From NCBI RefSeq assembly GCF_008065135.1, contig NZ_CP042914.1:2170001-2234000 (forward strand): a DNA stretch of 64,000 bases. The letters are read 5' to 3'. This stretch comes from Roseimaritima ulvae (GTDB lineage: Bacteria > Planctomycetota > Planctomycetia > Pirellulales > Pirellulaceae). This document shows, in pieces, positions 1 through 64,000 of this stretch. Made by a program: the position numbers and the translations under genes. The stretch's first letter is position 1. The number at the start of each line of letters is the position of its first letter. The notes beneath the pieces were generated by a model, which saw only the letters and a list, made by a program, of their open reading frames with translations, was not told the DNA's origin and ran no database searches.

Positions 1-439
1 TCGAACGGATCAAGCAAATGTCGTCGACGACGTTGGCCAAATGCGGTACCAGTTCGGACAGTTCGGTTCCGCATTGCCCGCGCGGCTGGAACTTCCAGGG
101 GCTGGCCAGCACCTTGGAACTGGCTTGGGCGGCGTTGTCGTATTTAATCTGTCCCGGAAAGGTTTTCCCGTCGTACTTATCCAGCGTCGGTTTGGGGTCG
201 AACATGTCGATGTGGCTGGGACCGCCCTGCATCCACAACGAGATCATAGCGTTGGCCCGCGGCGGGTGCTGCGGTGGTTTGGGCTCCAGCGTATAGCTGT
301 GCGCTAATGGTTTCAGTTTCTCCGAACTGGCAACCGCATTGTCCTGTTTCAGCAGACAAGCGAGCGCGACGCTGCCCAGACTCATCGCGTTGGTCGCCAA
401 AAAGTGGCGACGCGAAGTGGCATCATTGCGAGCAAACAT
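1..439 (-). CDS. DUF1501 family protein (N-terminal part, runs off window)
   Basis: The reverse strand reads an open frame from an ATG at 439 to the window edge, so only about 146 N-terminal residues are present. The protein opens with a twin-arginine-like leader (SRRHFLATNAMSLGSVALA) and continues into the DUF1501 hallmark MQGGPSHIDMFDPKP, closely matching the complete DUF1501 protein encoded at 6241-7683. The family belongs to the sulfatase/alkaline-phosphatase-like fold and is probably exported; its substrate is unknown. It lies 11 bp downstream of the PSCyt gene on the same strand, the usual planctomycete pairing. The family call is sure; the C-terminus is not visible. Confidence 0.9.
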   Translation of the reverse strand, partial: MFARNDATSRRHFLATNAMSLGSVALACLLKQDNAVASSEKLKPLAHSYTLEPKPPQHPPRANAMISLWMQGGPSHIDMFDPKPTLDKYDGKTFPGQIKYDNAAQASSKVLASPWKFQPRGQCGTELSELVPHLANVVDDICLIRS

Positions 440-450
440 CCAAGGGCCCT

Positions 451-3093
451 CTAGTCGACGTATAAAAAATGATTCGAACTGAACAACGCCTGACAGAAGC
501 TGGTCATGGCTTCGACGGCGGGTTCCATGGCGGCCTGACCTTTGGGAGCGACCAGCGGGTCGGCAGCAAAATGAACGGTTTGAGCTTCGACGAAGGCCAC
601 TGCCTGCGTGACTTGTTCGTCCGACGGTGTGGTGGAAAACGCCAATTGCCAAGCCAGCGTGATCTGATCCGCTAACGAGTCACCTGCTTCCCGCTGCAAC
701 CGACGGGCGAAGCGTTGTGACGCGTCCAGCACAAAGGGGCTGTTCATCAGCATCAGGGATTGCGGCGACACGGTGGAGGAACTGCGGGAGGTGCAGTTCG
801 GTTCCATCCGCGGCAGATCAAACGGTGCCATCACGCTTAAAGGACGGCTGCGGCGAACCTGCACGAACACGCTCCGGCGCAAGTCTTCGTTATGCATCGG
901 CAGCACCGCGCCGGGACGTCCGGCGTTCAGATTTTCTTTGCCGATCACAAACTGGCCGACTTTATTAGCCATCACCGGTACCGCGGGGCCGCCGGCTTTG
1001 AGGTTCAAATCGCCCGCCACCGCCAACACGGTATCTCGCAAGGACTCGGCGTCCAACCGACGCACCGGCATCCGCCAATACAACTGATTGTCGGCATCGA
1101 TGCGATCGCCTTCGGCATGACGCTGCGACGACTGACGATAGGTATTGGACAGCACAATCAGGCGATGCAGATGTTTGACGCTCCAGCCATTGGCGGCAAA
1201 TTCGTCGGCCAACCAGTCCAGCAACTGCGGGTGTGTGGGGGCCACGCCCAGGGCGCCAAAGTCGGCGGGCGTAGGAACCAAGCCGCGGCCGAAATGCTGC
1301 ATCCAAATGCGATTCACGATCACCCGGGCAAACAACGGATGCTGGCCGCTGGTCAGCCACCGCGCGTAGGCCAGTCGGCGTCCGCTGGTCGGCCGCTGGG
1401 CATCGTCCACAGGCACGTCCGGCGAATCGCTGGCCGCCAGCACGGTCAGCTCGCGAGGCGGCACGACCGTGGTGGGCTGTTCGTGATCGCCACGAAAGAA
1501 CACAAACGTCTCGGCAGGCGGTTGATCTTGGGGTTCCCAGACGGCACGGACGAAACCTTCGGTCGGTTTTTTGGCACGCACTGCCGCCGCTTGATCAGCC
1601 ATCTTCTTCAGGGCGTCGGCGGCCTTGCGGTCATACAGATACAACGATCCGGCCGTGACGTTCACACTGGGATGTTCTTTCAGCAATTGTTTTTGTTCCG
1701 CCGTGCGGTCTTTGGCGGGCGTCTTGCGAGCTTCTGCCAGGGGGCCGCGTAAGGCTTCATCCAGCTTGGCCAGTTCTCGCTGCACGGTGGCTTCGATGAA
1801 TTCGTTTTGTTTGACCGTGCGTTGGGCCAAAATCTTTTTGGCTTCGACTTCCAGTTCCGCCGCCTTCGCTCGATCCGCGTCGGTGTACAGCGAGATTTTT
1901 CGTTTGGCGGGCGGCGACCATTTTTTAGGATTCAGGGCGGGTTCAAAGATTGCCCGGAAAGCGTAGTAGTCTTCTTGAGTGATGGGGTCGTAACGATGGT
2001 TGTGGCACTGGGCACAACCGACCGTCAGGCCCAGCAAGGACGTCGAAACAATCTCGATCGTTTTGACCATCACTTCATTGCTGGCCAACGCCTTGTCCAC
2101 GCCGCCGATGCCCGTGCCGTCGGGTGCCATTCGCAGAAACCCGGTCGCCACCAGCTTTTCGGTTTGCTCCGCATTCAAATTTTTCAGCGGTGGCGTTAGC
2201 AGTTCGTCGCCGGCCAACTGTTCGACTACAAACTGATCAAAGGGTTTGTCTTGATTGAAGGAGTCGATCACGTAGTCGCGATAGCGATAGGCGTGGGGCC
2301 GAAGCGGATCTTCTGTCGCGTAGCCTTCGGAATCGGCATAGCCGGCCACGTCCAGCCAATGCCGACCCCAGCGTTGACCATACAGCGGAGACGCCAGCAA
2401 ACGCTCGAGCAAACGCGGGTAAGCATCGGGGCGGGCGTCGTTGACGAAGGCTTGGACTTCGGCGGGAGTGGGCGGAACGCCCAACAGATCAAAGGTCACG
2501 CGCCGGATCAGCGTGGCGGCATCGGCCTGCGGTGACAGCGTCAACCCCGCCGGTTGTTGCCGGGCCAGGATGAAACGATCGATGGGCGTTTCGGCGGACG
2601 AGGCGTCGGGTACTTCCGGCACCGGCGATCGCTGGACTGGTTGGAAAGCCCAGTAGGAACGCTCTTGGGCCGTGATGTAGTTGTCCGGGTTTAAGTCATC
2701 CGGTTCGGCTTGCGTGGCGATCGCACCGTCGGCGATCCATTGCTCGAGCGTGGCCAGCTCGTCGGCCGTCAGTCGCAGCGGAACATCTTCGGGCGGCATG
2801 TCGCCATCCCGCACCCGCTGCCACAACAGGCTTTCGTCGGCATGCCCCGGCACCAGCGCCTCGCCGGAATCTCCCCCCGCGGCGATCAAGCGTCGCAGTC
2901 GCAGGTCCAAACCTCCCTCGCGTACACCGGCTTCCCCATGGCAGTGAAAACAATGTGTTTTCAGGATCGGCCGCACGTCGCGTTCGTAAGTGAGCTGCTC
3001 CGCGGCAACGGCTGGTTTCGCTGCATGCGTGGTGGCGGACAACCACGGCAGCAGAGCTCCGAGCAAACAACAACAGAGCGATCGTGCAAGCAT
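451..3093 (-). CDS. Planctomycete cytochrome C / DUF1549 / DUF1553 protein
   Basis: An 880-residue protein with an N-terminal signal sequence (hydrophobic stretch to about residue 24). A PSCyt1-type cytochrome c domain follows, with the heme-binding CxxCH at residues 48-52 (CFHCH). The DUF1549 (PSCyt2) part contains GQRWGRHWLDVAGYADSEGY and a second CxxCH-like site (GCAQCHNH). The C-terminal DUF1553 part has RVIVNRIWMQHFGRGLV. Such proteins are abundant in Planctomycetes, are thought to act in the periplasm or paryphoplasm, and are always paired with DUF1501 proteins; no reaction is established. Unlike its divergent homologue at 3289, it has no golvesin-like insert, only a short charged coiled region in the middle. 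Confidence 0.93.
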   Translation of the reverse strand: MLARSLCCCLLGALLPWLSATTHAAKPAVAAEQLTYERDVRPILKTHCFHCHGEAGVREGGLDLRLRRLIAAGGDSGEALVPGHADESLLWQRVRDGDMPPEDVPLRLTADELATLEQWIADGAIATQAEPDDLNPDNYITAQERSYWAFQPVQRSPVPEVPDASSAETPIDRFILARQQPAGLTLSPQADAATLIRRVTFDLLGVPPTPAEVQAFVNDARPDAYPRLLERLLASPLYGQRWGRHWLDVAGYADSEGYATEDPLRPHAYRYRDYVIDSFNQDKPFDQFVVEQLAGDELLTPPLKNLNAEQTEKLVATGFLRMAPDGTGIGGVDKALASNEVMVKTIEIVSTSLLGLTVGCAQCHNHRYDPITQEDYYAFRAIFEPALNPKKWSPPAKRKISLYTDADRAKAAELEVEAKKILAQRTVKQNEFIEATVQRELAKLDEALRGPLAEARKTPAKDRTAEQKQLLKEHPSVNVTAGSLYLYDRKAADALKKMADQAAAVRAKKPTEGFVRAVWEPQDQPPAETFVFFRGDHEQPTTVVPPRELTVLAASDSPDVPVDDAQRPTSGRRLAYARWLTSGQHPLFARVIVNRIWMQHFGRGLVPTPADFGALGVAPTHPQLLDWLADEFAANGWSVKHLHRLIVLSNTYRQSSQRHAEGDRIDADNQLYWRMPVRRLDAESLRDTVLAVAGDLNLKAGGPAVPVMANKVGQFVIGKENLNAGRPGAVLPMHNEDLRRSVFVQVRRSRPLSVMAPFDLPRMEPNCTSRSSSTVSPQSLMLMNSPFVLDASQRFARRLQREAGDSLADQITLAWQLAFSTTPSDEQVTQAVAFVEAQTVHFAADPLVAPKGQAAMEPAVEAMTSFCQALFSSNHFLYVD

Positions 3094-3104
3094 CGGTGGA
3101 TCCT

Positions 3105-3163
3105 CGTAGCCGAACCTGCCAGAGATTGGGTGAGCCGTCCAAAGGCTGGCGGCTTCGGCTACG
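3105..3163. repeat. GTAG/GCCA hairpin pair, degenerate
   Basis: Head-to-head pair of the interspersed GTAG element. The left arm starts CGTAGCCGAACCTGCCAGAG and the right arm ends GGCGGCTTCGGCTACG. Both stems carry mismatches, so this copy looks decayed. It lies in the shared upstream region (3094-3288) of the two divergent PSCyt genes; I see no convincing promoter there. Confidence 0.7.
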
Positions 3164-3288
3164 TATGAAGGCGGGATGGATTGGGGTGGGGGACAGAATT
3201 ATAGGCCTAGTCCCACCCCCGATGCAACTTTTTCATTTTTCTGTCGTAACGTGCGCCCCACTCCCATAAGGTTCGTTATAGTGGTGCC

Positions 3289-6225
3289 ATGGCCGCTCAC
3301 CCCCCTCCCCACCTCCTGGCAGTTCTCGCTGCCGTGCTGGCAACATTCACGTTCCTGGCACCGCCCAGCCTCGCCGCAGAGCCTGACGCTGCGACAGCGG
3401 AGGCGAATGAACTGTTCGAAAAACACGTTCGTCCAACTCTGTTGGAACATTGCATTCGTTGCCATGGCGATAAGAAACAGCAGGGCGGGCTGCGGTTGGA
3501 TTCGCGTGAAGGCTGGATGACGGGCGGGGATTCCGGTCCGGCCATCGTGCCCGGCCAGCCCGACGACAGCTTGTTCGTGCAAGCCATCCGCTACACCGAC
3601 AACAACTTGGAAATGCCGCCCAAGGGAGTGTTGCCACAAACGACCATCGCGGCGATCGAACAATGGGTGCGGTTGGGCGCTGCCGACCCGCGCACATTGG
3701 ACGCAAGTGGCGAACCGTCCGCGACGTCGTCGGGTCCGCCCACGGTCGAACAAGGGCGATCGTTCTGGGCTTTCCAGCCGGTTCAGACCTCGATGCCGCC
3801 AGCGGTGAACGACGGCGATTGGCCCGACACGGATATCGACCGTTTTGTGTTGGCCAAGCTGGAACAAAACGGCATGACGCCCGCTGGTGATGCCACGCGT
3901 CTGGATTTGGTTCGCCGTGTTTATTTTGATCTGATCGGCCTGCCTCCCACGCCGCAACAAATCGAACAATTCGTCAACGACCCCTCGCCCTCAGCCTATG
4001 CCGATCTGGTCGACCGCCTGTTGGACTCGCCGCAGTTCGGGGAGCACTGGGGACGACACTGGTTAAGCGTCGTGCGTTACGCACAGTCCAGTGGCGGTGG
4101 CCGCACGCTGTTGTTCCCGGAAGCCTGGCGGTATCGCGACTACGTCATCGATAGCTTTAATCAAGACGTTCCCTACGACCAATTTGTCCGCGAGCAGTTG
4201 GCCGGAGACCTGTTGGAGTACGACGACTGGCGCGACCGACGGCGGAAGTTAATCGCCACGGCGTTTCTGTTGCTGGGGCCGACCAACTACGAACTGCAGG
4301 ACAAAGACATTCTGGAGATGGACGTCGTCGATGAACAGCTCGACACGTTCGGCAAAAGCGTGCTGGGCATGACGATCGGCTGTGCGCGATGTCACGATCA
4401 CAAGTTTGATCCGATCCCCACCCAGGACTATTACGCTTTGGCGGGCATTTTCAAAAGCACCAAAGCCATGATCCACAGCAATGTGTCGCAGTGGAATACG
4501 GTTGAACTGCCGTTGGATCCAAAGCAAGCCGCAGAGCGGAAGGAACGCCAAGCCGAAATCGCGGAGGTCCGCGCGGAATTGGCCGTAGCTACCAAAGCGT
4601 GGGTGGACGCCGGCGGTATGCCCGATGAGTCGAAGGGCAAGCAAGTGCGGTCGATCGATCGCAAGTCCCTTCCGGGGGTCGTGGTGGACGATGACGAAGC
4701 GGAAACCATCGGTGAGTGGATGGAATCGACTTCGCAGCCCGGTTTTGTGGGACGACGTTACCTGCATGATTCGGCGGCCGAACCGGGCAAGAAACGCGTG
4801 ATTTATCGTCCGCAACTGCCGCGTTCGGGACGCTACCAGGTTCAGCTCAGCTACGCCGCCGGCCCCAACCGTTCCACTCGGGCCCAGGTTCAGATACGGC
4901 ACCGCGATGGTGAATCAACCGTGAAGGTCAATCAACGCAAAACACCGGAGCTGGACGGCAAGCTGTCTTTGCTGGGCACGTTTGCGTTTGACGTCGACGG
5001 CGAAAATCCTCCCCAAGTCACGATCTCGAATCAAGGCCCACAAGATGGTGTGGTGATCGCCGATGCGGTGGTGTTTATTTCGGTTACTACCAAAGACACC
5101 CAACCGGTGGCAGAACAGCCTGTCGACCCGCTGGCCGAGGCGGAAGGCAAAGCCGCGGAGGCCGCACTGGCAAAACTCAAGAAACGTGTCGACACGTTGA
5201 CGGGGGAATTGAAAGCCTTGGAGAAATCGTTGCCGACGGCGCCCAAGGTGATGGCAACGGCCGACGATCCGGATGCCGGCGACATTCCCATTGCGATTCG
5301 CGGAGTGGTTCACAACGCCGGACCGATGACCCCGCGAGGCACCCTGCAAGTCGCTTCGCATGAACCCTTTGCCTCGATCCCCGCAGGCCAGAGCGGCCGC
5401 CGCGAACTGGCCGACTGGACCTGTGATCCCCGCAACCCACTGACCTCCCGCGTGATCGTTAATCGCATCTGGCAATGGACCATCGGTCGCGGTTTGGTGT
5501 CCACAGTGGACAATTTTGGCTCCATGGGACAGACGCCCACGCATCCGGAGCTGCTGGACTATCTGGCGGCGTCGTTTGTCGAAAACCAATGGTCGATCAA
5601 GACGCTGATTCGTAAGATCCTGCTGTCGCGGACGTATCGGTTGCAGACGCTGTCCAGCGCACAGACCGACCCCACCGATCCCCACAATCAGTGGCTCTCC
5701 CATGCCCACCGCAAACGACTGCACGCCGAGCAAATTCGCGACGCGTTGTTGGCCATCAGTGGCAAATTGGATGCTACTCAAGCGGGCCCGAACCTGAGGG
5801 AAGGCACGCGTTCGGAGTACGGCTACAAATTCACCAGCACGCGGCGGAGCGTGTATGTGCCGGTGTTTCGCAATCGCTTGCCGGAACTGTTCGAAGTGTT
5901 TGATTTTCCCGATCCGAATATTCAAAGCGGATCGCGAAACGTCAGCACGATCGCTTCGCAGGCACTATTGTTGATGAATCATCCCTTGGTGATCGAACAA
6001 TCGCAAACGGCCGCCGAGCGGTTGCTGCAGCGAGACCTGGACGATGATCCCGCACGAATTCGCTTTGCTTATCGGCAGGTTCTGGGCCGGCCGCCGAACG
6101 AGGACGAGCTGGCCATCATGTTCGACTTCATCGACGGCCAGCAGGACAGTGGCCAGCGACAAGCGGCTTGGACGCTGATGTACCAGACGTTATTCCAAAG
6201 CATCGACTTTCGACATTTGAACTAG
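3289..6225 (+). CDS. Planctomycete cytochrome C / DUF1549 / golvesin-like / DUF1553 protein
   Basis: A 978-residue exported protein (signal peptide to about residue 29, ending SLAA). The PSCyt1 domain has CIRCHG at 55-60. DUF1549 follows with GEHWGRHWLSVVRYAQ and GCARCHDHKFDPI, and DUF1553 occupies the last 260 residues (RVIVNRIWQWTIGRGLV). Between them, residues about 480-600 form a separate beta domain (RPQLPRSGRYQVQLSYAAG, then VKVNQRK, then GVVIADAVVF). This matches the golvesin/xly carbohydrate-binding pattern, and a coiled segment follows it. The gene is 15 bp upstream of a DUF1501 gene, so the two are probably cotranscribed. An envelope role in polysaccharide handling is inferred from the added domain, not shown. 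Confidence 0.92.
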   Translation: MAAHPPPHLLAVLAAVLATFTFLAPPSLAAEPDAATAEANELFEKHVRPTLLEHCIRCHGDKKQQGGLRLDSREGWMTGGDSGPAIVPGQPDDSLFVQAIRYTDNNLEMPPKGVLPQTTIAAIEQWVRLGAADPRTLDASGEPSATSSGPPTVEQGRSFWAFQPVQTSMPPAVNDGDWPDTDIDRFVLAKLEQNGMTPAGDATRLDLVRRVYFDLIGLPPTPQQIEQFVNDPSPSAYADLVDRLLDSPQFGEHWGRHWLSVVRYAQSSGGGRTLLFPEAWRYRDYVIDSFNQDVPYDQFVREQLAGDLLEYDDWRDRRRKLIATAFLLLGPTNYELQDKDILEMDVVDEQLDTFGKSVLGMTIGCARCHDHKFDPIPTQDYYALAGIFKSTKAMIHSNVSQWNTVELPLDPKQAAERKERQAEIAEVRAELAVATKAWVDAGGMPDESKGKQVRSIDRKSLPGVVVDDDEAETIGEWMESTSQPGFVGRRYLHDSAAEPGKKRVIYRPQLPRSGRYQVQLSYAAGPNRSTRAQVQIRHRDGESTVKVNQRKTPELDGKLSLLGTFAFDVDGENPPQVTISNQGPQDGVVIADAVVFISVTTKDTQPVAEQPVDPLAEAEGKAAEAALAKLKKRVDTLTGELKALEKSLPTAPKVMATADDPDAGDIPIAIRGVVHNAGPMTPRGTLQVASHEPFASIPAGQSGRRELADWTCDPRNPLTSRVIVNRIWQWTIGRGLVSTVDNFGSMGQTPTHPELLDYLAASFVENQWSIKTLIRKILLSRTYRLQTLSSAQTDPTDPHNQWLSHAHRKRLHAEQIRDALLAISGKLDATQAGPNLREGTRSEYGYKFTSTRRSVYVPVFRNRLPELFEVFDFPDPNIQSGSRNVSTIASQALLLMNHPLVIEQSQTAAERLLQRDLDDDPARIRFAYRQVLGRPPNEDELAIMFDFIDGQQDSGQRQAAWTLMYQTLFQSIDFRHLN

Positions 6226-6240
6226 ACGCGAGGTATTTGC

Positions 6241-7683
6241 ATGCTGCCCACTCCTGTCAGTCGACGCCAAGCCCTGAAGTCCTTAGGGTGCGGGTTTGGC
6301 TATCTGTCGGCCGCCGCGTTGGCAAACCGGCAAGCGGTCGCCAGCCAACCGGCTCCGTCCGCGGTCGACAACCCGCTGCAAGCGAAAGTGCCGCACTTGG
6401 TGCCACGCGCCAAACGCGTGATCTTTCTGTTTATGCAGGGCGGCCCCAGTCACGTCGATACGTTCGACTACAAGCCACTGCTGGCCAAGCATGACGGCGA
6501 AGCCAGGGCGTTTGACGATGCCCGGGTGCTGGCGAAAACCAAACAGATCACCAAACACCGTGTGTTCCAATCGCCTTGGAAGTTCAAACAATACGGACAA
6601 TGTGGCCAGTCGGTGTCGGAATTGTTTCCGCATATCGGCAGCTGTGTTGATGACTTATGTTTCCTGAAAGGCATGCATACCGACGGCGTTGCGCATGGGC
6701 CTTCGACCCTGTTCCTGCATACCGGATCGATCAACCTGATACGACCATCGGTCGGCTCCTGGGTGTTGTATGGGCTGGGCAGCGAGAACGAAAACCTGCC
6801 GGGGTTCGTCACCCTGCAGCCTTCGATGGGCAACGGTGGCCCGCGAAACTATGGCAATGCCTTTCTGCCGGCACATTATCAAGGCACCGCGGTGGGGCGG
6901 GCCGGCGTGGCCGCTTCGCAAGCTCAGATCCGCAACCTCAGCAATCCCCTGTTAAGTCCCGCCGAGCAACGGAAGCAGTTTGAACTATTGCGTCAGGTCA
7001 ACTCGCTGCAGCTGGCCCGCAACGCTGGCGACCAGGAACTGGAAGCTGTCATCCAGTCCTACGAGCTGGCTTGGCGAATGCAACACAACGCGCCCGACCG
7101 GTTGGATATCTCCGATGAACCGGAACACATCCAACGCATGTACGGGATCGGCGAAAAAGGCACCGACGATTTTGGACAGCAATGCTTGATGGCTCGTCGC
7201 CTGGCCGAATCCGGCGTGCGATACATCCAGGTCAACTACGGCGACAACACCAACAATCCGCGTTGGGACCAGCACTCCAATCTACCGCGGCACGCCGATC
7301 ACGCGTTTAACACCGATAAACCAGTAGCCGGTTTGCTGAAGGATCTGAAACAACGCGGCTTGCTGGAGGATACCCTGGTCTGGTGGGGCGGTGAGTTCGG
7401 CCGGACGCCCTATGCGCAAGCCAACGGCACCGGACGCGATCACAATCCCTACGGGTTTACCATCTTCCTGGCCGGAGGGGGCGTCAAAGCTGGGTACAGC
7501 TATGGCGAAACCGATGAGTTCGGTCATCATGCCATCCAGGGCAAGGTCCACATGCACGACTGGCACGCCACTTTGCTGCATCTGATGGGATTGGATCACG
7601 AGCGGCTGACGTTCATGCACAACGGTCGCCCCTTCCGACTGACCGACGTCCACGGCGAAGTGGTCAAGGAAATCTTCGCCTAG
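6241..7683 (+). CDS. DUF1501 family protein
   Basis: A 480-residue protein with a Tat-like leader (SRRQALKSLGCGFGYLSAAA), the family hallmark FLMQGGPSHVDTFDYKP, and C-terminal metal-site-like motifs (WWGGEFGRTPYAQ, GRDHNPYGF, HMHDWHATLLHLMG). These resemble the sulfatase/alkaline phosphatase superfamily, but the enzymatic activity is unproven. It follows the PSCyt gene at 3289-6225 by 15 bp and is the full-length counterpart of the truncated gene at the left edge. The two pairs are probably ancient duplicates rather than recent copies, because the proteins differ throughout. Confidence 0.93.
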   Translation: MLPTPVSRRQALKSLGCGFGYLSAAALANRQAVASQPAPSAVDNPLQAKVPHLVPRAKRVIFLFMQGGPSHVDTFDYKPLLAKHDGEARAFDDARVLAKTKQITKHRVFQSPWKFKQYGQCGQSVSELFPHIGSCVDDLCFLKGMHTDGVAHGPSTLFLHTGSINLIRPSVGSWVLYGLGSENENLPGFVTLQPSMGNGGPRNYGNAFLPAHYQGTAVGRAGVAASQAQIRNLSNPLLSPAEQRKQFELLRQVNSLQLARNAGDQELEAVIQSYELAWRMQHNAPDRLDISDEPEHIQRMYGIGEKGTDDFGQQCLMARRLAESGVRYIQVNYGDNTNNPRWDQHSNLPRHADHAFNTDKPVAGLLKDLKQRGLLEDTLVWWGGEFGRTPYAQANGTGRDHNPYGFTIFLAGGGVKAGYSYGETDEFGHHAIQGKVHMHDWHATLLHLMGLDHERLTFMHNGRPFRLTDVHGEVVKEIFA

Positions 7684-7702
7684 CTGGTCAACGCCGCTCT
7701 TT

Positions 7703-7921
7703 CGTAGCTACGCTCGCCAGAGCGTGGAATTCCGTAGCTACGCTCGCCAGAGCGTGGGGACCGCGCATCACCCCTGCCCTTCGCCTTCTGCCGCCAAGCC
7801 CACCGTCTGGCGACGGTAGCTACGATCCACCTTCTGGCGAAGGTAGCTACGTCTGTTCCAATCTCTGGCGAGATCGGCTACGGGTGGTCCCCCGGTCCAA
7901 TCTCTCTCCAGATCGGATACG
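7703..7921. repeat. Cluster of five to six GTAG/GCCA hairpins with different stems
   Basis: Fills the gap between the DUF1501 gene and the ABC operon. Two direct copies of GTAGCTACGCTCGCCAGAGC (stem ACGCTC/GAGCGT) are followed by three inverted copies. Their stems are ACCGTC/GACGGT, ACCTTC/GAAGGT and ATCTC/GAGAT, each around the complementary loop TGGC and ending in GGTAGCTAC or GGCTAC. A decayed sixth copy ends GGATACG at 7921. Stem sequences differ but each pairs with itself. Confidence 0.85.
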
Positions 7922-7945
7922 CTAGGACTCTCCAGGGAGAGTTCT

Positions 7946-8680
7946 ATGACCAGCGAAGCCAGCAGCATTATCCAAGCGGTTAACGTCACCAAAACCTTTG
8001 CTCAATCGGCATTGCCGGTGCAAGCGGTGCGAGGGATCGATTTGACGATCCACAAGGGGGAGATGGTGTCGATTGTGGGGCCCTCGGGGTCGGGCAAAAG
8101 CACGTTGTTGACGCTGTTGGGCGCGATCGACGCGCCGACCAGCGGGCAAGTGATTCTGGAAGGCACCGATTGCGCCACGCTGGACGATGCCCAGCGGACG
8201 ATGTTGCGGCGTCGCCGAATCGGGTTTGTGTTTCAAGCCTTCAACCTGCTGCCCACGCTTACAGCGGTGGAGAACGTGGCGCTGCCGCTGGAGCTGGATG
8301 GGGTCGCAGAAGCGGAGGCCGTGCAGCGGGCCGCCGACGCGTTGGCGGGCGTCGGTCTGGAAAAGCGTCGCGACCATTTGCCCAGCATGCTGTCGGGCGG
8401 GGAACAGCAACGGGTCGCCATCGCTCGTGCCCTGGTGATCGATCCCGCGCTGGTGATGGCGGACGAGCCGACCGGCAACCTTGATTCGGTCAGCAGTCGG
8501 CAAGTTACCGATCTGCTGCGTCAATTGGTCGACGAACAGCAGCAGACCGTGGTGATGGTGACACACGACATGGAAGTCGCCAACCGCGCGGACCGGATCG
8601 TGCATGTGCGCGACGGACAGATCGATCCCCAGCCGTTTCACTCGGTTTCCGGCGGCGACCCAACAACCGAGGCGCAGTAA
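7946..8680 (+). CDS. ABC transporter ATP-binding protein, LolD/MacB type
   Basis: A 244-residue nucleotide-binding subunit. Walker A is GPSGSGKS at 45-52, the signature LSGGEQQ at 149-155, Walker B ALVMADEP at 168-175 and the switch His in MVTHD. Length and motifs fit the MacB/LolD/FtsE class that powers mechanotransmission or lipoprotein-type exporters. The start is supported by a good Shine-Dalgarno (GGGAGAG) 5 bp before the ATG. The permease gene begins 3 bp after the stop, so the two form one operon. The substrate cannot be read from sequence. Confidence 0.93.
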
Positions 8681-8683
8681 GTC

Positions 8684-11200
8684 ATGCTTTATTGGAAGAT
8701 GGGCTGGCGACAAATTCGTCGTTACCCCGGTCGCTCGGTGGCCACCTTGCTGGGAATCATGATCGGGGTCGCGGCGGTGATTGCGGTCACCCTGGCGACC
8801 CGCTCGACCGATCAAGCCTTTGATTCGATGTTCGAGTCGATATCGGGACGCGCCGCGCTGGAGGTTTCGGCGGCGGGCGGCAGTTCCTTTGACGAATCGC
8901 TGGTCGAAAAAGTCGCCGAGGTGCCGGGCGTGCGGACGGCCGCGCCGCTGATTCAGCGACCAACGATGCTGTACTTTGGCGACCAGCGAGCCAAGCTGAT
9001 CACGTTGGGCATCGACCCGGTGCTCGATCAAGACATCCACCCCCGTGAGATCACTGCTGGCCAACCGCTGACCGAGGCCAAAGGCATCCTGTTGGAAAAT
9101 TCGCTGGCCATTTCGTTGGGAGTTGAACCGGACGACGCGGTGCGACTGTTGACGCGGCACGGCATGATTAAAGCACGTGTGATCGGGCTGTACCGTTCGC
9201 AGCAGACCGTCGCCACCACAGGTGGGGCCACGCTGCTGATGAATATCCCCGCCGCGCAGTACGCTTCCAAAATGCGCGGCCGTGTGAACGCCATCCAGAT
9301 TGTGCTGGATCCCGAAGCCGACATTCAACAGGTACAAGCCGAAATCGCCAAGCTGTTGCCGACGGGATTGCGAGTTCAACCGCCCGCATCGCGGAGCTCG
9401 TTCGCCTTAGAAACCGCTTACTCGACCCAGCAGGGCATGCAGACGTCGCGAGCCTTTTCGTTGTTGGTGGCTGTGCTGATCATCGCCAATACGTTCTTGA
9501 TCAACGTCACGCAGCGTCGGCGACAGATTGGTGTGCTGCGAGCCGTGGGCGCGACGCGCCGGCAAGTTGCCAGGATGTTGTACAGCGAAGCGTTATTGCT
9601 GGGGTGTGTGGGCGCATTGTTGGGCTGGATGCTGGGCAACGTGGGCGCGGACTATCTCTCACGGGCGATGGGACGGTTGTTTGAAACTTCGATGCCGCCG
9701 ACCGAGTGGTCGTTGTGGTCGTTGCTGCCCGCGGGCCTACTGGGCATTGGGCTGTCGTTGTTGGGCGTGTGGTGGCCGGTCCGCCGGGCCAGCGGATTGC
9801 CGCCGATCGAAGCGATGCGAGAAACGACGCCGGCGGATTTCGAAAACAGTTCTCGCTGGCCGATCTATGTCGGCGCCGTCCTGGTGGTGGGCTGTAGCGG
9901 AGTGCTGGCCGCGAGTTTGCAAGGCAAACTGCCGCCGGTCTATTCGGCCTGGAGCGGAGCGCTTCTGCTGGCCGGCTTGGTGTTGCTGATGCCGTTGGTG
10001 GTCTGGCCGTTCTGCCGCGTGGTGGCTTGGCCGCTCCGCTGGGTGCTGCCGGTGGAGACCAAACTGGCACACCAACAACTGTTGCGGCACCGCACCCGCA
10101 GCACGCTGACCATGGGGGTGCTATTTATCGGCATCAGTACCGGCGTGGGCATGGCCAGTTCGGTGATCGACAATGTGAACGACATCAAGGGTTGGTATCG
10201 CAAAGCCTTTGTGGCGGACTTCTTCGTGCGAGCGATGGCTCCCGACATGGCGACGGGGCTGGCTTCGGATCTGCCGGATGAAGTGGACGAGGAAATTCGC
10301 GAAATTCCCTTCATCCGTTCCATCGGCACCGCGCGGTTCGTTTCGGCTCAAGCCAACGACCAAAGTGTGATCGTGGTGGCCAGCGAACGCGCCGAGGATG
10401 CCGAGTCGCTGTTTGAATTAACCAGTGGTGATCCGCAAGGGCTGCCGCAACGGATGGCCGAAGGGCAGGTCGTGATCGGCAGTGTGTTGGCCGCTCGCAG
10501 TGGCAACTTGCAAGCCGGTGATTCGATTTCGATGGAAACCGAGCAGGGGCCCAAAACGCTGCAGATCGCCGCGGTCGCCAATGACTATATGGCCGGGGGT
10601 CGAACGGTGTACATGAGCCGCAAGGTCGCCGAGCAGTTGCTGGGGGTCAGCGGGATCGACGCCTACATGGTTCATGCGGAGGCCGGGCACCTGGACGACG
10701 TTCGCCAATCGTTGCAGTCGTTGACCCAAAAGCACGGCCTGTTGCTGCAATCGTTTTCGGACATTCAGCAACAGATCGACCGCATGATGGCGGGCGTGGT
10801 AGCCGGGCTGTGGGCCTTGGTGGTGTTGGGGTTTGCGGTGGCCGCGATGGGGGTGGCCAACACCTTGACGATGAACGTTTTGGAACAAACGCATGAAATC
10901 GGCTTGCTGCGGATCGTCGGCACCACGCAGTGGCAAGTTCGCAACACGGTGATCGTGCAAGCGGTGATGATGGGCATCATCGCTTTTCTACCGGGTTTGG
11001 CGGCGGGCGTGTTAATTGCCTATTTGACCCATATCACGGCCGCGCCGGTTTTGGGGCACCCGGTTCCCTTTGTCTGGCATCCCCTGCTGCTGGTGGGCAG
11101 CCTGCTAGCGGGCATGCTGGTGATCGCCGTGGCGGCTTGGTTTCCAGCTCAGCGTGCGGCTCAGTTGAAATTGCTCGATGCGGTCCGGCACAACACGTAG
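8684..11200 (+). CDS. ABC transporter permease with two FtsX domains
   Basis: An 838-residue membrane protein with an N-terminal TM helix (RSVATLLGIMIGVAAVIAVT), a periplasmic MacB_PCD-like domain, and three TM helices around 250-370 (SLLVAVLIIANTFLINVTQRRR, then GVLRAVGATRRQV). The whole arrangement is then repeated (LGFAVAAMGVANTLTMNV, then GLLRIVGTTQWQV). The double-length layout resembles the YbbP/LolC-like fused permeases working with the ATPase encoded just upstream. Its TAG stop (11198-11200) is formed by the GTAG of an interspersed repeat, so the C-terminus (AVRHNT) may have been set by that insertion. Confidence 0.9.
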   Translation: MLYWKMGWRQIRRYPGRSVATLLGIMIGVAAVIAVTLATRSTDQAFDSMFESISGRAALEVSAAGGSSFDESLVEKVAEVPGVRTAAPLIQRPTMLYFGDQRAKLITLGIDPVLDQDIHPREITAGQPLTEAKGILLENSLAISLGVEPDDAVRLLTRHGMIKARVIGLYRSQQTVATTGGATLLMNIPAAQYASKMRGRVNAIQIVLDPEADIQQVQAEIAKLLPTGLRVQPPASRSSFALETAYSTQQGMQTSRAFSLLVAVLIIANTFLINVTQRRRQIGVLRAVGATRRQVARMLYSEALLLGCVGALLGWMLGNVGADYLSRAMGRLFETSMPPTEWSLWSLLPAGLLGIGLSLLGVWWPVRRASGLPPIEAMRETTPADFENSSRWPIYVGAVLVVGCSGVLAASLQGKLPPVYSAWSGALLLAGLVLLMPLVVWPFCRVVAWPLRWVLPVETKLAHQQLLRHRTRSTLTMGVLFIGISTGVGMASSVIDNVNDIKGWYRKAFVADFFVRAMAPDMATGLASDLPDEVDEEIREIPFIRSIGTARFVSAQANDQSVIVVASERAEDAESLFELTSGDPQGLPQRMAEGQVVIGSVLAARSGNLQAGDSISMETEQGPKTLQIAAVANDYMAGGRTVYMSRKVAEQLLGVSGIDAYMVHAEAGHLDDVRQSLQSLTQKHGLLLQSFSDIQQQIDRMMAGVVAGLWALVVLGFAVAAMGVANTLTMNVLEQTHEIGLLRIVGTTQWQVRNTVIVQAVMMGIIAFLPGLAAGVLIAYLTHITAAPVLGHPVPFVWHPLLLVGSLLAGMLVIAVAAWFPAQRAAQLKLLDAVRHNT

Positions 11201-11311
11201 CCGAACTCGCCAGAGTTTGGAGCATTTTTGAGGGACACAACACGTAGCCGAACTCGCCAGAGTTTGGAAAATTTTGACGTGCGGCGTCCAACGTCTTGCG
11301 ACTTCGGCTAC
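11197..11311. repeat. Three GTAG/GCCA hairpins (two direct, one inverted)
   Basis: Two direct copies with stem AACTC/GAGTT and loop GCCA (beginning at 11197 and 11245) share identical flanks, including CACAACAC before the GTAG. The inverted copy ends GCGACTTCGGCTAC. The first copy supplies the stop codon of the ABC permease. The rest of the gap to 11439 shows nothing I can name. Confidence 0.88.
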
Positions 11312-11439
11312 GGGGGATTGGCTGGCGATGACGCCATCTAGGATTATTTTGGGCATCCCGTAAAATCACACTCCGCGTCCGACTCGCCTGTGGTGGGCGG
11401 TGGTCCAATTGTGCAATGAATTACTGGTGAACGAGTCCC

Positions 11440-12723
11440 ATGGCAGACAAACATAATCTTGATATTCGACGCGTCGCAATCCTCTTTGCCGGCGGCCCCG
11501 CCCCGGGAGCTAATGCGGTCATCTCAACCGCTGCGTTTTCGTTCTTGGAAGAGGGTGCCCAGGTTTATGGGATCAAGCACGGTTATAGTCGGTTGGCCGA
11601 ATACACCGCCGCGGGGCCGTTGCAAGAAGGTACGGACTACATCCGCTTTAACCACGAAACGCTGACCCATTCGCGGACCAGTCGCGGCATCATGATCGGC
11701 ACCGCCCGCACCAACCCTGGCAAGCACGTCAGCAGCCCCGAGGACCTGGAAGACGCCGAATTGGTCGCTCCGCTGCGGCGCGTTTATGAAGGCTTGTGCT
11801 CCTTGGAAGTCGATGCCTTGATTTCGATCGGTGGCGACGACACTTTGAAGACCGCCAACAAATTAAAAATGTTCCAGGATCGTTTGCCCGAAGGAGCGCG
11901 GCGATTCCCGATCGTGCATCTGCCCAAAACGATCGACAACGATTACACGGGCATTGACTTTACCTTTGGTTACTTCACCGCCGTGGAAACCTTGGCCGAA
12001 GAAATTCGCAACTTGAATTTCGACGCCTCGGCCGGCAAATCGTACTTCGTCTGCGAAGCGATGGGCCGCAGTGCGGGTTGGCTGGCGTACGGTGCCGCGA
12101 TCGCCGGCGAAGCCAGCATGGTGTTGAGCGTGGAAGATGTCACCGGGGCGTTGGCTGCCGAAGAAGTGGTGAATGCTGAAACCGGCGAAAAACGCAAAGT
12201 CATGGCGATCGATCGCGTGATCGATCGCATGGTGGACATGATGCTGGCCCGTGAACGCGAAGGCCGCGAGTACGGTACGATTGTGATCGCCGAAGGACTG
12301 GCCGAGTTTCTGCCGTCCAGCCACTTGGAAGGCATCGACCGCGACGACCATGGACACATCAATATCTCGTCCTTGCACCTGGGCTCGATGATGGCCGACC
12401 TGGTCTCCAAACGCTATGCGGAACGCACTGGCCGGTCCCGCAAGGTCAACGGATTGCAGATGGGCTACGAAGCTCGCTGTGCACCGCCGATCGCCTTTGA
12501 CGTGCTCCTCGGCTCGCAACTGGGCGTGGGAGCCTACCGCGCTCTGGTGGAAGAAAAACTGAACGGCGTGATGGTATCGGTGGAACGGCAATTCGATCTC
12601 AAGTTCGTGCCCTTCAGCGATTTGGTCGATCCGAAAACCTTGGTGACGAAGGTTCGCTTCATCGATCCGAAAAGCGACTTCCACCGCTTGGCACGGTTCC
12701 TGGAAACCTGCGTCGATAGCTGA
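11440..12723 (+). CDS. pfp: Pyrophosphate-type 6-phosphofructokinase
   Basis: A 427-residue phosphofructokinase-family enzyme of glycolysis, cytoplasmic, converting fructose 6-phosphate to the 1,6-bisphosphate. The N-terminal phosphate-donor loop is FAGGPAPGANAVI. The donor-specificity positions are GGDDT (131-135) and PKTIDND (162-168). An Asp after GGD and a Lys before TIDND are the known signature of PPi-dependent rather than ATP-dependent enzymes, so PPi use and reversibility are inferred. MGRSAG and the C-terminal substrate region are present, and the length is normal. It stands alone, with hairpin-rich sequence downstream. Confidence 0.9.
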   Translation: MADKHNLDIRRVAILFAGGPAPGANAVISTAAFSFLEEGAQVYGIKHGYSRLAEYTAAGPLQEGTDYIRFNHETLTHSRTSRGIMIGTARTNPGKHVSSPEDLEDAELVAPLRRVYEGLCSLEVDALISIGGDDTLKTANKLKMFQDRLPEGARRFPIVHLPKTIDNDYTGIDFTFGYFTAVETLAEEIRNLNFDASAGKSYFVCEAMGRSAGWLAYGAAIAGEASMVLSVEDVTGALAAEEVVNAETGEKRKVMAIDRVIDRMVDMMLAREREGREYGTIVIAEGLAEFLPSSHLEGIDRDDHGHINISSLHLGSMMADLVSKRYAERTGRSRKVNGLQMGYEARCAPPIAFDVLLGSQLGVGAYRALVEEKLNGVMVSVERQFDLKFVPFSDLVDPKTLVTKVRFIDPKSDFHRLARFLETCVDS

Positions 12724-12731
12724 TTCACTTC

Positions 12732-12834
12732 ACTCTCCCTCTGGGAGAGTCGAGCGTCAGCGAGGAGAGGGCGACCGCGCCGCTGCACAAGAACCTCCCC
12801 TCGCTAAGGCTCGACCCTCCTTGAAAAGGAGGGT
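12732..12834. repeat. Two perfect short hairpins downstream of phosphofructokinase
   Basis: ACTCTCCC-TCT-GGGAGAGT (12732-12750) is an 8-bp stem with a 3-nt loop. ACCCTCCTT-GAA-AAGGAGGGT (12814-12834) is a 9-bp stem with a GAA loop. Neither has a T-tract, so they are not classical intrinsic terminators, though they may protect the 3' end. The sequence between them (GTCGAGCGTCAGCGAGGAGA) looks like a second interspersed repeat type. Confidence 0.6.
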
Positions 12835-12984
12835 GAAGAAAGAGGCCCCAAGGTCCAATGCTGCAGTAATACACTCCACGTCCCGAGGGAGGGTGTGGTA
12901 CTATTATGCCAGGCAGCTTCACAGGCGTAAGCCAATACGCTAGCCGTCGTGCTGACTCGTCGCCTCACCAAAGGACGCATCCAC

Positions 12985-14214
12985 GTGACTCAACCCACCG
13001 GCCCGGAAGCAACCGCGAACCTGGAACTGAACGAAGCCGAGCTACCGGCGGGCTACCGTTTTGCCGGGGTGGCCTGTGGGATCAAAGCCAGTGGCCGCGC
13101 GGACCTGTCGTTGCTCGTTAGCGACCAGCCCGTGGTGGCTGCCGGTGTGTTCACCACCAACCAAGTCGTCGCGGCGCCGGTGCTGCTGTGCAAGGCTCGG
13201 ACCCCATCGGCAACCGTTCGGGCGGTGGTCGTCAACAGCGGCAACGCCAACGCCTGTACCGGCAAGCAGGGGGAAGCCGATGCCCAGCAGATGACTCAGT
13301 GGGTCGCCGAAAAATTGGGCATCGCCGACGACGCCGTGTTGGTGATGAGCACCGGCGTGATCGGACACACGTTACCGATGACAAAAATCGAACAGGGCAT
13401 CGCGGCGGCACACCAGCAACTGGCGGCGTCCCCGGACGCGTTCCATCTGGCTGCCGACGCGATTTTGACCACCGACAAGTCACGCAAGGTCGCTTCGCGA
13501 ACCGTCAAAATCGGCAAGCAGTCTTACCACATCGCGGGGATGGCCAAAGGCGCCGGCATGATCTCGCCCAATATGGCCACCATGTTGGCGACCGTGATCA
13601 CCGACGCTCCGCTATCGCCGGAGGACGCGCAGAGTTTGCTGGCCACGTCGGCGGATCTGAGCTTCAATCGCGTCAGTGTCGACGGCCACACGAGTACCAA
13701 TGACACGCTGTTGCTGTTGGCCCATGCTTCGCCAAAACCGTTGGCCGAAGACGATCTGCAAGTCTTTCAAAACGCCTTGACGGAAATGTGCATCGAATTG
13801 GCCAAGCAGTTGCCGGCCGATGGCGAAGGCGCCAAGCATGTGCTGCAGCTGACCGTTTCCGGAGCCGCCAGCGACGAGGATGCCGCGGTGATCGCGCGGA
13901 CGGTGGCCGCCAGCCCACTAGTCAAAACCGCTCTGACCGGCGGCGACCCCAATTGGGGACGAATCGTCTCGGCCGCCGGGTATGCCGGACCGCCCATTTC
14001 CGTGCCCCAAACCTGTTTGACCATCCTCAACACGCCCGTCTTTACCGATGGCCAACCGGTCGCCTTTGACGCCGCGAAGTTGAGCGAAGCGATGAAAGCG
14101 GAACCCTTTGTGTCGGTCCGGCTGGTGGTCGGCAGCGGTCCGGGGCAAGCCAAATTCTGGGCCAGCGACCTGACCACCGACTACGTCGAATTCAATTCGC
14201 TATACACCACGTAG
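12985..14214 (+). CDS. argJ: ArgJ: glutamate N-acetyltransferase / amino-acid acetyltransferase
   Basis: Ornithine acetyltransferase family enzyme of the cyclic arginine pathway. It transfers acetyl from N-acetylornithine to glutamate, and in bifunctional forms also uses acetyl-CoA. The self-cleavage site is visible as SPNMATMLATV, with the nucleophilic Thr near residue 199, and the family motif GGDPNWGRI lies near the C-terminus. I chose the GTG at 12985 because AAGGA lies about 10 bp upstream and the product starts like other ArgJ proteins. A GTG at 12949 would add 12 residues. The stop TAG is supplied by a GTAG repeat element. No other arg gene is nearby. Confidence 0.94.
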   Translation: MTQPTGPEATANLELNEAELPAGYRFAGVACGIKASGRADLSLLVSDQPVVAAGVFTTNQVVAAPVLLCKARTPSATVRAVVVNSGNANACTGKQGEADAQQMTQWVAEKLGIADDAVLVMSTGVIGHTLPMTKIEQGIAAAHQQLAASPDAFHLAADAILTTDKSRKVASRTVKIGKQSYHIAGMAKGAGMISPNMATMLATVITDAPLSPEDAQSLLATSADLSFNRVSVDGHTSTNDTLLLLAHASPKPLAEDDLQVFQNALTEMCIELAKQLPADGEGAKHVLQLTVSGAASDEDAAVIARTVAASPLVKTALTGGDPNWGRIVSAAGYAGPPISVPQTCLTILNTPVFTDGQPVAFDAAKLSEAMKAEPFVSVRLVVGSGPGQAKFWASDLTTDYVEFNSLYTT

Positions 14215-14348
14215 CTACGCTCGCCAGAGCGTGGGAAACGTAGCCTGGGCTTCCAGCCTGGGGAAGCAGCTTCAGTCCCCACCGTCTGGCGACGGTAGCT
14301 ACGGGGGCGCGGAGGTGCGCGGGTCCAAAGTCTGGCGACTTCGGCTAC
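14211..14348. repeat. Mixed GTAG hairpin cluster between convergent genes
   Basis: Contains GTAGCTACGCTCGCCAGAGC (stem ACGCTC/GAGCGT). A GTAGCCTGGGCTTCCAGCCT element of the second stem family follows. Then come an inverted ACCGTC/GACGGT copy and an inverted AAGTC/GACTT copy ending in CTAC at 14348. The two outer GTAG/CTAC ends provide the TAG stop codons of both flanking genes, argJ on plus and the kinase on minus. Confidence 0.85.
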
Positions 14349-16576
14349 AACTCTTCGTCGGGCATGGGGACGGGCGAGGGACGTTCGGGCGACAGCACGG
14401 TGCCCAGTTCGTTCATCGTTTCGCGGATCGCTTGATACGCCGTAAAGGCCGCTGCTAGACCGAATGCCGTGGCGACCACCGCGAACAGGGTGATCCACGG
14501 CTTGTCATGTTGGTCACTGGTCAACACCAAGACGGCGGCTAATAAAGGGATGCCGGCCGCGACCACCAGGAATCGCGCGCAGCGGCGATCCATGTATCTC
14601 ACCCGGCCCTCGAAATTCGGGTCCTTCATCGTCGGCTGCATTTGCTGTGGGTAATAAACGATCACCCCGATCGCGGTCAGCCCGAAGAAGGGATACACCC
14701 AGGCCACCAAGCCACAGATCACCAACGAGATAAAGAAGTGTCCGCAATCGTCGGGTTGGAATTCCGGGAAAGCCGCCTTTAACGCCAGCGGATACAACAG
14801 CCCGGCCGCCGCCCAAAAGCCGGCGCCGATCGTGGCCGCTTGAAAACCGTAATTCCAGGTCGAACGCAGCAACGACTCATCGACGTGCTGACCGGATCGA
14901 GCTTGTTGCAGACCGCGCACGACCGGCCGCAAGAACCAATACAGCAAGACCACGGCGGCGGGAAACGCAAAGGCATTCACCCCCATCGCCAACCGTTCGA
15001 AATACGTTTGCATCATCGGATACTCTCGGATGATCACGATTTCGTTGTAAAAATAGTTAAAAATCCCCGCCGCGATATTGGGTACCAAAATCACCGTGGT
15101 GGCAACCAGCCAAGGCGGCAGACGCAAAATCATGCCGGGAAGACTGAAGCGTGGCGGATCAAATATTTTCGCGACTGCGGGAAACAAGGCCAGACGCAAC
15201 CGACCGGCTAGCTCGCCGCCGTCGACCGGACGTTTGGCGGGATCCAGCTGCAACGTCTGCAGCAGCACTCGATGCAGGACTCGCGACGAAGCGTCTTCTC
15301 CGACTTCGCAGTCCGCCGGCGTGAGTTCGCGGAGTTCGCGCTGCGAGCTGATCGCTTCGGACCAAGACGAGGGCGTTTGCTCGCTGCTCCAGGGACGCCG
15401 CGATTGCCACATTTCCCACAGCAGTACGCCCAACGAATAGATATCGCTGCGGCCGTCCAGGTCGGCCGCTTCGGTGGGGTCGGTGGCGTCGGCCGCACGC
15501 AGTTGTTCCGGCGACATATAAGCCAAGGAGCCGCCAAAAAACGCCGCCGCGCCGGCACGTCCCGACAGTCCGGTCGCGCTGACGTTAAAGTCCGCCAGTT
15601 TGGGAATACCTTCGGCCGACATCAGCACGTTGGCGGGCTTTACGTCACGGTGCAAGACTTTGCGACGATCGGCATAGTCCAGAGCTCGGGCCAGTTGAAT
15701 TCCCACCCAAGCCACCGTGCTGGGCCAGCTGGCGGTGGTCAACCATTTGCGGATCGACGAGACTTCGGGCGAGGGCTGCGCGGCGCGGAGCAGATTTTCG
15801 TCCACCGAGGTCGTGATCAGCGATCCGTCGCGATGTTCCGGCAACCGCTTGGCCGACCATTTCAGCACATCGGCCAGCGTGCCGCCAGAGACGTACTGCA
15901 TGTACAACAGATGAGCTTGCGGATCACAGACGCGGCGTTGATCGTACACCCGCACGATATTGGGGTGCTGCAGCTGAGCCAGGGCGCGAGGTTCGTCGCC
16001 GCTACGCTGCGAAACTTTCAGCGCCACCAACCGTTGCATGGATTCTTGGTGAGCCAGATAGACTTGGGCAAAGGCCCCGCTGCCCAGTTGGCGGATGATG
16101 GTAAAGTCATCCAGCTGCGCTCCAGCGGGTAGTTTCTCCGGCGCAGCGCCTTGATTCAGCGGAGCGATGGTTTCGTTCTGCAGGGGCAAACGCAACAGGG
16201 CACTGGACAGCTGCGGAAACCTTTCGCTGTATTCCTCACGCCGTGGGCTTTCGCCGAGTTCACGGCGCAGCTGCAGCTCTTCCAGGACCAGATCCAACGG
16301 TACCGATTCCTGGCATAACAGGTCCGGCAAAGCTTCCATATAAGATTCGATCAGGGGCACCGAGCCGTTGGCAGCCGCTTCGGACATGTCCAATTTGATC
16401 AGCTCGACCAGGACCAGACGTTTTTTGGCCAGCTCCCCTTCGGGCAAATAATTCCGCAGCTCAGTCCGATCTTCCAGCGGCGCGGCGGAGGCGAAGGCTT
16501 CCAGCCACATTTCCAGATCCAGGGTGTCGGTGCGGGTTTGCGTGGCCGCGGAAAAGGATCGATCCGGATCATTCAT
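14345..16576 (-). CDS. Membrane-anchored Hanks-type Ser/Thr protein kinase
   Basis: About 743 residues from the ATG at 16576; a GTG at 16633 would add 19. The N-terminal ~130 residues match the leader common in planctomycete kinases (ESYMEALPDLL, REEYSERFPQL). The kinase domain has GSGAFAQV (about 165), VALK (K187), HRDVKPANV (about 309), DFN in place of DFG (about 329) and YMSPEQ. Several TM helices follow (LVATTVILVPNIAAGIF, FAFPAAVVLLYWFL and more), so the kinase faces the cytoplasm from a polytopic membrane domain. It is divergent from the sigma factor at 16892, suggesting a kinase-sigma signalling pair. Its TAG stop lies in a repeat element. Confidence 0.9.
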   Translation of the reverse strand: MNDPDRSFSAATQTRTDTLDLEMWLEAFASAAPLEDRTELRNYLPEGELAKKRLVLVELIKLDMSEAAANGSVPLIESYMEALPDLLCQESVPLDLVLEELQLRRELGESPRREEYSERFPQLSSALLRLPLQNETIAPLNQGAAPEKLPAGAQLDDFTIIRQLGSGAFAQVYLAHQESMQRLVALKVSQRSGDEPRALAQLQHPNIVRVYDQRRVCDPQAHLLYMQYVSGGTLADVLKWSAKRLPEHRDGSLITTSVDENLLRAAQPSPEVSSIRKWLTTASWPSTVAWVGIQLARALDYADRRKVLHRDVKPANVLMSAEGIPKLADFNVSATGLSGRAGAAAFFGGSLAYMSPEQLRAADATDPTEAADLDGRSDIYSLGVLLWEMWQSRRPWSSEQTPSSWSEAISSQRELRELTPADCEVGEDASSRVLHRVLLQTLQLDPAKRPVDGGELAGRLRLALFPAVAKIFDPPRFSLPGMILRLPPWLVATTVILVPNIAAGIFNYFYNEIVIIREYPMMQTYFERLAMGVNAFAFPAAVVLLYWFLRPVVRGLQQARSGQHVDESLLRSTWNYGFQAATIGAGFWAAAGLLYPLALKAAFPEFQPDDCGHFFISLVICGLVAWVYPFFGLTAIGVIVYYPQQMQPTMKDPNFEGRVRYMDRRCARFLVVAAGIPLLAAVLVLTSDQHDKPWITLFAVVATAFGLAAAFTAYQAIRETMNELGTVLSPERPSPVPMPDEEL

Positions 16577-16767
16577 GACGGTCAGCTGCGTGAAAGTCGC
16601 AAGATCGTTGGAAATGCGTAAAAAACGATGCACCGCCGGTCAGTCTAGCAAATTTGCCGGCGATGCAGCTTTCCATTTTCTAATTTCATGCCTCGCGGAT
16701 TCAGTGGAGAATCCAACCGACCCCGCAGCCGACCCGCAAACGCCCCGTAAACAACTGCAAATAACCC

Positions 16768-16835
16768 GTAGCCGAACTCGCCAGAGTTTGGACGGTTTCG
16801 ATTAGAGCGGTCCAAAGTCTGGCGACTTGGGCTAC
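16768..16835. repeat. GTAG/GCCA head-to-head hairpin pair
   Basis: The left copy has stem AACTC/GAGTT and loop GCCA. The right inverted copy has AAGTC/GACTT with loop TGGC and ends GGGCTAC. It lies between the divergent kinase and sigma-factor genes. The remaining 16577-16767 shows no recognisable site. Confidence 0.88.
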
Positions 16836-16891
16836 GAGCAGTGTAGGATAATGGGCGCATCAACGACCAGTTGTCCTACAGGATCCATCCG

Positions 16892-17521
16892 ATGGCTGAC
16901 TCCCAAGATCTCGACCCGCTCTTTGAACAGATACGTCAGGGCGACGTGGCCGCTCTGGGCGAATATCTCGAACAGAACCGCGGCCGCTTGACGGGCTTTT
17001 TGCGGACCATCACGGGCGACCATCTGTTGACGCGTATTGACCTGGACGACTTGGCTCAAGAAGTCTGCGCGGCGGCGGTGACCGCGTTGCCCACGGCGGA
17101 CCTGAAGTCCGGAGACCCGTTCGGCTGGATTCAGGAACTGGCTCGACGCCGCGTGGTCGATGCCCATCGCTTTTATTTCAAGGCTCAACGCCGTGACGCC
17201 GGCAAAGAACGTTCGTTGCAGGGCGCGTTCAGCGGCGATTCCAGCAGCGGCGGCGGCCTGGAAGCCTTGCTGGCGGCCAGTATGACCAGCCCCAGTGCGG
17301 CGTTCAGCAACGATGTCCGGATGGCTCGCATGAAACAAGCTATCGACGGCATGAGCGAGGAACAGCAGCAGGTGGTACGGATGCGATATGTCGAGGGCTT
17401 GCCGACGAAGCAGATCGCGGAAAAACTAGGCAAGACCGATGTTTCCGTACGCGTGTTGCTGTCACGCAGTCTGAAAAAACTGGAACAGCAACTAAGTGAT
17501 GTTCGCCCTCGCGATATGTAG
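16892..17521 (+). CDS. RNA polymerase sigma factor, ECF-like, kinase-associated
   Basis: A 209-residue sigma-70-family protein from the ATG at 16892. A TTG at 16871 is possible, but AGGA before the ATG favours the shorter form. Region 2 is recognisable around LDDLAQEVCAAAV and DPFGWIQELARRRVVDAHR. Region 4 has MSEEQQQVVRMRYVEGLPTKQIAEKLGKT and SVRVLLSRSLKKLEQQL, a helix-turn-helix for -35 recognition. A Ser/Gly-rich linker separates the two. It is transcribed divergently from a membrane kinase, a known pairing for planctomycete ECF factors; control by phosphorylation is an inference. Confidence 0.9.
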   Translation: MADSQDLDPLFEQIRQGDVAALGEYLEQNRGRLTGFLRTITGDHLLTRIDLDDLAQEVCAAAVTALPTADLKSGDPFGWIQELARRRVVDAHRFYFKAQRRDAGKERSLQGAFSGDSSSGGGLEALLAASMTSPSAAFSNDVRMARMKQAIDGMSEEQQQVVRMRYVEGLPTKQIAEKLGKTDVSVRVLLSRSLKKLEQQLSDVRPRDM

Positions 17522-17525
17522 ATCC

Positions 17526-18059
17526 ATGCCTAAGATCGAATTAGACGCTTTAGATACCCTGCCCGGACCGCTGCACCAAGCGATCACCAACGCTCCCCTG
17601 CCGCCGCTGGGGGATGAAGACGTCGACGCTCCCTTGGCGGCGTATCTGGCTGAATTCCCCCAGTTGGGACTGGCCGATACGATCACCGAAGACGCCATCG
17701 CTCTGTGTACCTCGGGGCTGTGGCTGTTGGCCGGCGACCTGGATCGCTCGCACACGATCAGCCAAGACCTCGGTTGTGCCGAAGGTAGTTTTTGGCACGG
17801 CATTATGCACCGCCGAGAAGGCGATTATGGTAATGCCAAGTACTGGTTCCGCCGCGTGGGCAGTCACCCGGTGTTCGAGCACATCGGGGCTCTGACAGGC
17901 GAGCTGCCGCCGACGCTCCGCACCGGCGATGCGCTGGATCCCTTTGCCTTTGTGGATGCGGTCCAACAAGCCACCGCCGGACTGCCCGGAGCCGACCAGT
18001 GCCGCGACCTGCAGTGGCTGGAATGGCAATGCCTGTTCGCCGCCTGCCTGGGCAAGTAA
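17526..18059 (+). CDS. Conserved-looking hypothetical protein, TPR-like composition
   Basis: A 177-residue soluble acidic protein starting at the ATG at 17526, 4 bp after the sigma-factor stop. A GTG/ATG at 17496-17499 would overlap the sigma gene. Motifs seen are DLDRSHTISQDLGCAEGSFW, HGIMHRREGDYGNAKYWFRR and VGSHPVF. The HRREGDYxNAKYWFRR segment reads like one half of a TPR-type helical hairpin. I recall similar planctomycete and acidobacterial proteins without assigned function. Close spacing suggests cotranscription with the sigma factor. No catalytic motif is visible. Confidence 0.75.
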   Translation: MPKIELDALDTLPGPLHQAITNAPLPPLGDEDVDAPLAAYLAEFPQLGLADTITEDAIALCTSGLWLLAGDLDRSHTISQDLGCAEGSFWHGIMHRREGDYGNAKYWFRRVGSHPVFEHIGALTGELPPTLRTGDALDPFAFVDAVQQATAGLPGADQCRDLQWLEWQCLFAACLGK

Positions 18060-18064
18060 CCCAC

Positions 18065-18249
18065 GTAGCCTAGGCTTCCAGCCTGGGGGCATGCTTTCGG
18101 CAGGCGCTGCGCGCTTACGAGCAACGTAGGCCGGAACAAGCCGAGCGCAGTTCCGGCATGGGCAATCAAACGGCAACCCCCTGCCGGAACGGCGCACGGC
18201 TTGTTCCGGCCTACTGTCTGCGGTCTCCCAGGCTGGAAGCCTAGGCTAC
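18065..18249. repeat. Nested double palindrome with GTAG/CTAC ends
   Basis: The outer arms are GTAGCCTAGGCTTCCAGCCT at 18065 and its reverse complement ending CTAC at 18249. Inside them, GTAGGCCGGAACAAGCCG at 18126 pairs with CGGCTTGTTCCGGCCTAC ending at 18214. Both arm pairs are perfect or near perfect. The outer right end overlaps the thioesterase stop codon. Confidence 0.88.
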
Positions 18250-18710
18250 GGGGTGGCTGCGTCCCAGGGGACGCCGGGGGAACCTTCCAGCGGCTGGATG
18301 GCTTGCAGCAGCTCGGGCGGGATCTGGATCGCTTTGCGAACATTCAAGTCCACAAACGCCCATCGCGTTTCGGCGCGACACAGGATCGTGCGGTCGGCGG
18401 GGCGGCAGACCAGGTACCGGCGTCGACTGGACACATGGGTCACATCGGCGATCCAGGTGCGGACGATAATTTCGTCTCCGGCAAACGCCGCCGCGCGGTA
18501 GGTGACGTCGTGCGAGCGGACCACCCAGCCGATGCCGTTCTGTTCCAGGGCTTGCTTGGAGTCCCAGCCGCAGGCACTGGTATGACGCTGCGCCGCCCAC
18601 AGCGTCCACTGTAGGTAGCGGAGGTTGTGGACATGTTCCTGGGCGTCGATTTCATCCTCGCTGACGGTGTAATGAAAATCAAACACCTGAGGCCCGTGGC
18701 TAGCCGTCAT
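18246..18710 (-). CDS. Acyl-CoA thioesterase, 4HBT/YbgC-like
   Basis: A 154-residue hotdog-fold protein. The 4-hydroxybenzoyl-CoA-thioesterase-type active-site region is DEIDAQEHVHNLRYLQW, with the family Asp followed by HVxN. Later blocks VTYRAAAFAGDEIIVRTWI and AETRWAFVDL are typical of YbgC/FadM-like enzymes. It would hydrolyse an acyl-CoA in the cytoplasm; the acyl group is unknown. The start at 18710 overlaps the end of the universal stress protein gene by 11 bp, so translation is probably coupled. The reading frame continues far upstream, but that part is the shadow of the stress-protein gene. The TAG stop comes from a GTAG repeat. Confidence 0.88.
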   Translation of the reverse strand: MTASHGPQVFDFHYTVSEDEIDAQEHVHNLRYLQWTLWAAQRHTSACGWDSKQALEQNGIGWVVRSHDVTYRAAAFAGDEIIVRTWIADVTHVSSRRRYLVCRPADRTILCRAETRWAFVDLNVRKAIQIPPELLQAIQPLEGSPGVPWDAATP

Positions 18711-19632
18711 GGGGCACCACCAGCACGGGATGCGGCGAGCGACGGATGCGGTCTTGGACGAACCCGTGGCAATAGCGGTCGTCGGCTTCGGTCGGCAGCA
18801 CCACCAACATCGGCCGAGCGGTGGAAAGCACGCTGGGCGGAGCGTCTTCGTAGGCCATCGGCTGCAGGCGGTAGCGAAGTTTGTGCGTCGTGGCCGCTTT
18901 GGTGATTCCCGCGTGCAGCCGCGCATGCGACTCCGCCATGGCATCGTTCAACTGACTCAGCTCCAACGGTTTGTCCGGGGTGATCACATCCATCAGAGCG
19001 CGAATGTTTTCGTACTGTTCGCGGTCGATCACCAAACTCAACGTCAACTCCGCTCCCGGGGCGGCCAGGCACATCGCCCAGCCCGCCGCTTTGGCTTCGC
19101 TCTCACATTCGGATCCCACCACAATCGCCACGTCTTTGCTGGCTTCTTCCAGTGGTTGGTCGTTGCGACGGATGACCAGCATCGGCACCAGGCAGCGGCT
19201 GAGCAGGACGTCGATGACGGTACCCGCGCTGTCGGAGCCCACCGATTCGAATTCGCGAGCGAAGGGACAGGGCAAGATCACCAAGTCAGGGGTTTGGCTT
19301 TCCACCGCCTGCATGATTTCGTCGTAGGCGGGTTCTTCGCCGCAGGGCAGCGATTGGGTGTCCGACAGCAAGGGTTTTAGTACCGCGGCGCGATCACCGG
19401 CGTCTTCCGCTTGGACGCCGACGTCCAGCACGGTGACCTCCACGCCCAACTGTTTCTGCAGATGGACCGCGGCAGCGACGACACTTTCGTCCTGTCCCGA
19501 TCCGTCCAGCACCAGCAGCACGCGTTTCGGTTCGGCCAATGCGATCTCGGCTGCCGGACCAACTTGGGCCTTCTTGAACATCCGCATGGACGCTTCCACG
19601 TCTCGATCAAGATCACTTTCAGGTTCAAACAT
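18700..19632 (-). CDS. Universal stress protein, two Usp domains
   Basis: A 310-residue cytoplasmic protein. The first Usp-like domain starts at about residue 35 (KRVLLVLDGSGQDESVVAAA) and runs to LVPMLVIRRND. The second starts near residue 165 (DVAIVVGSECESEAKAAGWA) and ends HPVLVVPHDG. I do not see a clean G-2x-G-9x-G(S/T) nucleotide loop in either half, so ATP binding is uncertain; GSDSAGTVIDVLLSR and CHGFVQDRIRRS partly resemble it. Its start overlaps the 3' end of the ion transporter gene by 8 bp and its end overlaps the thioesterase start. It may modulate the transporter, as some Usp proteins do. Confidence 0.85.
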   Translation of the reverse strand: MFEPESDLDRDVEASMRMFKKAQVGPAAEIALAEPKRVLLVLDGSGQDESVVAAAVHLQKQLGVEVTVLDVGVQAEDAGDRAAVLKPLLSDTQSLPCGEEPAYDEIMQAVESQTPDLVILPCPFAREFESVGSDSAGTVIDVLLSRCLVPMLVIRRNDQPLEEASKDVAIVVGSECESEAKAAGWAMCLAAPGAELTLSLVIDREQYENIRALMDVITPDKPLELSQLNDAMAESHARLHAGITKAATTHKLRYRLQPMAYEDAPPSVLSTARPMLVVLPTEADDRYCHGFVQDRIRRSPHPVLVVPHDG

Positions 19633-21013
19633 GACTCACTCCCGCGTTCGGTAGGTCTGGGATCCAGCCGGAGTTGAACAGCAACAAGATGTAGACGATG
19701 GCCAGTACAATTTGCACCACCATGATCGTGCCTCCCAGCTTGATGAACGTTCCCCAGCCGATGTGTAGGTTGGCTTCGCGTTTGAGCGCATAGATCGCGA
19801 TCACGCACGAAATGGAACCGATCGGCGTGCCGTTGCCGCCCAGGTTGCAGCAGATCACCAACGTCCACCACAACGGTTCGGCGGGCACGTCGGGGCCGGA
19901 TACATCGTTGACGATCGGAATCAACGTGGCCGCCACCGGGATATTGTCGACGATTGAACTGGCGACGCTGCTGAACACGGCCATCAAGGGAACCAGCAGC
20001 CTCATATCGTTGTCCGACAACGCCACCACCTGCTGTGCCACCCAGGACAGAGCTCCGGTTTGTTTGACACAGCCGATAATAATAAACAGCCCCATGAAGA
20101 ATAGGATCACCGTCCAGTTGACTTTGTGAATCGCATCCTCGACGCCTTTGCCGGCAAACAGCAACGCCGCGGTGGCACCCACCAGGGCGATGAAGTCCAT
20201 ACCGACGCCCAACGTTTGCGCCAGAGCAAAACCGACGACCGTGCCCAGCAGGATCACCGCACTTCGCAGCAACACGCGGCGGTCTTCAACCAATGCCCAG
20301 GGATCGAACTCCGCGATTTTCTCTTGCAACGCCGCCTGCTCTTCGGCGTCCTGTTTCCAGGGCAGGTCGTTGCGAAAGAAAAACCGCAGCACCACGATGG
20401 CGACGATCAGGCTGACCACCGCAAAGGGCAGGGAGACCTGCAAGAACTGGATATAGGGAATCCCCGCCGCGGTACCGATCATGATGTTGGGCAGACCGCT
20501 GGCAAAGGTCGCAATGGCACCACTGTTAGCGCAAATCGCCACGCTTAACAACAACGGCGCGGGCTTGTAATCCAGCGAGCGACTGATTACCAGCACCAGT
20601 GAAGTCAGGATCAGCATCGCCGGCACGATCGTCAGCACGGCCACGAACAGAAACGTGATTACGCACAGGGCCAAATACAACCGCGCCGCGCGGCCACCGG
20701 TCAACCGCACGATCCACATGCTGAGGAAGTGAAACAGGCCGCTTTTGCCGACCACGTCCACCAAGATCCCGGTGCCGATAATCACCCCGAAGATATTTAG
20801 GTCTTCGGCCAGAAATTCGTAGATCGCGTGGTAGGGAAACAGGTCCAAGATCATCGACATGGCGATCATCACGGCCGCTCCCAACAGGGCGGCAACCGTT
20901 TTGTGGAACCGTTCGTAGGCCACGCCCACATACGTCGCCAGCATGACAATCGCGTACAGGATCATCACCCAGGCGGGCTGCGCGGCAATCGTTTCGGGGG
21001 TGGAGGCAAACAT
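19625..21013 (-). CDS. ArsB/NhaD-type ion transporter superfamily permease
   Basis: A 462-residue polytopic membrane protein with about 11-12 hydrophobic segments. It has internal duplicate features typical of the ion-transporter superfamily: ICANSGAIATFASGLPNIMIG in the first half and SSIVDNIPVAATLIPIV plus CCNLGGNGTPIGS in the second. These Asn/Gly/Pro-rich loops are seen in NhaD Na+/H+ antiporters, ArsB and SLC13-like carriers. A Na+/H+ or anion substrate is possible; the sequence alone does not decide. It heads an operon with the universal stress protein and thioesterase (8-bp and 11-bp overlaps). Confidence 0.88.
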   Translation of the reverse strand: MFASTPETIAAQPAWVMILYAIVMLATYVGVAYERFHKTVAALLGAAVMIAMSMILDLFPYHAIYEFLAEDLNIFGVIIGTGILVDVVGKSGLFHFLSMWIVRLTGGRAARLYLALCVITFLFVAVLTIVPAMLILTSLVLVISRSLDYKPAPLLLSVAICANSGAIATFASGLPNIMIGTAAGIPYIQFLQVSLPFAVVSLIVAIVVLRFFFRNDLPWKQDAEEQAALQEKIAEFDPWALVEDRRVLLRSAVILLGTVVGFALAQTLGVGMDFIALVGATAALLFAGKGVEDAIHKVNWTVILFFMGLFIIIGCVKQTGALSWVAQQVVALSDNDMRLLVPLMAVFSSVASSIVDNIPVAATLIPIVNDVSGPDVPAEPLWWTLVICCNLGGNGTPIGSISCVIAIYALKREANLHIGWGTFIKLGGTIMVVQIVLAIVYILLLFNSGWIPDLPNAGVSHV

Positions 21014-21052
21014 GCTGTTTAAGATAGTCCGTTCGGTAAAATAGTCCGTTTT

Positions 21053-21129
21053 GTAGCATGGGCCCCTGGCCCGTGTGACTGGTTGGGATGTCGATTAATC
21101 GATCTCCACGGGCCAGGGGCCCATGCTAC
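21053..21129. repeat. GTAGCATGGGCCCCTGGCCC inverted repeat
   Basis: Perfect arms of about 24 bp (GTAGCATGGGCCCCTGGCCC plus GTG, and the complement ending CTAC) surround a 29-bp spacer. It is a third hairpin type with the same GTAG...CTAC ends, positioned between the ion transporter start and the deoxyhypusine-synthase-like gene end, both on minus. Confidence 0.88.
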
Positions 21130-21133
21130 GAAG

Positions 21134-22159
21134 TTACCACCCCATGACGTAGGCGAACATCAGCGGGGCGACAATCGTGGCGTCGCTTTGGATCATAAAC
21201 TTGGGAGCATGTTCATCTAATTTGTACCAAGTGATTTTTTCGTTGGGCACCGCTCCGCTGTAGCCACCGTAACTGGTGCTGGCGTCGCTGATTTGGCAGA
21301 AGTAGCTCCACAGCGGCACGTCCAGCTTGAGGTCTTGAATCATCAGCGGAACCACACAGATCGCAAAGTCGCCGGCGATGCCACCACCGATCTGATAGAA
21401 ACCGATCGGCGACTCCGCCGAGCTGGCTTCGTACCAGTGGATCAGGCGTTCCATCTGGGCGGTACCACTAAGCACGCAGGAGTGGTTGGCGACTTTGCCT
21501 TCGTAGACGCGAGCGGCAAAGATGTTGCCCAGCGTGGAGTCTTCATAGCCTGGCACAAACACGGGAATGCCCATTTCTTTGGCCGCTACCATCCAGCTGT
21601 TTTCGGCGGGAACCTGGAAGTGTTGGTGCAGTTCGGTATCGTCCAGCAGGCGAAACATGTACTCGGCCGGCGTGTAAGCTTCGCCTTTATCCGCGGCGTC
21701 GGTCCACAGGTTCAGCAGTCGCCGTTCCAAGTGCCGCATCACGGTTTCGGGGATGCAGGTGTCGGTGACGCGGTTGAAGCCTTGGTCGCGGAGAGCCAGC
21801 TCGTCGGCCGCCGATAGGGCTCGCCAGTCCTCGACGATTTTGTATTCGTCGTGGGCGACCAAGTTAAACAGGTCCTCTTCCAGATTGGCGGCCGTGCAGC
21901 TGATCGCGTGTACTTTACCGGCGCGGATCATGGCCGCCAGCGAGATCCCCAGTTCTCCGGTGCTCATCGCTCCGGCCAGGGAGACCAACATCCGGCCGTT
22001 GTTCGGTGCCGCCACGAATTCGCGATAGGCTTTGGCACCGGCCAGCATTTCGCGAGCGTTGAAATGCCGATAGTGCTGTTCCATGAAGCGGGAAATGCTG
22101 GGGGCATGTCCGCCAAACGCAGCCCGTTGCGAGGGCGCCGATTGCTGCACTTCGGTCAC
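21134..22159 (-). CDS. Deoxyhypusine-synthase-like protein (bacterial subfamily)
   Basis: A 341-residue NAD-dependent DHS-fold protein. Family blocks are LVSLAGAMSTGELGISLAAM, CTAANLEEDLFNL, VFVPGYEDSTLGN, QIGGGIAGDFAICVVPLMIQ and the C-terminal SGAVPNEKITWYKLDEHAPK. The W311-x-K313 motif aligns with the catalytic SWGK of eukaryotic DHS, so the spermidine-adduct lysine is retained. The GGG-V-KHH histidine block is replaced by GGGIAGDF. Bacteria lack eIF5A, so the acceptor is unknown; polyamine (homospermidine-type) chemistry or protein modification are both possible. It lies 4 bp downstream of an EF-G-like gene. Confidence 0.87.
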   Translation of the reverse strand: MTEVQQSAPSQRAAFGGHAPSISRFMEQHYRHFNAREMLAGAKAYREFVAAPNNGRMLVSLAGAMSTGELGISLAAMIRAGKVHAISCTAANLEEDLFNLVAHDEYKIVEDWRALSAADELALRDQGFNRVTDTCIPETVMRHLERRLLNLWTDAADKGEAYTPAEYMFRLLDDTELHQHFQVPAENSWMVAAKEMGIPVFVPGYEDSTLGNIFAARVYEGKVANHSCVLSGTAQMERLIHWYEASSAESPIGFYQIGGGIAGDFAICVVPLMIQDLKLDVPLWSYFCQISDASTSYGGYSGAVPNEKITWYKLDEHAPKFMIQSDATIVAPLMFAYVMGW

Positions 22160-22163
22160 GATT

Positions 22164-24257
22164 TTAGTCCTCTTCCTCGGCGATTTTTGCCGATGCGATA
22201 ATCTCTTGCTGGATGTTTTGGGGGACGGGCTCGTAGTGGCTAAATTCCATCGTGTAACTGCCCTGTCCGCCGGTCATACTCGACAACGTGCGATCGTAGT
22301 GGCTGACGCAGCGGAGGGGAACTTGGCATGCCACAGTTTGTTGGCCTCCGCCGACCGATTCGCTGCCCAGGACCCGCCCGCCGCGGCTGCTCATATCGCT
22401 GTACACGTCCCCCACATGGTCGTCCGGAACCGTGATGTGCAGCGTGACCAAGGGTTCCAGCAGCGAGGGCTGAGCTTTCTGGACGACTTCCCGCAGCCCC
22501 AGACTGGCCGCGATTTTAAAGGCCGCTTCGCTGCTGTCGACCGGATGATGCTTGCCGAAATGCACCTCCGCCGCCAGGTCTTGCAACTGGTAGCCAGCAA
22601 CCACGCCCTTGCCCATGCGTTCTTTGAATCCCTTTTCCACGGCGGGCATAAAGTTCCCAGGGATCGAGGCCCCGACCACCGAATCGACCCACAAAAAATT
22701 GTTAGCCGCATCGTAGTGATGGTCCCGCATCGCCGGAAAGCGGCTTTTGGTGGCAAATTCATTGATGTCGACATCATGCGGCATGGGGTACACGCGGATG
22801 TGGACTTCGCCAAATTGGCCGCGGCCCCCGCTTTGTTTTTTGTGTCGGTAGCTGCCTTCGGCCGGCGAAGAAATGGTTTCCCTATAGGGGATTTTGGGAT
22901 CGTGCGTTTCGACCTCCAGCTTGTCACGGGTCGCCAACCGCTCACGCAACAGCTGCAGATGCAGGTCGCTCATGCCATTCATCACCAATTCGCTGGTTTG
23001 ACTGTCGCGGCTGAGCTGAAACGTGGGGTCTTCCTCGACCAATTTGTTCAGCGACAGGGCCAGCTTCTTTTCGTCGCCTCGAGTTTTGGCCGAGACCGCC
23101 AATCCGACCATCGGTTTGGGGAAGGGGATCGAGGGCATGGTGATGTCGCCCAGGCTGGTGCCGATATGCAGATCTTCCATCTTGGCGGTAGCCACGATTT
23201 GACCTGCCTGAGCGGTTTCGATGGCTTCGGTCTCGCTGCCTTGGCATCGCAACAGCGGATGCATCTTGACGTCTTTTCGCACTCCCTGGACATGCACCAT
23301 TTGATCTTTGCTCAAGCTGCCGCTAAAGATCCGCAGATAGCTCAGCTTTTGCACAAAGGGATCGATTCGGGTTTTGAAGACCTGCGCGACCAGGGGGCCC
23401 TCGGGGGTGCAGCTGACCGGCACGGCGTCGCCGGCCTGTTTGGCGGTGCGCTGCAGATCGCAAGGGGCGGGGGCGGCCAGCGCCAGCCCGGCCAGCAATT
23501 CGCTCAGCCCGATCGAGCTCGTGGCGGCGGTGCAGAACACGGGGATAAACGTGCCCGCCGCGACGGCTTTATGCAGCAGTGTGGCCAGCGTGGCTGGGTC
23601 GGGCATCTCGCCTTCGAAATACTTCTCCATCAACGCTTCGTCGGTTTCAATTATCCGCTCAACCAATCGCTCATGAGCGTGAGCCAGATTGATCGCCGCG
23701 TCGCGAGCTTCGATCGGCAGGTCCAGAGCCGAGGCCACACCACGCAGCGATTCGCTTTGGCCCAGCGGGACGTTGAACGCCACAACCGCCGGGCCCCACA
23801 ACTCCTGCATGTCGTGCAACAACGTGCCGAAATCGGCCTTGGGATCGTCCAAGCGAGTGACCACGATGCCACGGCCAACACCAGCACGACCAGCTTCCTC
23901 AAAGGTGCGCCGCGTATTGACTTGGATGCCATCGCCGGCGTGCACGCACACGCAGGCCATCTCCACCGCTCGCAACGCCGCAATCACTTGTCCCAAAAAT
24001 TCGGGATAGCCCGGCGTATCGATCAGGGTGAAGTGTTTTTCGTTGGCTTCACAATGAGTGACCGCCGAATCGATGGAGTGCCGGTGATGCTGCTCCAGTT
24101 CATCGCTGTCACAGATACTGTTGCCAGCATCCACACTGCGGGGACCAGACACGGCCCCGGCGCTGATCAGCAATTGATCGACCAGGGTTGACTTGCCGGC
24201 CGAACCATGGCCGCAAAAAACAATGTTCCTGATGGCTGAAACGGCTTGCGAATTCAC
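22164..24257 (-). CDS. EF-G-like translational GTPase paralogue
   Basis: A 697-residue protein with the five-domain EF-G layout. G1 is GHGSAGKST (16-24) and G3 is DTPGY (80-84). G4 reads TRLD (134-137) where EF-G has NKxD, so guanine specificity may be altered. Domain II (VAQVFKTRIDPF, GKLSYLRIFSG-like) and domain IV/V blocks (PYRETI, GRGQFGEVHI, then EPLVTLHITVPDDHVGDVYSDM) are clear. Insert length and motifs suggest the EF-G-like group distinct from the main ribosomal translocase. The C-terminus is acidic (AKIAEEED). It is the first gene of a two-gene operon with the DHS-like enzyme. Confidence 0.9.
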   Translation of the reverse strand: MNSQAVSAIRNIVFCGHGSAGKSTLVDQLLISAGAVSGPRSVDAGNSICDSDELEQHHRHSIDSAVTHCEANEKHFTLIDTPGYPEFLGQVIAALRAVEMACVCVHAGDGIQVNTRRTFEEAGRAGVGRGIVVTRLDDPKADFGTLLHDMQELWGPAVVAFNVPLGQSESLRGVASALDLPIEARDAAINLAHAHERLVERIIETDEALMEKYFEGEMPDPATLATLLHKAVAAGTFIPVFCTAATSSIGLSELLAGLALAAPAPCDLQRTAKQAGDAVPVSCTPEGPLVAQVFKTRIDPFVQKLSYLRIFSGSLSKDQMVHVQGVRKDVKMHPLLRCQGSETEAIETAQAGQIVATAKMEDLHIGTSLGDITMPSIPFPKPMVGLAVSAKTRGDEKKLALSLNKLVEEDPTFQLSRDSQTSELVMNGMSDLHLQLLRERLATRDKLEVETHDPKIPYRETISSPAEGSYRHKKQSGGRGQFGEVHIRVYPMPHDVDINEFATKSRFPAMRDHHYDAANNFLWVDSVVGASIPGNFMPAVEKGFKERMGKGVVAGYQLQDLAAEVHFGKHHPVDSSEAAFKIAASLGLREVVQKAQPSLLEPLVTLHITVPDDHVGDVYSDMSSRGGRVLGSESVGGGQQTVACQVPLRCVSHYDRTLSSMTGGQGSYTMEFSHYEPVPQNIQQEIIASAKIAEEED

Positions 24258-24306
24258 GGCTCGTCCTCCTCGTCGGGTGTCGAATCTACGTCGACCAACC
24301 GTTGAC

Positions 24307-24330
24307 GTAGCGACGCTCGCCAGAGCGTGG
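24307..24330. repeat. Single GTAG/GCCA hairpin
   Basis: One solitary copy, GTAGCGACGCTCGCCAGAGC followed by GTGG, with stem ACGCTC/GAGCGT. It lies between the EF-G-like gene start and the PQQ-propeller gene end. Confidence 0.8.
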
Positions 24331-24356
24331 ACTTTATAGCATAAGGGATCGCACCC

Positions 24357-25619
24357 TCAGCCTGTGGTAGGCAAGCAACACAAACGGTTACCGATTCGCA
24401 ACAACAGGTAACCGTCACCGTACGCGGGCGTGGCTCCCACCGGACCGCCCAGATCGAATTGCGCCAGCTCTTCGTATTCTTCCGCGGCGGCCAACACCGT
24501 CGCTTCGCCCGATAAGCTGATGATCAACATCTTATTGCCCAGTACCACGGGCGAGGCGCCATAGTTCCCGCCGACGCGCTTCCGCCAAACGACTTCTCCG
24601 TCGGTGGTATCCAAGCATGACGCGATGCCTTTATCGTCGACCATGAACAAATGCTTACCGACCACGGCGGGCGTGGGAACGTATGGGGCTCCCCGTTCCA
24701 AGCGAAAGACTTCTTCGGCGCCACTGCCGGAAGGTTTGACCGCGACCAGATGGTTGCCGCCTCCTCCACTGCCCGCCGTACCGATCACCAGGTCTCCGGC
24801 GAGGATCGGAGAACTAACGCAACGGGCGCGAAAGACCGTGCTGTTCCACAACTTCTTGCCGGTGGCATAGTCCAAGCCGAACAGGCCATCGCCGGTGTTG
24901 GCGGCCACGATCTGCTTGGGACCTCCAGGCGGTTCGTACAGCATCGGTACTCCGTAACACACACGCGTAGTGGTCAGCGGCGTTTCCCAGACGGTTTCAC
25001 CGCTGTCCGGACGCACGGCAATCATCCGGCTTTGTCCCGGCGGTACGCCGGCCGGCATACGTTGCCCCTGCTGGGAATCGAACAGCACCAGCAGGTCTCC
25101 GATCAATGCCGGAGACGTGCCGAAACCGTGCTGGCTGACCCAGGACCCAAAGTCTCGCGTCCAAATTTCTTGTCCCTGATGATCCAAGCATTTTAGATAC
25201 GTGTGCTCGGGTTCCGCCCAGGTCACGTACACAAACCGGTCATTGGCCACCGGGGTACTGCTGGCAAAGGTATTGCGACTGTGTAAATGCTGAGCGGCGG
25301 ACGGGTAGGCTTGCTGCCATAGTTTTTCACCGGACTTTAGGTCCAACGCCACAATCCGGCGTTCACTGGACGCCGGGTCACTGCTGAGCAGAAAAACTTT
25401 GCCGCCACGGATGATCGGAGAGCCCACGTCTCGGGCGCCCAGATCCACTTGCCAAGCGTAGTCCGACTCGGTCCAAGAATCCGCGATCGAGGCCTCGGGG
25501 ACGTAGCCGCTGCCGTCGGTTCCGTGGAACCGGGACCAATCTTGGGCGTGACTGATCGTCGGTAAAACACTGGCCAGCAACAATGCGGCAAGGGGCAAAG
25601 AAAGCTTGGGCAATCGCAT
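24357..25619 (-). CDS. Exported PQQ-like beta-propeller protein
   Basis: A 420-residue secreted protein with a signal peptide (LPLAALLLASVLPTISHAQD). It carries repeated outer-strand motifs of PQQ/BamB-type propellers: GGKVFLLSSDPASSERRIVA, LDLKSGEKLWQQ, DSGETVWETPL, YATGKKLWNSTVF, TTDGEVVWRKRVGGNYGASP. The repeats probably form a 7- to 8-bladed propeller. I see no dehydrogenase active-site residues, so it is more likely a binding or scaffold protein in the envelope. It is monocistronic, with an intergenic gap on both sides. Confidence 0.88.
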   Translation of the reverse strand: MRLPKLSLPLAALLLASVLPTISHAQDWSRFHGTDGSGYVPEASIADSWTESDYAWQVDLGARDVGSPIIRGGKVFLLSSDPASSERRIVALDLKSGEKLWQQAYPSAAQHLHSRNTFASSTPVANDRFVYVTWAEPEHTYLKCLDHQGQEIWTRDFGSWVSQHGFGTSPALIGDLLVLFDSQQGQRMPAGVPPGQSRMIAVRPDSGETVWETPLTTTRVCYGVPMLYEPPGGPKQIVAANTGDGLFGLDYATGKKLWNSTVFRARCVSSPILAGDLVIGTAGSGGGGNHLVAVKPSGSGAEEVFRLERGAPYVPTPAVVGKHLFMVDDKGIASCLDTTDGEVVWRKRVGGNYGASPVVLGNKMLIISLSGEATVLAAAEEYEELAQFDLGGPVGATPAYGDGYLLLRIGNRLCCLPTTG

Positions 25620-25801
25620 GGCAATTTTTCGCGGGTGGAGGTGGGAACAGATTGCGTTACGGCTGGCGGATATTCCGATGGTAGGGGTCGCCGGGGGCCA
25701 CGCCGCTCCTGATTTTAGCTAACCGATTCCGCTGCGGCAGGACATCTCGGCGGGTGAGCTAGAGTTTTAGGAACTTTCGCGAGCCCCTGAGTACCACAAC
25801 T

Positions 25802-26965
25802 GTGTTAAATATTAATCGAGAATCCTCCGCCGACCTGCTTGCTGACGCCCCCGTTTGGAACGCCCTGTCGGGCGGCAATCCAATGCGGCAGTCCATTTGG
25901 CTTCGCTCTTGGTGGGAAGCCTTTTCGCCATCGCTGGGCGAGTCGAGTGAGCTTTACTTGGTCACCGCCCGTCGCGAGGACGGTACTCTGGCGGCCGTTA
26001 TGCCCCTGTACCGGACCCGCCAGCAAAACCGCGTCACGCTGGCCGCCTTGGGCCAAGGCGTCGCCTGCACCGACCATGTCTCGCTGTTGCGAGACACCGA
26101 TCAGGATGCCCTCGAGCTGGCTCGCCAAATCGGAAATTGGTTGGCCACGGCGGCCAAATCGCCCACCGATTATTGGGATGTACTGGACATCGATGGCATG
26201 GTCGAAGGCGACCCAGTAATTGAGGGACTGGCCGCGGGACTGCAGGACCACCGCGCCACCGTGCAGGCGGTATCGAAGGTGAATCTATGGTTTAAAGACA
26301 CCCGCGCCGACAGCTGGGAAGAATACCTCTCGCATCTGAGCAAAACCAATCGCAAAAAAACACGTCGCCGCAGCAAACGCGTGGACGACGATCCTTCCCT
26401 GGCTTGGCGAAACGCCACCACGACCGAACAGGTGCTGGAGAACGTCGACGCGTTGATCCGGATTCACCAAGCACGCTGGGAAGCGGTGGGGGAACCGGGA
26501 AGTTTTGCCAGTGACCAAATGCGGCGGTTTATCAAGACCGCGGCCGAGCGTCTGCACGCAAACGGGCAACTGCGGATGCCGGTGGTTACTCGTGACGACC
26601 AGATCGTTGCACTCGAGTTCCAGGTCATGGGGGATGACGAAGTCGTCTACTGCTATTCTTCGGCGATGGATGCACAGCATCAAGACATTGAACCGGGCCA
26701 CATCATTTCTTCGTCGACCCTGCAGTATGCGTACAGTCAAGGCTTGGCGGGCATGGACATGATGCGTGGCGACGAGCCCTACAAGGAACGCATGCAGGGT
26801 CAGCCGCAGCGCGTGGTCAACCTGCACGCCCTGGCGCCCTCGATCGCCCCACGCCTGAAGCAAGCCGCCTGGGACGCCGCCTTCGGAGCCAAGCAATGGC
26901 TACGAGCCCAACTGGGCCGCGAACCCGTTTCCAAGGTCACCGTTCGCTCCGCAAACGCAACATAA
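25802..26965 (+). CDS. GNAT-fold acetyltransferase, FemAB/CelD-like
   Basis: A 387-residue cytoplasmic protein starting at GTG. It has the Acetyltransf_6 (BioF2-like) pattern: IRQS/W-type opening QSIWLRSWWEAF, central basic segment SKTNRKKTRRRSKR, then WEAVGEPGSF, and the diagnostic late block LAGMDMMRGDEPYKERM. The family is common in exopolysaccharide and cell-envelope modification loci. No such genes flank it here. The last codons (VRSANAT) are encoded by a 23-bp sequence that is repeated immediately after the stop codon. Confidence 0.83.
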   Translation: MLNINRESSADLLADAPVWNALSGGNPMRQSIWLRSWWEAFSPSLGESSELYLVTARREDGTLAAVMPLYRTRQQNRVTLAALGQGVACTDHVSLLRDTDQDALELARQIGNWLATAAKSPTDYWDVLDIDGMVEGDPVIEGLAAGLQDHRATVQAVSKVNLWFKDTRADSWEEYLSHLSKTNRKKTRRRSKRVDDDPSLAWRNATTTEQVLENVDALIRIHQARWEAVGEPGSFASDQMRRFIKTAAERLHANGQLRMPVVTRDDQIVALEFQVMGDDEVVYCYSSAMDAQHQDIEPGHIISSSTLQYAYSQGLAGMDMMRGDEPYKERMQGQPQRVVNLHALAPSIAPRLKQAAWDAAFGAKQWLRAQLGREPVSKVTVRSANAT

Positions 26966-26993
26966 GGTCGTCGTTCGCTCCGCGAACGCAACG
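26939..26993 (+). repeat. Direct duplication of CGTTCGCTCCGCRAACGCAA across a stop codon
   Basis: The sequence CGTTCGCTCCGC(A/G)AACGCAA occurs at the 3' end of the acetyltransferase gene and again directly after its TAA. In the second copy GTTCGC-TCC-GCGAAC is a perfect 6-bp hairpin. It may be another small hairpin repeat family. Confidence 0.7.
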
Positions 26994-27003
26994 CAAACCC
27001 ACC

Positions 27004-27064
27004 TCCAAACTCTGGCGAGTTCGGCTACGAGAGTGAGTTCGGCTACGAGAGCGAGTTCCGCTAC
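27004..27064. repeat. GTAG/GCCA element with extra truncated copies
   Basis: On minus, a full copy (stem AACTC/GAGTT) occupies 27004-27028. Two truncated tails, GAGTTCGGCTAC and GAGTTCCGCTAC, follow at 11-12 bp intervals. The last CTAC (27061-27064) provides the TAG stop of the exonuclease gene. Confidence 0.82.
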
Positions 27065-27825
27065 GCGAGCGTGAGCTCAACGGGGCAGTGGTCGGAGCCG
27101 AAGATCTCGGGGCGGATGCGGGCATCGCTCACGCCGCCTTGTTTCCAGAACTTGTCGGCCACCCAGAAGTAGTCCAACCGCCAGCCGATATTACGCTCAC
27201 GGGCGTTATTGCGATAAGTCCACCAACTGTAGTTTTCCGGCCCCTTATCGAAGGCCCGGAAAGAATCGACAAACCCAGCCGCCGCCACGGCGTCCAGTCC
27301 GGCTCGCTCCTGATCGGTAAAGCCGGCGTTTTTGCGGTTCGCTTTTGGATTGGCCAAGTCGATTTCGTGGTGGGCGCAGTTTACGTCCCCGCAAAAAATC
27401 ACCGGCTTGCGGCGATTCAGTTTTTTCACGAAATCCAGAAACGCCGCGTCCCACTGCTGACGATAGTCCAGCCGCGTCAAACCGCGTTGCGAGTTGGGCG
27501 TGTAGACGTTGACCAAGTGGAAGTCGTCAAAACTGGCCGTGATCACACGACCCTCTTGGTCGTGCTCACTGATCCCCAGCCCCAGTCGATGGCTTCGCGG
27601 CGGCACCTTGCTCCACAGCGAAGTTCCGCTGTAGCCCTTTTTGACCGCACAGTTCCACAGCCGCTGGTAGCCCAGTTCATCGGCCCATGCTAGATCCACC
27701 TGATCGGGATGAGCCTTGGTTTCTTGCAGGCACAGCACGTCGGGCTGCTCGGCTTCGACATAGTCGCGTAAACCTTTGCTCATGGCGGCACGAATGCCGT
27801 TCACATTCCAAGAAACCAATTTCAT
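27061..27825 (-). CDS. xthA: Exodeoxyribonuclease III
   Basis: A 254-residue enzyme of the EEP nuclease superfamily, acting in base excision repair as an AP endonuclease and 3'-5' exonuclease. All catalytic motifs are visible: SWNVNGIRA at the N-terminus, LQETKAH (metal-binding Glu), [11 protein letters not shown] (catalytic GDxN) and GSDHCPVEL at the C-terminus (SDH). The length is typical. It starts at ATG 27825, 34 bp after the stop of the DUF1080 gene on the same strand. Its stop codon lies in a truncated GTAG repeat. Confidence 0.95.
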
Positions 27826-27859
27826 CCCGAACTCATCCTGTGGTCACAACCAACGAAAA

Positions 27860-28486
27860 TCAGTCCGCCAACGGCTGGACTTCGACCTTGCGGATGCTGA
27901 CCTTACTGCCTGGATCATGTTGCTGGAAGGCGAAGTGCCCGGACTTGTAGGTTTTATCGAAGTCCATGTACTCGTACAGTTCGTTACCGTCGACGGTGAT
28001 TTTGATGCGGGTCATTTCACGTCCACGCCAGACATCGTCGCGGACTTCCAGCTCGTAGGTGAACCAGGTGTCGGGTTTCACCAATTGCTTGTAGACGTGG
28101 CAGAAACCGTACAGCGATCCGGTGCGAATGGGGTCGGTGTGGGTGCTGTCGACCTGAGCTTCGTAGCCGTCCATGAATCCAGGGCGACGGGTGGTGCGGA
28201 AGTACAGTCCCGAATTGCCGCCATCGTTGATCTTGATTTCGGCGCGGTAGCGGAAATTTTTGTAAGGGCCTTCACTGCAGACCAGCATCGACTGCGTTCC
28301 CGAACCGACCAACGCCCCATCCTTGACTTCCCAATGGCTGTCTTCTTTGCCGACTTTTTCCCAACCTTCCATGGTCTTGCCGTCGAACAGAGTAATCCAT
28401 TTGGCGTCTTCGGCTGTCGCGCTGGTGGTCGAAATCAGGGCCAACACAGCCAGGCTGCCGAGTAAGCGAGAAACGGTCAAAAACAT
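27860..28486 (-). CDS. DUF1080 (3-keto-disaccharide hydrolase-like) exported protein
   Basis: A 208-residue secreted protein with a signal peptide (GSLAVLALISTTSATAED). The DUF1080 jelly-roll signature follows: WITLFDGKTMEGWE, HWEVKDGALVGSG, FRYRAEIKINDGGNSGLYFR and GYEAQVDSTHTDPIRTGSLY. The family binds or cleaves glycans such as 3-keto-glucosides and is expanded in Planctomycetes. No sugar dehydrogenase is adjacent, so the substrate is open. Transcription may continue into xthA. Confidence 0.92.
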   Translation of the reverse strand: MFLTVSRLLGSLAVLALISTTSATAEDAKWITLFDGKTMEGWEKVGKEDSHWEVKDGALVGSGTQSMLVCSEGPYKNFRYRAEIKINDGGNSGLYFRTTRRPGFMDGYEAQVDSTHTDPIRTGSLYGFCHVYKQLVKPDTWFTYELEVRDDVWRGREMTRIKITVDGNELYEYMDFDKTYKSGHFAFQQHDPGSKVSIRKVEVQPLAD

Positions 28487-28643
28487 AAAGCGGTCCTGTC
28501 AATTTGTTCAAAGAGGGGCGAGTAGTTAAGCAACGCAGAAGCGACAGTATATCTACCGCCACACCGTCACACGAGAGCTTCGACTTGGTATCTTGTCGAC
28601 TCTGTCTTCTCCAGAATCGCCGTTCGACAACCAAGGTGCTCGC

Positions 28644-30269
28644 ATGTCCTCCGCCCTGACCGCCAGTCCCCAATGGCAAGCTCTCTCGGACCACTACGCC
28701 CAGATCAAAGACCTTCATCTCCGCCAGCTCTTCGCCGACGATCCTCAGCGTGGGCAGCGGTTCACCGTCGAAGCCGCGGGCTTGTACCTGGACTATTCCA
28801 AGAACCGCATCACGGCCGAAACGCTGCCGCTGCTGCTGGACCTGGCCCGCTCGGTCAACCTGCAAGACCGTATCGAGGCGATGTTCCGTGGCGACAAAAT
28901 CAACTTAACCGAAGGCCGCGCGGTGCTGCACACGGCGCTGCGAGCCCCTCGCGACGCCAGCGTAATCGTCGACGGCGAGAATGTGGTTCCCGAGGTGCAC
29001 GCGGTGCTGGACAAAATGGCGGCGTTTTGCCAGCGCGTGCGCGGCGGCCAGTGGAAGGGGCACAGCGGCAAACGAATCCGCAACATCGTCAATATCGGCA
29101 TCGGGGGCTCCGACCTGGGACCGGTGATGGCTTACGAAGCGCTGCGGCATTTCAGCCAACGCGATCTGACCTTTCACTTTGTCAGCAACGTCGACGCCAC
29201 CGATTTTGCCGAAGCGGTCGCAGACCTGGATCCTCACGAAACCCTGTTTATTGTGGCTTCCAAAACCTTTACCACGATCGAAACGATGACCAACGCCGAC
29301 ACCGCTCGGCAATGGTTGCTGGCGGCGGTCGAGGGCGACGAAGCAGCGATCGCCAAACATTTTGTGGCCCTCTCGACCAATGCCGAAAAGGTCTCCGCGT
29401 TTGGCATCGACACCGAGAACATGTTTGAGTTCTGGGATTGGGTCGGTGGCCGTTACTCGATGGATTCCGCCATCGGCCTGTCGACCATGTTGGCCGTCGG
29501 TCCGGACGGCTTTCGCGATATGCTGGACGGCTTTCACGAACTAGATCAACATTTCCGCACCGCACCGCTGGAACAGAACCTGCCCGTGCTGATGGCTCTG
29601 CTGTCGATCTGGTACTCCAATTTCTTTGGTGTGGAAACCACGGCCGTGTTGCCCTACGAACAGTACCTCAGTCGCTTTCCTGCCTACCTGCAGCAGTTGA
29701 CGATGGAGAGCAACGGCAAGTACGTGACGGTCGATGGCGAACAGGTCGACTACGAAACCGGGCTGATCTACTGGGGCGAACCGGGCACCAACGGTCAACA
29801 TTCGTTTTACCAGTTGATCCACCAGGGCACGCGGCTGATCCCCTGCGACTTCATCGCCTTCGCCAAATCGCTGAACCTGATCGGTGACCATCAAGACATC
29901 TTGATCGCCAACGTGTTGGCGCAAAGCGAAGCGTTGGCGTTTGGGAAAACCGCTGAAGAGGTCCGAGCGGAAGGCACCGAGGACTGGCTGGTTCCACACC
30001 GTGTGTTCCAAGGCAATCGCCCTTCCAACACGATCCTGGGCGAGCAGATGTCCCCGCAGGTGTTGGGCAAACTGGTGGCCTTATACGAACACAGCGTGTA
30101 CGTGCAAAGCGTGATCTGGAACATCGACGCCTTTGATCAGTGGGGCGTCGAACTGGGCAAGGTGTTGGCCAAAAACATCATCCCCGAATTGGAAGCGGTC
30201 AACGAGCCCGATCTGCAGCACGACAGTTCCACCAACGAACTGATTCGCCGCTACCGACAGATGCGGTAG
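28644..30269 (+). CDS. pgi: Glucose-6-phosphate isomerase
   Basis: A 541-residue enzyme interconverting glucose 6-phosphate and fructose 6-phosphate in the cytoplasm. Family signatures are visible: [35 protein letters not shown] (sugar-phosphate loop), [10 protein letters not shown], the PGI signature-like [19 protein letters not shown], and [13 protein letters not shown] at the C-terminus. The length is close to that of the E. coli enzyme. The ATG at 28644 is chosen; a TTG at 28593 would add 17 unconserved residues. It is monocistronic. Confidence 0.96.
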
Positions 30270-30306
30270 CCACGAGACCGTTTTGCGCACGATCGCTAGT
30301 GCTTTG

Positions 30307-30390
30307 CCCCCATTGAAAATGGGGTAGCCGATCTCGCCAGAGATCGGATCGCAGCGGCAACAAGGTCCAAAGTCTGGCGACTTCGGCTAC
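30307..30390. repeat. Hairpin plus GTAG/GCCA pair after pgi
   Basis: CCCCATT-GAA-AATGGGG (30307-30323) is a perfect 7-bp hairpin with a GAA loop. It is followed immediately by a GTAG copy with stem GATCTC/GAGATC and an inverted copy AAGTC/GACTT ending CTAC at 30390. It sits between the convergent pgi and rho genes and may serve as a bidirectional 3'-end structure. Confidence 0.82.
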
Positions 30391-30423
30391 GGCCAGACCC
30401 TAAGATCAAACGTTAACCCAGCC

Positions 30424-31926
30424 CTAGCCGCGAATCCCCAACAGGAACTCGGCGTTGTTCTGCGTTTTGGCCAGCGCCGTGGTGAGCTGTTCCATCGCGT
30501 CGGCGGCCGTCAGATCGGCCAGCCCGCGGCGCAACAGGTTGATGCGGCGATACTCTTCCGGATCCAACAGCATCTCTTCACGTCGGGTGCCACTCAGGTG
30601 CATTTCGATGGCGGGCCAAATGCGGCGGTCCACGATCGAGCGGTCGAGCACAATTTCCAGATTGCCGGTGCCTTTGAATTCTTCAAAGATCACGTCGTCC
30701 ATGCGGCTGCCGGTGTCCACCAGCGCGGTGGCCAGAATCGTCAGCGAGCCACCTTCTTCGACTTTGCGAGCCGACCCGAACAGGGCTTTTGGCTTCTGCA
30801 GCGCTGCGCTGTCCAGCCCACCGGACATCAGCTTGCCGTTGTTTTCGCCATCGCTGTTATGGGCCCGAGCCAAACGCGTAATGGAATCCAGGAAGATCAC
30901 CACGTCCGTACCGTACTCGACCATCCGCTTGGCTTTTTCAATGACCATCTGAGCGACTTGGATGTGTCGCTGGGCGGGTTCATCGAAGGTGCTGCTAACG
31001 ACCTCACACTGCGGACTGCGAACTTCGCGTTCCATGTCCGTGACTTCTTCGGGCCGTTCATCGATCAGCAGGATGAACACGTAGGCATCGGGATAGTTTT
31101 TCAGCACCGCCCGAGCCATTCGCTGCATCAACACGGTCTTTCCGGCGCGGGGCGGACTGACGATCAGTCCCCGCTGGCCGAAGCCGATCGGCGTCAGCAG
31201 GTCGACGACGCGAGTGCTCATGTCTTTGGGATCATGTTCAACGATGATCCGCGTGTCGGGATGCAGCGGCGTGAGATCCTCGAAGGACAGCTGCTGCTTG
31301 CGCTGCATGGGGTCCTGGTGATTAATCGCTTCGATCCGCAGCAAGGCAAAGTAGCGTTCGTTTTCTTTGGGGGGACGGATCTGACCGGCCACGTTGCTGC
31401 CGGTTTGCAACCCAAACCGCCGGATTTGGCTGGGCGACACGTAGATATCGTCCGGGCAACTGACGTAGTGGTACTGCGGGCTGCGGAGGAAGCCGAAACC
31501 GTCAGGCAAGATTTCCAGCGTGCCTTCGCCGTACATCAAGCCGTTCCGCTTCATGCGGTTTTTTAAGATTTCAAAAATCAATTCGGTGCGACGCAGCTTG
31601 GCGATGTTGTCCAAGCCATCGCTCTTAGCCATCTCGCGGAGCTGCGGATCGGACAGCTGCTGCAGCATCGAAACGTTCACCTGATCCGATTCAGCTGTCT
31701 CCAGTTGTGCCGGGATGCCGACGCGCTGGCCGGCTCGATTGGCTTCATCGACGATCTCTTCGGGCAGCGACAGCGGATCGCGCTCGGCATCCAATTCGCG
31801 GATGCGTTGGTCGACTTCGGCATCGGGATGTCGCGGCCGACGATCGGAGTTTTGGTGATTGCGGGAACCATCCGCGCCGCGGCGGGGACGGTCGTTTCGG
31901 TAGCGGGGGTTTCGATTGTTTGGCAT
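30424..31926 (-). CDS. rho: Transcription termination factor Rho
   Basis: A 500-residue hexameric RNA-dependent ATPase. It has an N-terminal basic, Asn/Arg-rich extension (residues 1-35), a Rho_N helical region (about 90-130), a cold-shock-type RNA-binding domain ([20 protein letters not shown], then [15 protein letters not shown]), Walker A PPRAGKT at 258-264, [13 protein letters not shown], Walker [15 protein letters not shown] and the R-loop [11 protein letters not shown] place the start at the ATG at 31926 (MPNNRNPRY). The open frame reaches 32085 but would then overlap coaE. It lies 121 bp downstream of coaE on the same strand. Confidence 0.96.
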
Positions 31927-32047
31927 AGCCACGGTCCGTGGAGATCGGCAGCGGAAGTCCGATCGGGTCGCCGGGGGGGCGACGATGAAGGGGAAAAGGG
32001 AAAAGGGTTGCCCTGAAGGGCACGGTCTCGGTAGGTGGGCGAATCGA

Positions 32048-32755
32048 TTAAGCGGAAGGCAAGGGGCCGTTACAATGCGGGTCACCGCCGCTTACGCGAG
32101 GGCGTTCGGAAGTTTCACGTTGCGGGGAATCGGATTGCAGGGATTGGGGGCGGTTGGCAGGGCGGGTTACTTCGGTCCACAGTCGCTGCACCGTTTCGGC
32201 CAGGGTCCCCACATCACCATCGTTGGCAATCACATGGGTACTACGCCGTTTTTTCTCGACCAGCGGCAACTGTCGCTGTTCACGTTTTTGCAACTCTTCT
32301 GCGGACCATCCACGCTTCTGAACCCATTGGCGACGCTTTTCCAGGGGTGTATCCAAGCACCAAATGAAATCACACAGCAGATCGCAGCCTGATTCAAATA
32401 ATAGCGGAACATCCAACAGGGCCGCCGGAGCACGGCGGTCAGCGGCTTCGATTAGTTGTTTTTGCAGGAGAAGAAGTGTGGGGGGGTGAATCGTTGCCTC
32501 TAACCATCGTAACTGTTCAAGGCTGGTCGGGTCAGCCCCGAAAACCTGTCCGGCCAGCCATTTGCGGTCGACGTCTTGGCCCGCCATCACCCGCGGCCCG
32601 AAATGCGCCACCAAATGCCGCTGCACTTCCGGCTGCTGCAGCACCTGATGCGCGATCGCATCGGCATCGATCCAGGCGGCTCCCAAGCCCATTAGCTGCT
32701 TGGCAACGGTTGATTTCCCGCCAGCCGGGGGCCCCACAATCCCAATTACGATCAT
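32048..32755 (-). CDS. coaE: Dephospho-CoA kinase
   Basis: A 235-residue P-loop kinase catalysing the last step of coenzyme A synthesis. It has Walker [10 protein letters not shown] (8-16), the substrate-side motif WIDADAIAH (family consensus D-A-D), [10 protein letters not shown] (family DVPLLFE) and a C-terminal basic region RWSAEELQ-like ([18 protein letters not shown]). The C-terminal ~35 residues after [10 protein letters not shown] are a hydrophilic, unconserved tail. Adjacent to rho in the same orientation. Confidence 0.94.
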
Positions 32756-33080
32756 TCGAAATCCACCTCAAAACCTGCCGCCGATCAACTCCGAGAAGGG
32801 ACCGATCCTCCTCCAGTGTACCGCCTGGCCGGCCCAAAATTTGTCAGAAAATTTTTGCCCTCTCACCGGACACTTCGTGAGCGGGGGGCGTGGTTACCCG
32901 CCACCGCGGCCGGCCAAACGGAGCCGGCTCGCACCGTTTTGCTCATATCGGAGTAAAATCCGGCTACAACGCCTTGAGCCCATGCGGGGTGCCTGAGTAT
33001 ATTGCCGGGCTACATTTACCGCGAATCCGCTCGGTTTAGCGAACTCGCACTCAAGGCACGTAAAAGACAACAGCACAGCT
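32756..33080 (+). other. 325-bp intergenic region: rplU leader
   Basis: It lies between the divergent coaE and rplU genes. Beyond the promoter candidate listed separately I see no known element; the last 70 bp before rplU are AT-richer than the rest and may form its leader. Confidence 0.5.
32974..33003 (+). promoter_or_regulatory. Candidate sigma-70-type promoter for rplU
   Basis: TTGAGC (32974-32979) and TATATT (32998-33003) are separated by 18 bp, about 75 bp upstream of the rplU start. Sequence match and position are good, but this is a visual call only. Confidence 0.4.
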
Positions 33081-33395
33081 ATGTACGCGATTATTGTTGA
33101 CGGTGGACGCCAGTATAAGGTCCAACCAGGCGAAGAAGTGGATATCGATTATCGCGACGTTGCCCAAGGCGAGAGCGTGGAGTTCTCGACGGTGTTGGCG
33201 GTTTCGAACGACTCCGGCCTGACTCTTGGCACGCCTACGGTCGACGGTGCCAGCGTGACCGCTTCGGTGCTGGGTCCGAAGCAGGGCGAAAAGGTTTACG
33301 TGCAAAAATTCCGTCGCCGCAAGCACTCCAAAAAACGCACCGGACACCGTCAACTGCACACCCGCGTGCGGATTGAATCGATCGCCGGCGTCTAA
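33081..33395 (+). CDS. rplU: 50S ribosomal protein L21
   Basis: A 104-residue L21 of the large ribosomal subunit. Family features are MYAIIVDGGRQYKVQPGE at the N-terminus and the basic rRNA-binding block KFRRRKHSKKRTGHRQLHTR near the C-terminus. The length is normal. In most bacteria rpmA (L27) follows directly; here a protein kinase gene begins 1 bp after the stop and no L27 is found in the window. Confidence 0.96.
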   Translation: MYAIIVDGGRQYKVQPGEEVDIDYRDVAQGESVEFSTVLAVSNDSGLTLGTPTVDGASVTASVLGPKQGEKVYVQKFRRRKHSKKRTGHRQLHTRVRIESIAGV

Positions 33396-33396
33396 C

Positions 33397-34419
33397 ATGC
33401 AATCGGCGCAGCTGGATGACTTCCAGCTACATTCGCCGTTGGGTGTTGGTACGGTAGGCACGATCTATGCCGCCACCTACCTCGGCTCGCCTGCCGACAA
33501 ACACGGTCCGTTGGCGATCAAGGTGCTGCACGACCGTTGTGCAGCGGACCCTTTGATTCGCGCCCGCTTCAAGCGTGAGATCGAATTGCTGCAGCGGATG
33601 CGGCACCCCAATATCATCGCTTCGTTTGCCGGCGGCGAAACGGACGGCAAGCTGTTCTATGTAATGGAACGGGTCGACGGCGGTTCGGTCAGCGATCTGC
33701 TCAAACACCGCGGCTCGTTGTCCTGGCAGGTCGTCGTCAGCATCGTGCGGCAGACGGCTTCCGCGCTGCAGTGCGCCCACAACCACGGTGTCGTCCACCG
33801 CGACCTAAAACCCAGCAACCTGTTTCTAACCCTCGACGGGCAGGTCAAGCTGGGAGACTTCGGTATCGCTCGCGACCTAAAAAACGCCGACCTGTCCAGC
33901 ACCGGCATGACCGTGGGCACCCATGCCTACATGGCTCCGGAGCAGATCACCGGCGATCGATCGCTGTCGGGCAAAGCGGATCTGTATTCTCTGGGTTGCT
34001 GTGCGTTCGAGATGTTGACCGGGCGGCCCCCGTTTGTGGGCGACAATTACGTTCAATTGTTCGAGCAACATCTCCGCGCCACTCCGCCCAGCGTGGCCGA
34101 TTTCGTTCCGCAATGCCCACAAGCTCTGCAAGACATCATCGCCCAGATGCTGGCTAAATTGCCCGAGCAGCGGCCCTTTAACGCTCGTTCGGTGCAAGGG
34201 GCGATGGTGGAAATCACGCAGGATCTGATGCTCTCGCCGGGCGATGCGGCGATCGCGGGCAAGCTGACCGACGACGATCCAGGTCGTGTACAATTAGCTC
34301 AGTGCATCCAAGATCGTTTCGGCACCACCGCCCGACGTGATGTCAGCTGGAAATCGCTGGTCACGGTCTTCATGTTGGTCGTCGCGTTAGTCGCCGCGGC
34401 GGCTTGGCTGAACCGCTAG
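33397..34419 (+). CDS. Hanks-type Ser/Thr protein kinase with C-terminal TM anchor
   Basis: A 340-residue kinase. The glycine loop is GVGTVG (16-21), the catalytic Lys is K42 (AIKVLHDR), and HRDLKPSN (134-141), DFG (154-156) and YMAPEQ are intact, so it should be active. A single TM helix (SLVTVFMLVVALVAAAAWL) ends the protein; no extracellular sensor follows it. The start is the ATG at 33397, 1 bp after rplU; a TTG at 33373 would overlap L21. The linkage suggests cotranscription with the ribosomal gene and possibly translational coupling. Confidence 0.93.
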   Translation: MQSAQLDDFQLHSPLGVGTVGTIYAATYLGSPADKHGPLAIKVLHDRCAADPLIRARFKREIELLQRMRHPNIIASFAGGETDGKLFYVMERVDGGSVSDLLKHRGSLSWQVVVSIVRQTASALQCAHNHGVVHRDLKPSNLFLTLDGQVKLGDFGIARDLKNADLSSTGMTVGTHAYMAPEQITGDRSLSGKADLYSLGCCAFEMLTGRPPFVGDNYVQLFEQHLRATPPSVADFVPQCPQALQDIIAQMLAKLPEQRPFNARSVQGAMVEITQDLMLSPGDAAIAGKLTDDDPGRVQLAQCIQDRFGTTARRDVSWKSLVTVFMLVVALVAAAAWLNR

Positions 34420-34491
34420 ACGCCGTCGCGCAGTGCCACACGGACGCCAGACTTTAGCGCACAAGAAATTTGCAACTTGGGGAGCCCTGTC

Positions 34492-35697
34492 ATGAGAATC
34501 GCTATCGCTTTCGTTTGCCTGGCCACAAGCCTGACCTGGGCCGCAACCGGGCACGCTCAATCGGTCTCCTTTGAAGCTCAAGTCATCGACGCTGCCCCCG
34601 GCAAAGTGGTGTACGCCGTTACCGCTGCCGACATCGACAACGATGGCCGCCAGGACTTGGTAGCCGTTACCGAAGATTCGGTCCATTGGTACCAGGCGCC
34701 GCGGTGGAGGAAACGCACGCTGCTCAGCGGCGTGACGATTGCCGACAACGTTTGCGTCGCTCCTTTTGACATCGACCGCAACGGCCACATCGACTTGGCG
34801 CTGGGCGCGGGATGGCCCAATCGCGGAGGTACCATTCAGTGGTTGTCGCCGGGTCAAACGATCGACCATCCCTGGAATGTCCATGAAATCGCCGCCGAAG
34901 CTTGGACCCACCGCATGCGTTGGGGCAACGTGTTGAGCGGTGAGGAACCTCAGTTGATCGTATCGCCCCTGCATCCCTCGATCCGCGACGGCGCCCGGCT
35001 GCTGGCGTTTTCGATTCCCAAAGACCCGCGACATAATCGCTGGCGGCCGACCGTGCTGGACGAAAGCTTGCACCGGATGCACAACCACCTGTGCGTCGCG
35101 CGGACCGATGTCGGTCTGCCAAAGACCGACACGAGCGCCGATGCGGCCCCACAGATCACGCTGACCGCCAGCCAGGAAGGCGTCTCGGCCGTGCTGCCCG
35201 ACCACAAGAACCCCAAGCATTTTCGACGCGTGCAACTGCTGCCTGGCGCCACCGGGGACTCGCCCGCCAGTCAGGGCGCCGGCGAAGTCCGGGTGGGGCA
35301 ATTTGCCAACGGCAAACGCTTTGTCGCCACCGTGGAACCGATGCACGGAACCCACGCGGTGGTCTATGAGATGGGTGAATTTTTTGCCGCCGAACCGCCG
35401 CGGCGAACGGTCCTGACGGATCAGCTGCGTGGTGGCCACGCCCTCTGGTGTGCGGACCTGGACGGAGACCACGACGACGAAGTGGTGGTCGGCTACCGCG
35501 AACCCAATCCGCTGGTCGGGATCCTGATTTTCGACCGCCAAGCCGACGGGGCGTGGCAAGAGCAACGGCTGACCGCACAGGTCGCCTGTGAAGACCTAGT
35601 AGTTGCCGACTTCAACGGCGACGGCTTGCCCGACATCCTGGCCGGCGGTCGCGCCACCCACAACGTGGTGCTATTCGTTAACCAGGGTGTCCGCTGA
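34492..35697 (+). CDS. Exported FG-GAP/VCBS repeat protein
   Basis: A 401-residue secreted protein. The ATG at 34492 is preceded by GGGGAG and begins a signal peptide (IAIAFVCLATSLTWAATGHA). At least four FG-GAP/VCBS-type calcium-binding-like loops are visible: ADIDNDGRQDLVAV, FDIDRNGHIDLALG, ADLDGDHDDEVVVG and ADFNGDGLPDILAG, consistent with a beta-propeller. The function is probably binding in the periplasm or outside the cell; no catalytic site is seen. The SDR gene begins directly at its stop codon (TGAGTGATG). Confidence 0.88.
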   Translation: MRIAIAFVCLATSLTWAATGHAQSVSFEAQVIDAAPGKVVYAVTAADIDNDGRQDLVAVTEDSVHWYQAPRWRKRTLLSGVTIADNVCVAPFDIDRNGHIDLALGAGWPNRGGTIQWLSPGQTIDHPWNVHEIAAEAWTHRMRWGNVLSGEEPQLIVSPLHPSIRDGARLLAFSIPKDPRHNRWRPTVLDESLHRMHNHLCVARTDVGLPKTDTSADAAPQITLTASQEGVSAVLPDHKNPKHFRRVQLLPGATGDSPASQGAGEVRVGQFANGKRFVATVEPMHGTHAVVYEMGEFFAAEPPRRTVLTDQLRGGHALWCADLDGDHDDEVVVGYREPNPLVGILIFDRQADGAWQEQRLTAQVACEDLVVADFNGDGLPDILAGGRATHNVVLFVNQGVR

Positions 35698-36486
35698 GTG
35701 ATGTCGCCAGCCCCCATGCACTGTGTTGTCACCGGTGGCTCCAGCGGCATCGGCCGCGCCACGGCCATCCGCTGCGCTCAGGCCGGCGCCCGCACGGTGC
35801 TGATTCAATATCAAAAGAACCGCGACGGTGCCGAACAAACCGCGGAGCGCATCGAGGCCGCCGGCGCCCAACCAACTCTTGTCGCTGCCGACCTCAGCCA
35901 GGCCGACGATCGCCACCGGCTGGTCGCGGCCGCCTGGCAACCGTCCGATCGCGTCGATGCCTGGTTTCATATCGCCGGGGCCGACGTGCTGACCGGGACT
36001 GCCCAGCAGTGGTCATTCGACGACAAACTGACGCGGCTGTGGGAAGTCGATGTGCACGGCACGATCAGTCTGGCTCGCGCGGTGGCCGAGCGGATGCTGA
36101 CGCAGCCCGCCGGGCCGGCAACGCCGGCGATGCTGTTCACCGGCTGGGACCAAGCGACCGAAGGCATGGAAGGCGACGCGGGACAAATGTTTGGCCCCAT
36201 CAAAGCCGCCGTGATGGCCTATAGCCGCTCGCTGGCCCAGACCCTGGCTCCGCGAGTTCGTGTCAACTGCGTCGCGCCGGGCTGGATCCAAACCGCCTGG
36301 GGTGATACCGCTAACGACAGCTGGCAACAACGCGCCCGCGCGCAAGCTTTGATGAATCGCTGGGGCACAGCGGATGACGTGGCCGCCATGGCCGTGCACC
36401 TGTGCAGCGGCGATTCCGAATTCATCACCGCCCAAACGATCAACGTCAACGGCGGCTGGAACCGCAGGCCCCACAACGCCCCGTAG
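35698..36486 (+). CDS. SDR-family protein with altered catalytic residues
   Basis: A 262-residue Rossmann-fold protein of the short-chain dehydrogenase family. The cofactor loop TGGSSGIGRAT (12-22) is intact, and RVRVNCVAPGWIQTAW and NVNGGW at the C-terminus fit. However, the catalytic YxxxK reads F165-GPI-K169, and the usual active-site Ser block is LFTGWDQ. Normal reductase chemistry is therefore doubtful; binding or a variant reaction is possible. Starts at 35698 (GTG), 35701 (ATG) or 35716 (ATG) are all plausible. The TAG stop is part of a GTAG repeat. Confidence 0.85.
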   Translation: MMSPAPMHCVVTGGSSGIGRATAIRCAQAGARTVLIQYQKNRDGAEQTAERIEAAGAQPTLVAADLSQADDRHRLVAAAWQPSDRVDAWFHIAGADVLTGTAQQWSFDDKLTRLWEVDVHGTISLARAVAERMLTQPAGPATPAMLFTGWDQATEGMEGDAGQMFGPIKAAVMAYSRSLAQTLAPRVRVNCVAPGWIQTAWGDTANDSWQQRARAQALMNRWGTADDVAAMAVHLCSGDSEFITAQTINVNGGWNRRPHNAP

Positions 36487-36582
36487 CCGAAGTCGCCAGA
36501 CTTTGGACTGGGCGCATCCCGTAGCCGAAGTCGCCAGACTTTGGACTGGGCGTTGGATCCAAAGTCTGGCGACTTCGGCTAC
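36483..36582. repeat. Three GTAG/GCCA hairpins (two direct, one inverted)
   Basis: Two tandem copies with stem AAGTC/GACTT, each followed by ACTGGGCG, then one inverted copy ending CTAC at 36582. The first GTAG provides the SDR stop codon. Confidence 0.9.
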
Positions 36583-36597
36583 GAGCAGACACTCCCT

Positions 36598-36867
36598 CTA
36601 AACGTCGACGTCACCCCGGTTATCCCCAGGCTTCTCTGCTGGCGGACGGTTGGGCACCATGAACGAATAGATCACCACAAACGTCAGCCCCAAAATCAAC
36701 AGCACAAAGAATGTCAACCTTCGTCCGCGAATGGGACGGTCAAAAGTTGAACCGAACAGCGGTCCCCAGGCCTGTGCCAACAACGCCAGGGGGATCAGAG
36801 CGATGGTCAGAAATTGATTTACCACGCCATGCGGTTGGGGGCCGTCAAGCCACAGCGTGTCCTCCAA
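36598..36867 (-). CDS. Small two-TM hypothetical membrane protein
   Basis: Up to 89 residues from a TTG at 36867; a GTG at 36825 would give 75. Two hydrophobic segments (FLTIALIPLALLAQAWGPLF and LTFFVLLILGLTFVVIYSFM) flank a basic loop (DRPIRGRRL), and a hydrophilic Pro/Asp-rich tail follows. It lies 11 bp downstream of the gene at 36879 on the same strand. I do not recognise the family. Composition and membrane topology support a real gene, but the start codon is weak. Confidence 0.5.
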   Translation of the reverse strand: MEDTLWLDGPQPHGVVNQFLTIALIPLALLAQAWGPLFGSTFDRPIRGRRLTFFVLLILGLTFVVIYSFMVPNRPPAEKPGDNRGDVDV

Positions 36868-36878
36868 ACAATCTCCCC

Positions 36879-37421
36879 CTAATCGCCGTCCCGCTCAACG
36901 ATATCCAAGTGCACTTCACGCATGGGCAGCCAGAAATCATTCTTCAGTTTAGGATCATTTGAGCGGACGATGTTCAAACTGACCTGCAGCTTTTTCAGCG
37001 CGGTATCAAACTGGCTTTTCGTACAGCCCAGCTGAGCGATGGCCCGCTTGCGCAAGGGGCCCGTGAAGCCCGGCTCCAACCGGATCAGGTCGTAAACCTC
37101 TTGAGCCAGCGGCGGCAATTCCTCAACCGGCTGAAACGCCGCGGGGTAATGTTGCTCGCGAAAATGCTGCATTTCCATCAGCACCGCATCGCCGCCGGGT
37201 ACCTTGCCGTAGAACACCTCATCGGGATAGGTCTGCGGGATCCGCGTCTTCCAATCCCAGACGGCCTTGACCTTAGGGCTCCAACCGCCGCCTTCGGGTT
37301 TCTGTTCGGGCAGGTCCGTGTTGTCCCACAGCGAAGCGTATGGAGAGCCCTTGCTGCCAAACACCGTGCAGACTTTGTTCTTCAACACAAACCGATACGC
37401 TTGTCCGAACGTTTTGATCAT
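36879..37421 (-). CDS. Hypothetical protein, possibly AlkZ-related (winged-helix)
   Basis: A 180-residue soluble protein from the ATG at 37421. The open frame extends upstream to 37667, but that part is translated from the tandem-repeat array and is not credible. Visible blocks are VCTVFGSKGSPYASLWDNTD, GWSPKVKAVWDWKTRIPQTY and DEVFYGKVPGGDAVLMEM. A helical C-terminal part follows (GPLRKRAIAQLGCTKSQFDT, then ALKKLQVSLNIVRS) that looks like a winged helix. I recall similar bacterial proteins named AlkZ-related, after the DNA-glycosylase-type winged-helix fold, but I hold this loosely. Confidence 0.65.
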   Translation of the reverse strand: MIKTFGQAYRFVLKNKVCTVFGSKGSPYASLWDNTDLPEQKPEGGGWSPKVKAVWDWKTRIPQTYPDEVFYGKVPGGDAVLMEMQHFREQHYPAAFQPVEELPPLAQEVYDLIRLEPGFTGPLRKRAIAQLGCTKSQFDTALKKLQVSLNIVRSNDPKLKNDFWLPMREVHLDIVERDGD

Positions 37422-37520
37422 GCGGCTATTTCGCGACCTCGTACTTGGCGGGGTTCTTGTTGAACATTTGCTGCTGTTTCTCACCGGGAAACTGATACCG
37501 CATCCCATTATAGATGCTTT

Positions 37521-38760
37521 TTCGTTTAACCCGTAGCCGCAGGAGCCTCTGAGAGCTCCGCTATCGACCACCGATATCACAGGCTCCGCAGGCGCAGGCG
37601 TTGTCGGCCCTGCGTGGCAATCGAAGCGATCAGGTAGGGTGCACCGAATGATAAGACCACAACCCACGGCAGCCCGCGCCGGCGCCTGCGGCTACGGGTT
37701 AAACGAGGCAGCCGCAGGAGCCTCTGAGAGCTCCGCTATCGACCGTGGATATGATAGGCTCCGCAGACGCAGGCGTTGTCGGCCCCGTGTGGCAATCGAA
37801 GCGATCAGGTAGGGTGCACCGAATAATAAGCCCACAACCCACAACAGCCCGCGCCGGCGCCTGCGGCTACCTCGTTTAACCCGTAGCCGCAGGAGCCTCG
37901 AACAGCCCTACCATTGCCTGCGAACATGACAGGCTCCGCAGGCGCAGGCGTTGTCGGCCCACCGTGGCAATCGAAGCGTTCAGGTAGGGTGGACCAAATG
38001 ACAAGACCACAACCCAAGGCAGCCCGCGCCGGCGCCTGCGGCTACGGGTTAAACGAGGCAGCCGCAGGAGCCTCCGAGAGCTCCGCTATCGACCACCGAT
38101 ATGACAGGCTCCGCAGGCGCAGGCGTTGTCGGCCCCGCGTGGCAAGCGAAGCGATCAGGTAGGGTGCACCGAATGATAAGACCACAACCCACGGCAGCCC
38201 GCGCCGGCGCCTGCGGCTACGGGTTAAACGAGGCAGCCGCAGGAGCCTCTGAGAGCTCCGCTATCGACCACCGATATGACAGGCTCCGCAGGCGCAGGCG
38301 TTGTCGGCCCCGCGTGGCAATCGAAGCGATCAGGTAGGGTGCACCAAATGATAAGACCGCAACCCACGGCAGCCCGCGCCGGCGCCTGCGGCTACCTCGT
38401 TTAACCCGTAGCCGCAGGAGCCTCGAACAGCCCTACCATTGCCTGCGAACATGACAGGCTCCGCAGGCGCAGGCGTTGTCGGCCCCGCGTGGCAATCGAA
38501 GCGATCAGGTAGGGTGCACCGAATGATAAGACCACAACCCACGGCAGCCCGCGCCGGCGCCTGCGGCTACGGGTTAAACGAGGCAGCCGCAGGAGCCTCT
38601 GAGAGCTCCGCTATCGACCACCGATATGACAGGCTCCGCAGACGCAGGCGTTGTCGACCCCGCGTGGCAATCGAAGCGATCAGGTAGGGTGCACCGAATG
38701 ATAAGACCACAACCCACAACAGCCCGCGCCGGCGCCTGCGGCTACGGGGTAAACGAGGCA
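37521..38760. repeat. Seven tandem 175-bp repeats with higher-order structure
   Basis: Units start at GCCGCAGGAGCCT at 37536, 37711, 37886, 38061, 38236, 38411 and 38586; the next start is expected at 38761, so every period is exactly 175 bp. Each unit runs from GCCGCAGGAG to CGCCTGCGGCTAC (inverted ends) and is separated by a 12-bp linker, CTCGTTTAACCC or its reverse complement GGGTTAAACGAG. Linker order is A-B-A-B-B-A-B-B. Units 3 and 6 share a variant interior (GAACAGCCCTACCATTGCCT) absent from the others, giving a 525-bp superperiod. No gene is supported inside; the small open frames are by-products. 37422-37520 holds nothing recognisable. Confidence 0.93.
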
Positions 38761-38786
38761 GCCGCCAGACGCTGGGCGCAGGCCGT

Positions 38787-39638
38787 CTACCCCGCTTTGC
38801 CGTTGACGTAGGCGATCGTAAGCGGTTGCTGTGGGGTATCAAAGATCCGCTGGCCGCTGCCATGTTCCACCAGACATCCCGTACCGCCGGTCGACCAGAA
38901 GAACGCCGCGTAGTCGGCAATCCGTCGGGCTTGTTGAAGATTATGCGTGACCACGACCAGCGTATAGCGTCCTCGAAAACGCGTCAGCAATTCTTCCACC
39001 ACGCCGCTGGCGATCGGATCCAGTGCACTGCACGGTTCATCCAACAGCAAGACCTCGGGCTGCAACGCAATCGCGCGAGCGATACAGAGTCGTTGCTGTT
39101 GGCCACCGGACAGCGTCAGCGCCGATGCGTCCAGTCGATCTTTGACTTCATCCCATAACCCGACGTCTTGCAAGACCGACTCGATCACCTGCCTGCGTTC
39201 GTGGCGATCACGCAGGCCGTGCTCTTTCAGCGGCATCTCGATATTCTTGCGGATCGACAACGGAAACGGATTGGGCTTTTGAAAGATCATCCCCACACGG
39301 CGGCGCAGCGACATCACGTCCTTCGCGGCTCGCACATCCAACGTGCCCATCGAAATGTGCCCCTCCACACGGCAACCTGGAATCAGGTCGGTCAAGCGGT
39401 TCAGGCTGCTTAGAAAGCTGGTCTTGCCACATCCTGAAGGTCCGATCAACGTGGTCACGCAACCGCGATTGATGGTCAGCGAGATGTCGGCCAAGACCTG
39501 TTTCGCACCGTAGTAGACCGACAGATCGCGGACGCGGAGCCAGGGCTCGGGAATGCAACAGGGCGGCCCCGCTTCAACCGGTCCCAGCGTCGCCGCCGCA
39601 CCAAGTTCGCTTTCCAGCTTTGAACATTTCTTGTTCAT
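38787..39638 (-). CDS. pstB: Phosphate ABC transporter ATPase PstB
   Basis: A 283-residue ATPase of the high-affinity phosphate importer. It has a ~30-residue N-terminal extension, then LRVRDLSVYYGAKQVL, Walker A GPSGCGKT (66-73), the PstB-typical FQKPNPFPLSI, the signature LSGGQQQR (176-183) and Walker B LLLDEP (197-202). The Cys-rich segment PPCCIP in the extension is unusual. It is the last gene of pstSCAB, 4 bp after pstA, and ends next to the 175-bp array. No phoU follows. Confidence 0.95.
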   Translation of the reverse strand: MNKKCSKLESELGAAATLGPVEAGPPCCIPEPWLRVRDLSVYYGAKQVLADISLTINRGCVTTLIGPSGCGKTSFLSSLNRLTDLIPGCRVEGHISMGTLDVRAAKDVMSLRRRVGMIFQKPNPFPLSIRKNIEMPLKEHGLRDRHERRQVIESVLQDVGLWDEVKDRLDASALTLSGGQQQRLCIARAIALQPEVLLLDEPCSALDPIASGVVEELLTRFRGRYTLVVVTHNLQQARRIADYAAFFWSTGGTGCLVEHGSGQRIFDTPQQPLTIAYVNGKAG

Positions 39639-39642
39639 GGTT

Positions 39643-40542
39643 CTACTTCTTTGCGAGGATCTGATGCCGACGCCAACGTCCCGCCATCCAGCTGACCAAC
39701 GCGTTGATGACCAACAGCATGATAATCAAAACCAATGCCGCGCCGTACGCCGCCCGATCTCCGCCCGCGACATTCATCGACAGGTCAAAAATGTGTACCG
39801 ATAAAACACGGCCCGAATCGAACAACGATCCCGGCATGCGGTCGACATAACCGCTGGTAAAAATCAAGGCGGCGGTTTCCGCCAGGGCTCGGCCGATCCC
39901 CAACACCAAGCCGACCACAATCCCGGGAACCGCCGCGGGTAAGACCAACCGCATCAAGGTCGCCGTGCGCGACATACCCAGCGCCGCGGCCCCTTGGCGA
40001 TACTCGATCGGCACCGCGCGAATGCCTTCCTCGCTGGCGCGAATCAGGATCGGCAACACCATGCAAGCCAGCGTCAAACCGCCCGACAAGATGGAAAACC
40101 CCAGCCCTAGGGTGATGCAAAAAAAAGCGTTTCCGAACAGCCCAAACACAATCGATGGCACTCCCGCCAACACATCCAAACTGCGACGCACCAACCGCGA
40201 CAAACGGCGTTCCCGTTGCGTGACTTCGGCCAATAACACTGCGGTCCCCACGCCCAGTGGTACCGCGGCCACCACTGCCACCGTCAACACCAACATCGTC
40301 GAGACGATGATTGGCCCCAGCCCACCTTCCCGGCCCGCATTCCGCGGCGGCTCGACCAGAAAGCTCCACGAGATCACCGGCAGGCCTCGAAGCACGATGT
40401 CAAACAGGATCCATAGAAACACACCGCTGACCAACGCCGCGACGGCCCAGACGGCAAACGTCAACAGCAGATTGCCAAGCGTCGAAGCCTTCGAAGCCTT
40501 CGAGACCTTCGATGGCTTCGTGGCCAAGACGACGTCATGCAT
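39643..40542 (-). CDS. pstA: Phosphate ABC transporter permease PstA
   Basis: A 299-residue inner-membrane permease with about six TM helices. The EAA-type loop region reads AALGMSRTATLMRLVLPAAVPGI, which contacts PstB, and GIGRALAETAALIFTSGY fits PstA. The N-terminus has a short Lys-Ser repeat (KPSKVSKASKAS). It overlaps pstC by 8 bp and is followed after 4 bp by pstB, so the three are one operon. Confidence 0.95.
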   Translation of the reverse strand: MHDVVLATKPSKVSKASKASTLGNLLLTFAVWAVAALVSGVFLWILFDIVLRGLPVISWSFLVEPPRNAGREGGLGPIIVSTMLVLTVAVVAAVPLGVGTAVLLAEVTQRERRLSRLVRRSLDVLAGVPSIVFGLFGNAFFCITLGLGFSILSGGLTLACMVLPILIRASEEGIRAVPIEYRQGAAALGMSRTATLMRLVLPAAVPGIVVGLVLGIGRALAETAALIFTSGYVDRMPGSLFDSGRVLSVHIFDLSMNVAGGDRAAYGAALVLIIMLLVINALVSWMAGRWRRHQILAKK

Positions 40543-41425
40543 GGACTGGGCTCCGACTGCCCCATTCGGCGATACTGACCAGCACGATCACCATTCCCAT
40601 CAAAATCAGCCCGCAGACAAATAGTGCGCCACGGTGGTCTCCCATCGCGTAAGCCATCTCCAGAGCGATATTGGCGGTGATCGTGCGGACGGGCTGAAAC
40701 AGACCGCTGGGATTTTGGACCACGTTGCCCGCGACCATCAGCACCGCCATGGTTTCGCCAACCGCGCGTCCCGTCCCCAAAATGATCGCAGTGAACAGTC
40801 CCGATCGAGCGGCCGGCAGGACCACGCTGATCACGGTGCGACCTCGAGACAGCCCCAACGCTTCGGCCGCTTGCCAATGTTCTGGCGGCAAACTCTCAAA
40901 CGCCGCGCCGGCAAATAAGGCGATCGTGGGCAGGATCATGATCGCCAGAATCATCGTCGCTGTAAATAAACTGGCACCGGGCGGTTGCCACTGAGCCACC
41001 AAAGGAACCAGGGTGGTTAGTCCCCACAAGCCGTACACCACCGAAGGGATCCCAGCCAGCAATTCGATGATTTTTCCGTACGCCCGGCCCAGCAACCGCG
41101 GCGCATAAAAGTGGGCGAAGAGGGCCGAACCGATGCCCAGCGGAGCGGCAACCAAAACGGCGCCCAACGTGGTCAACAACGTGGCCACGATCATCGGCAC
41201 CAGATTAAACGTGCCCTGTTCGGCTCCCGCCGCAGGATGCCAGGAAGCATCGCTAAAAAATCTCCCCGCGCCCACATGCTGCAACGTCGGCAACGATTCG
41301 AGCAGCAGGAAGCCCAGAATCATCAGCACCACCGCAACTGTGAATAGGCCACAGCTGCGGAGCGTCCAATGCAACACGGTATCAGGGCGAAAGCGGAACA
41401 AAATACTGCTCCTTAATCGTCGCAT
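40535..41425 (-). CDS. pstC: Phosphate ABC transporter permease PstC
   Basis: A 296-residue permease with six TM helices, including GLFTVAVVLMILGFLLLESL. The conserved blocks are GIPSVVYGLWGL, EALGLSRGRTVISVVLPAAR and GTGRAVGETMAVLMVAGN. The ATG at 41425 is preferred; a TTG at 41446 is also in frame. Either start lies inside the 3' end of pstS (44-65 bp overlap), a longer overlap than usual and a sign of translational coupling. Confidence 0.94.
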   Translation of the reverse strand: MRRLRSSILFRFRPDTVLHWTLRSCGLFTVAVVLMILGFLLLESLPTLQHVGAGRFFSDASWHPAAGAEQGTFNLVPMIVATLLTTLGAVLVAAPLGIGSALFAHFYAPRLLGRAYGKIIELLAGIPSVVYGLWGLTTLVPLVAQWQPPGASLFTATMILAIMILPTIALFAGAAFESLPPEHWQAAEALGLSRGRTVISVVLPAARSGLFTAIILGTGRAVGETMAVLMVAGNVVQNPSGLFQPVRTITANIALEMAYAMGDHRGALFVCGLILMGMVIVLVSIAEWGSRSPVHA

Positions 41426-42194
41426 GCATCGCCGGCGACCGGGCAAATTCGACCAATGCTCCGGCGAGTCCCTGCGGGAGCGGAGCGTCTTGTTCGCGAA
41501 ACACCAGGTTCAATGGACGCGACAACGGAAAGCTGCCGTTTTGCACGTTGGCGATAGACGCTTCGACGCCACCGAGCGGCAGCAACCGAATCGGCACGCC
41601 CGCGGCTGCATCGTATTCGGCCGTGCCGATCGACACGTAGCCGATGGCGTGCGGGTTACCGGCCACGGTTTTCACGCCTTGCTCATTATCGCCGATCACC
41701 ACGTCCGCTTGCACCGCTTGATTGTCAAGTTCGAAGTGCTGCAGGAATAACTCCAGCGTCGATCGGCCTTCGGCTTTGTTGACCACGGTGATCGGAGCAT
41801 CGTTGCCGCCGACTTCGTTCCAATTCTGGACTTGCCCAGTAAAGATGTCGACAATCTGTGCGTCGGTCAGAACAGCAACGGGGTTGTCACGGTGAACGAT
41901 CATGCCAATACCGTCGCGAGCGATGGTCACGGCGTGCAGTTCCTGCTCGTCAGCTTTCAATGCTCGGGACACCATACCGATGTCGGCCAAGCCCCGCCGC
42001 ACGTCCGCCACACCGCGTGAGGAACCGCCACTCTGCACGTCGACACGCACGCCCGGATGCGTCTGCTCAAACCGCTTGCCGATTTCGCTCATCAGCGGAG
42101 CCACCGTACTGGACCCGGTCAGCACGACAGTTGTTGACTCGGACGAAGTTTGGGAACCACACCCCGCGAGCAGCAACACCAACAGCAAGCTCAT
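41382..42194 (-). CDS. pstS: Phosphate-binding lipoprotein PstS
   Basis: About 270 residues from the ATG at 42194. That gives a short leader with a lipobox (LLVLLLAGC, lipidated Cys12) and the phosphate-binding blocks TGSSTVAPL (26-34), QSGGSSRGVADVR and EGRSTLELFLQ. The reading frame is open further upstream through four GTAG repeat elements to an ATG at 42356, which overlaps the arsS stop as ATGA. A longer 324-residue product with repeat-encoded N-terminus is therefore possible. PstS delivers phosphate (and, less well, arsenate) to PstCAB. Confidence 0.92.
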   Translation of the reverse strand: MSLLLVLLLAGCGSQTSSESTTVVLTGSSTVAPLMSEIGKRFEQTHPGVRVDVQSGGSSRGVADVRRGLADIGMVSRALKADEQELHAVTIARDGIGMIVHRDNPVAVLTDAQIVDIFTGQVQNWNEVGGNDAPITVVNKAEGRSTLELFLQHFELDNQAVQADVVIGDNEQGVKTVAGNPHAIGYVSIGTAEYDAAAGVPIRLLPLGGVEASIANVQNGSFPLSRPLNLVFREQDAPLPQGLAGALVEFARSPAMHATIKEQYFVPLSP

Positions 42195-42198
42195 TGCC

Positions 42199-42347
42199 GT
42201 AGCCGAACTCGCCAGAGTTTGGATGGGTTGCCGCCACACCGTAGCCGAACTCGCCAGAGTTTGGACGTGTTGTCGCCGCGCCGTAGCCGTACTCGCCAGA
42301 GTTTGGATGGGTTGTCGCATCGTCCAAAGTCTGGCGACTTCGGCTAC
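42199..42347. repeat. Four GTAG/GCCA hairpins at the pstS 5' end
   Basis: Three direct copies (stems AACTC/GAGTT twice, then ACTC/GAGT in GTAGCCGTACTCGCCAGAGT) spaced about 48-49 bp apart, then one inverted copy AAGTC/GACTT ending CTAC at 42347. On minus all are read without a stop in the pstS frame (repeated peptide QTLASSAT). This is the only cluster located between two genes of an apparent operon. Confidence 0.9.
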
Positions 42348-42352
42348 GGGGA

Positions 42353-43423
42353 TCATGAGGACGTCTCCGGGTTTGCTTTCAGCACAGCTCCCTGACAACT
42401 CGAACCACATCCGGCCGTACAGCCGAAGCAGTGGCGGCCGGTCATGATCTGGCGTTGAGAAAGCAGCTCCGCATCGAAATCCTCGATCGTCTGCGGCATG
42501 CCCTCCGCTAATTCGATGTTCAACATCTGATTGAAATCACAGTCAAACAGCCGACCTTGCCAGTCCACCGACAGCATGCTGCGGCACATCACGCCATCGA
42601 CGGTCAGTGGGTTAAAGCTGTCGATCAACTTCTGCAGATATTCGTCCAGGTGGTTCGATTTCAACAGATCATCCAGGAAACGGCTGATCGGCAGATTGGT
42701 GATCGTGTGCAGTTCGGAAAACACGATGTCGTAGCGGTCCTTCAGTTCACGACGATAGGTGGCTTCCAATTTGTCCTGTTGCGGTGGCAGGGAGGCCCCA
42801 ACCGGATTGTAGACGAGTGATAATTTACGTCCGGTGTCCGGCACGCCGTAGCCCAGCGAATTGAGCCGCCGCAGGGCTTCGATCGAACGTCGAAACACGC
42901 CGTCGCCGCGTTGGCTATCGCAGTTGTCTTCCAGGTAACAGGGCAGCGACGCGACGACTTCGACATCGTGTTCGGCCAGGAATTCAGGCAAGTCCTTAAA
43001 CCCGTTGGCCATCAGAATCGTCAGGTTACAGCGATCGATCACCCGTCGGTCGAGCCGTCGAGCTTGTTCGACCAGCCAGCGAAAGTTGGGATTCATCTCC
43101 GGCGCCCCGCCCGTGATATCCAGCGTGGGAATATCGCTGGCCGCCAGCACCTCGATGACTGCCTCTGCCGTTTGCCGAGACATGTTTTCGCGACGGTCCG
43201 GCCCCGCGTCGACGTGACAGTGTGTGCACGTTTGATTACAGACTTTGCCGACGTTGATTTGCAAGACTTCGATGCCCGTCGCTCGCAGCCGTCCCAAGCC
43301 GGATTGCTGCAGTCGCTGATCGAAGGTGGGTTGTCCCTGGGGGCGTGCCTCTCCCTCCAGGATCGATCTCTGGAAGGCGGCGTTGGCGAGTTCGGCTTTC
43401 TGCCGCAGAAGGGTGAGTTGCAT
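42353..43423 (-). CDS. arsS: Arsenosugar biosynthesis radical SAM protein ArsS
   Basis: A 356-residue radical SAM enzyme. The [4Fe-4S] motif CNQTCTHC has Cys at 62, 66 and 69, the SAM-region block DITGGAPEMNPNFRWL is present, and the DUF3641-type C-terminal domain carries the cluster-like Cys motif CFGCTAGCGSSC. ArsS acts after ArsM and is thought to transfer the SAM-derived deoxyadenosyl group to dimethylarsenic, making arsenosugar precursors. It follows arsM by 37 bp on the same strand; its TGA overlaps an ATG in the pstS frame. Confidence 0.94.
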   Translation of the reverse strand: MQLTLLRQKAELANAAFQRSILEGEARPQGQPTFDQRLQQSGLGRLRATGIEVLQINVGKVCNQTCTHCHVDAGPDRRENMSRQTAEAVIEVLAASDIPTLDITGGAPEMNPNFRWLVEQARRLDRRVIDRCNLTILMANGFKDLPEFLAEHDVEVVASLPCYLEDNCDSQRGDGVFRRSIEALRRLNSLGYGVPDTGRKLSLVYNPVGASLPPQQDKLEATYRRELKDRYDIVFSELHTITNLPISRFLDDLLKSNHLDEYLQKLIDSFNPLTVDGVMCRSMLSVDWQGRLFDCDFNQMLNIELAEGMPQTIEDFDAELLSQRQIMTGRHCFGCTAGCGSSCQGAVLKANPETSS

Positions 43424-43460
43424 CGAGAAGTCTTTTCAAATGTGTACGGAGGGCGTGCGA

Positions 43461-44636
43461 TCAGCAGCAGGCTTCGCCACCGCAGTCACCGTCGGTAACG
43501 TCGGAGGTAGCGTGGTAGTCCAGTCCTTTGGTTTCCCGCGGATCACGTTTGGCACCGCGACGACAATCGAAGGCTTGCGCTTCTTCGACAGGAACGCTGT
43601 TCCGCGGTTCGATGGCATCAAACCGGCCTGTATAGGGGGCTCGCTGAAGCAGCTGAAAGGTTTTGTCACATACGGCCGTTCGCTCGCCACGCCGAAACGT
43701 ATGCCCGTCATCGTCTTCGACTTTTTTGAAGGGACCACGATACACGAGTGCTTGATTGCGTTCCAGGCACGGTCCCTGCTTGCCCTTGTGAGCGACGACG
43801 GTGACGGACCGGAATTCAATCCCCTCGACCGTACGCCACGGCTGACTCTCCCGCTTGACCAATTCGATGCCGTGAAACCCGGCGTCCTCAAAGGCCTGCA
43901 GGAATTCATCTTCGCGGAACGCGCCCGCGATACAGCCCGACCACAATTCCGGGTCTTGCTGCAGCCGCTGCGGCACCGACTCATCGCTAACAATGTCGCT
44001 GATCGCCGCCCGGCCACCGACGCGGAGAACGCGAAAGATCTCGGCAAACAATTGTCGACGATCCTGCTGCCGGACCAAATTCAACACACAATTCGACAGC
44101 ACACAATCGACCGAGTCGTCAGCGACCAACGGCTGGCTGGCACGCAACCGTTCTTCCACATGTCGCAGGGCCAGATAGCCCGCCGGATCATTCACCGGAT
44201 GCTGCGATAACTCGACGGCCAATTGATCCAGATCCAGTTTTAAATCCTGGATCAATCCATAGCGAAAATCGACGTTGGAGTATCCCAACCGCTGGGCCAC
44301 GGTGGCTTGATGCTTCCGCGCCAGATCCAACATCACGCGGTTGCAATCCACCCCGATCACGCGTCCGGTTGGGCCCACGACCTGAGCGGCGATGTAGCAC
44401 AACTTGCCGCCGCCACTGCCTAGATCCAAGACCGTTTCACCCTCGCGAACAAAGGGCGTGGGGTCGCCACAGCCGTAGTCTTTCTCAATGATCTCTTGCG
44501 GGATCACGTCCAACAACTCCGCGGAGTACTGCACCGGACAACACAACGCGGGTTCCATCGCTTCGGCCGCGGCGGCGTAGCGTTGGTAGACCGAGGCTTC
44601 CGCAGGGGGAGGGGCGGAGAGGGCTGGTGGTTTCAT
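43461..44636 (-). CDS. arsM: Arsenite S-adenosylmethionine methyltransferase ArsM
   Basis: A 391-residue methyltransferase. The SAM-binding block is VLDLGSGGGKLCYIA (69-83) followed by GVDCN. The three arsenic-ligand Cys of the family are in DYGCGD (C56), LSNCVLN (C183) and SGCIAGA (C235). A ~110-residue C-terminal extension carries further Cys and ends GDCGGEACC, which may bind thiophilic metal. It converts As(III) to methylated forms and pairs with ArsS downstream. Cytoplasmic. Confidence 0.94.
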   Translation of the reverse strand: MKPPALSAPPPAEASVYQRYAAAAEAMEPALCCPVQYSAELLDVIPQEIIEKDYGCGDPTPFVREGETVLDLGSGGGKLCYIAAQVVGPTGRVIGVDCNRVMLDLARKHQATVAQRLGYSNVDFRYGLIQDLKLDLDQLAVELSQHPVNDPAGYLALRHVEERLRASQPLVADDSVDCVLSNCVLNLVRQQDRRQLFAEIFRVLRVGGRAAISDIVSDESVPQRLQQDPELWSGCIAGAFREDEFLQAFEDAGFHGIELVKRESQPWRTVEGIEFRSVTVVAHKGKQGPCLERNQALVYRGPFKKVEDDDGHTFRRGERTAVCDKTFQLLQRAPYTGRFDAIEPRNSVPVEEAQAFDCRRGAKRDPRETKGLDYHATSDVTDGDCGGEACC

Positions 44637-44769
44637 GGAACCGATTTCCTTTCGGGTGCGAGTATCAACAACGCCAAATCCAATCGCCAGCGTCTGACAA
44701 GGAGACGATCGAAGCCGTGAATCCTTACAAAATTTCCTGCTTGCCCCATTCGTATTCGAACGCTTTCTC

Positions 44770-44835
44770 GTAGCCGAACGCGCCAGAGTTTGGACGGTTT
44801 CTCGTACGCTTCCAAAGTCTGGCGACTTCGGCTAC
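44770..44835. repeat. GTAG/GCCA head-to-head hairpin pair
   Basis: The left copy (AACGC/GAGTT, stem mismatched) and the right inverted copy (AAGTC/GACTT, ending CTAC) lie in the 248-bp gap between arsM and the MerA-like gene. The gap argues that arsM may have its own promoter. Confidence 0.85.
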
Positions 44836-44884
44836 GGGTGGTTTATTCAGTGTAGCGTGCTTTCAACACGCACGTCGCGAGGAC

Positions 44885-46450
44885 CTAACGCCCCACGTTC
44901 AGCCGCTGCAGCATCCCCAGCACCTTCTTATTAAACGACGTCAGACGAGTCCGATTGAACTGGTCGCCCAGTTTGCGGATGGCTTCGGCTTGCGTCGGAT
45001 AAGGGTGAATCACGCTGCTGATTTTTCCCAATCCCAGATCGTACTTCATGGCTACGGTCAGCTCGGAGATCAAATCCCCGGCGTTTTCCGCCACGATCGT
45101 GGCACCGACCATTTTGTCCGTCCCCTGCTTGGTATGCACTTTGACAAAACCTTCGTCCTGGCCTGCGAGGATCGCGCGATCGACATCGTCGAAGGGCTGC
45201 GTGTATGTATCGATTTCAATCCCCTGTTGCTTGGCATCGTGTTCGTACAAACCGACATGAGCGATCTCGGGCGAGGTGTAGGTAGCCCACGGAATGATTA
45301 AGTCGCTCATCTTCTTCTTGCCAAACGGCCCCACGGCAAACAATGCGTTCTGAATCACAATCCGGGCCATGAAATCGGCGGCGTGGGTGAACTGGTACTT
45401 GGAACAAATATCGCCGGCGGCATAAATGCGCGGGTTGCTAGTTTGCATGTAGTCGTTCACCTTGACACCTTTGTTGTCAAAGTCGACGCCCACGGCTTCC
45501 AGGTTCAGATTCTCGACGTTCGGCGCCCGACCAACAGCCACCAACAACTGGTCAATTGACTCGTCGTAGCTCTTGCCGTGCGAGTCAACGCTCAGTCGAA
45601 TCCCGCCGTCGTTCTTGATGTTCAGATTCTGACCACAACACAGCAGCTTCACACCCGACCGCGTGATCGCTTTCTGAACCACTTCGGCCGCGTCCCGGTC
45701 CTCTTTGGTCAAGATTCCATGTTCGGATTCGACCAGAAAAACTTTCGAGCCCAACTGTGCGAACGACTGAGCCATTTCGCAACCGATCGACCCCGCGCCG
45801 ATAATCCCCATTCGCTTGGGCAACTCGGTCAGCGAAAACAGCGACTCGTTGGTCAGGTAGGCGACGTCCTGCAAACCTTTGATCGGCGGTGCGGCCGCAC
45901 GGGCTCCGGTGGCGATCACGGCCCGTTTGTACTTCAGCTTCGTTCCCGCCACGTCCACCGTATCGGAATCGACAAAGCTGGCTTGACCGAAATACACGTC
46001 CACGCCCAGACCTTTAAAACGTTCCGCCGCATCGTTGCGACTGATCTTGGCACGCAGCTTCCGCATCCGCGACATCACACCGGCAAAGTCAACGTGCACT
46101 CCATCGGGAACGTGCACCGAAAATTCACTGGCGGCTTTTAACATGCCGGCAATCCGCGCTGAGCTGATCACGCCTTTGGAAGGAACACAGCCCACGTTCA
46201 GGCAATCGCCGCCCATCAGGTCTCTTTCGATCAGTGCCACGCGAGCCCCCAAGCCCGCAGCGCCGGCGGCCGCCACCAAACCTGCGGTTCCCGAACCGAT
46301 GACCACCAAGTGATAGGGGCCGCTAGGCGTCGGATTGCTCCAGTCCGGCGGATGGACGTTGGTTTCTAATTGCTGATTGTGTTCATCGTGAGGCTGCAAT
46401 TGAACTAGATCAGCGGCGACGGAACCGGTTTGTGATGCTGTGGTATCCAT
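44885..46450 (-). CDS. MerA/lipoamide-dehydrogenase-like FAD disulfide oxidoreductase
   Basis: A 521-residue class I flavoprotein. An N-terminal ~45-residue hydrophilic extension precedes the FAD loop VVIGSGTAGLVAAAGAAGLG, and the redox-active disulfide is GDCLNVGCVPSKG (C83, C88). The NAD(P) loop is MGIIGAGSIGCEMAQSFAQL, the second FAD block NPRIYAAGDI, and the C-terminal active-site region HPYPTQAEAI. It lacks the NmerA domain and the C-terminal Cys pair of mercuric reductase, so mercury reduction is doubtful. Homologues often accompany ArsM/ArsS and TVP38 genes. Role inferred as thiol/redox support for arsenic chemistry. Confidence 0.9.
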   Translation of the reverse strand: MDTTASQTGSVAADLVQLQPHDEHNQQLETNVHPPDWSNPTPSGPYHLVVIGSGTAGLVAAAGAAGLGARVALIERDLMGGDCLNVGCVPSKGVISSARIAGMLKAASEFSVHVPDGVHVDFAGVMSRMRKLRAKISRNDAAERFKGLGVDVYFGQASFVDSDTVDVAGTKLKYKRAVIATGARAAAPPIKGLQDVAYLTNESLFSLTELPKRMGIIGAGSIGCEMAQSFAQLGSKVFLVESEHGILTKEDRDAAEVVQKAITRSGVKLLCCGQNLNIKNDGGIRLSVDSHGKSYDESIDQLLVAVGRAPNVENLNLEAVGVDFDNKGVKVNDYMQTSNPRIYAAGDICSKYQFTHAADFMARIVIQNALFAVGPFGKKKMSDLIIPWATYTSPEIAHVGLYEHDAKQQGIEIDTYTQPFDDVDRAILAGQDEGFVKVHTKQGTDKMVGATIVAENAGDLISELTVAMKYDLGLGKISSVIHPYPTQAEAIRKLGDQFNRTRLTSFNKKVLGMLQRLNVGR

Positions 46451-46512
46451 AGCGTTTTGCGTTGATTTTTTCTTAGCGTGATGGTTAATTGAGCCGGCGG
46501 TTCAGCGCCCAG

Positions 46513-47430
46513 TCAGCGGGCTTGCTGCATAACGATCGCGGGGGATGTGAACCAACTGGCGAACCAGCTTTCCACCTGCTGGACATTCAAACGAACGTAG
46601 ACGGCTGCGGCAACCAACACGACGGCCACCACCGCCAGCATCGCGGTACGACCTATACGCGAGCGGGAAGATGTGTCCGTCGCGTGCTCTTGCTGCGGTT
46701 GGCTATCGTCAACCTGTTCTTTCAGCTTGCGATTGGCCAAACGGGTGACGTAAACCGTCACCACAACCGTGGCCAACAAGCCCACAGCCAGCATCGCCCA
46801 TTCCGCGGTCGAACGTTGGCGGTCGGTGCCAATCGCGGCGCCGGTGACGTGACCGATGTAAACGTACAAAAACGTGCCCGGCAGCATGGCGACCCAGCTG
46901 GTCACCGCGTAAGGCCAGAACCGCACGGGCGTCAGTCCGTACAAGTAGTTTTGCAGGTTGAAGGGGATCGCCGGCGAGAGCCGCAATAGCCCCACAATTT
47001 TCCATCCGCCCTCGTCGATGGCACGGTCGATGGCATCGAAATGGCGATTGCCGGACGCCATCCGGGCGACTTTCTCGCGGGCCCCGTAGCGAGCGATCAG
47101 AAACGCCAACGACGCTCCCACGGTGGATCCGACCGATACCGTGGCGGTGCCGACTCCCAATCCAAACAGAGCGCCAGCGGCCAGGGTCAGAATCGTACCC
47201 GGCACAAATAATACGGTGGCCACGATGTATAGCAGCGTCAACACGACCGGCCCCCAGACTCCCAGCCCGGCGATCCAGTCTTTGATCGCGGACATCGCCT
47301 GATCAAACGGCAGCGACCGAATCAAGGTCAGCACCGCCGCCAGAATCAACAGCACCGATACCCAACGCACCGCCGTGACGGCTTTGCTGGGCAACGTTCG
47401 AGTGGTGGAAGGGGGATCCTGCATGTGCAT
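46513..47430 (-). CDS. TVP38/TMEM64 (DedA-like, SNARE-associated) membrane protein
   Basis: A 305-residue membrane protein with about six hydrophobic segments. The diagnostic VTT-domain region reads FVPGTILTLAAGALFGLGVG, then GASLAFLIARYGAREKVARM, then LLRLSPAIPFNLQNYLYGLT. The C-terminus has one more TM helix. It lies 62 bp upstream of the MerA-like gene on the same strand and opens the arsenic unit. DedA/VTT proteins are implicated in lipid scrambling; a link to arsenosugar lipids is only a guess. Confidence 0.9.
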   Translation of the reverse strand: MHMQDPPSTTRTLPSKAVTAVRWVSVLLILAAVLTLIRSLPFDQAMSAIKDWIAGLGVWGPVVLTLLYIVATVLFVPGTILTLAAGALFGLGVGTATVSVGSTVGASLAFLIARYGAREKVARMASGNRHFDAIDRAIDEGGWKIVGLLRLSPAIPFNLQNYLYGLTPVRFWPYAVTSWVAMLPGTFLYVYIGHVTGAAIGTDRQRSTAEWAMLAVGLLATVVVTVYVTRLANRKLKEQVDDSQPQQEHATDTSSRSRIGRTAMLAVVAVVLVAAAVYVRLNVQQVESWFASWFTSPAIVMQQAR

Positions 47431-47538
47431 GCCTCTAGAGGATTTGATCAGCGTTCGCTACAGAACAGCTTATCGGCTAGGTTTCCCCTTGGACGCGGAA
47501 TTCAGCGTTTTCTTACCACGATTCTTTCGAGTATGCTC
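47431..47538. other. Unassigned intergenic stretch upstream of the TVP38 gene
   Basis: About 108 bp before the 14-bp tandem repeats. It probably contains the promoter of the minus-strand arsenic unit, but I see no convincing -35/-10 or ArsR-type dyad. Confidence 0.4.
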
Positions 47539-47594
47539 AGCTCGTTTGCTCTAGCTCGTTTGCCCTAGCTCGTTTGCCCTAGGTCGTTTAACCC
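47539..47594 (+). repeat. Four 14-bp tandem repeats
   Basis: AGCTCGTTTGCTCT, AGCTCGTTTGCCCT twice, then AGGTCGTTTAACCC. The fourth copy is also the left terminal repeat of the 237-bp element that follows. Confidence 0.9.
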
Positions 47595-47820
47595 GTAGCC
47601 GGAGAAGCTTGCTGGCTTGGGAGCCGTGCGACCAAACCAGCAAGCTTCGCAGGCGCCGGCGTCCGCGTCACTCCCCCGGCCGTCGCGGTCAAAGGTGTTG
47701 CCGAGCCAACTGGAAGGGTTTCAAGCGTCGAGGTGCCGCACGCCGGCGCCTGCGGAGCCTGCCATGCGTCGTGGTGATTGCAGAGCGGTTGGAGGCTCCT
47801 CCGGCTACGGGTTAAACGAG
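47584..47820. repeat. 237-bp element with the same terminal inverted repeats as the 175-bp array
   Basis: The left end TCGTTTAACCCGTAGCCG and right end CGGCTACGGGTTAAACGA are perfect inverted repeats. They match the linker plus unit ends of the array at 37521-38760. The interior differs but is again built of GC-rich inverted pieces (AAGCTTGCTGG/CCAGCAAGCTT, GGAGGCTCC) and shares GGCGCCTGCGG with the array units. No open reading frame is credible. It looks like a non-autonomous MITE-like unit. The TadG gene begins its stop 36 bp further right. Confidence 0.85.
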
Positions 47821-47856
47821 CTTGCCGCTGGATTGTCTCCCTGTGTTCCGTGCGTT

Positions 47857-49623
47857 CTACTCGACCAAGACAACATCTTCCGCCGGCTGCAGCAGGGTCC
47901 GAGGGGCGATCGTGGTAGTGCCCACCGTCACGATCCGCGCCGTTCCCGAGACAATTTTCAGGTCATGCGTCGCGGCACCTCCGACAAACAACGTATGTCC
48001 CCACTTTGCATAGATCGTTCCCGACAGATCGCTGTTGCCGACCAGATGCTGGCCTTCGAAGATAATCGGTCGGCGGTCGCTGCGTTGTTGAAACAGCAGC
48101 ATCTCGTGGAAGGGGCTGCCCACTTGATCGATGCCCGTGTAACGGCCCCCGGGTAGCAGCGGCGCGATGACCACACTGGGCAGCAGATCCGCCGTCACAT
48201 GCGGTGGAGGCGAGTCGGCCGGCGACGCGGCATCAGGGGCCCCGCTGTCCGCGTCGTAATCGCTGGAATCGGTGATGTAAAACATCACGCCCTCAACTTG
48301 GATGGGGCCCAACAAGCACAGCGAGATACCCGTCGCGGGATTCTTTCCACGGATGATATAAACTCCCGGTTCAAACTGCACTCCTCCGGCCGGTGCCAGT
48401 ACGGTGATGGAATTATAGACCCCCGGTTGAAAACGCGACTCGGTCAGCGTTTGCGTCAAGGGATCACAGAGGTTAGCAAACAGCGGTTGCAGCAGATACG
48501 ACAGGGCCCCGCTGACGCGTCCCAGGAGGTCGTCGGCGGCGTCGACCGAAAGCGTGATGTCGACCACATCTTGATGGGGAGCCGGCGTGGAGACGACGTT
48601 GTCCGGATCGCTTTGCAACGAAGGCACTGGCAGGTCCGCCAACGGATCTGGAACTGCCAAGCGGTTGGCCTGCAAGGGCGAGGGATCATCGGGGTCGAGC
48701 GGCAGATAATAGCGTTCCTTGTCGACGCCACCGGCAACCCGTAGATAAGGAGTCACCAGCCGCGTGGTTGGCAACAACGGCATGCAAGCGACCGCGTGTG
48801 GCGGACCGGCCGCGATGCCCGCTCGGCAGCCCCGCTCGTCTTCGCCGCCCCAGGTATTGTTGACGTGTACGGCGCCTTCCACCACCACGTTGCCCACGCC
48901 TTCGATTTCCAGCCCAGCCAGCAGGGCTGGCAAGGAAGTCGCAACCAGATTTGTGTTTACCATATCCAACGTTTCCGTAGCCGTCGCCAACAGTTCGTCC
49001 GAAACCTCTTGGTCCAGCAGCGGGCCGACGATCGCGGAAAGCAATGGTACTGTGGACAACACGCTATCAAGATTGGTTTGCTGGAGAGCTTCGTCCAGCG
49101 AATCTAATCGCGCAACATCTTGCACCAGAGTGGGCAAATCGGAGAGCGATAGCGGTTCGGGCAGGGGATCCAGAATCACGACCGCGGCGCCGGGCGTGGA
49201 AGCGTCGACGCCGGCGACCGCTCGGGTGCGCGGCTCGGTATCACGCATGCCCCCCAGCAACCCCACAAAACTGGTCCGATACTGTCCCGTACCCAGGACT
49301 TCCACGTACTGCGAATCCCCGGCAAAGGCTCCCGAGGTGGGAGGACAAAAGGCGCTCACATCGACATCGGTCAGCCCATGTCGACCGTGCACCACATCGA
49401 TCACACTGGCATCGATTGCATGTGGGTTTCCCTCACGAATGTCCATCGCAGCGGACAACGCGGCGGCATCGGTAGCGTGCTGTTGAACATACTGTTCAGA
49501 GGTCAATAAACCGCCGTCGAAGATCAGGCCAATGATCGCCAACAGCGTGGGCAACAGTACAGCCAGCGTAACCAGGACTTTGCCTTGGCGAACGGGAGGG
49601 CGGCGGGTAGAGGAACGCTTCAT
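47857..49623 (-). CDS. TadG-like Flp pilus-assembly protein
   Basis: A 588-residue protein with an N-terminal TM segment (VLVTLAVLLPTLLAIIGLIF) and the TadE/G-type continuation DGGLLTSEQYVQQHATDAAAL, SAAMDI. A large, Asp/Pro-rich extracytoplasmic domain without an evident catalytic motif follows. It is the last gene of the tad cluster, 33 bp after a TadE-like gene. TadG proteins are minor pilin-like or secretion components; the large domain may be a surface adhesin part. No MIDAS (DxSxS) motif typical of vWA-containing TadG is visible. Confidence 0.85.
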   Translation of the reverse strand: MKRSSTRRPPVRQGKVLVTLAVLLPTLLAIIGLIFDGGLLTSEQYVQQHATDAAALSAAMDIREGNPHAIDASVIDVVHGRHGLTDVDVSAFCPPTSGAFAGDSQYVEVLGTGQYRTSFVGLLGGMRDTEPRTRAVAGVDASTPGAAVVILDPLPEPLSLSDLPTLVQDVARLDSLDEALQQTNLDSVLSTVPLLSAIVGPLLDQEVSDELLATATETLDMVNTNLVATSLPALLAGLEIEGVGNVVVEGAVHVNNTWGGEDERGCRAGIAAGPPHAVACMPLLPTTRLVTPYLRVAGGVDKERYYLPLDPDDPSPLQANRLAVPDPLADLPVPSLQSDPDNVVSTPAPHQDVVDITLSVDAADDLLGRVSGALSYLLQPLFANLCDPLTQTLTESRFQPGVYNSITVLAPAGGVQFEPGVYIIRGKNPATGISLCLLGPIQVEGVMFYITDSSDYDADSGAPDAASPADSPPPHVTADLLPSVVIAPLLPGGRYTGIDQVGSPFHEMLLFQQRSDRRPIIFEGQHLVGNSDLSGTIYAKWGHTLFVGGAATHDLKIVSGTARIVTVGTTTIAPRTLLQPAEDVVLVE

Positions 49624-49656
49624 GATGGTTTGAATCGGCGGGAGTTTGAATTTCGG

Positions 49657-50157
49657 TTAGTTGACAATGGTCATGGTTGTGGTGGCTTGCAGCTCGAAGG
49701 CAGCCCACGGTAGAACCCCCGGAACAATTGGTTCGTGGGTAAAGCGAAATTGAATTTGCACGCGATCGTTGGGCCCGTTGGCTGCATCCAACCAGCTGAC
49801 CTCGATCGCCACGTCATCGGCCGGCATCGTGGGAAGCTTGTTCTGCAAATTCGCCAACATGGGTTCGTCGCCCGCGGCCGTGGTCTGAATCGCTTCGGGA
49901 CCCCAACTGCCGCTGCGCTGAGGCGCCAGCGAACCATGCAGGGCCACTGCTCGGCCCGTTCTCTGAGCGGCATCGGAAAGCGCGTTGTGTCGCAGCACGG
50001 CGATGCCTAGATCCAGCATGGCCAACAGGATCCACAAGAACATCGGCAAGGCAATCGCCGCCTCCACTGCCGAAGCGCCGCGACGGCTCCGCCGTGCGCG
50101 TCGATAGCGGCAGACACGGTCGGGGCTACCGATGGTTGTAAAGAACGTTAGCATCAT
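49657..50157 (-). CDS. TadE-like minor pilin
   Basis: A 166-residue protein with a basic N-terminus (RRARRSRRGASAVEAAIALP) followed by a hydrophobic helix (MFLWILLAMLDLGIAVLR). The G-A-S-A-V-E pattern is the TadE processing/recognition region, with Glu five residues after the cleavage Gly. The C-terminal part is small and extracytoplasmic. It lies 9 bp after the other TadE-like gene and 33 bp before the TadG-like gene. A pseudopilin role in Flp pilus assembly is inferred. Confidence 0.87.
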   Translation of the reverse strand: MMLTFFTTIGSPDRVCRYRRARRSRRGASAVEAAIALPMFLWILLAMLDLGIAVLRHNALSDAAQRTGRAVALHGSLAPQRSGSWGPEAIQTTAAGDEPMLANLQNKLPTMPADDVAIEVSWLDAANGPNDRVQIQFRFTHEPIVPGVLPWAAFELQATTTMTIVN

Positions 50158-50166
50158 GGAGAGTCC

Positions 50167-50586
50167 CTAGCGAAAGTGTTGGAATTCGGCGCGATGATTC
50201 AACAGCACGCGGCTCGGTAATCCAGGCCATGCGATCATCGTGTCAAAGGGCAGTTCCACCTCCACCGCCGCGTGTTGTTTGCCTGACAAATCTTCTGTCG
50301 ACTCCACGGCAATCACCGTTGCTGACGCGTCGAACTGTTCCAGGTGCTGCAATTCATCGACCACGGTCTGCCGTACCTGTTGCTCCCAATCCGAGCGTGT
50401 GTAGTCGGTGCATTGCTGCATGGCTCCGCGATGGGCACCAGTTCGAGCCGCATTGGCCACCAACTGCCGATACTGGATGACGCGAGCGAAATCGCTGCAG
50501 GCCAAGGTGACCAGGACCAGTAACGGAAGAACCACCGCCAATTCGGTGGCCGTCGTTCCGGAGCGAGTTTTCAGGGAGGATTGCAT
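50167..50586 (-). CDS. TadE-like minor pilin
   Basis: A 139-residue protein from the ATG at 50586; an alternative start at 50613 adds 9 residues. RSGTTATELAVVLPLLVLVTLACSD shows the TadE-type Gly-x4-Glu plus hydrophobic helix. VANAARTGAHRGAMQQ follows, typical of the family. It is part of the tad operon between tadC and the second TadE-like gene. Confidence 0.85.
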   Translation of the reverse strand: MQSSLKTRSGTTATELAVVLPLLVLVTLACSDFARVIQYRQLVANAARTGAHRGAMQQCTDYTRSDWEQQVRQTVVDELQHLEQFDASATVIAVESTEDLSGKQHAAVEVELPFDTMIAWPGLPSRVLLNHRAEFQHFR

Positions 50587-50642
50587 GAGGAGCTTCTGAA
50601 CAAGGGGAGGCAATGGGAAACGATTGCGGAACCTACGGCGGC

Positions 50643-51587
50643 TTATTTGCCAACAAATGCTTCTTGGATTTTGAAAGCGGCGGGACTGACCAGCACGATG
50701 AAAATCGCCGGAAAGATGAACACCATCGTGGGCAAGATGATCTTTACCGAAGCCTTCTGTGCGTTCTCTTCCGCCGTGTGCTCACGTTGTAAACGCAGCA
50801 TCTCACTGTGCCCTCGCAACGCCTCCGAGACGTTGGTACCAAACTTCTGGCCTTCGCGGATCAGGGTGCTGAGCGTGCGGACGGCGTCGTAGTCGGTACG
50901 ACTGGCAAACCGCTGTAAGGCGCGATCGACCGAAGAACCCAGCTCGATATCGCGCTGCACGATCTCCAATTCAAACGCAAAGGAGGGATGCATGAAACGC
51001 AATTCTTCTCCCACCCGTTTCACGCTCTCCTGCAAACTCAGCCCGGCGTCTAGGCAGACGACCACCAGGTCGAGGAAATCCGGCAACGCGTTGCGGAGCA
51101 TCAGTTGGTAGCGATGGACCGCCCGATTGAGCCACATGCTGGGCAGCAGATACCCGATGCCTGCCAGAAAAAAAGCGGCAAACAAAGCCGGCACTAATGG
51201 CAACCACGCAGCGAGAGCGGCGATCAACACAACGCCCGCGGGCACCGACGTCAACAGCAACCGCAGTGTGTTCAAACGCGAAGCCACGCTGGGACGGTGG
51301 ATCCCCGCCTTGGTCAAGCGGGCATGAAAGCAATCGTGATCGGCGCCGGGCAACAGTTCCGCCAACTTTCCCGCCGTACCGCTCACCCAGTGCTTGGGCG
51401 GAGTATTGTCGGACGTGGCAGCCACGGATTCGGCGCCCGTGCGGACTTCGGTCAGATCACTGACGCGACAACGAATCCGAAACCAATAGGGATCGAAACA
51501 CCGCATCAGGCAATACATGGCCAAGCTGACCGTGGCAAATACCCCGACGGTGCCTAGCACCTGCGAAGAAACAAACGAAGACGTCAT
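50643..51587 (-). CDS. tadC: Tad secretion inner-membrane protein TadC
   Basis: A 314-residue type II secretion F-domain protein. An N-terminal TM helix and two central ones (LLLTSVPAGVVLIAALAAWL, PALFAAFFLAGIGYLLPSMW) are followed by the F-domain core (ALPDFLDLVVVCLDAGLSLQ, ESVKRVGEEL, LIREGQKFGTNVSEALRGHS). A C-terminal TM helix (IILPTMVFIFPAIFIVLV) ends it. It forms the membrane platform with TadB. It lies 3 bp after tadB. Confidence 0.92.
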   Translation of the reverse strand: MTSSFVSSQVLGTVGVFATVSLAMYCLMRCFDPYWFRIRCRVSDLTEVRTGAESVAATSDNTPPKHWVSGTAGKLAELLPGADHDCFHARLTKAGIHRPSVASRLNTLRLLLTSVPAGVVLIAALAAWLPLVPALFAAFFLAGIGYLLPSMWLNRAVHRYQLMLRNALPDFLDLVVVCLDAGLSLQESVKRVGEELRFMHPSFAFELEIVQRDIELGSSVDRALQRFASRTDYDAVRTLSTLIREGQKFGTNVSEALRGHSEMLRLQREHTAEENAQKASVKIILPTMVFIFPAIFIVLVSPAAFKIQEAFVGK

Positions 51588-51590
51588 AGT

Positions 51591-52541
51591 TTAATACTCG
51601 AAGTTGACAATACGATGAATCCAGAAGGCACCAATCACTTGAGCCACAGCCGTAGCCGCCAACAAATACGGCCGTTCAAGCAGCAAGCTGGCGTAATCGG
51701 GCGAGAAACAAAAGATCGCGACAAACGCCAAGATGGGCAGCACAATTAGCACCAAAGCCTGCATCCGTCCTTCGCCGGTCAACGCGCGGATACGATTCTT
51801 TAATCGCATGCGTTTGCGCACGATCCCCGCCAAATTATCCAACAGTTCCACCAGGTCCCCGCCGGAACGGGTCTGCACCAATAACGCCACCACAAAGATC
51901 TGCAATTCCATGATCTGAGTTCGATCGGCCAATTTGCGGAGGGCCAGGTCGCGACTCATCCCCAGGTCCTGCTGTTCATAGCACAGTGCGAATTCCTCTT
52001 TGACCGGCGATTGATAGTCTTCGGCAATCATCCGCAGCGCTGCCGGCACGGTCTGGCCGGCGCCGACGGCACGGCTGATGATCTGAAACACTTCGGGCAA
52101 CTGCCGCGTCAATTTGCGTTGTCGGGAGTTGCGTTTGCCATACACCACGGCCAGCGGTAGCAACGCTCCTAACGGCAAAGCCAGCAGCGCCAGCCAAGGA
52201 CTCCACAGCATCGCGCATCCGGATAACATCAATCCGCTGCCGGCCGAACCGACCAGGAACAATCGCAGGGAACAGGACAGCCCAGCCCGTTCCAACAATC
52301 GAGTCAACCAATCGCCAAGTCCGATCAGCAAATTGGCCTGCTGGTGACGGTTGCTGGACAGTTCGTTAAACAGTGTCAGCGCCTGCCCTTCCTGCTCACC
52401 GCCGGGTTCGGTCAGGGACAGCAAACGTTCCTGAACCCCCATGCGATAACGAAACAACCAGCTATGCGCCATCGCGGCGGTGGAGAAAGCTAGGCAACCG
52501 ACCGACAAAAATACCACCGTCAAGAGAATTAGTTGAATCAT
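51591..52541 (-). CDS. tadB: Tad secretion inner-membrane protein TadB
   Basis: A 316-residue F-domain protein with four TM segments. The core is [29 protein letters not shown] and [40 protein letters not shown], the classic TadB block. The start overlaps the tadA stop by 4 bp (ATGA), implying coupled translation. It pairs with TadC as the pilus assembly platform. Confidence 0.93.
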
Positions 52542-53878
52542 CGTGTGGCCCTCACTTGATCAATCCGTTCGGTCCTCAACACGCCCTCACGGAAGTACAT
52601 TCGCGGAACTTTCAAACCGCAGCGATGCAGCCGCTCCAAACACAGCGGGATCAGTCCCTTCGATTCGAACTGGCCTTGAATGTTTCCTTTTGTATCCACG
52701 CCGGTCTGCCGGTAGACGAACAAGTCGTGCATGTTGATGTTCTCGCCATGCAGGCCCGTGACCTCGGATATCTGCACGATCTTGCGAGCCCCGTTGGGCA
52801 GTCTGGCCACCTGCACCACCAAGTGGATGGAAGCGGCGATCTGCCGATGAATGAAGCTCATTGGCAACTCCGGCGCCGCCATGTTGACCAGCATTTCTAA
52901 TCGGGTAAGTGCTTCGCGAGAATCGTTGGCATGAATCGTCGACATGCCTCCATCGTGGCCGGTGTTCATAGCCTGCAGCATGTCAAAGGCTTCTCGACCG
53001 CGGCACTCGCCAACAATGATGCGATCGGGACGCATTCGCAGGGCGTTGCGGATCAAGTCTCGCGATGTCACTTCGCCTTTTCCATCGAGGTTGGCGACCC
53101 GCGTTTCCATGCGCGCCACGTGAGGCTGCTGCAACTGTAACTCGGCAGCATCTTCGATGGTTGCGATTCTATCTTTACTGGAGATAAACCCCGACAACAG
53201 ATTTAATAGGGTGGTTTTACCGCTGCCCGTGCCACCCGAAACTAAAATATTCAAGCGAGCACGCACACAGGCGGCCAAGAAATCGAGCATGGCGGGAGCA
53301 GCCGATTTTGCCGCGATCAAACGCCTGGTATCGATCCTACGGTTGTTGAACCGGCGAATCGAAACCAAAGCGCCGTCCAAAGCCAGCGGATGGATCACCG
53401 CGTTCAGTCGACTACCATCCAGCAGCCGGGCATCCACCATCGGACTGGACTCATCGATGCGTCGCCCCACCCGCCCGACTATCCGCCGCACGATGTCGAC
53501 CAAATGATCGTTGTCGCGAAACTTGATCGACGTTAGTTCCAGCATACCGCGACGTTCCACGTACACACATTCCGGCCCGTTGACCAGAATGTCCGATACC
53601 GTGGGGTCTTGCATCAAAGGTTCCAGGGGGCCCAATCCCAAAGTCTCATCCAACAACTCGTCCACTAGTCGCTGGCGATCGACCAAGGACAACAGATCCG
53701 AGTTGCGTCGCGTCAGCTCTTCGGCCCCGCGTCGCAACTCTTCACGCAATCGTTCCTGGTTCACCGAACGGGATACCGCCAGATTGATATCACTGATCAG
53801 CTTCTCGTGAATCTCGGCTTTTAATTGTTGAAAGCGATACTCGCGGGTGGCGGGATCGACGATCGTGGGTGTGGGCAT
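52538..53878 (-). CDS. tadA: Tad pilus assembly ATPase TadA/CpaF
   Basis: A 446-residue secretion ATPase. N-terminal helical domain with [20 protein letters not shown] and [20 protein letters not shown]; Walker A GGTGSGKT (215-222); Asp box [12 protein letters not shown]; Walker B region [19 protein letters not shown]; His box [14 protein letters not shown]. It powers Flp pilus extension (and probably retraction) at the cytoplasmic face. The ATG at 53878 is chosen (MPTPTIVD); the frame is open to 53974, but that part is unconserved. Confidence 0.95.
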
Positions 53879-53928
53879 GAGTCGGTTTCTCAGTGAGGGG
53901 AATATGGGGACAAACAGTGCAATGGCAT

Positions 53929-55158
53929 TCAGGCAGTGACGGTTTGGGGGCAATCCGTCTTGCGGCGTCCCCACATCGTTTCACCTAGAAATTTGAGTGA
54001 CTGGTCTAGCAGACGCGAGCTTTCCCTCCGCTCGCACGATACCAGGCCGTTTAATACCGGCAGCTTCTCCGCCCAATGCTGTATCGCGGTGGCAAAGGCG
54101 GATTGCGGATATTCGTGGACAAGTGGATTACCAATGTTTAAAGACGCGGTAATGGCTACTGGGTCATCAGGAATGCAGACCAACTCGGTGATCTCCAGCA
54201 GTTTGCAAACTGCTTTCACCGGCAGTTCGCTGATATGGCCGCTGCGCATGGCAACCACGTGCAGATCGATGTGAGACGAGTGATTGGCTTGTAAAAATCG
54301 CAGCGTCTCTTTGGCACGTGCCAAAGAGACAATATCGAGACGGGTCGTCACCAGCACGGCATCACTCAACGCCAATGCTCGTAACTGCCCCGCATGAATC
54401 GCATCATCGGTATTGACCACAGTGCAGGGCCGCGACGCCTTCAGATAGCGGAGAATCGGCCGGCACAACGAAGCATGTACGTTGTTCAGACGACTGAACA
54501 TTTTGGGACTCGCCAACAGACGGATCCCCGTGGCGTGAGCGGCTAGCGTTTGCTCGATCATCGATTCGTCAACCCCTTGCTTCTGGGTCAACAAGGCATA
54601 CAGCGTATGCGTGGGGGCGAGCTTTAACATCGTCGCCAGATCTCCGCCGCGCAGATGCAAGTCGATCAAGCCGCAATCCCCGGTGCAGCGGGCGATGGTT
54701 GCCGCCAAATTCACCGACAACAGATTGGCGTCCCCAAGATCTCCGCTGGGCACCACCGTGATCATTTTTCCGCTGCGACTGGTGCCCGTCTGGTCGGCCC
54801 GCAGGCGGTGCATCAGTTTGGCCAACTGGTCGCGTAAATCCGATCGCCAGATCAACGCGTCGCTAGCCCCGGCACGAAAAATCTGCAGGGTTGTTTCGCT
54901 ATCGGCCAGCTGAGAGACCACGACGACCTGTAGCTGACTGACAGTCCGTAGGTGCTGCAAAACTTGCAGATGTTTCGGGCGGATCGAATGCACGGCAAGA
55001 AAACACACCCGGGGCGCATCGGATGCTTCCCACGTCCACTCCCCGGCAGACTGAAATGCTGTGATTCGCTCGCCCGGGCAATCGATTCCCAGCCCACGCA
55101 GCGATGCCTTCAGTCGCGTCGTCAGCGCATCGTCTTCTGTAATAATCCAAACTTGCAT
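53929..55158 (-). CDS. TadZ/CpaE-like protein with degenerate P-loop
   Basis: A 409-residue protein from the ATG at 55158. The N-terminal ~120 residues form a receiver-like fold ([20 protein letters not shown], then [20 protein letters not shown]). A MinD/ParA-like domain follows, in which the Walker A position reads [17 protein letters not shown], without the signature Lys. The following block [16 protein letters not shown] matches the CpaE LVDLDLxxGDL strand. TadZ/CpaE proteins place the pilus machine at the pole; loss of the lysine suggests no ATP hydrolysis. First gene of the tad operon. Confidence 0.88.
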
Positions 55159-55325
55159 CTCAAAGTTGCCTCTGTTCGCCGGCTTTCGGTTGTTACTTGG
55201 TCCTGCTCGGTGCCGTCCCTTTGCTCTTCGCTGCAAAGTCAGGGACATTCCCAAGCGCTTGCCAGCACAAACGAAACCTAGGTCCCACTGTCGAAGCGAG
55301 GGCCAACTGGGCAGCGTTTTTCCGT

Positions 55326-55341
55326 TAGAGAAAACCCCTAC
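55326..55341 (-). promoter_or_regulatory. Candidate operator GTAGGGGTTTTCTCTA facing tadZ
   Basis: On minus, GTAGGGGTTTTCTCTA lies 168 bp upstream of the tadZ-like start. It differs by one base from the copy at 55548-55563. Core TAGGG-GTTTT-CYCTA is an imperfect dyad. Binding by the neighbouring LuxR-type regulator is an inference. Confidence 0.4.
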
Positions 55342-55547
55342 AGAATCCCCCTAGTGAAAAGCGAAGCGTCGCTAAGTCGCATTAATGGAGGGTACGGACC
55401 CTTTGTGTCACGAGCCACTCACCAGTTCCTGCCCCCTCTTCCGGAGTGGCCCGTGCTGGCCATGGCGGACAGCATTTCGCCCGGCGGTAGGGAGACCGCC
55501 AATTCTTAAGCCATGCGGGGGGCTTATACAGACAAACATTCTGGTTC

Positions 55548-55563
55548 GTAGGGGTTTTCCCTA
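55548..55563 (+). promoter_or_regulatory. Candidate operator GTAGGGGTTTTCCCTA facing the regulator gene
   Basis: On plus, 194 bp upstream of the regulator start. TAGGG and CCCTA form a perfect dyad around GTTTT. Same relative orientation to its gene as the tadZ copy. Confidence 0.42.
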
Positions 55564-55756
55564 TGCCGACTGGGGTGGTGGCTGCCGATGGAATAGGTAG
55601 TGGGGCGCTGTTCGAGCGCAAGTCTCGTCCGCGGGTAACACAAAGTCTTCTGTCATCATCCATGGGGTTTTGGGGTGGCTTGAGGGAGGAGGCGTGGGAC
55701 CGTGGTCGAACTCGCCCCTGTGTTGGAAAGGACAACGTGAATTTGGGGCATCGATT

Positions 55757-56410
55757 GTGAAGCAACCTACTGTCTATCTGCTCGAAGACGACTGCGCCAG
55801 CCGTGCGTCGATCACGCAGTTTCTTCACGGCCAACGCCTGACGGTGTTTGCCTTTGCGGACCCTGGGACATTCCTTCAGAACTATGATGCCGAGGTCGCC
55901 AACTGTCTGTTGCTTCGGCTGAGGATTGCGGACACCAGCGGAAGTGCGGTGGCCCGACAAGTGGCGTCGCAAGGATACTGCCCGCCCTATATCGTGCTCA
56001 GCGAGCAGGCCGGCATTAGCGATGCGATCGAAGCGATGAAGAACGGGGCCATGGATTTTCTGGAAAAGCCAGTCAATCCTCAACAACTGTTGATGCGGAT
56101 TGAGCAAGCGCTCAATGAAGACGAACGCCGGCGCAGCAATCGCACGATCCGTTCCAGCATTCGCAGTCGGATCCAGTCTTTATCTTCCCGTGAACGTGAA
56201 GTTCTGAAGCTGGTGATGGAAGGCTGCCTGACCAAGCAAATCGCCAAGCAACTCAATATCTCCACCAAAACGGTGGAAGCCCACCGTGCTAACATCGTCC
56301 GCAAAATGCATGTGTGCTCGTTCCTGCAAGTTGTCCAGATGGTCGCCATCGAGCAAACGGTTCAGAATGACGCGCCCTTCCTAGCGGTCGCCGACTCATA
56401 TCTCCAGTGA
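55757..56410 (+). CDS. LuxR/FixJ-type regulator with receiver lacking the phospho-Asp
   Basis: A 217-residue two-domain protein starting at GTG 55757. The receiver (1-118) keeps the acidic pocket (LLEDD, residues 8-12), Ser82 and K104 (FLEKP). The phospho-acceptor position reads CLLLRLRIAD, with Arg54 where FixJ-type proteins have Asp. The LuxR helix-turn-helix is intact: LSSREREVLKLVMEGCLTKQ, IAKQLNISTKTVEAHRANIV. It is divergent from the tad operon and probably controls it. No histidine kinase is adjacent, consistent with phosphorylation-independent action. Confidence 0.9.
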   Translation: MKQPTVYLLEDDCASRASITQFLHGQRLTVFAFADPGTFLQNYDAEVANCLLLRLRIADTSGSAVARQVASQGYCPPYIVLSEQAGISDAIEAMKNGAMDFLEKPVNPQQLLMRIEQALNEDERRRSNRTIRSSIRSRIQSLSSREREVLKLVMEGCLTKQIAKQLNISTKTVEAHRANIVRKMHVCSFLQVVQMVAIEQTVQNDAPFLAVADSYLQ

Positions 56411-56423
56411 TTTGCGCCCCCGT

Positions 56424-56484
56424 CGCTACCGTCGCCAGACGGTGGGCCAATTGCGTCGTCGCTACCGTCGCCAGACGGTAGGAG
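56424..56484. repeat. Two direct GCCA hairpins, stem ACCGTC/GACGGT
   Basis: Two copies of GTCGCTACCGTCGCCAGACG about 36 bp apart between the convergent regulator and TolC-like genes. Here the ends read CTACC...GGTAG, so the hairpin is symmetric. Confidence 0.8.
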
Positions 56485-56522
56485 CGGCCGAATCGTTGGG
56501 GGTGCGAGGGACGTGAAATCGT

Positions 56523-58520
56523 TCACCGCAGTTTGGATCTGAAAAAATCGCTGAAGGTCCGCAAGGCACTTCGCTTTTCCAAGAGCTTGTCAATCTCTTC
56601 GTCGGACATTTGGCCATCTTCGTCCTCGTCGACCTTTTCGAATTGGACGTCTTCATCCAAATCGATGTCTTCCCGAAGACGGTTCTGTTGATAGGTATCC
56701 TTGGCCTTGGCGATCGGATCTTCTAAACCGAAGTACTCTTCCGATGGCCGAGTACCGTCTTCGTAGCGGACGACCGAGTTCGATGGCGGCTGACTGCGTG
56801 GATAACATTTTTCTTCCCCCCACCGTCCCATCGGCCCGATCGAACGGAAGCGTTCCTCAAAGAAGAACACATTGTGCTCTTGCAGGATCGTTCCGGTTTG
56901 CAGTTCCAGCCTCGCCAGTTCCGTGTTGTACTGCGCCAATGCTTGAGCTTCGGCGCTCACACTGTTTCCCCAATCGACAATCGCTTGCAGGACCACGATG
57001 AATTGCACGATTCCCTGATTGTATTGGGCCAATTGCAGTTCAAGATTCTTGCGGGCGGCGACGCGAACCGCTTGGAAACGTTCGTACTGCGCGAAGAACT
57101 GATCGAGGTTGCGGATATTCAACGCCAACAGGTGCTGCATGTTGTGCAGGCCCTGATCCAAATTCGCGCGATCACGCTGAATGATCAACCGGCGCTGACG
57201 AAGCGATGCGCGTTCGGCGCGCAACCCCAACGGCACCGAGAAATTGATGCCCAGCGACCAGTCTTGAAAATCGCCCGCTCCGCTGCTCACGCGGTTGCCC
57301 GCCGGCGTGACGCCTTCGAGCCCATTCCAGCGATACAGTGCGATCCCATTCAATTGGGGACGGGCTTGATTGTCGGCGAGCAGCAAACGCTGTTGATCGG
57401 CTTCGAGGATCAGTTTGAGTTCAATAATATCGGGGCGTTCTCGTTGGGCCATTTCATTGATCGCAATCCAGTCCACCGCTACTTTCTGATCCAACATCGG
57501 CGTCACCGGCACCGTTCGCTGGGCTTCGTACGGAGGTAACCCAAGAATGTTCAGCAGGGCGGCTTGCCGTTGCAGCACGTTCGCTTCGGAGGCGAGCAGG
57601 CTGGCACGAAAATTCTCCAGAGCCAGTTGGGTTTGGGATAAATCTCCGGCATTGGCATCTCCGACTTCCACTCGTGCCACAGCTCGATTGTTGGCAAAGG
57701 CTGCCTGCTCCACTTGCTGCGTCCGAGCCCACAGGTCGGTCTTGGCAAAAACCAGTGCCCAGTAGGCTTCGATAACTCCTTGCACCGATTGCTGGACGGC
57801 ACTCTTGTATTGAAAGTACGAACGTTCGGTGTCGATGCGTGCCAGCACAATGGGCGCTTGATTGGCAGCTCGGCCCGCGCCTTGTAGCAGCGGTTGCGTA
57901 TAACTGAGTTCGGTGGCCGCTCGGTAGCTGGGGTTCAAGGGGAAAATGCCCGGCGTGATTCGATTGGAGTTGCTGTTGACTCCCAAGGCGGAAGTACCGC
58001 CCAGTAGATTGCGTTTCGACACACCTACATCCAGCCCATAGCCTTCGTTTTGGCTACCGACGATCAGGGCATTGGTCGGATCAAGCGGATCAAACACGCC
58101 ACTGGGAGTTTCGATCTGGTTCCAGGTGTTGTTGACGCCCAGATTCGGGTCGAAGGCGGCCCGCTGTTGATCGATGGTGGTGTTGGTGATCGCCGCGTCG
58201 TAGATCGTACGTCCACTGCTTGATGCCGTGACGCCGCCCAGCACACGGACGACTTCCGAATTGGTCAGCGCGATGTTGATGGCATCATTCAGCGTCAAGT
58301 ATCGCGACGGAGCATCGAACTGGGGGTCGACCACCGTGGCCGGCCGTGGCGTCAGCGGTACCGGGACCTGGCAGATCTGGCCGGGGCGTCGGATATCCAG
58401 ACAGCGCTGTTCCGGCAGGATCGGCTGGCACGGTTCGCCAGCGGTCGCCAGCACCGACAATGTGGATGCCAGAGCAAGCAAGCAGCCAGCCCCGAGACGG
58501 CGGTAGGTCGAAATATCCAT
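56523..58520 (-). CDS. TolC-family outer-membrane efflux protein with C-terminal EF-hand-like loop
   Basis: A 665-residue exported protein (signal peptide GCLLALASTLSVLATAGE). TolC-type coiled-coil repeats are visible: AELSYTQPLLQGAGRAANQA, LSQTQLALENFRASLLASEA, ERASLRQRRLIIQRDRANLD. About 100 residues after the TolC core form a hydrophilic tail, in which DEDEDGQMSDEE (631-642) fits the 12-residue EF-hand calcium loop. It is the last gene after the adaptor, permease and ATPase genes, 148 bp downstream, so it is the likely outer-membrane channel of this efflux pump. Confidence 0.9.
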   Translation of the reverse strand: MDISTYRRLGAGCLLALASTLSVLATAGEPCQPILPEQRCLDIRRPGQICQVPVPLTPRPATVVDPQFDAPSRYLTLNDAINIALTNSEVVRVLGGVTASSSGRTIYDAAITNTTIDQQRAAFDPNLGVNNTWNQIETPSGVFDPLDPTNALIVGSQNEGYGLDVGVSKRNLLGGTSALGVNSNSNRITPGIFPLNPSYRAATELSYTQPLLQGAGRAANQAPIVLARIDTERSYFQYKSAVQQSVQGVIEAYWALVFAKTDLWARTQQVEQAAFANNRAVARVEVGDANAGDLSQTQLALENFRASLLASEANVLQRQAALLNILGLPPYEAQRTVPVTPMLDQKVAVDWIAINEMAQRERPDIIELKLILEADQQRLLLADNQARPQLNGIALYRWNGLEGVTPAGNRVSSGAGDFQDWSLGINFSVPLGLRAERASLRQRRLIIQRDRANLDQGLHNMQHLLALNIRNLDQFFAQYERFQAVRVAARKNLELQLAQYNQGIVQFIVVLQAIVDWGNSVSAEAQALAQYNTELARLELQTGTILQEHNVFFFEERFRSIGPMGRWGEEKCYPRSQPPSNSVVRYEDGTRPSEEYFGLEDPIAKAKDTYQQNRLREDIDLDEDVQFEKVDEDEDGQMSDEEIDKLLEKRSALRTFSDFFRSKLR

Positions 58521-58668
58521 ATCGTTTGGATTCGGCCGGATTTGCTGGTCGGTCCAATAGATGGCTTGCTGCCGGAATAACCGGTATCAGCGATGATACG
58601 CACCGATACAAAGTGTCGGTTTGTAACGTGTGGGCAAAGACTGCGTCCCCGACAGGCACACGGGAATC

Positions 58669-59403
58669 CTAATCCGCGGCGATCGGATCAAATTCCAAAG
58701 CCGCTTTTGCTAGCGTGAAGTCCTCGGTGTCCTCAACCACTTCACCGTCACGAAGCACGATCGTTCGTTTGGCATTGCGGGCGACGTTTTGATCATGCGT
58801 GACCAATATCACCGTGATCTTCTGCTGTTCGTTCAGTTCACGAAACAATTCGATCACTTCCCGGCTGGTTTTGGAATCAAGGTTGCCCGTCGGTTCATCG
58901 CCCATCAAGATCGACGGTCGGTTGACCAACGCCCGAGCGATCGCGACGCGTTGCTGTTGACCACCGGAGAGCTGACTGGGGTAATGGTGGTGGCGATCCG
59001 CCAAGCCCACTTTGTCGAGCATCTCCATGGCGCGCTGGTGGCGTTCGCGTGCCGAGATTTTTTTTCCATACATCAAGGGCAACTCGACGTTTTCGAGCGC
59101 CGACGTCCGGCTGAGCAGGTTGAAGCTCTGGAAGACAAACCCCAGTTGCCTGTTGCGTATCCTGGCTCGTTGATCTCGGTTCATCGTCACCACTTCTTCA
59201 CCATCGAGCAGGTAGCTGCCGTGGGTAGGTCGATCCAAGCAACCAAGCGTGTTCATGAGAGTCGACTTGCCGCTTCCCGAGGGTCCAATCAGCGCGATGT
59301 ATTCTCCCAATTCGACGTTTCGCGTGATCGAACGCAGAGCATGCACCTTGACTTCGCCAAGGTCGTAAACGCGTCGGACATCGTCCAGTTCGATCAAGGC
59401 CAT
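58669..59403 (-). CDS. MacB-type ABC transporter ATPase
   Basis: A 244-residue ATPase. Walker A is GPSGSGKST (40-48), Q-loop FQSFNLL, signature LSGGQQQR (145-152) and Walker [13 protein letters not shown] (from 165); switch His in LVTHD. It overlaps the permease stop by one base (59403). Here the ATPase and permease of MacB are separate proteins. The acidic C-terminus (FDPIAAD) is unconserved. Confidence 0.94.
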   Translation of the reverse strand: MALIELDDVRRVYDLGEVKVHALRSITRNVELGEYIALIGPSGSGKSTLMNTLGCLDRPTHGSYLLDGEEVVTMNRDQRARIRNRQLGFVFQSFNLLSRTSALENVELPLMYGKKISARERHQRAMEMLDKVGLADRHHHYPSQLSGGQQQRVAIARALVNRPSILMGDEPTGNLDSKTSREVIELFRELNEQQKITVILVTHDQNVARNAKRTIVLRDGEVVEDTEDFTLAKAALEFDPIAAD

Positions 59404-60644
59404 TATTCGTACCGTAGCGCGTCAATGGGATCGAGTTTGCTGGCTCGACGAGCCGGGTAGTATCCGAAGAACACGCCCACAAACGCGGCGAATCCCATGG
59501 CAATAAAGGCGGCTGGAATGGAAACGACCATCGGCCATTCGGTGCCCGGCTTATAGGCGTTGATCAGCAGAGTCGCGCCCATCGAAGCCGCCGTCCCCAG
59601 CAATAACCCAATCGCCCCTCCAATACAGGACAGGACCACCGATTCGATCAGGAACTGTCGCAGGATGTCTTTGCCGCGGGCACCGATCGCCATGCGGATA
59701 CCGATCTCGCGGGTTCGTTCGGTCACCGAGACCAGCATAATGTTCATAATGCCGACACCTCCCACCAGCAGAGAGATGCCAGCGATCGCGGAAAGCATCA
59801 GCGTTAAGGTTCCGGTAATGATCCCCAATGCTGCCGCGATTTCCGTAGTGTCCTGCACCCTGAAGTCGGGTTCGTCGGTCGGTGCGACTTCGTGCCGCTC
59901 GTACAGCAATGATTCAATTTGCTTGGTGGCCTTGGCCATTTGATCGGTTCCACGGGCAGAAACCATAATCAGATGCACGGTATCCATGGGTGAGCCATTA
60001 ATGCGCTTGCGAACGGTTGTGTGCGGCATTAGCACGATGTCATCTTGATCCTCGCCGACCACGTTGGCTCCCTTTTTGGCCAGAATTCCGATTACTCGAA
60101 AGGGAACATTATTGACGCGAATGGTTTCATCCAGCGGATTGACCGTACGAAACAACTTGGGGATCAGCGTTTGTCCGATCACGCAGACTTTTGCGTTGGC
60201 TTCGATATCGCTGCTCGAGAAGAATGCCCCGGCTTCGAGTTCCCAGTTTCGCACGGTCAGGTAGTCGGCGCCGACACCCTGCATTTCTTTCGCATTCCAG
60301 TTTTCATTCCCATAGATGATTTGCCCTCCGGTACCAACGATCGGAGACGCCGCCAACACGGCCGGACATTCCGTACCGATCGCGTCCGCGTCGGCGGCGG
60401 TTAACGTGGGCGCGCCCGATTGGCGTACGCCTCCGCGATTGGATTGGCCAGGCAGCACCAAAACAACATTGGTGCCCAACGCTTCAAATTCGCCGCTGAC
60501 CAACTGGCTGGCGCCTTGCCCGATCGACACGATCGTCGTCACCGCAGCGATGCCGATGACCACGCCGATAATGGTCAGTACCGCACGCATCTTGTTTTTG
60601 AGCAGTGCACGTAGGGCGATGCGAACTGTATCGAGAAAGGACAT
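59403..60644 (-). CDS. MacB-type ABC transporter permease
   Basis: A 413-residue permease. One TM helix near the N-terminus (MRAVLTIIGVVIGIAAVTTI), a large periplasmic MacB_PCD domain (LGTNVVLVLPGQSNRGGV, VCVIGQTL), then three TM helices in the FtsX domain (LMLSAIAGISLLVGGVGIMN, then MLVSVTERTREIGIRMAIGA, and IPAAFIAMGFAAFVGVFFGY). YYPARRASKLDPIDALRYE at the end is classic. It works with the ATPase and the adaptor 5 bp upstream. Confidence 0.95.
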   Translation of the reverse strand: MSFLDTVRIALRALLKNKMRAVLTIIGVVIGIAAVTTIVSIGQGASQLVSGEFEALGTNVVLVLPGQSNRGGVRQSGAPTLTAADADAIGTECPAVLAASPIVGTGGQIIYGNENWNAKEMQGVGADYLTVRNWELEAGAFFSSSDIEANAKVCVIGQTLIPKLFRTVNPLDETIRVNNVPFRVIGILAKKGANVVGEDQDDIVLMPHTTVRKRINGSPMDTVHLIMVSARGTDQMAKATKQIESLLYERHEVAPTDEPDFRVQDTTEIAAALGIITGTLTLMLSAIAGISLLVGGVGIMNIMLVSVTERTREIGIRMAIGARGKDILRQFLIESVVLSCIGGAIGLLLGTAASMGATLLINAYKPGTEWPMVVSIPAAFIAMGFAAFVGVFFGYYPARRASKLDPIDALRYE

Positions 60645-60649
60645 GTCGG

Positions 60650-61915
60650 CTAGTCCTTCTTTCCCGTCACCAATTTGGCACCGACCTCAAGATCGCCCTC
60701 GGCCATTTCGGTGTATTTGTTCTCGGTCAGTCCCGTGGTGACTTTGACGGCCCTCAAAAATTCGCCTTCCACGATCCACACGTGGCGTTGATTCTTTTTC
60801 TTTTGGGCTTCGGCTTTCTCGGCCGCTGTCTGGTTGGCGTTCTCGTCTTTTTCTTCATCCGTCTTTGGCTTTGACTTCCAAATCGATCCGTCGACCAAGG
60901 CGCGATCTTGCTCACGGACCAGCTTCACATCCGGAGGGAAGAACCGCAGTGCCGCGTTGGGAATTTTGGGGACGTCTTCGGTCGAGTCCACTTCAAACGA
61001 AATACTTGTGGTCATCCCAGGCAACAGTTTCATGTCTGGGTTGCTGGCGGCAATGATCACCGGATAGGTGACCACGCTCTGGTTCGCCACGCTGCTGACG
61101 CGAATTTGCTCGATCTGGCCTTCAAACACCTCATCAGGATGCGCATCGACCGTAAAGGTGACGGGACGGTTCTCTCGCTTAGCTTCTTGAATCAACCCGA
61201 TGTCGGCTTCGTCGACCGAGGCAAAGACATGCACTTTCTCTCGCAAGTCCGGTGCGATCACAAACAGCTCGGGTGTTTGGAACTGGGCGGCTAGCGTTTG
61301 GCCAGGGTTGATCAGCCGGTTGATCACCATCCCGTCGACCGGGGCGGTGACTTCGCAGTAATTCAAGTTCGCCTGCGAAGTTTCCAGCGAAGCTTGGGCC
61401 TGCAGGATCGATGACTCGGCGAGCTTGCGTTGGGCTTGCAGCGCCTTGACTTCCGACACCAACGCATCCATCTCACGATCCGAGATGTAGTCTTCGTTGG
61501 CACCGCGAAGACGCTTGCCCCGCGTGTAGTTGTTCAGCGCCTGCTGCAACTGGGCTTCGACGCGTTCCAGTTCGGCCATTCGTGTTGCCAGCGTGGCTTC
61601 GTCCCGGTCCACATTGGCTTTGAATAACCGCGGGTCCACACGGGCCAGGACGTCGCCTTTCTTAACATGGTCGTTGAAGTCCACGTTCAACTCAACGATG
61701 GGGCCCGACACGAACGAACCGATCGACACCGACAGGACGGGCTCGATCGTACCTGTGGAATTGACGTAGCGAGTAATATCGCCCGACAGGACCTCGGCCG
61801 TTTCCCAGGTGACTTTGTTTCGCTGCTTCCAATAGTTCAGCGCAGGCTGGTAGCTAACAACCCCCGTGGCACCGAACAACAACATTGCGATCAGCAGTCT
61901 AAAAATCGTTTTCAT
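60650..61915 (-). CDS. MacA/HlyD-type periplasmic adaptor
   Basis: A 421-residue membrane-fusion protein from the ATG at 61915, with AAGGAGGT 12 bp upstream. N-terminal anchor helix (FRLLIAMLLFGATGVVSY), lipoyl half-motifs (SIGSFVSGPIVELNVDFNDH, VKKGDVLARVD), an alpha-hairpin of coiled coil (about 85-190), the second lipoyl half (APVDGMVINRLINPGQTL) and beta-barrel domains. A Lys/Glu-rich insert near the C-terminus (KPKTDEEKDENANQTAAEKA) is unusual for MacA. It starts the efflux operon and links the permease to TolC. Confidence 0.93.
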   Translation of the reverse strand: MKTIFRLLIAMLLFGATGVVSYQPALNYWKQRNKVTWETAEVLSGDITRYVNSTGTIEPVLSVSIGSFVSGPIVELNVDFNDHVKKGDVLARVDPRLFKANVDRDEATLATRMAELERVEAQLQQALNNYTRGKRLRGANEDYISDREMDALVSEVKALQAQRKLAESSILQAQASLETSQANLNYCEVTAPVDGMVINRLINPGQTLAAQFQTPELFVIAPDLREKVHVFASVDEADIGLIQEAKRENRPVTFTVDAHPDEVFEGQIEQIRVSSVANQSVVTYPVIIAASNPDMKLLPGMTTSISFEVDSTEDVPKIPNAALRFFPPDVKLVREQDRALVDGSIWKSKPKTDEEKDENANQTAAEKAEAQKKKNQRHVWIVEGEFLRAVKVTTGLTENKYTEMAEGDLEVGAKLVTGKKD

Positions 61916-61927
61916 CCCCCAACACGT

Positions 61928-61935
61928 ACCTCCTT
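61928..61935 (-). promoter_or_regulatory. Strong Shine-Dalgarno AAGGAGGT for the adaptor gene
   Basis: A near-perfect ribosome-binding site, notable because most genes here lack one. The 12-bp spacing to the ATG at 61915 is long, but there is no other in-frame start between. It excludes the frame-extended start at 61963. Confidence 0.6.
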
Positions 61936-62241
61936 CCCTGCTGTTTCTTTGACAGCTCTCCACCTGCCAATCATAGCTAAATTCGCCAAAGCCCGCGTCG
62001 ACGTCCTGTATCAGATCGTATCGCGCGTGTCCGTTCTAACGGTGTGGAGACGAGCGTTTGCAATAAATATCACCACCAATACTCGGTTGGCATGACGTTT
62101 CCCAGAGACCGTTACAATCGCTTACAATCCAATACGAATTTCCCGTATTCATCGGGGCCGCCAACAACGTTCAATGGTGCATGAATCCGCGGCAGCTCGG
62201 TCGCCTCGGGACGTTGCCAACTCAAAATGGGAATCTGTTGA
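61936..62241. other. Divergent intergenic region with one dyad
   Basis: Between the efflux operon and the redoxin-fusion gene. GTTACAATCGCTTACAATCC (62111-62130) holds a direct repeat of TTACAATC. AATACG-AATTTCC-CGTATT (62131-62149) is a perfect 6-bp dyad. They are about 100 bp before the redoxin gene. No known regulator family is recognised. Confidence 0.5.
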
Positions 62242-63978
62242 ATGTGGAAATCGGGATTGTTGTCCGCCTTGGCCATCATAGCCTGCACGCCGTGTTGGTC
62301 TGCTGAACCGATGCATCGTAGCCGTATTGGGGATCATGTCGAATCCTTCACGCTGGATAACTGCTACGGCAAATCTGTTTCCCTGGATGATTTCTCAAAG
62401 GCGAAGGCGATCGCGATCGTTTTTTTGGGCACCGAATGCCCGCTGGCGAAACTCTACGGTCCGCGGTTGACGGCGATACAGGAGCAGTACGCCGATCGTG
62501 GTGTGCAGATCATTGGAATCAACTCCAACACGCAGGATAGTCTCACCGAGTTGGCAGCCTACGTGCATCGTCACGAGATCGGCTTTCCGATGCTCAAAGA
62601 CCCCGGAAATCGTGTCGCCGATGCGTTGGCGGCTGAACGCACACCGGAAGTCTTTTTGATCGATCATGAACGCGTGGTCCGGTATCACGGTCGGATCGAC
62701 GATCAGTACGGCGTGGGGTACTCTAAGGAACGCGATGCGAAGCCGGAACTGACGATCGCGTTGGATGCTTTACTTGCGGGCAAGCAAATTGAACAGCCGG
62801 AGACTGAAGCGGTGGGCTGTCATATAGGTCGAGTGAAGCAGACGGTGCCGACCGGGAATGTCACGTTTACCAAAGACATCGCTCCGATCCTGAATGACAA
62901 GTGCGTCAACTGCCATCGCAAGGGCGAGATCGCTCCGTTCACGCTGACCAGCTACGAAGATGTGTTGGGTTGGGAAGACACGATCCTCGAGGTTATCGCC
63001 GACAATCGGATGCCGCCTTGGTATGCCGACCCGGCGCATGGAAAGTTCGCCAATGACGCGCGACTCAGTGCCCGGCAGCGTCAGTTGATCTCCACCTGGG
63101 TAGACAATGGCATGCCGGAGGGCGATCCCAACGACCTACCGGCAGCGCCGCAATTTGCTGAAGGCTGGCAGATTCAGCAACCAGACCAGGTGATCACGAT
63201 GCGTGACAAACCCTTTTCCGTCCCCGCGGAAGGAGTGCTGGACTATCAGCGTTTCGTCGTGGATCCGCAGTGGCAGGAAGATCAATACATCGTGTCCTCG
63301 GAAGCTCGGCCCGACAAACGCGACGTAGTGCATCACATCTTGGTATACGTGATCCCGCCCGGCAAGAGTCGGCGTGACCTCCGCCAGACGTTGGCTGGCT
63401 ATGCGCCAGGAAGTCCGCCACTGCAGCTCGAAGACGGAATCGCGATCGAGGTGAAAGCGGGGAGCAAGCTGTTGTTTGAGATGCACTACACGCCCAATGG
63501 AACGGCCACGGAAGACCTGAGTTGCGTTGGTTTTCGTTTTGCAAAAAAAGCAGACGTTCGCAAGCGACTGGGAGGTCGACTGGCAGCCAATACCAAATTT
63601 GAGATTCCCGCCGGCGCCGCAAACCACACGGTCAAGGCGACGTATGTGGCACGCCAGGACGAGAATCTGCTCAGTATGTCGCCACACATGCATCTGCGTG
63701 GCAAATCGTTCCGCTACGACGTTCGTTTTCCGGACGGACGTGAGGACACTCTGCTGAATGTTCCCAACTACGACTTCAACTGGCAACTGAAATACATCCT
63801 CGACGAGCCCCTGACGTTGCCCAAGGGGACGCAAATTGAATGCACCGCCGTTTTTGATAACAGCGAGTACAATCTGACCAATCCGGATCCGTCCCAACCG
63901 GTACGTTGGGGCGACCAGAGTTTCGAGGAAATGATGATCGGATTCATGGACACCGTACCAGTGAAGGACGAATTTTAG
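62242..63978 (+). CDS. Redoxin - cytochrome c - copper monooxygenase-like fusion protein
   Basis: A 578-residue exported protein (signal SALAIIACTPCWSAEP). Residues 25-190 are a redoxin/AhpC-TSA-like domain with a single active Cys66 (FLGTECPLAKLY). Residues about 210-300 are a cytochrome-like domain with CVNCH (221-225). The rest resembles peptidylglycine/dopamine monooxygenases: H364-H365 (VVHHILVYV), H415 (EMHYTPNG), H482-x-H484 (PHMHLRG) and M564/M565 (EEMMIGF), matching CuH and CuM ligands in order. An envelope redox enzyme is inferred; the substrate is unknown. Such fusions occur in planctomycetes and acidobacteria. Confidence 0.9.
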   Translation: MWKSGLLSALAIIACTPCWSAEPMHRSRIGDHVESFTLDNCYGKSVSLDDFSKAKAIAIVFLGTECPLAKLYGPRLTAIQEQYADRGVQIIGINSNTQDSLTELAAYVHRHEIGFPMLKDPGNRVADALAAERTPEVFLIDHERVVRYHGRIDDQYGVGYSKERDAKPELTIALDALLAGKQIEQPETEAVGCHIGRVKQTVPTGNVTFTKDIAPILNDKCVNCHRKGEIAPFTLTSYEDVLGWEDTILEVIADNRMPPWYADPAHGKFANDARLSARQRQLISTWVDNGMPEGDPNDLPAAPQFAEGWQIQQPDQVITMRDKPFSVPAEGVLDYQRFVVDPQWQEDQYIVSSEARPDKRDVVHHILVYVIPPGKSRRDLRQTLAGYAPGSPPLQLEDGIAIEVKAGSKLLFEMHYTPNGTATEDLSCVGFRFAKKADVRKRLGGRLAANTKFEIPAGAANHTVKATYVARQDENLLSMSPHMHLRGKSFRYDVRFPDGREDTLLNVPNYDFNWQLKYILDEPLTLPKGTQIECTAVFDNSEYNLTNPDPSQPVRWGDQSFEEMMIGFMDTVPVKDEF

Positions 63979-64000
63979 TGAACAATCACAAGCAGAGTGC
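63978..64000 (+). other. Possible start of a further gene at the window edge
   Basis: A GTG overlapping the TAG stop (TAGTGAACAATCAC) opens a frame beginning VNNHKQS. Only 23 bp are visible, so it could be chance. Confidence 0.2.

What the first reader, a model, noticed from the sequence alone, without database searches (positions are those of the whole stretch)
3105..56484. Interspersed GTAG hairpin family with an invariant GCCA loop and covarying stems
About 14 intergenic loci (for example 7703-7921, 11197-11311, 16768-16835, 30324-30390, 36483-36582, 42199-42347, 56424-56484) carry short elements starting GTAG. Each has a stem-loop whose loop is GCCA. The stem sequence differs between copies but always pairs: AACTC/GAGTT, AAGTC/GACTT, ACGCTC/GAGCGT, ACCGTC/GACGGT, ACCTTC/GAAGGT, GATCTC/GAGATC. 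Compensatory change is strong evidence that the folded structure is selected or required for copying. Most elements occur as opposed pairs (GTAG...CTAC). Conserved GTAG before a hairpin and head-to-head pairing are the defining traits of REP/BIME elements mobilised by RAYT (HUH Y1) transposases. No RAYT lies in this window, and I know of no description of this loop/stem set.
Basis: partly seen in the sequence, partly recalled or inferred. Interest (0 to 1): 0.72.

Follow-up and report, generated by a model that had tools for sequence, protein, structure and literature searches.

The report
Planctomycete GTAG hairpin repeats and their transposase
The window carries copies of a very abundant family of tiny DNA hairpins that look like the well-known mobile REP repeats; in eight related genomes the same hairpins sit beside a distinct group of REP-type transposase genes, so this is a new, large member of a known kind of mobile repeat.

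Summary
A relaxed scan finds 30 copies at 12 places in the window (24 strict; 0 strict in the reversed sequence). The complete 8.2-Mb genome holds 1,138 strict copies, backwards control 0; 83 of 199 same-family genomes have a match. Stems covary: 51 distinct copies pair in 96.6% of cells, 79.8% after shuffling. In the stretches examined, neighbours face head to head or run direct, never tail to tail.

The REP/RAYT reading is supported. No Y1 gene found in this genome has a GCCA hairpin within 1 kb. But one RAYT clade (14 members found; DHxH and YIARNP motifs; the seven tested score below Pfam and NCBIfam cut-offs) has a strict GCCA copy within 91 bp of the open frame in 8 members, from 8 genomes; five others have other GTAG hairpins, one none. 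No clade member was detected in the window's genome, which has the most copies of those searched.

The tag often supplies a gene's TAG stop, as reported before (PMC3733652). Ortholog stops in the nearest relative, but not in two others, suggest that the GTAG was there first. Verdict: new member of a known kind.

The parts
3106..3162 (.). degenerate head-to-head pair (3106-3129 +, 3139-3162 -)
   Evidence: 6/8 and 7/8 pairs, core mismatched
7704..7757 (+). two direct copies, stem CTACGCTC/GAGCGTGG, loop GCCA
7800..7881 (-). three direct copies on the minus strand (stems CTACCGTC, CTACCTTC, CCGATCTC), facing the pair at 7704-7757
11197..11311 (.). two plus copies (11197, 11244) facing a degenerate minus copy (11288-11311); TAG at 11198-11200 is the stop of ORF 8684-11200 (permease-like)
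14211..14348 (.). array between convergent genes: plus copy 14211-14234, minus copies 14279-14302 and 14325-14348; the tags supply the stops of ORF 12949-14214 (ArgJ) and ORF 14345-16633 (-, kinase-like)
16768..16835 (.). heterotypic head-to-head dimer (CCGAACTC / CCCAAGTC arms, 20-bp spacer)
24307..24330 (+). single copy (7/8 pairs)
27005..27028 (-). single copy
30324..30390 (.). heterotypic head-to-head dimer (CCGATCTC / CCGAAGTC arms, 19-bp spacer)
36483..36582 (.). two plus copies facing one minus copy; the inner pair is the only head-to-head dimer with identical arms among 35 in the 864-kb sample; TAG at 36484-36486 is the stop of ORF 35698-36486 (SDR-like)
42199..42347 (.). three plus copies facing one minus copy
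44770..44835 (.). head-to-head pair, plus arm with one core mismatch
56422..56481 (+). two direct copies whose tag reads GTCG instead of GTAG

Best explanation
The elements are REP sequences of the GTAG superfamily: 24-nt units made of a GTAG tag, an 8-bp stem and a GCCA loop. The mobile unit is probably a head-to-head dimer (REPIN/BIME) copied in trans by an HUH-Y1 transposase of the RAYT kind. Shown: copy number, structure kept through compensatory change, head-to-head polarity, spacers alike inside some sub-families, and a RAYT clade with exactly these hairpins at its sides in eight other genomes. Inferred: that this RAYT moves them, that it acts on single-stranded DNA at the folded hairpin, and that insertion takes place 3' of a GTAG already in the host (often a TAG stop codon). 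In the window's own genome the population looks orphaned: many near-perfect copies, no detected clade member.
For: 1,138 strict copies, control 0. 83 of 199 family genomes. GTAG before 148 of 157 hairpins with the tag left free. Covariation. 134 of 148 sampled elements intergenic by crude gene calls. Neighbours under 100 bp apart: head-to-head 35, direct 31, tail-to-tail 0; tail-to-tail 0 in all six stretches. 196 heterotypic head-to-head dimers genome-wide with spacers of 4-34 bp, spacers alike inside sub-families (rows, four identical 17-mers, two of them as reverse complement, and others close to them, in the Dive96_bin2.57 MAG). RAYT clade of 14: strict GCCA copy within 91 bp of the open frame in 8. 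The seven clade proteins scanned match NCBIfam REP_Tyr_transpos at E 3.5e-8 to 5.8e-11; D85, H86, H88 and Y147...N151-P152 are invariant in the 14. Clade support 100/99 against four outgroup RAYTs.
Against: No GCCA element lies within 1 kb of any of the 146 Y1-like ORFs (redundant), which include every Y1 gene found in this genome; that scan missed the L128 gene, which belongs to the clade. No clade member was found in this genome: not among its Y1 matches and not in 1.264 Mb of it searched with the clade profile. G083 (291 copies) shows none among its four NF047646 matches or in 400 kb. Six of 14 clade members have no strict GCCA copy. Family scores of the seven scanned proteins are below the curated cut-offs: NCBIfam 33.5-42.5 of 80 bits; Pfam at best 20.8 of 23, three of seven without a match. 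No solved structure matches by sequence. Monophyly of the members with GCCA is unresolved. No movement was observed.
Confidence: 0.88

Rival explanations
1. The hairpins are RNA elements, such as transcription terminators or 3'-end stabilisers, selected at gene ends and not mobile DNA.
For: They lie at gene 3' ends and are enriched between convergent genes (54 of 131 elements against 72 of 319 gaps; copies cluster, so that p value is too small). G-T pairs are common.
Against: No T run follows the hairpin. No Rfam match in the window at gathering scores. Heterotypic dimers, shared spacers and RAYT genes beside the hairpins are not expected of terminators. Same-sense bias near gene ends follows from head-to-head pairing alone.
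Confidence: 0.06
2. The mobiliser is an IS200-like Y1 protein with the Y...Q..HH motif rather than the RAYT clade.
For: 13 of 32 such genes have at least two tagged 8-bp hairpins within 500 bp (12 with NTAG tags, one with GTCG), against 1 of 32 with control tags. One in this genome has a GCCA-loop hairpin, of another stem type, beside it (L028).
Against: None of the class-1 genes scanned has the TCGCCAGA element within 1 kb (nearest 1,008 bp); the class-1 search found no match in G155, G038 and G143, which carry 269, 53 and 53 copies; the RAYT clade has the element directly at its sides.
Confidence: 0.05
3. A co-opted host function (for example nucleoid or gyrase binding sites) keeps the copies, and the RAYT link is a relic.
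For: 128 of 148 sampled copies are exact members of six sub-types although no clade RAYT was detected in this genome.
Against: Copy number ranges from 0 to 1,138 within one family of bacteria, which argues against an essential role.
Confidence: 0.1

Closest known systems
GTAG superfamily of REPs (Di Nocera et al. 2013, PMC3733652; passages read)
   Same: GTAG tag, 6-9 bp stem in most families, short loop, intergenic, head-to-head dimers, homo- and heterodimers, TAG stop supplied by the tag, Planctomycetes named as hosts
   Different: I could not tie the GCCA-loop family to any of their 24 families: Figure 1 is not held, and the names Pirellula, Rhodopirellula, Blastopirellula, Planctomyces, Isosphaera, Singulisphaera and Gemmata and the string GCCA do not occur in the main text
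REPINs with RAYTs of Pseudomonas (Bertels and Rainey 2011, PMC3116915; passages read)
   Same: inverted doublet as the unit, spacer less conserved than the arms, RAYT near the matching REPINs
   Different: arms here usually differ from each other in this genome; no tail-to-tail pairs seen; RAYT not detected in the richest genome
Group 3 TnpA-REP, for example S. maltophilia REPtron (PMC8266576; passages read)
   Same: 8-bp perfect palindrome behind GTAG, short loop that matters for recognition, DHxH and Y...NP motifs (motif table in PMC6006769, passage)
   Different: 4-nt GCCA loop instead of 3 nt; protein clade is far below the NCBIfam cut-off
IS200/IS605 elements (recalled, and passages of PMC6006769 and PMC8266576)
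   Same: HUH-Y1 chemistry; tetranucleotide at the 5' foot; possible insertion 3' of a host tetranucleotide
   Different: no transposase inside the repeat; short non-autonomous dimers, mostly 52-81 bp in the rows

Membership tests
GTAG-type REP | unpaired GTAG at the 5' foot of a short stem-loop | tested here: met
   148 of 157 with the tag left free
GTAG-type REP | high copy number, mainly intergenic | tested here: met
   1,138 copies; 134 of 148 sampled intergenic by crude gene calls
GTAG-type REP | stem kept by compensatory change | tested here: met
   75 cells with change on both sides, shuffled 21.9, 0 of 500 as high
REPIN/BIME | inverted pairs as the replicating unit | tested here: inconclusive
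   the arrangement is met: head-to-head 35, tail-to-tail 0, but also 31 direct; spacers shared inside sub-families. That the dimer moves as a unit is inferred
REP/RAYT system (REPtron) | RAYT gene flanked by the matching hairpins | tested here: met
   8 of 14 clade members, all in other genomes; strict copies on both sides in six of the eight
REP/RAYT system (REPtron) | the RAYT present in the same genome as the window | tested here: not met
   none of the 13 PF01797 and 15 NF047646 matches belongs to the clade, and none in 1.264 Mb; the whole genome could not be searched with the clade profile
REP/RAYT system (REPtron) | cleavage of the single-stranded hairpin by the RAYT | not testable with these tools
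   needs biochemistry
IS200/IS605 element | orientation bias relative to replication | tested here: not met
   heterotypic dimers 55:45 in the first 4.37 Mb, 48:48 in the rest; origin near 0 and terminus near 4.1 Mb are inferred from GC skew of four stretches

The most novel reading that the evidence does not exclude
The GTAG tag is not carried by the element but is host target sequence: hairpins insert directly 3' of pre-existing GTAG, so native TAG stop codons are landing sites, as an IS200/IS605 target would be. That would change the current reading of GTAG as an element-borne guide. Support: the tag's TAG is the gene stop in 17 of 83 same-sense element/gene-end pairs within 60 bp in 1.264 Mb of this genome, with none at -5 to -60, and in 13 cases in 80 loci of other genomes. 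The ArgJ protein of the window ends at the last position of two ArgJ profiles. Against G083 orthologs the 15 proteins compared end within 6 residues, five of them exactly, and 8 of the 15 ortholog stops read GTAG without a GCCA hairpin (background 29 of 241). Against: 0 of 13 in G028 and 0 of 10 in G109, so all 38 orthologs together are not significant (p 0.08).
Probability: 0.3. Interest if true: 0.6.

Novelty: new member of a known kind. Interest (0 to 1): 0.43.

Why it matters
It gives Planctomycetota a very abundant REP family with a candidate transposase clade whose tested members fall below the Pfam and NCBIfam cut-offs, so annotation by those cut-offs would overlook it. A population of over a thousand copies, most of the sampled ones exact, with no detected RAYT is a natural test of whether REPINs need their RAYT to persist. 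The stop-codon coincidence, set against empty ortholog sites, makes the question of what GTAG does (guide or target) testable by comparative genomics.

Tried and rejected
Replication-orientation bias of the dimers: suggested by the sample, rejected genome-wide. RAYT types of this genome as cognates: the EHVH/YVLDNP type has a match in 40 of 199 family genomes, and G083, G082, G171 and G013 are not among the 40 (rejected by inspection, not by a formal test). The long YVDLNP type is in 24 of 27 copy-rich and 19 of 28 copy-less genomes (p 0.10) but has no match in G083, G078 and G143. IS200-like Y...Q..HH proteins were my favourite until. Genes lying between nearby arrays: the open frames printed for eight of the twelve stretches showed no transposase; L128, one of the four not printed, holds a clade member, recognised only. 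My interim conclusion that no Y1 gene has GCCA hairpins beside it was wrong; it came from fetching the best-scoring RAYTs and from seeds that missed the clade; 40 further loci overturned it. My note that spacers share no sequence was also wrong. Rfam at gathering scores: nothing. Solved structures: nothing. Literature search gave nothing useful. Structure prediction was not used because its stated rule names loci of other tools only.

Limits: gene calls are crude (open frames plus a hexamer score). The elements counted as inside genes (14; 17 rows) lie toward the 5' ends of my gene calls, which I take for over-extended starts. Of the NF047646 matches listed I looked at 30 plus 40 loci; the rest, many of them YVDLNP-type or fragments, were not examined. 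Only seven of 14 clade proteins were scanned against the family libraries.
Full report
Observation. The window holds 30 copies of a 24-nt unit, GTAG + 8-bp stem + GCCA loop, at 12 places; 24 are strict, the reversed sequence gives 0 strict. The complete genome (8,212,515 bases, window at 2,170,001-2,234,000) has 563 forward and 575 reverse strict copies and none for the pattern read backwards. In the same bacterial family 83 of 199 genomes, this one included, have at least one match, from 1 to 1,138, against 0 or 1 per genome in the backwards control; the lowest counts are therefore not above control. Of the 80 loci listed, 75 have planctomycete titles (five of these say Kuenenia), three are titled Nealsonbacteria (one bin) and two only bacterium (one bin); I did not check the bins.

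Structure. In 864 kb of this genome (1.0-1.4 Mb, 5.4-5.8 Mb and the window) 128 of 148 elements belong to six exact types. Pairs 6 to 10 of the stem vary and mostly stay paired. When the tag is left free, 148 of 157 hairpins are preceded by GTAG. Base -1 is C in 124 of 147 and the base after GG is a purine in 141 of 147. On 51 distinct copies from other genomes the covariation score and the percentage paired exceed every shuffle.

Arrangement. Neighbours under 100 bp apart are head to head in 35 cases, direct in 31, tail to tail in none; no tail-to-tail pair was seen in 1.264 Mb of this genome or 400 kb of G083. The two arms of a head-to-head dimer carry C:G at pair 10-19 in one and G:C in the other in 31 of 35; the other four are G/G (2), C/T and G/T. 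Genome-wide there are 196 such C/G dimers with spacers of 4-34 bp. The rule is not general: in 85 dimers from other genomes, 53 are heterotypic at this pair and 32 homotypic, 17 with identical arms. As single-stranded DNA three heterodimers fold at -17 to -22 and three homodimers at -31 to -36 kcal/mol. That heterodimers escape clearance of long palindromes is an idea already in PMC3733652. Spacers are alike inside some sub-families, which suggests copying as a unit.

Place. 134 of 148 elements are intergenic by my crude gene calls. Within 60 bp of gene ends, in 1.264 Mb of this genome, 83 element/gene-end pairs are same-sense and 21 opposite. In 17 the tag's TAG is the stop codon and none lies at -5 to -60. 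G083 shows 2 of 10 in 400 kb. In 80 loci of other genomes there are 13 at exactly this offset, two at other negative offsets, and never more than four at any other. [quoted passage not shown] What I add is the ortholog comparison for the 16 cases of the 864-kb sample. Against G083 (15 orthologs) the proteins end within 6 residues of each other, five exactly, among them ArgJ and its convergent kinase-like neighbour; ArgJ also ends at the last position of two ArgJ profiles. In G083 8 of 15 orthologs end in GTAG with no GCCA hairpin behind it, against 29 of 241 in G083 at large (p 1.3e-4). In G028 0 of 13 and in G109 0 of 10 do; pooled, p is 0.08.

The transposase. This genome has 13 PF01797 and 15 NF047646 matches, overlapping lists. 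Some have their own hairpin families beside them: 1844226 (GTGG-tagged, both sides), 7135355 (GTAGCCTGACTC, both sides), 3475529 (GTAGCCACGGGC, on one side). So the gene-hairpin link can be seen here. None has the GCCA family close by; the nearest copy is 1,078 bp away. The RAYT and IS200-like loci of relatives first fetched gave none within 1 kb either. Forty further RAYT loci of copy-bearing relatives changed the picture: seven carry GCCA elements at the gene, and an eighth (L128) was already in hand. A profile built from those seven and two sisters (L438, L446) finds 14 members at E under 1e-50 among all ORFs of the fetched loci. Strict GCCA copies lie within 91 bp of the open frame in eight (L440, L437, L441, L445, L435, L430, L128, L444), on both sides in six of these, with some copies overlapping the open frame as I delimited it; for L441 and L128 only one side shows a strict copy. 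Of the other six, two carry GTAGCGGAA... hairpins, three GTAGTGG...-G(C/T)TA hairpins, and one shows none. The clade has DHxH and YIARNP motifs and 49-70% identity to L440. Seven members scanned score 33.5-42.5 bits against an NCBIfam cut-off of 80; four of the seven reach at best 20.8 of 23 bits for Pfam Y1_Tnp and three have no match at E 0.01.

Own genome. No own match belongs to the clade; with the clade profile the best own ORF, in the Y1 loci and 1.264 Mb searched, scores E 2e-4 and is another RAYT type. G083 is in the same position.

What it is. A REP family with REPIN-like dimers and its own RAYT clade, filed as a new member of the GTAG REP/RAYT kind. Whether it is one of the 24 families of the 2013 survey I cannot tell, since that figure is not held. 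Papers: for PMC3733652, PMC6006769, PMC12306157, PMC8266576 and PMC3116915 I saw passages; other papers only in search listings. A search for Rhodopirellula with extragenic palindromic gave no paper.

Noticed in passing
window 18065-18249 (and 14240), 21053-21129: Two further GTAG hairpin families in opposed pairs: GTAGCCTAGGCT-TCC-AGCCTGGG and GTAGCATGGGCC-CCT-GGCCCGTG. The TCC type resembles the GTGG-tagged hairpins beside a RAYT in G083 (L039).
   Followed up: partly
L004/L028, L006, L063-L065, L073, L074, L077, L079, L081, L084, L100 and others: IS200-like Y1 genes with the Y...Q..HH motif often sit among tagged 8-bp hairpins (13 of 32 with at least two within 500 bp, 12 of them NTAG-tagged; control tags 1 of 32), although PMC6006769 describes the subclass with this motif as generally lacking typical terminal IS200 structures.
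   Followed up: partly
L023 4554-5360 and flanks (genome 232012): RAYT-like gene flanked by hairpins of another type (GTTCGC-GGA-GCGAAC) on both sides.
   Followed up: no
L018 4599-6127 (genome 1844226): RAYT inside an array of GTGG-tagged hairpins, mostly with TCCC or TCCT loops.
   Followed up: no
L282-L289 and rows: A 390-aa Y1 family with YVDLNP motif, multi-copy in many genomes of the family, up to 36 matches; behaves like an autonomous element.
   Followed up: partly
L028 5480-6000: 217-bp tandem repeat carrying paired GTAG hairpins just behind an IS200-like gene.
   Followed up: no
L211 (G083 C185:65710-66630): Between ArgJ and its convergent neighbour, where this genome has GCCA elements, G083 has GTAG stops on both sides followed by TTGTTAG and TTGATGG tandem repeats.
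   Followed up: no
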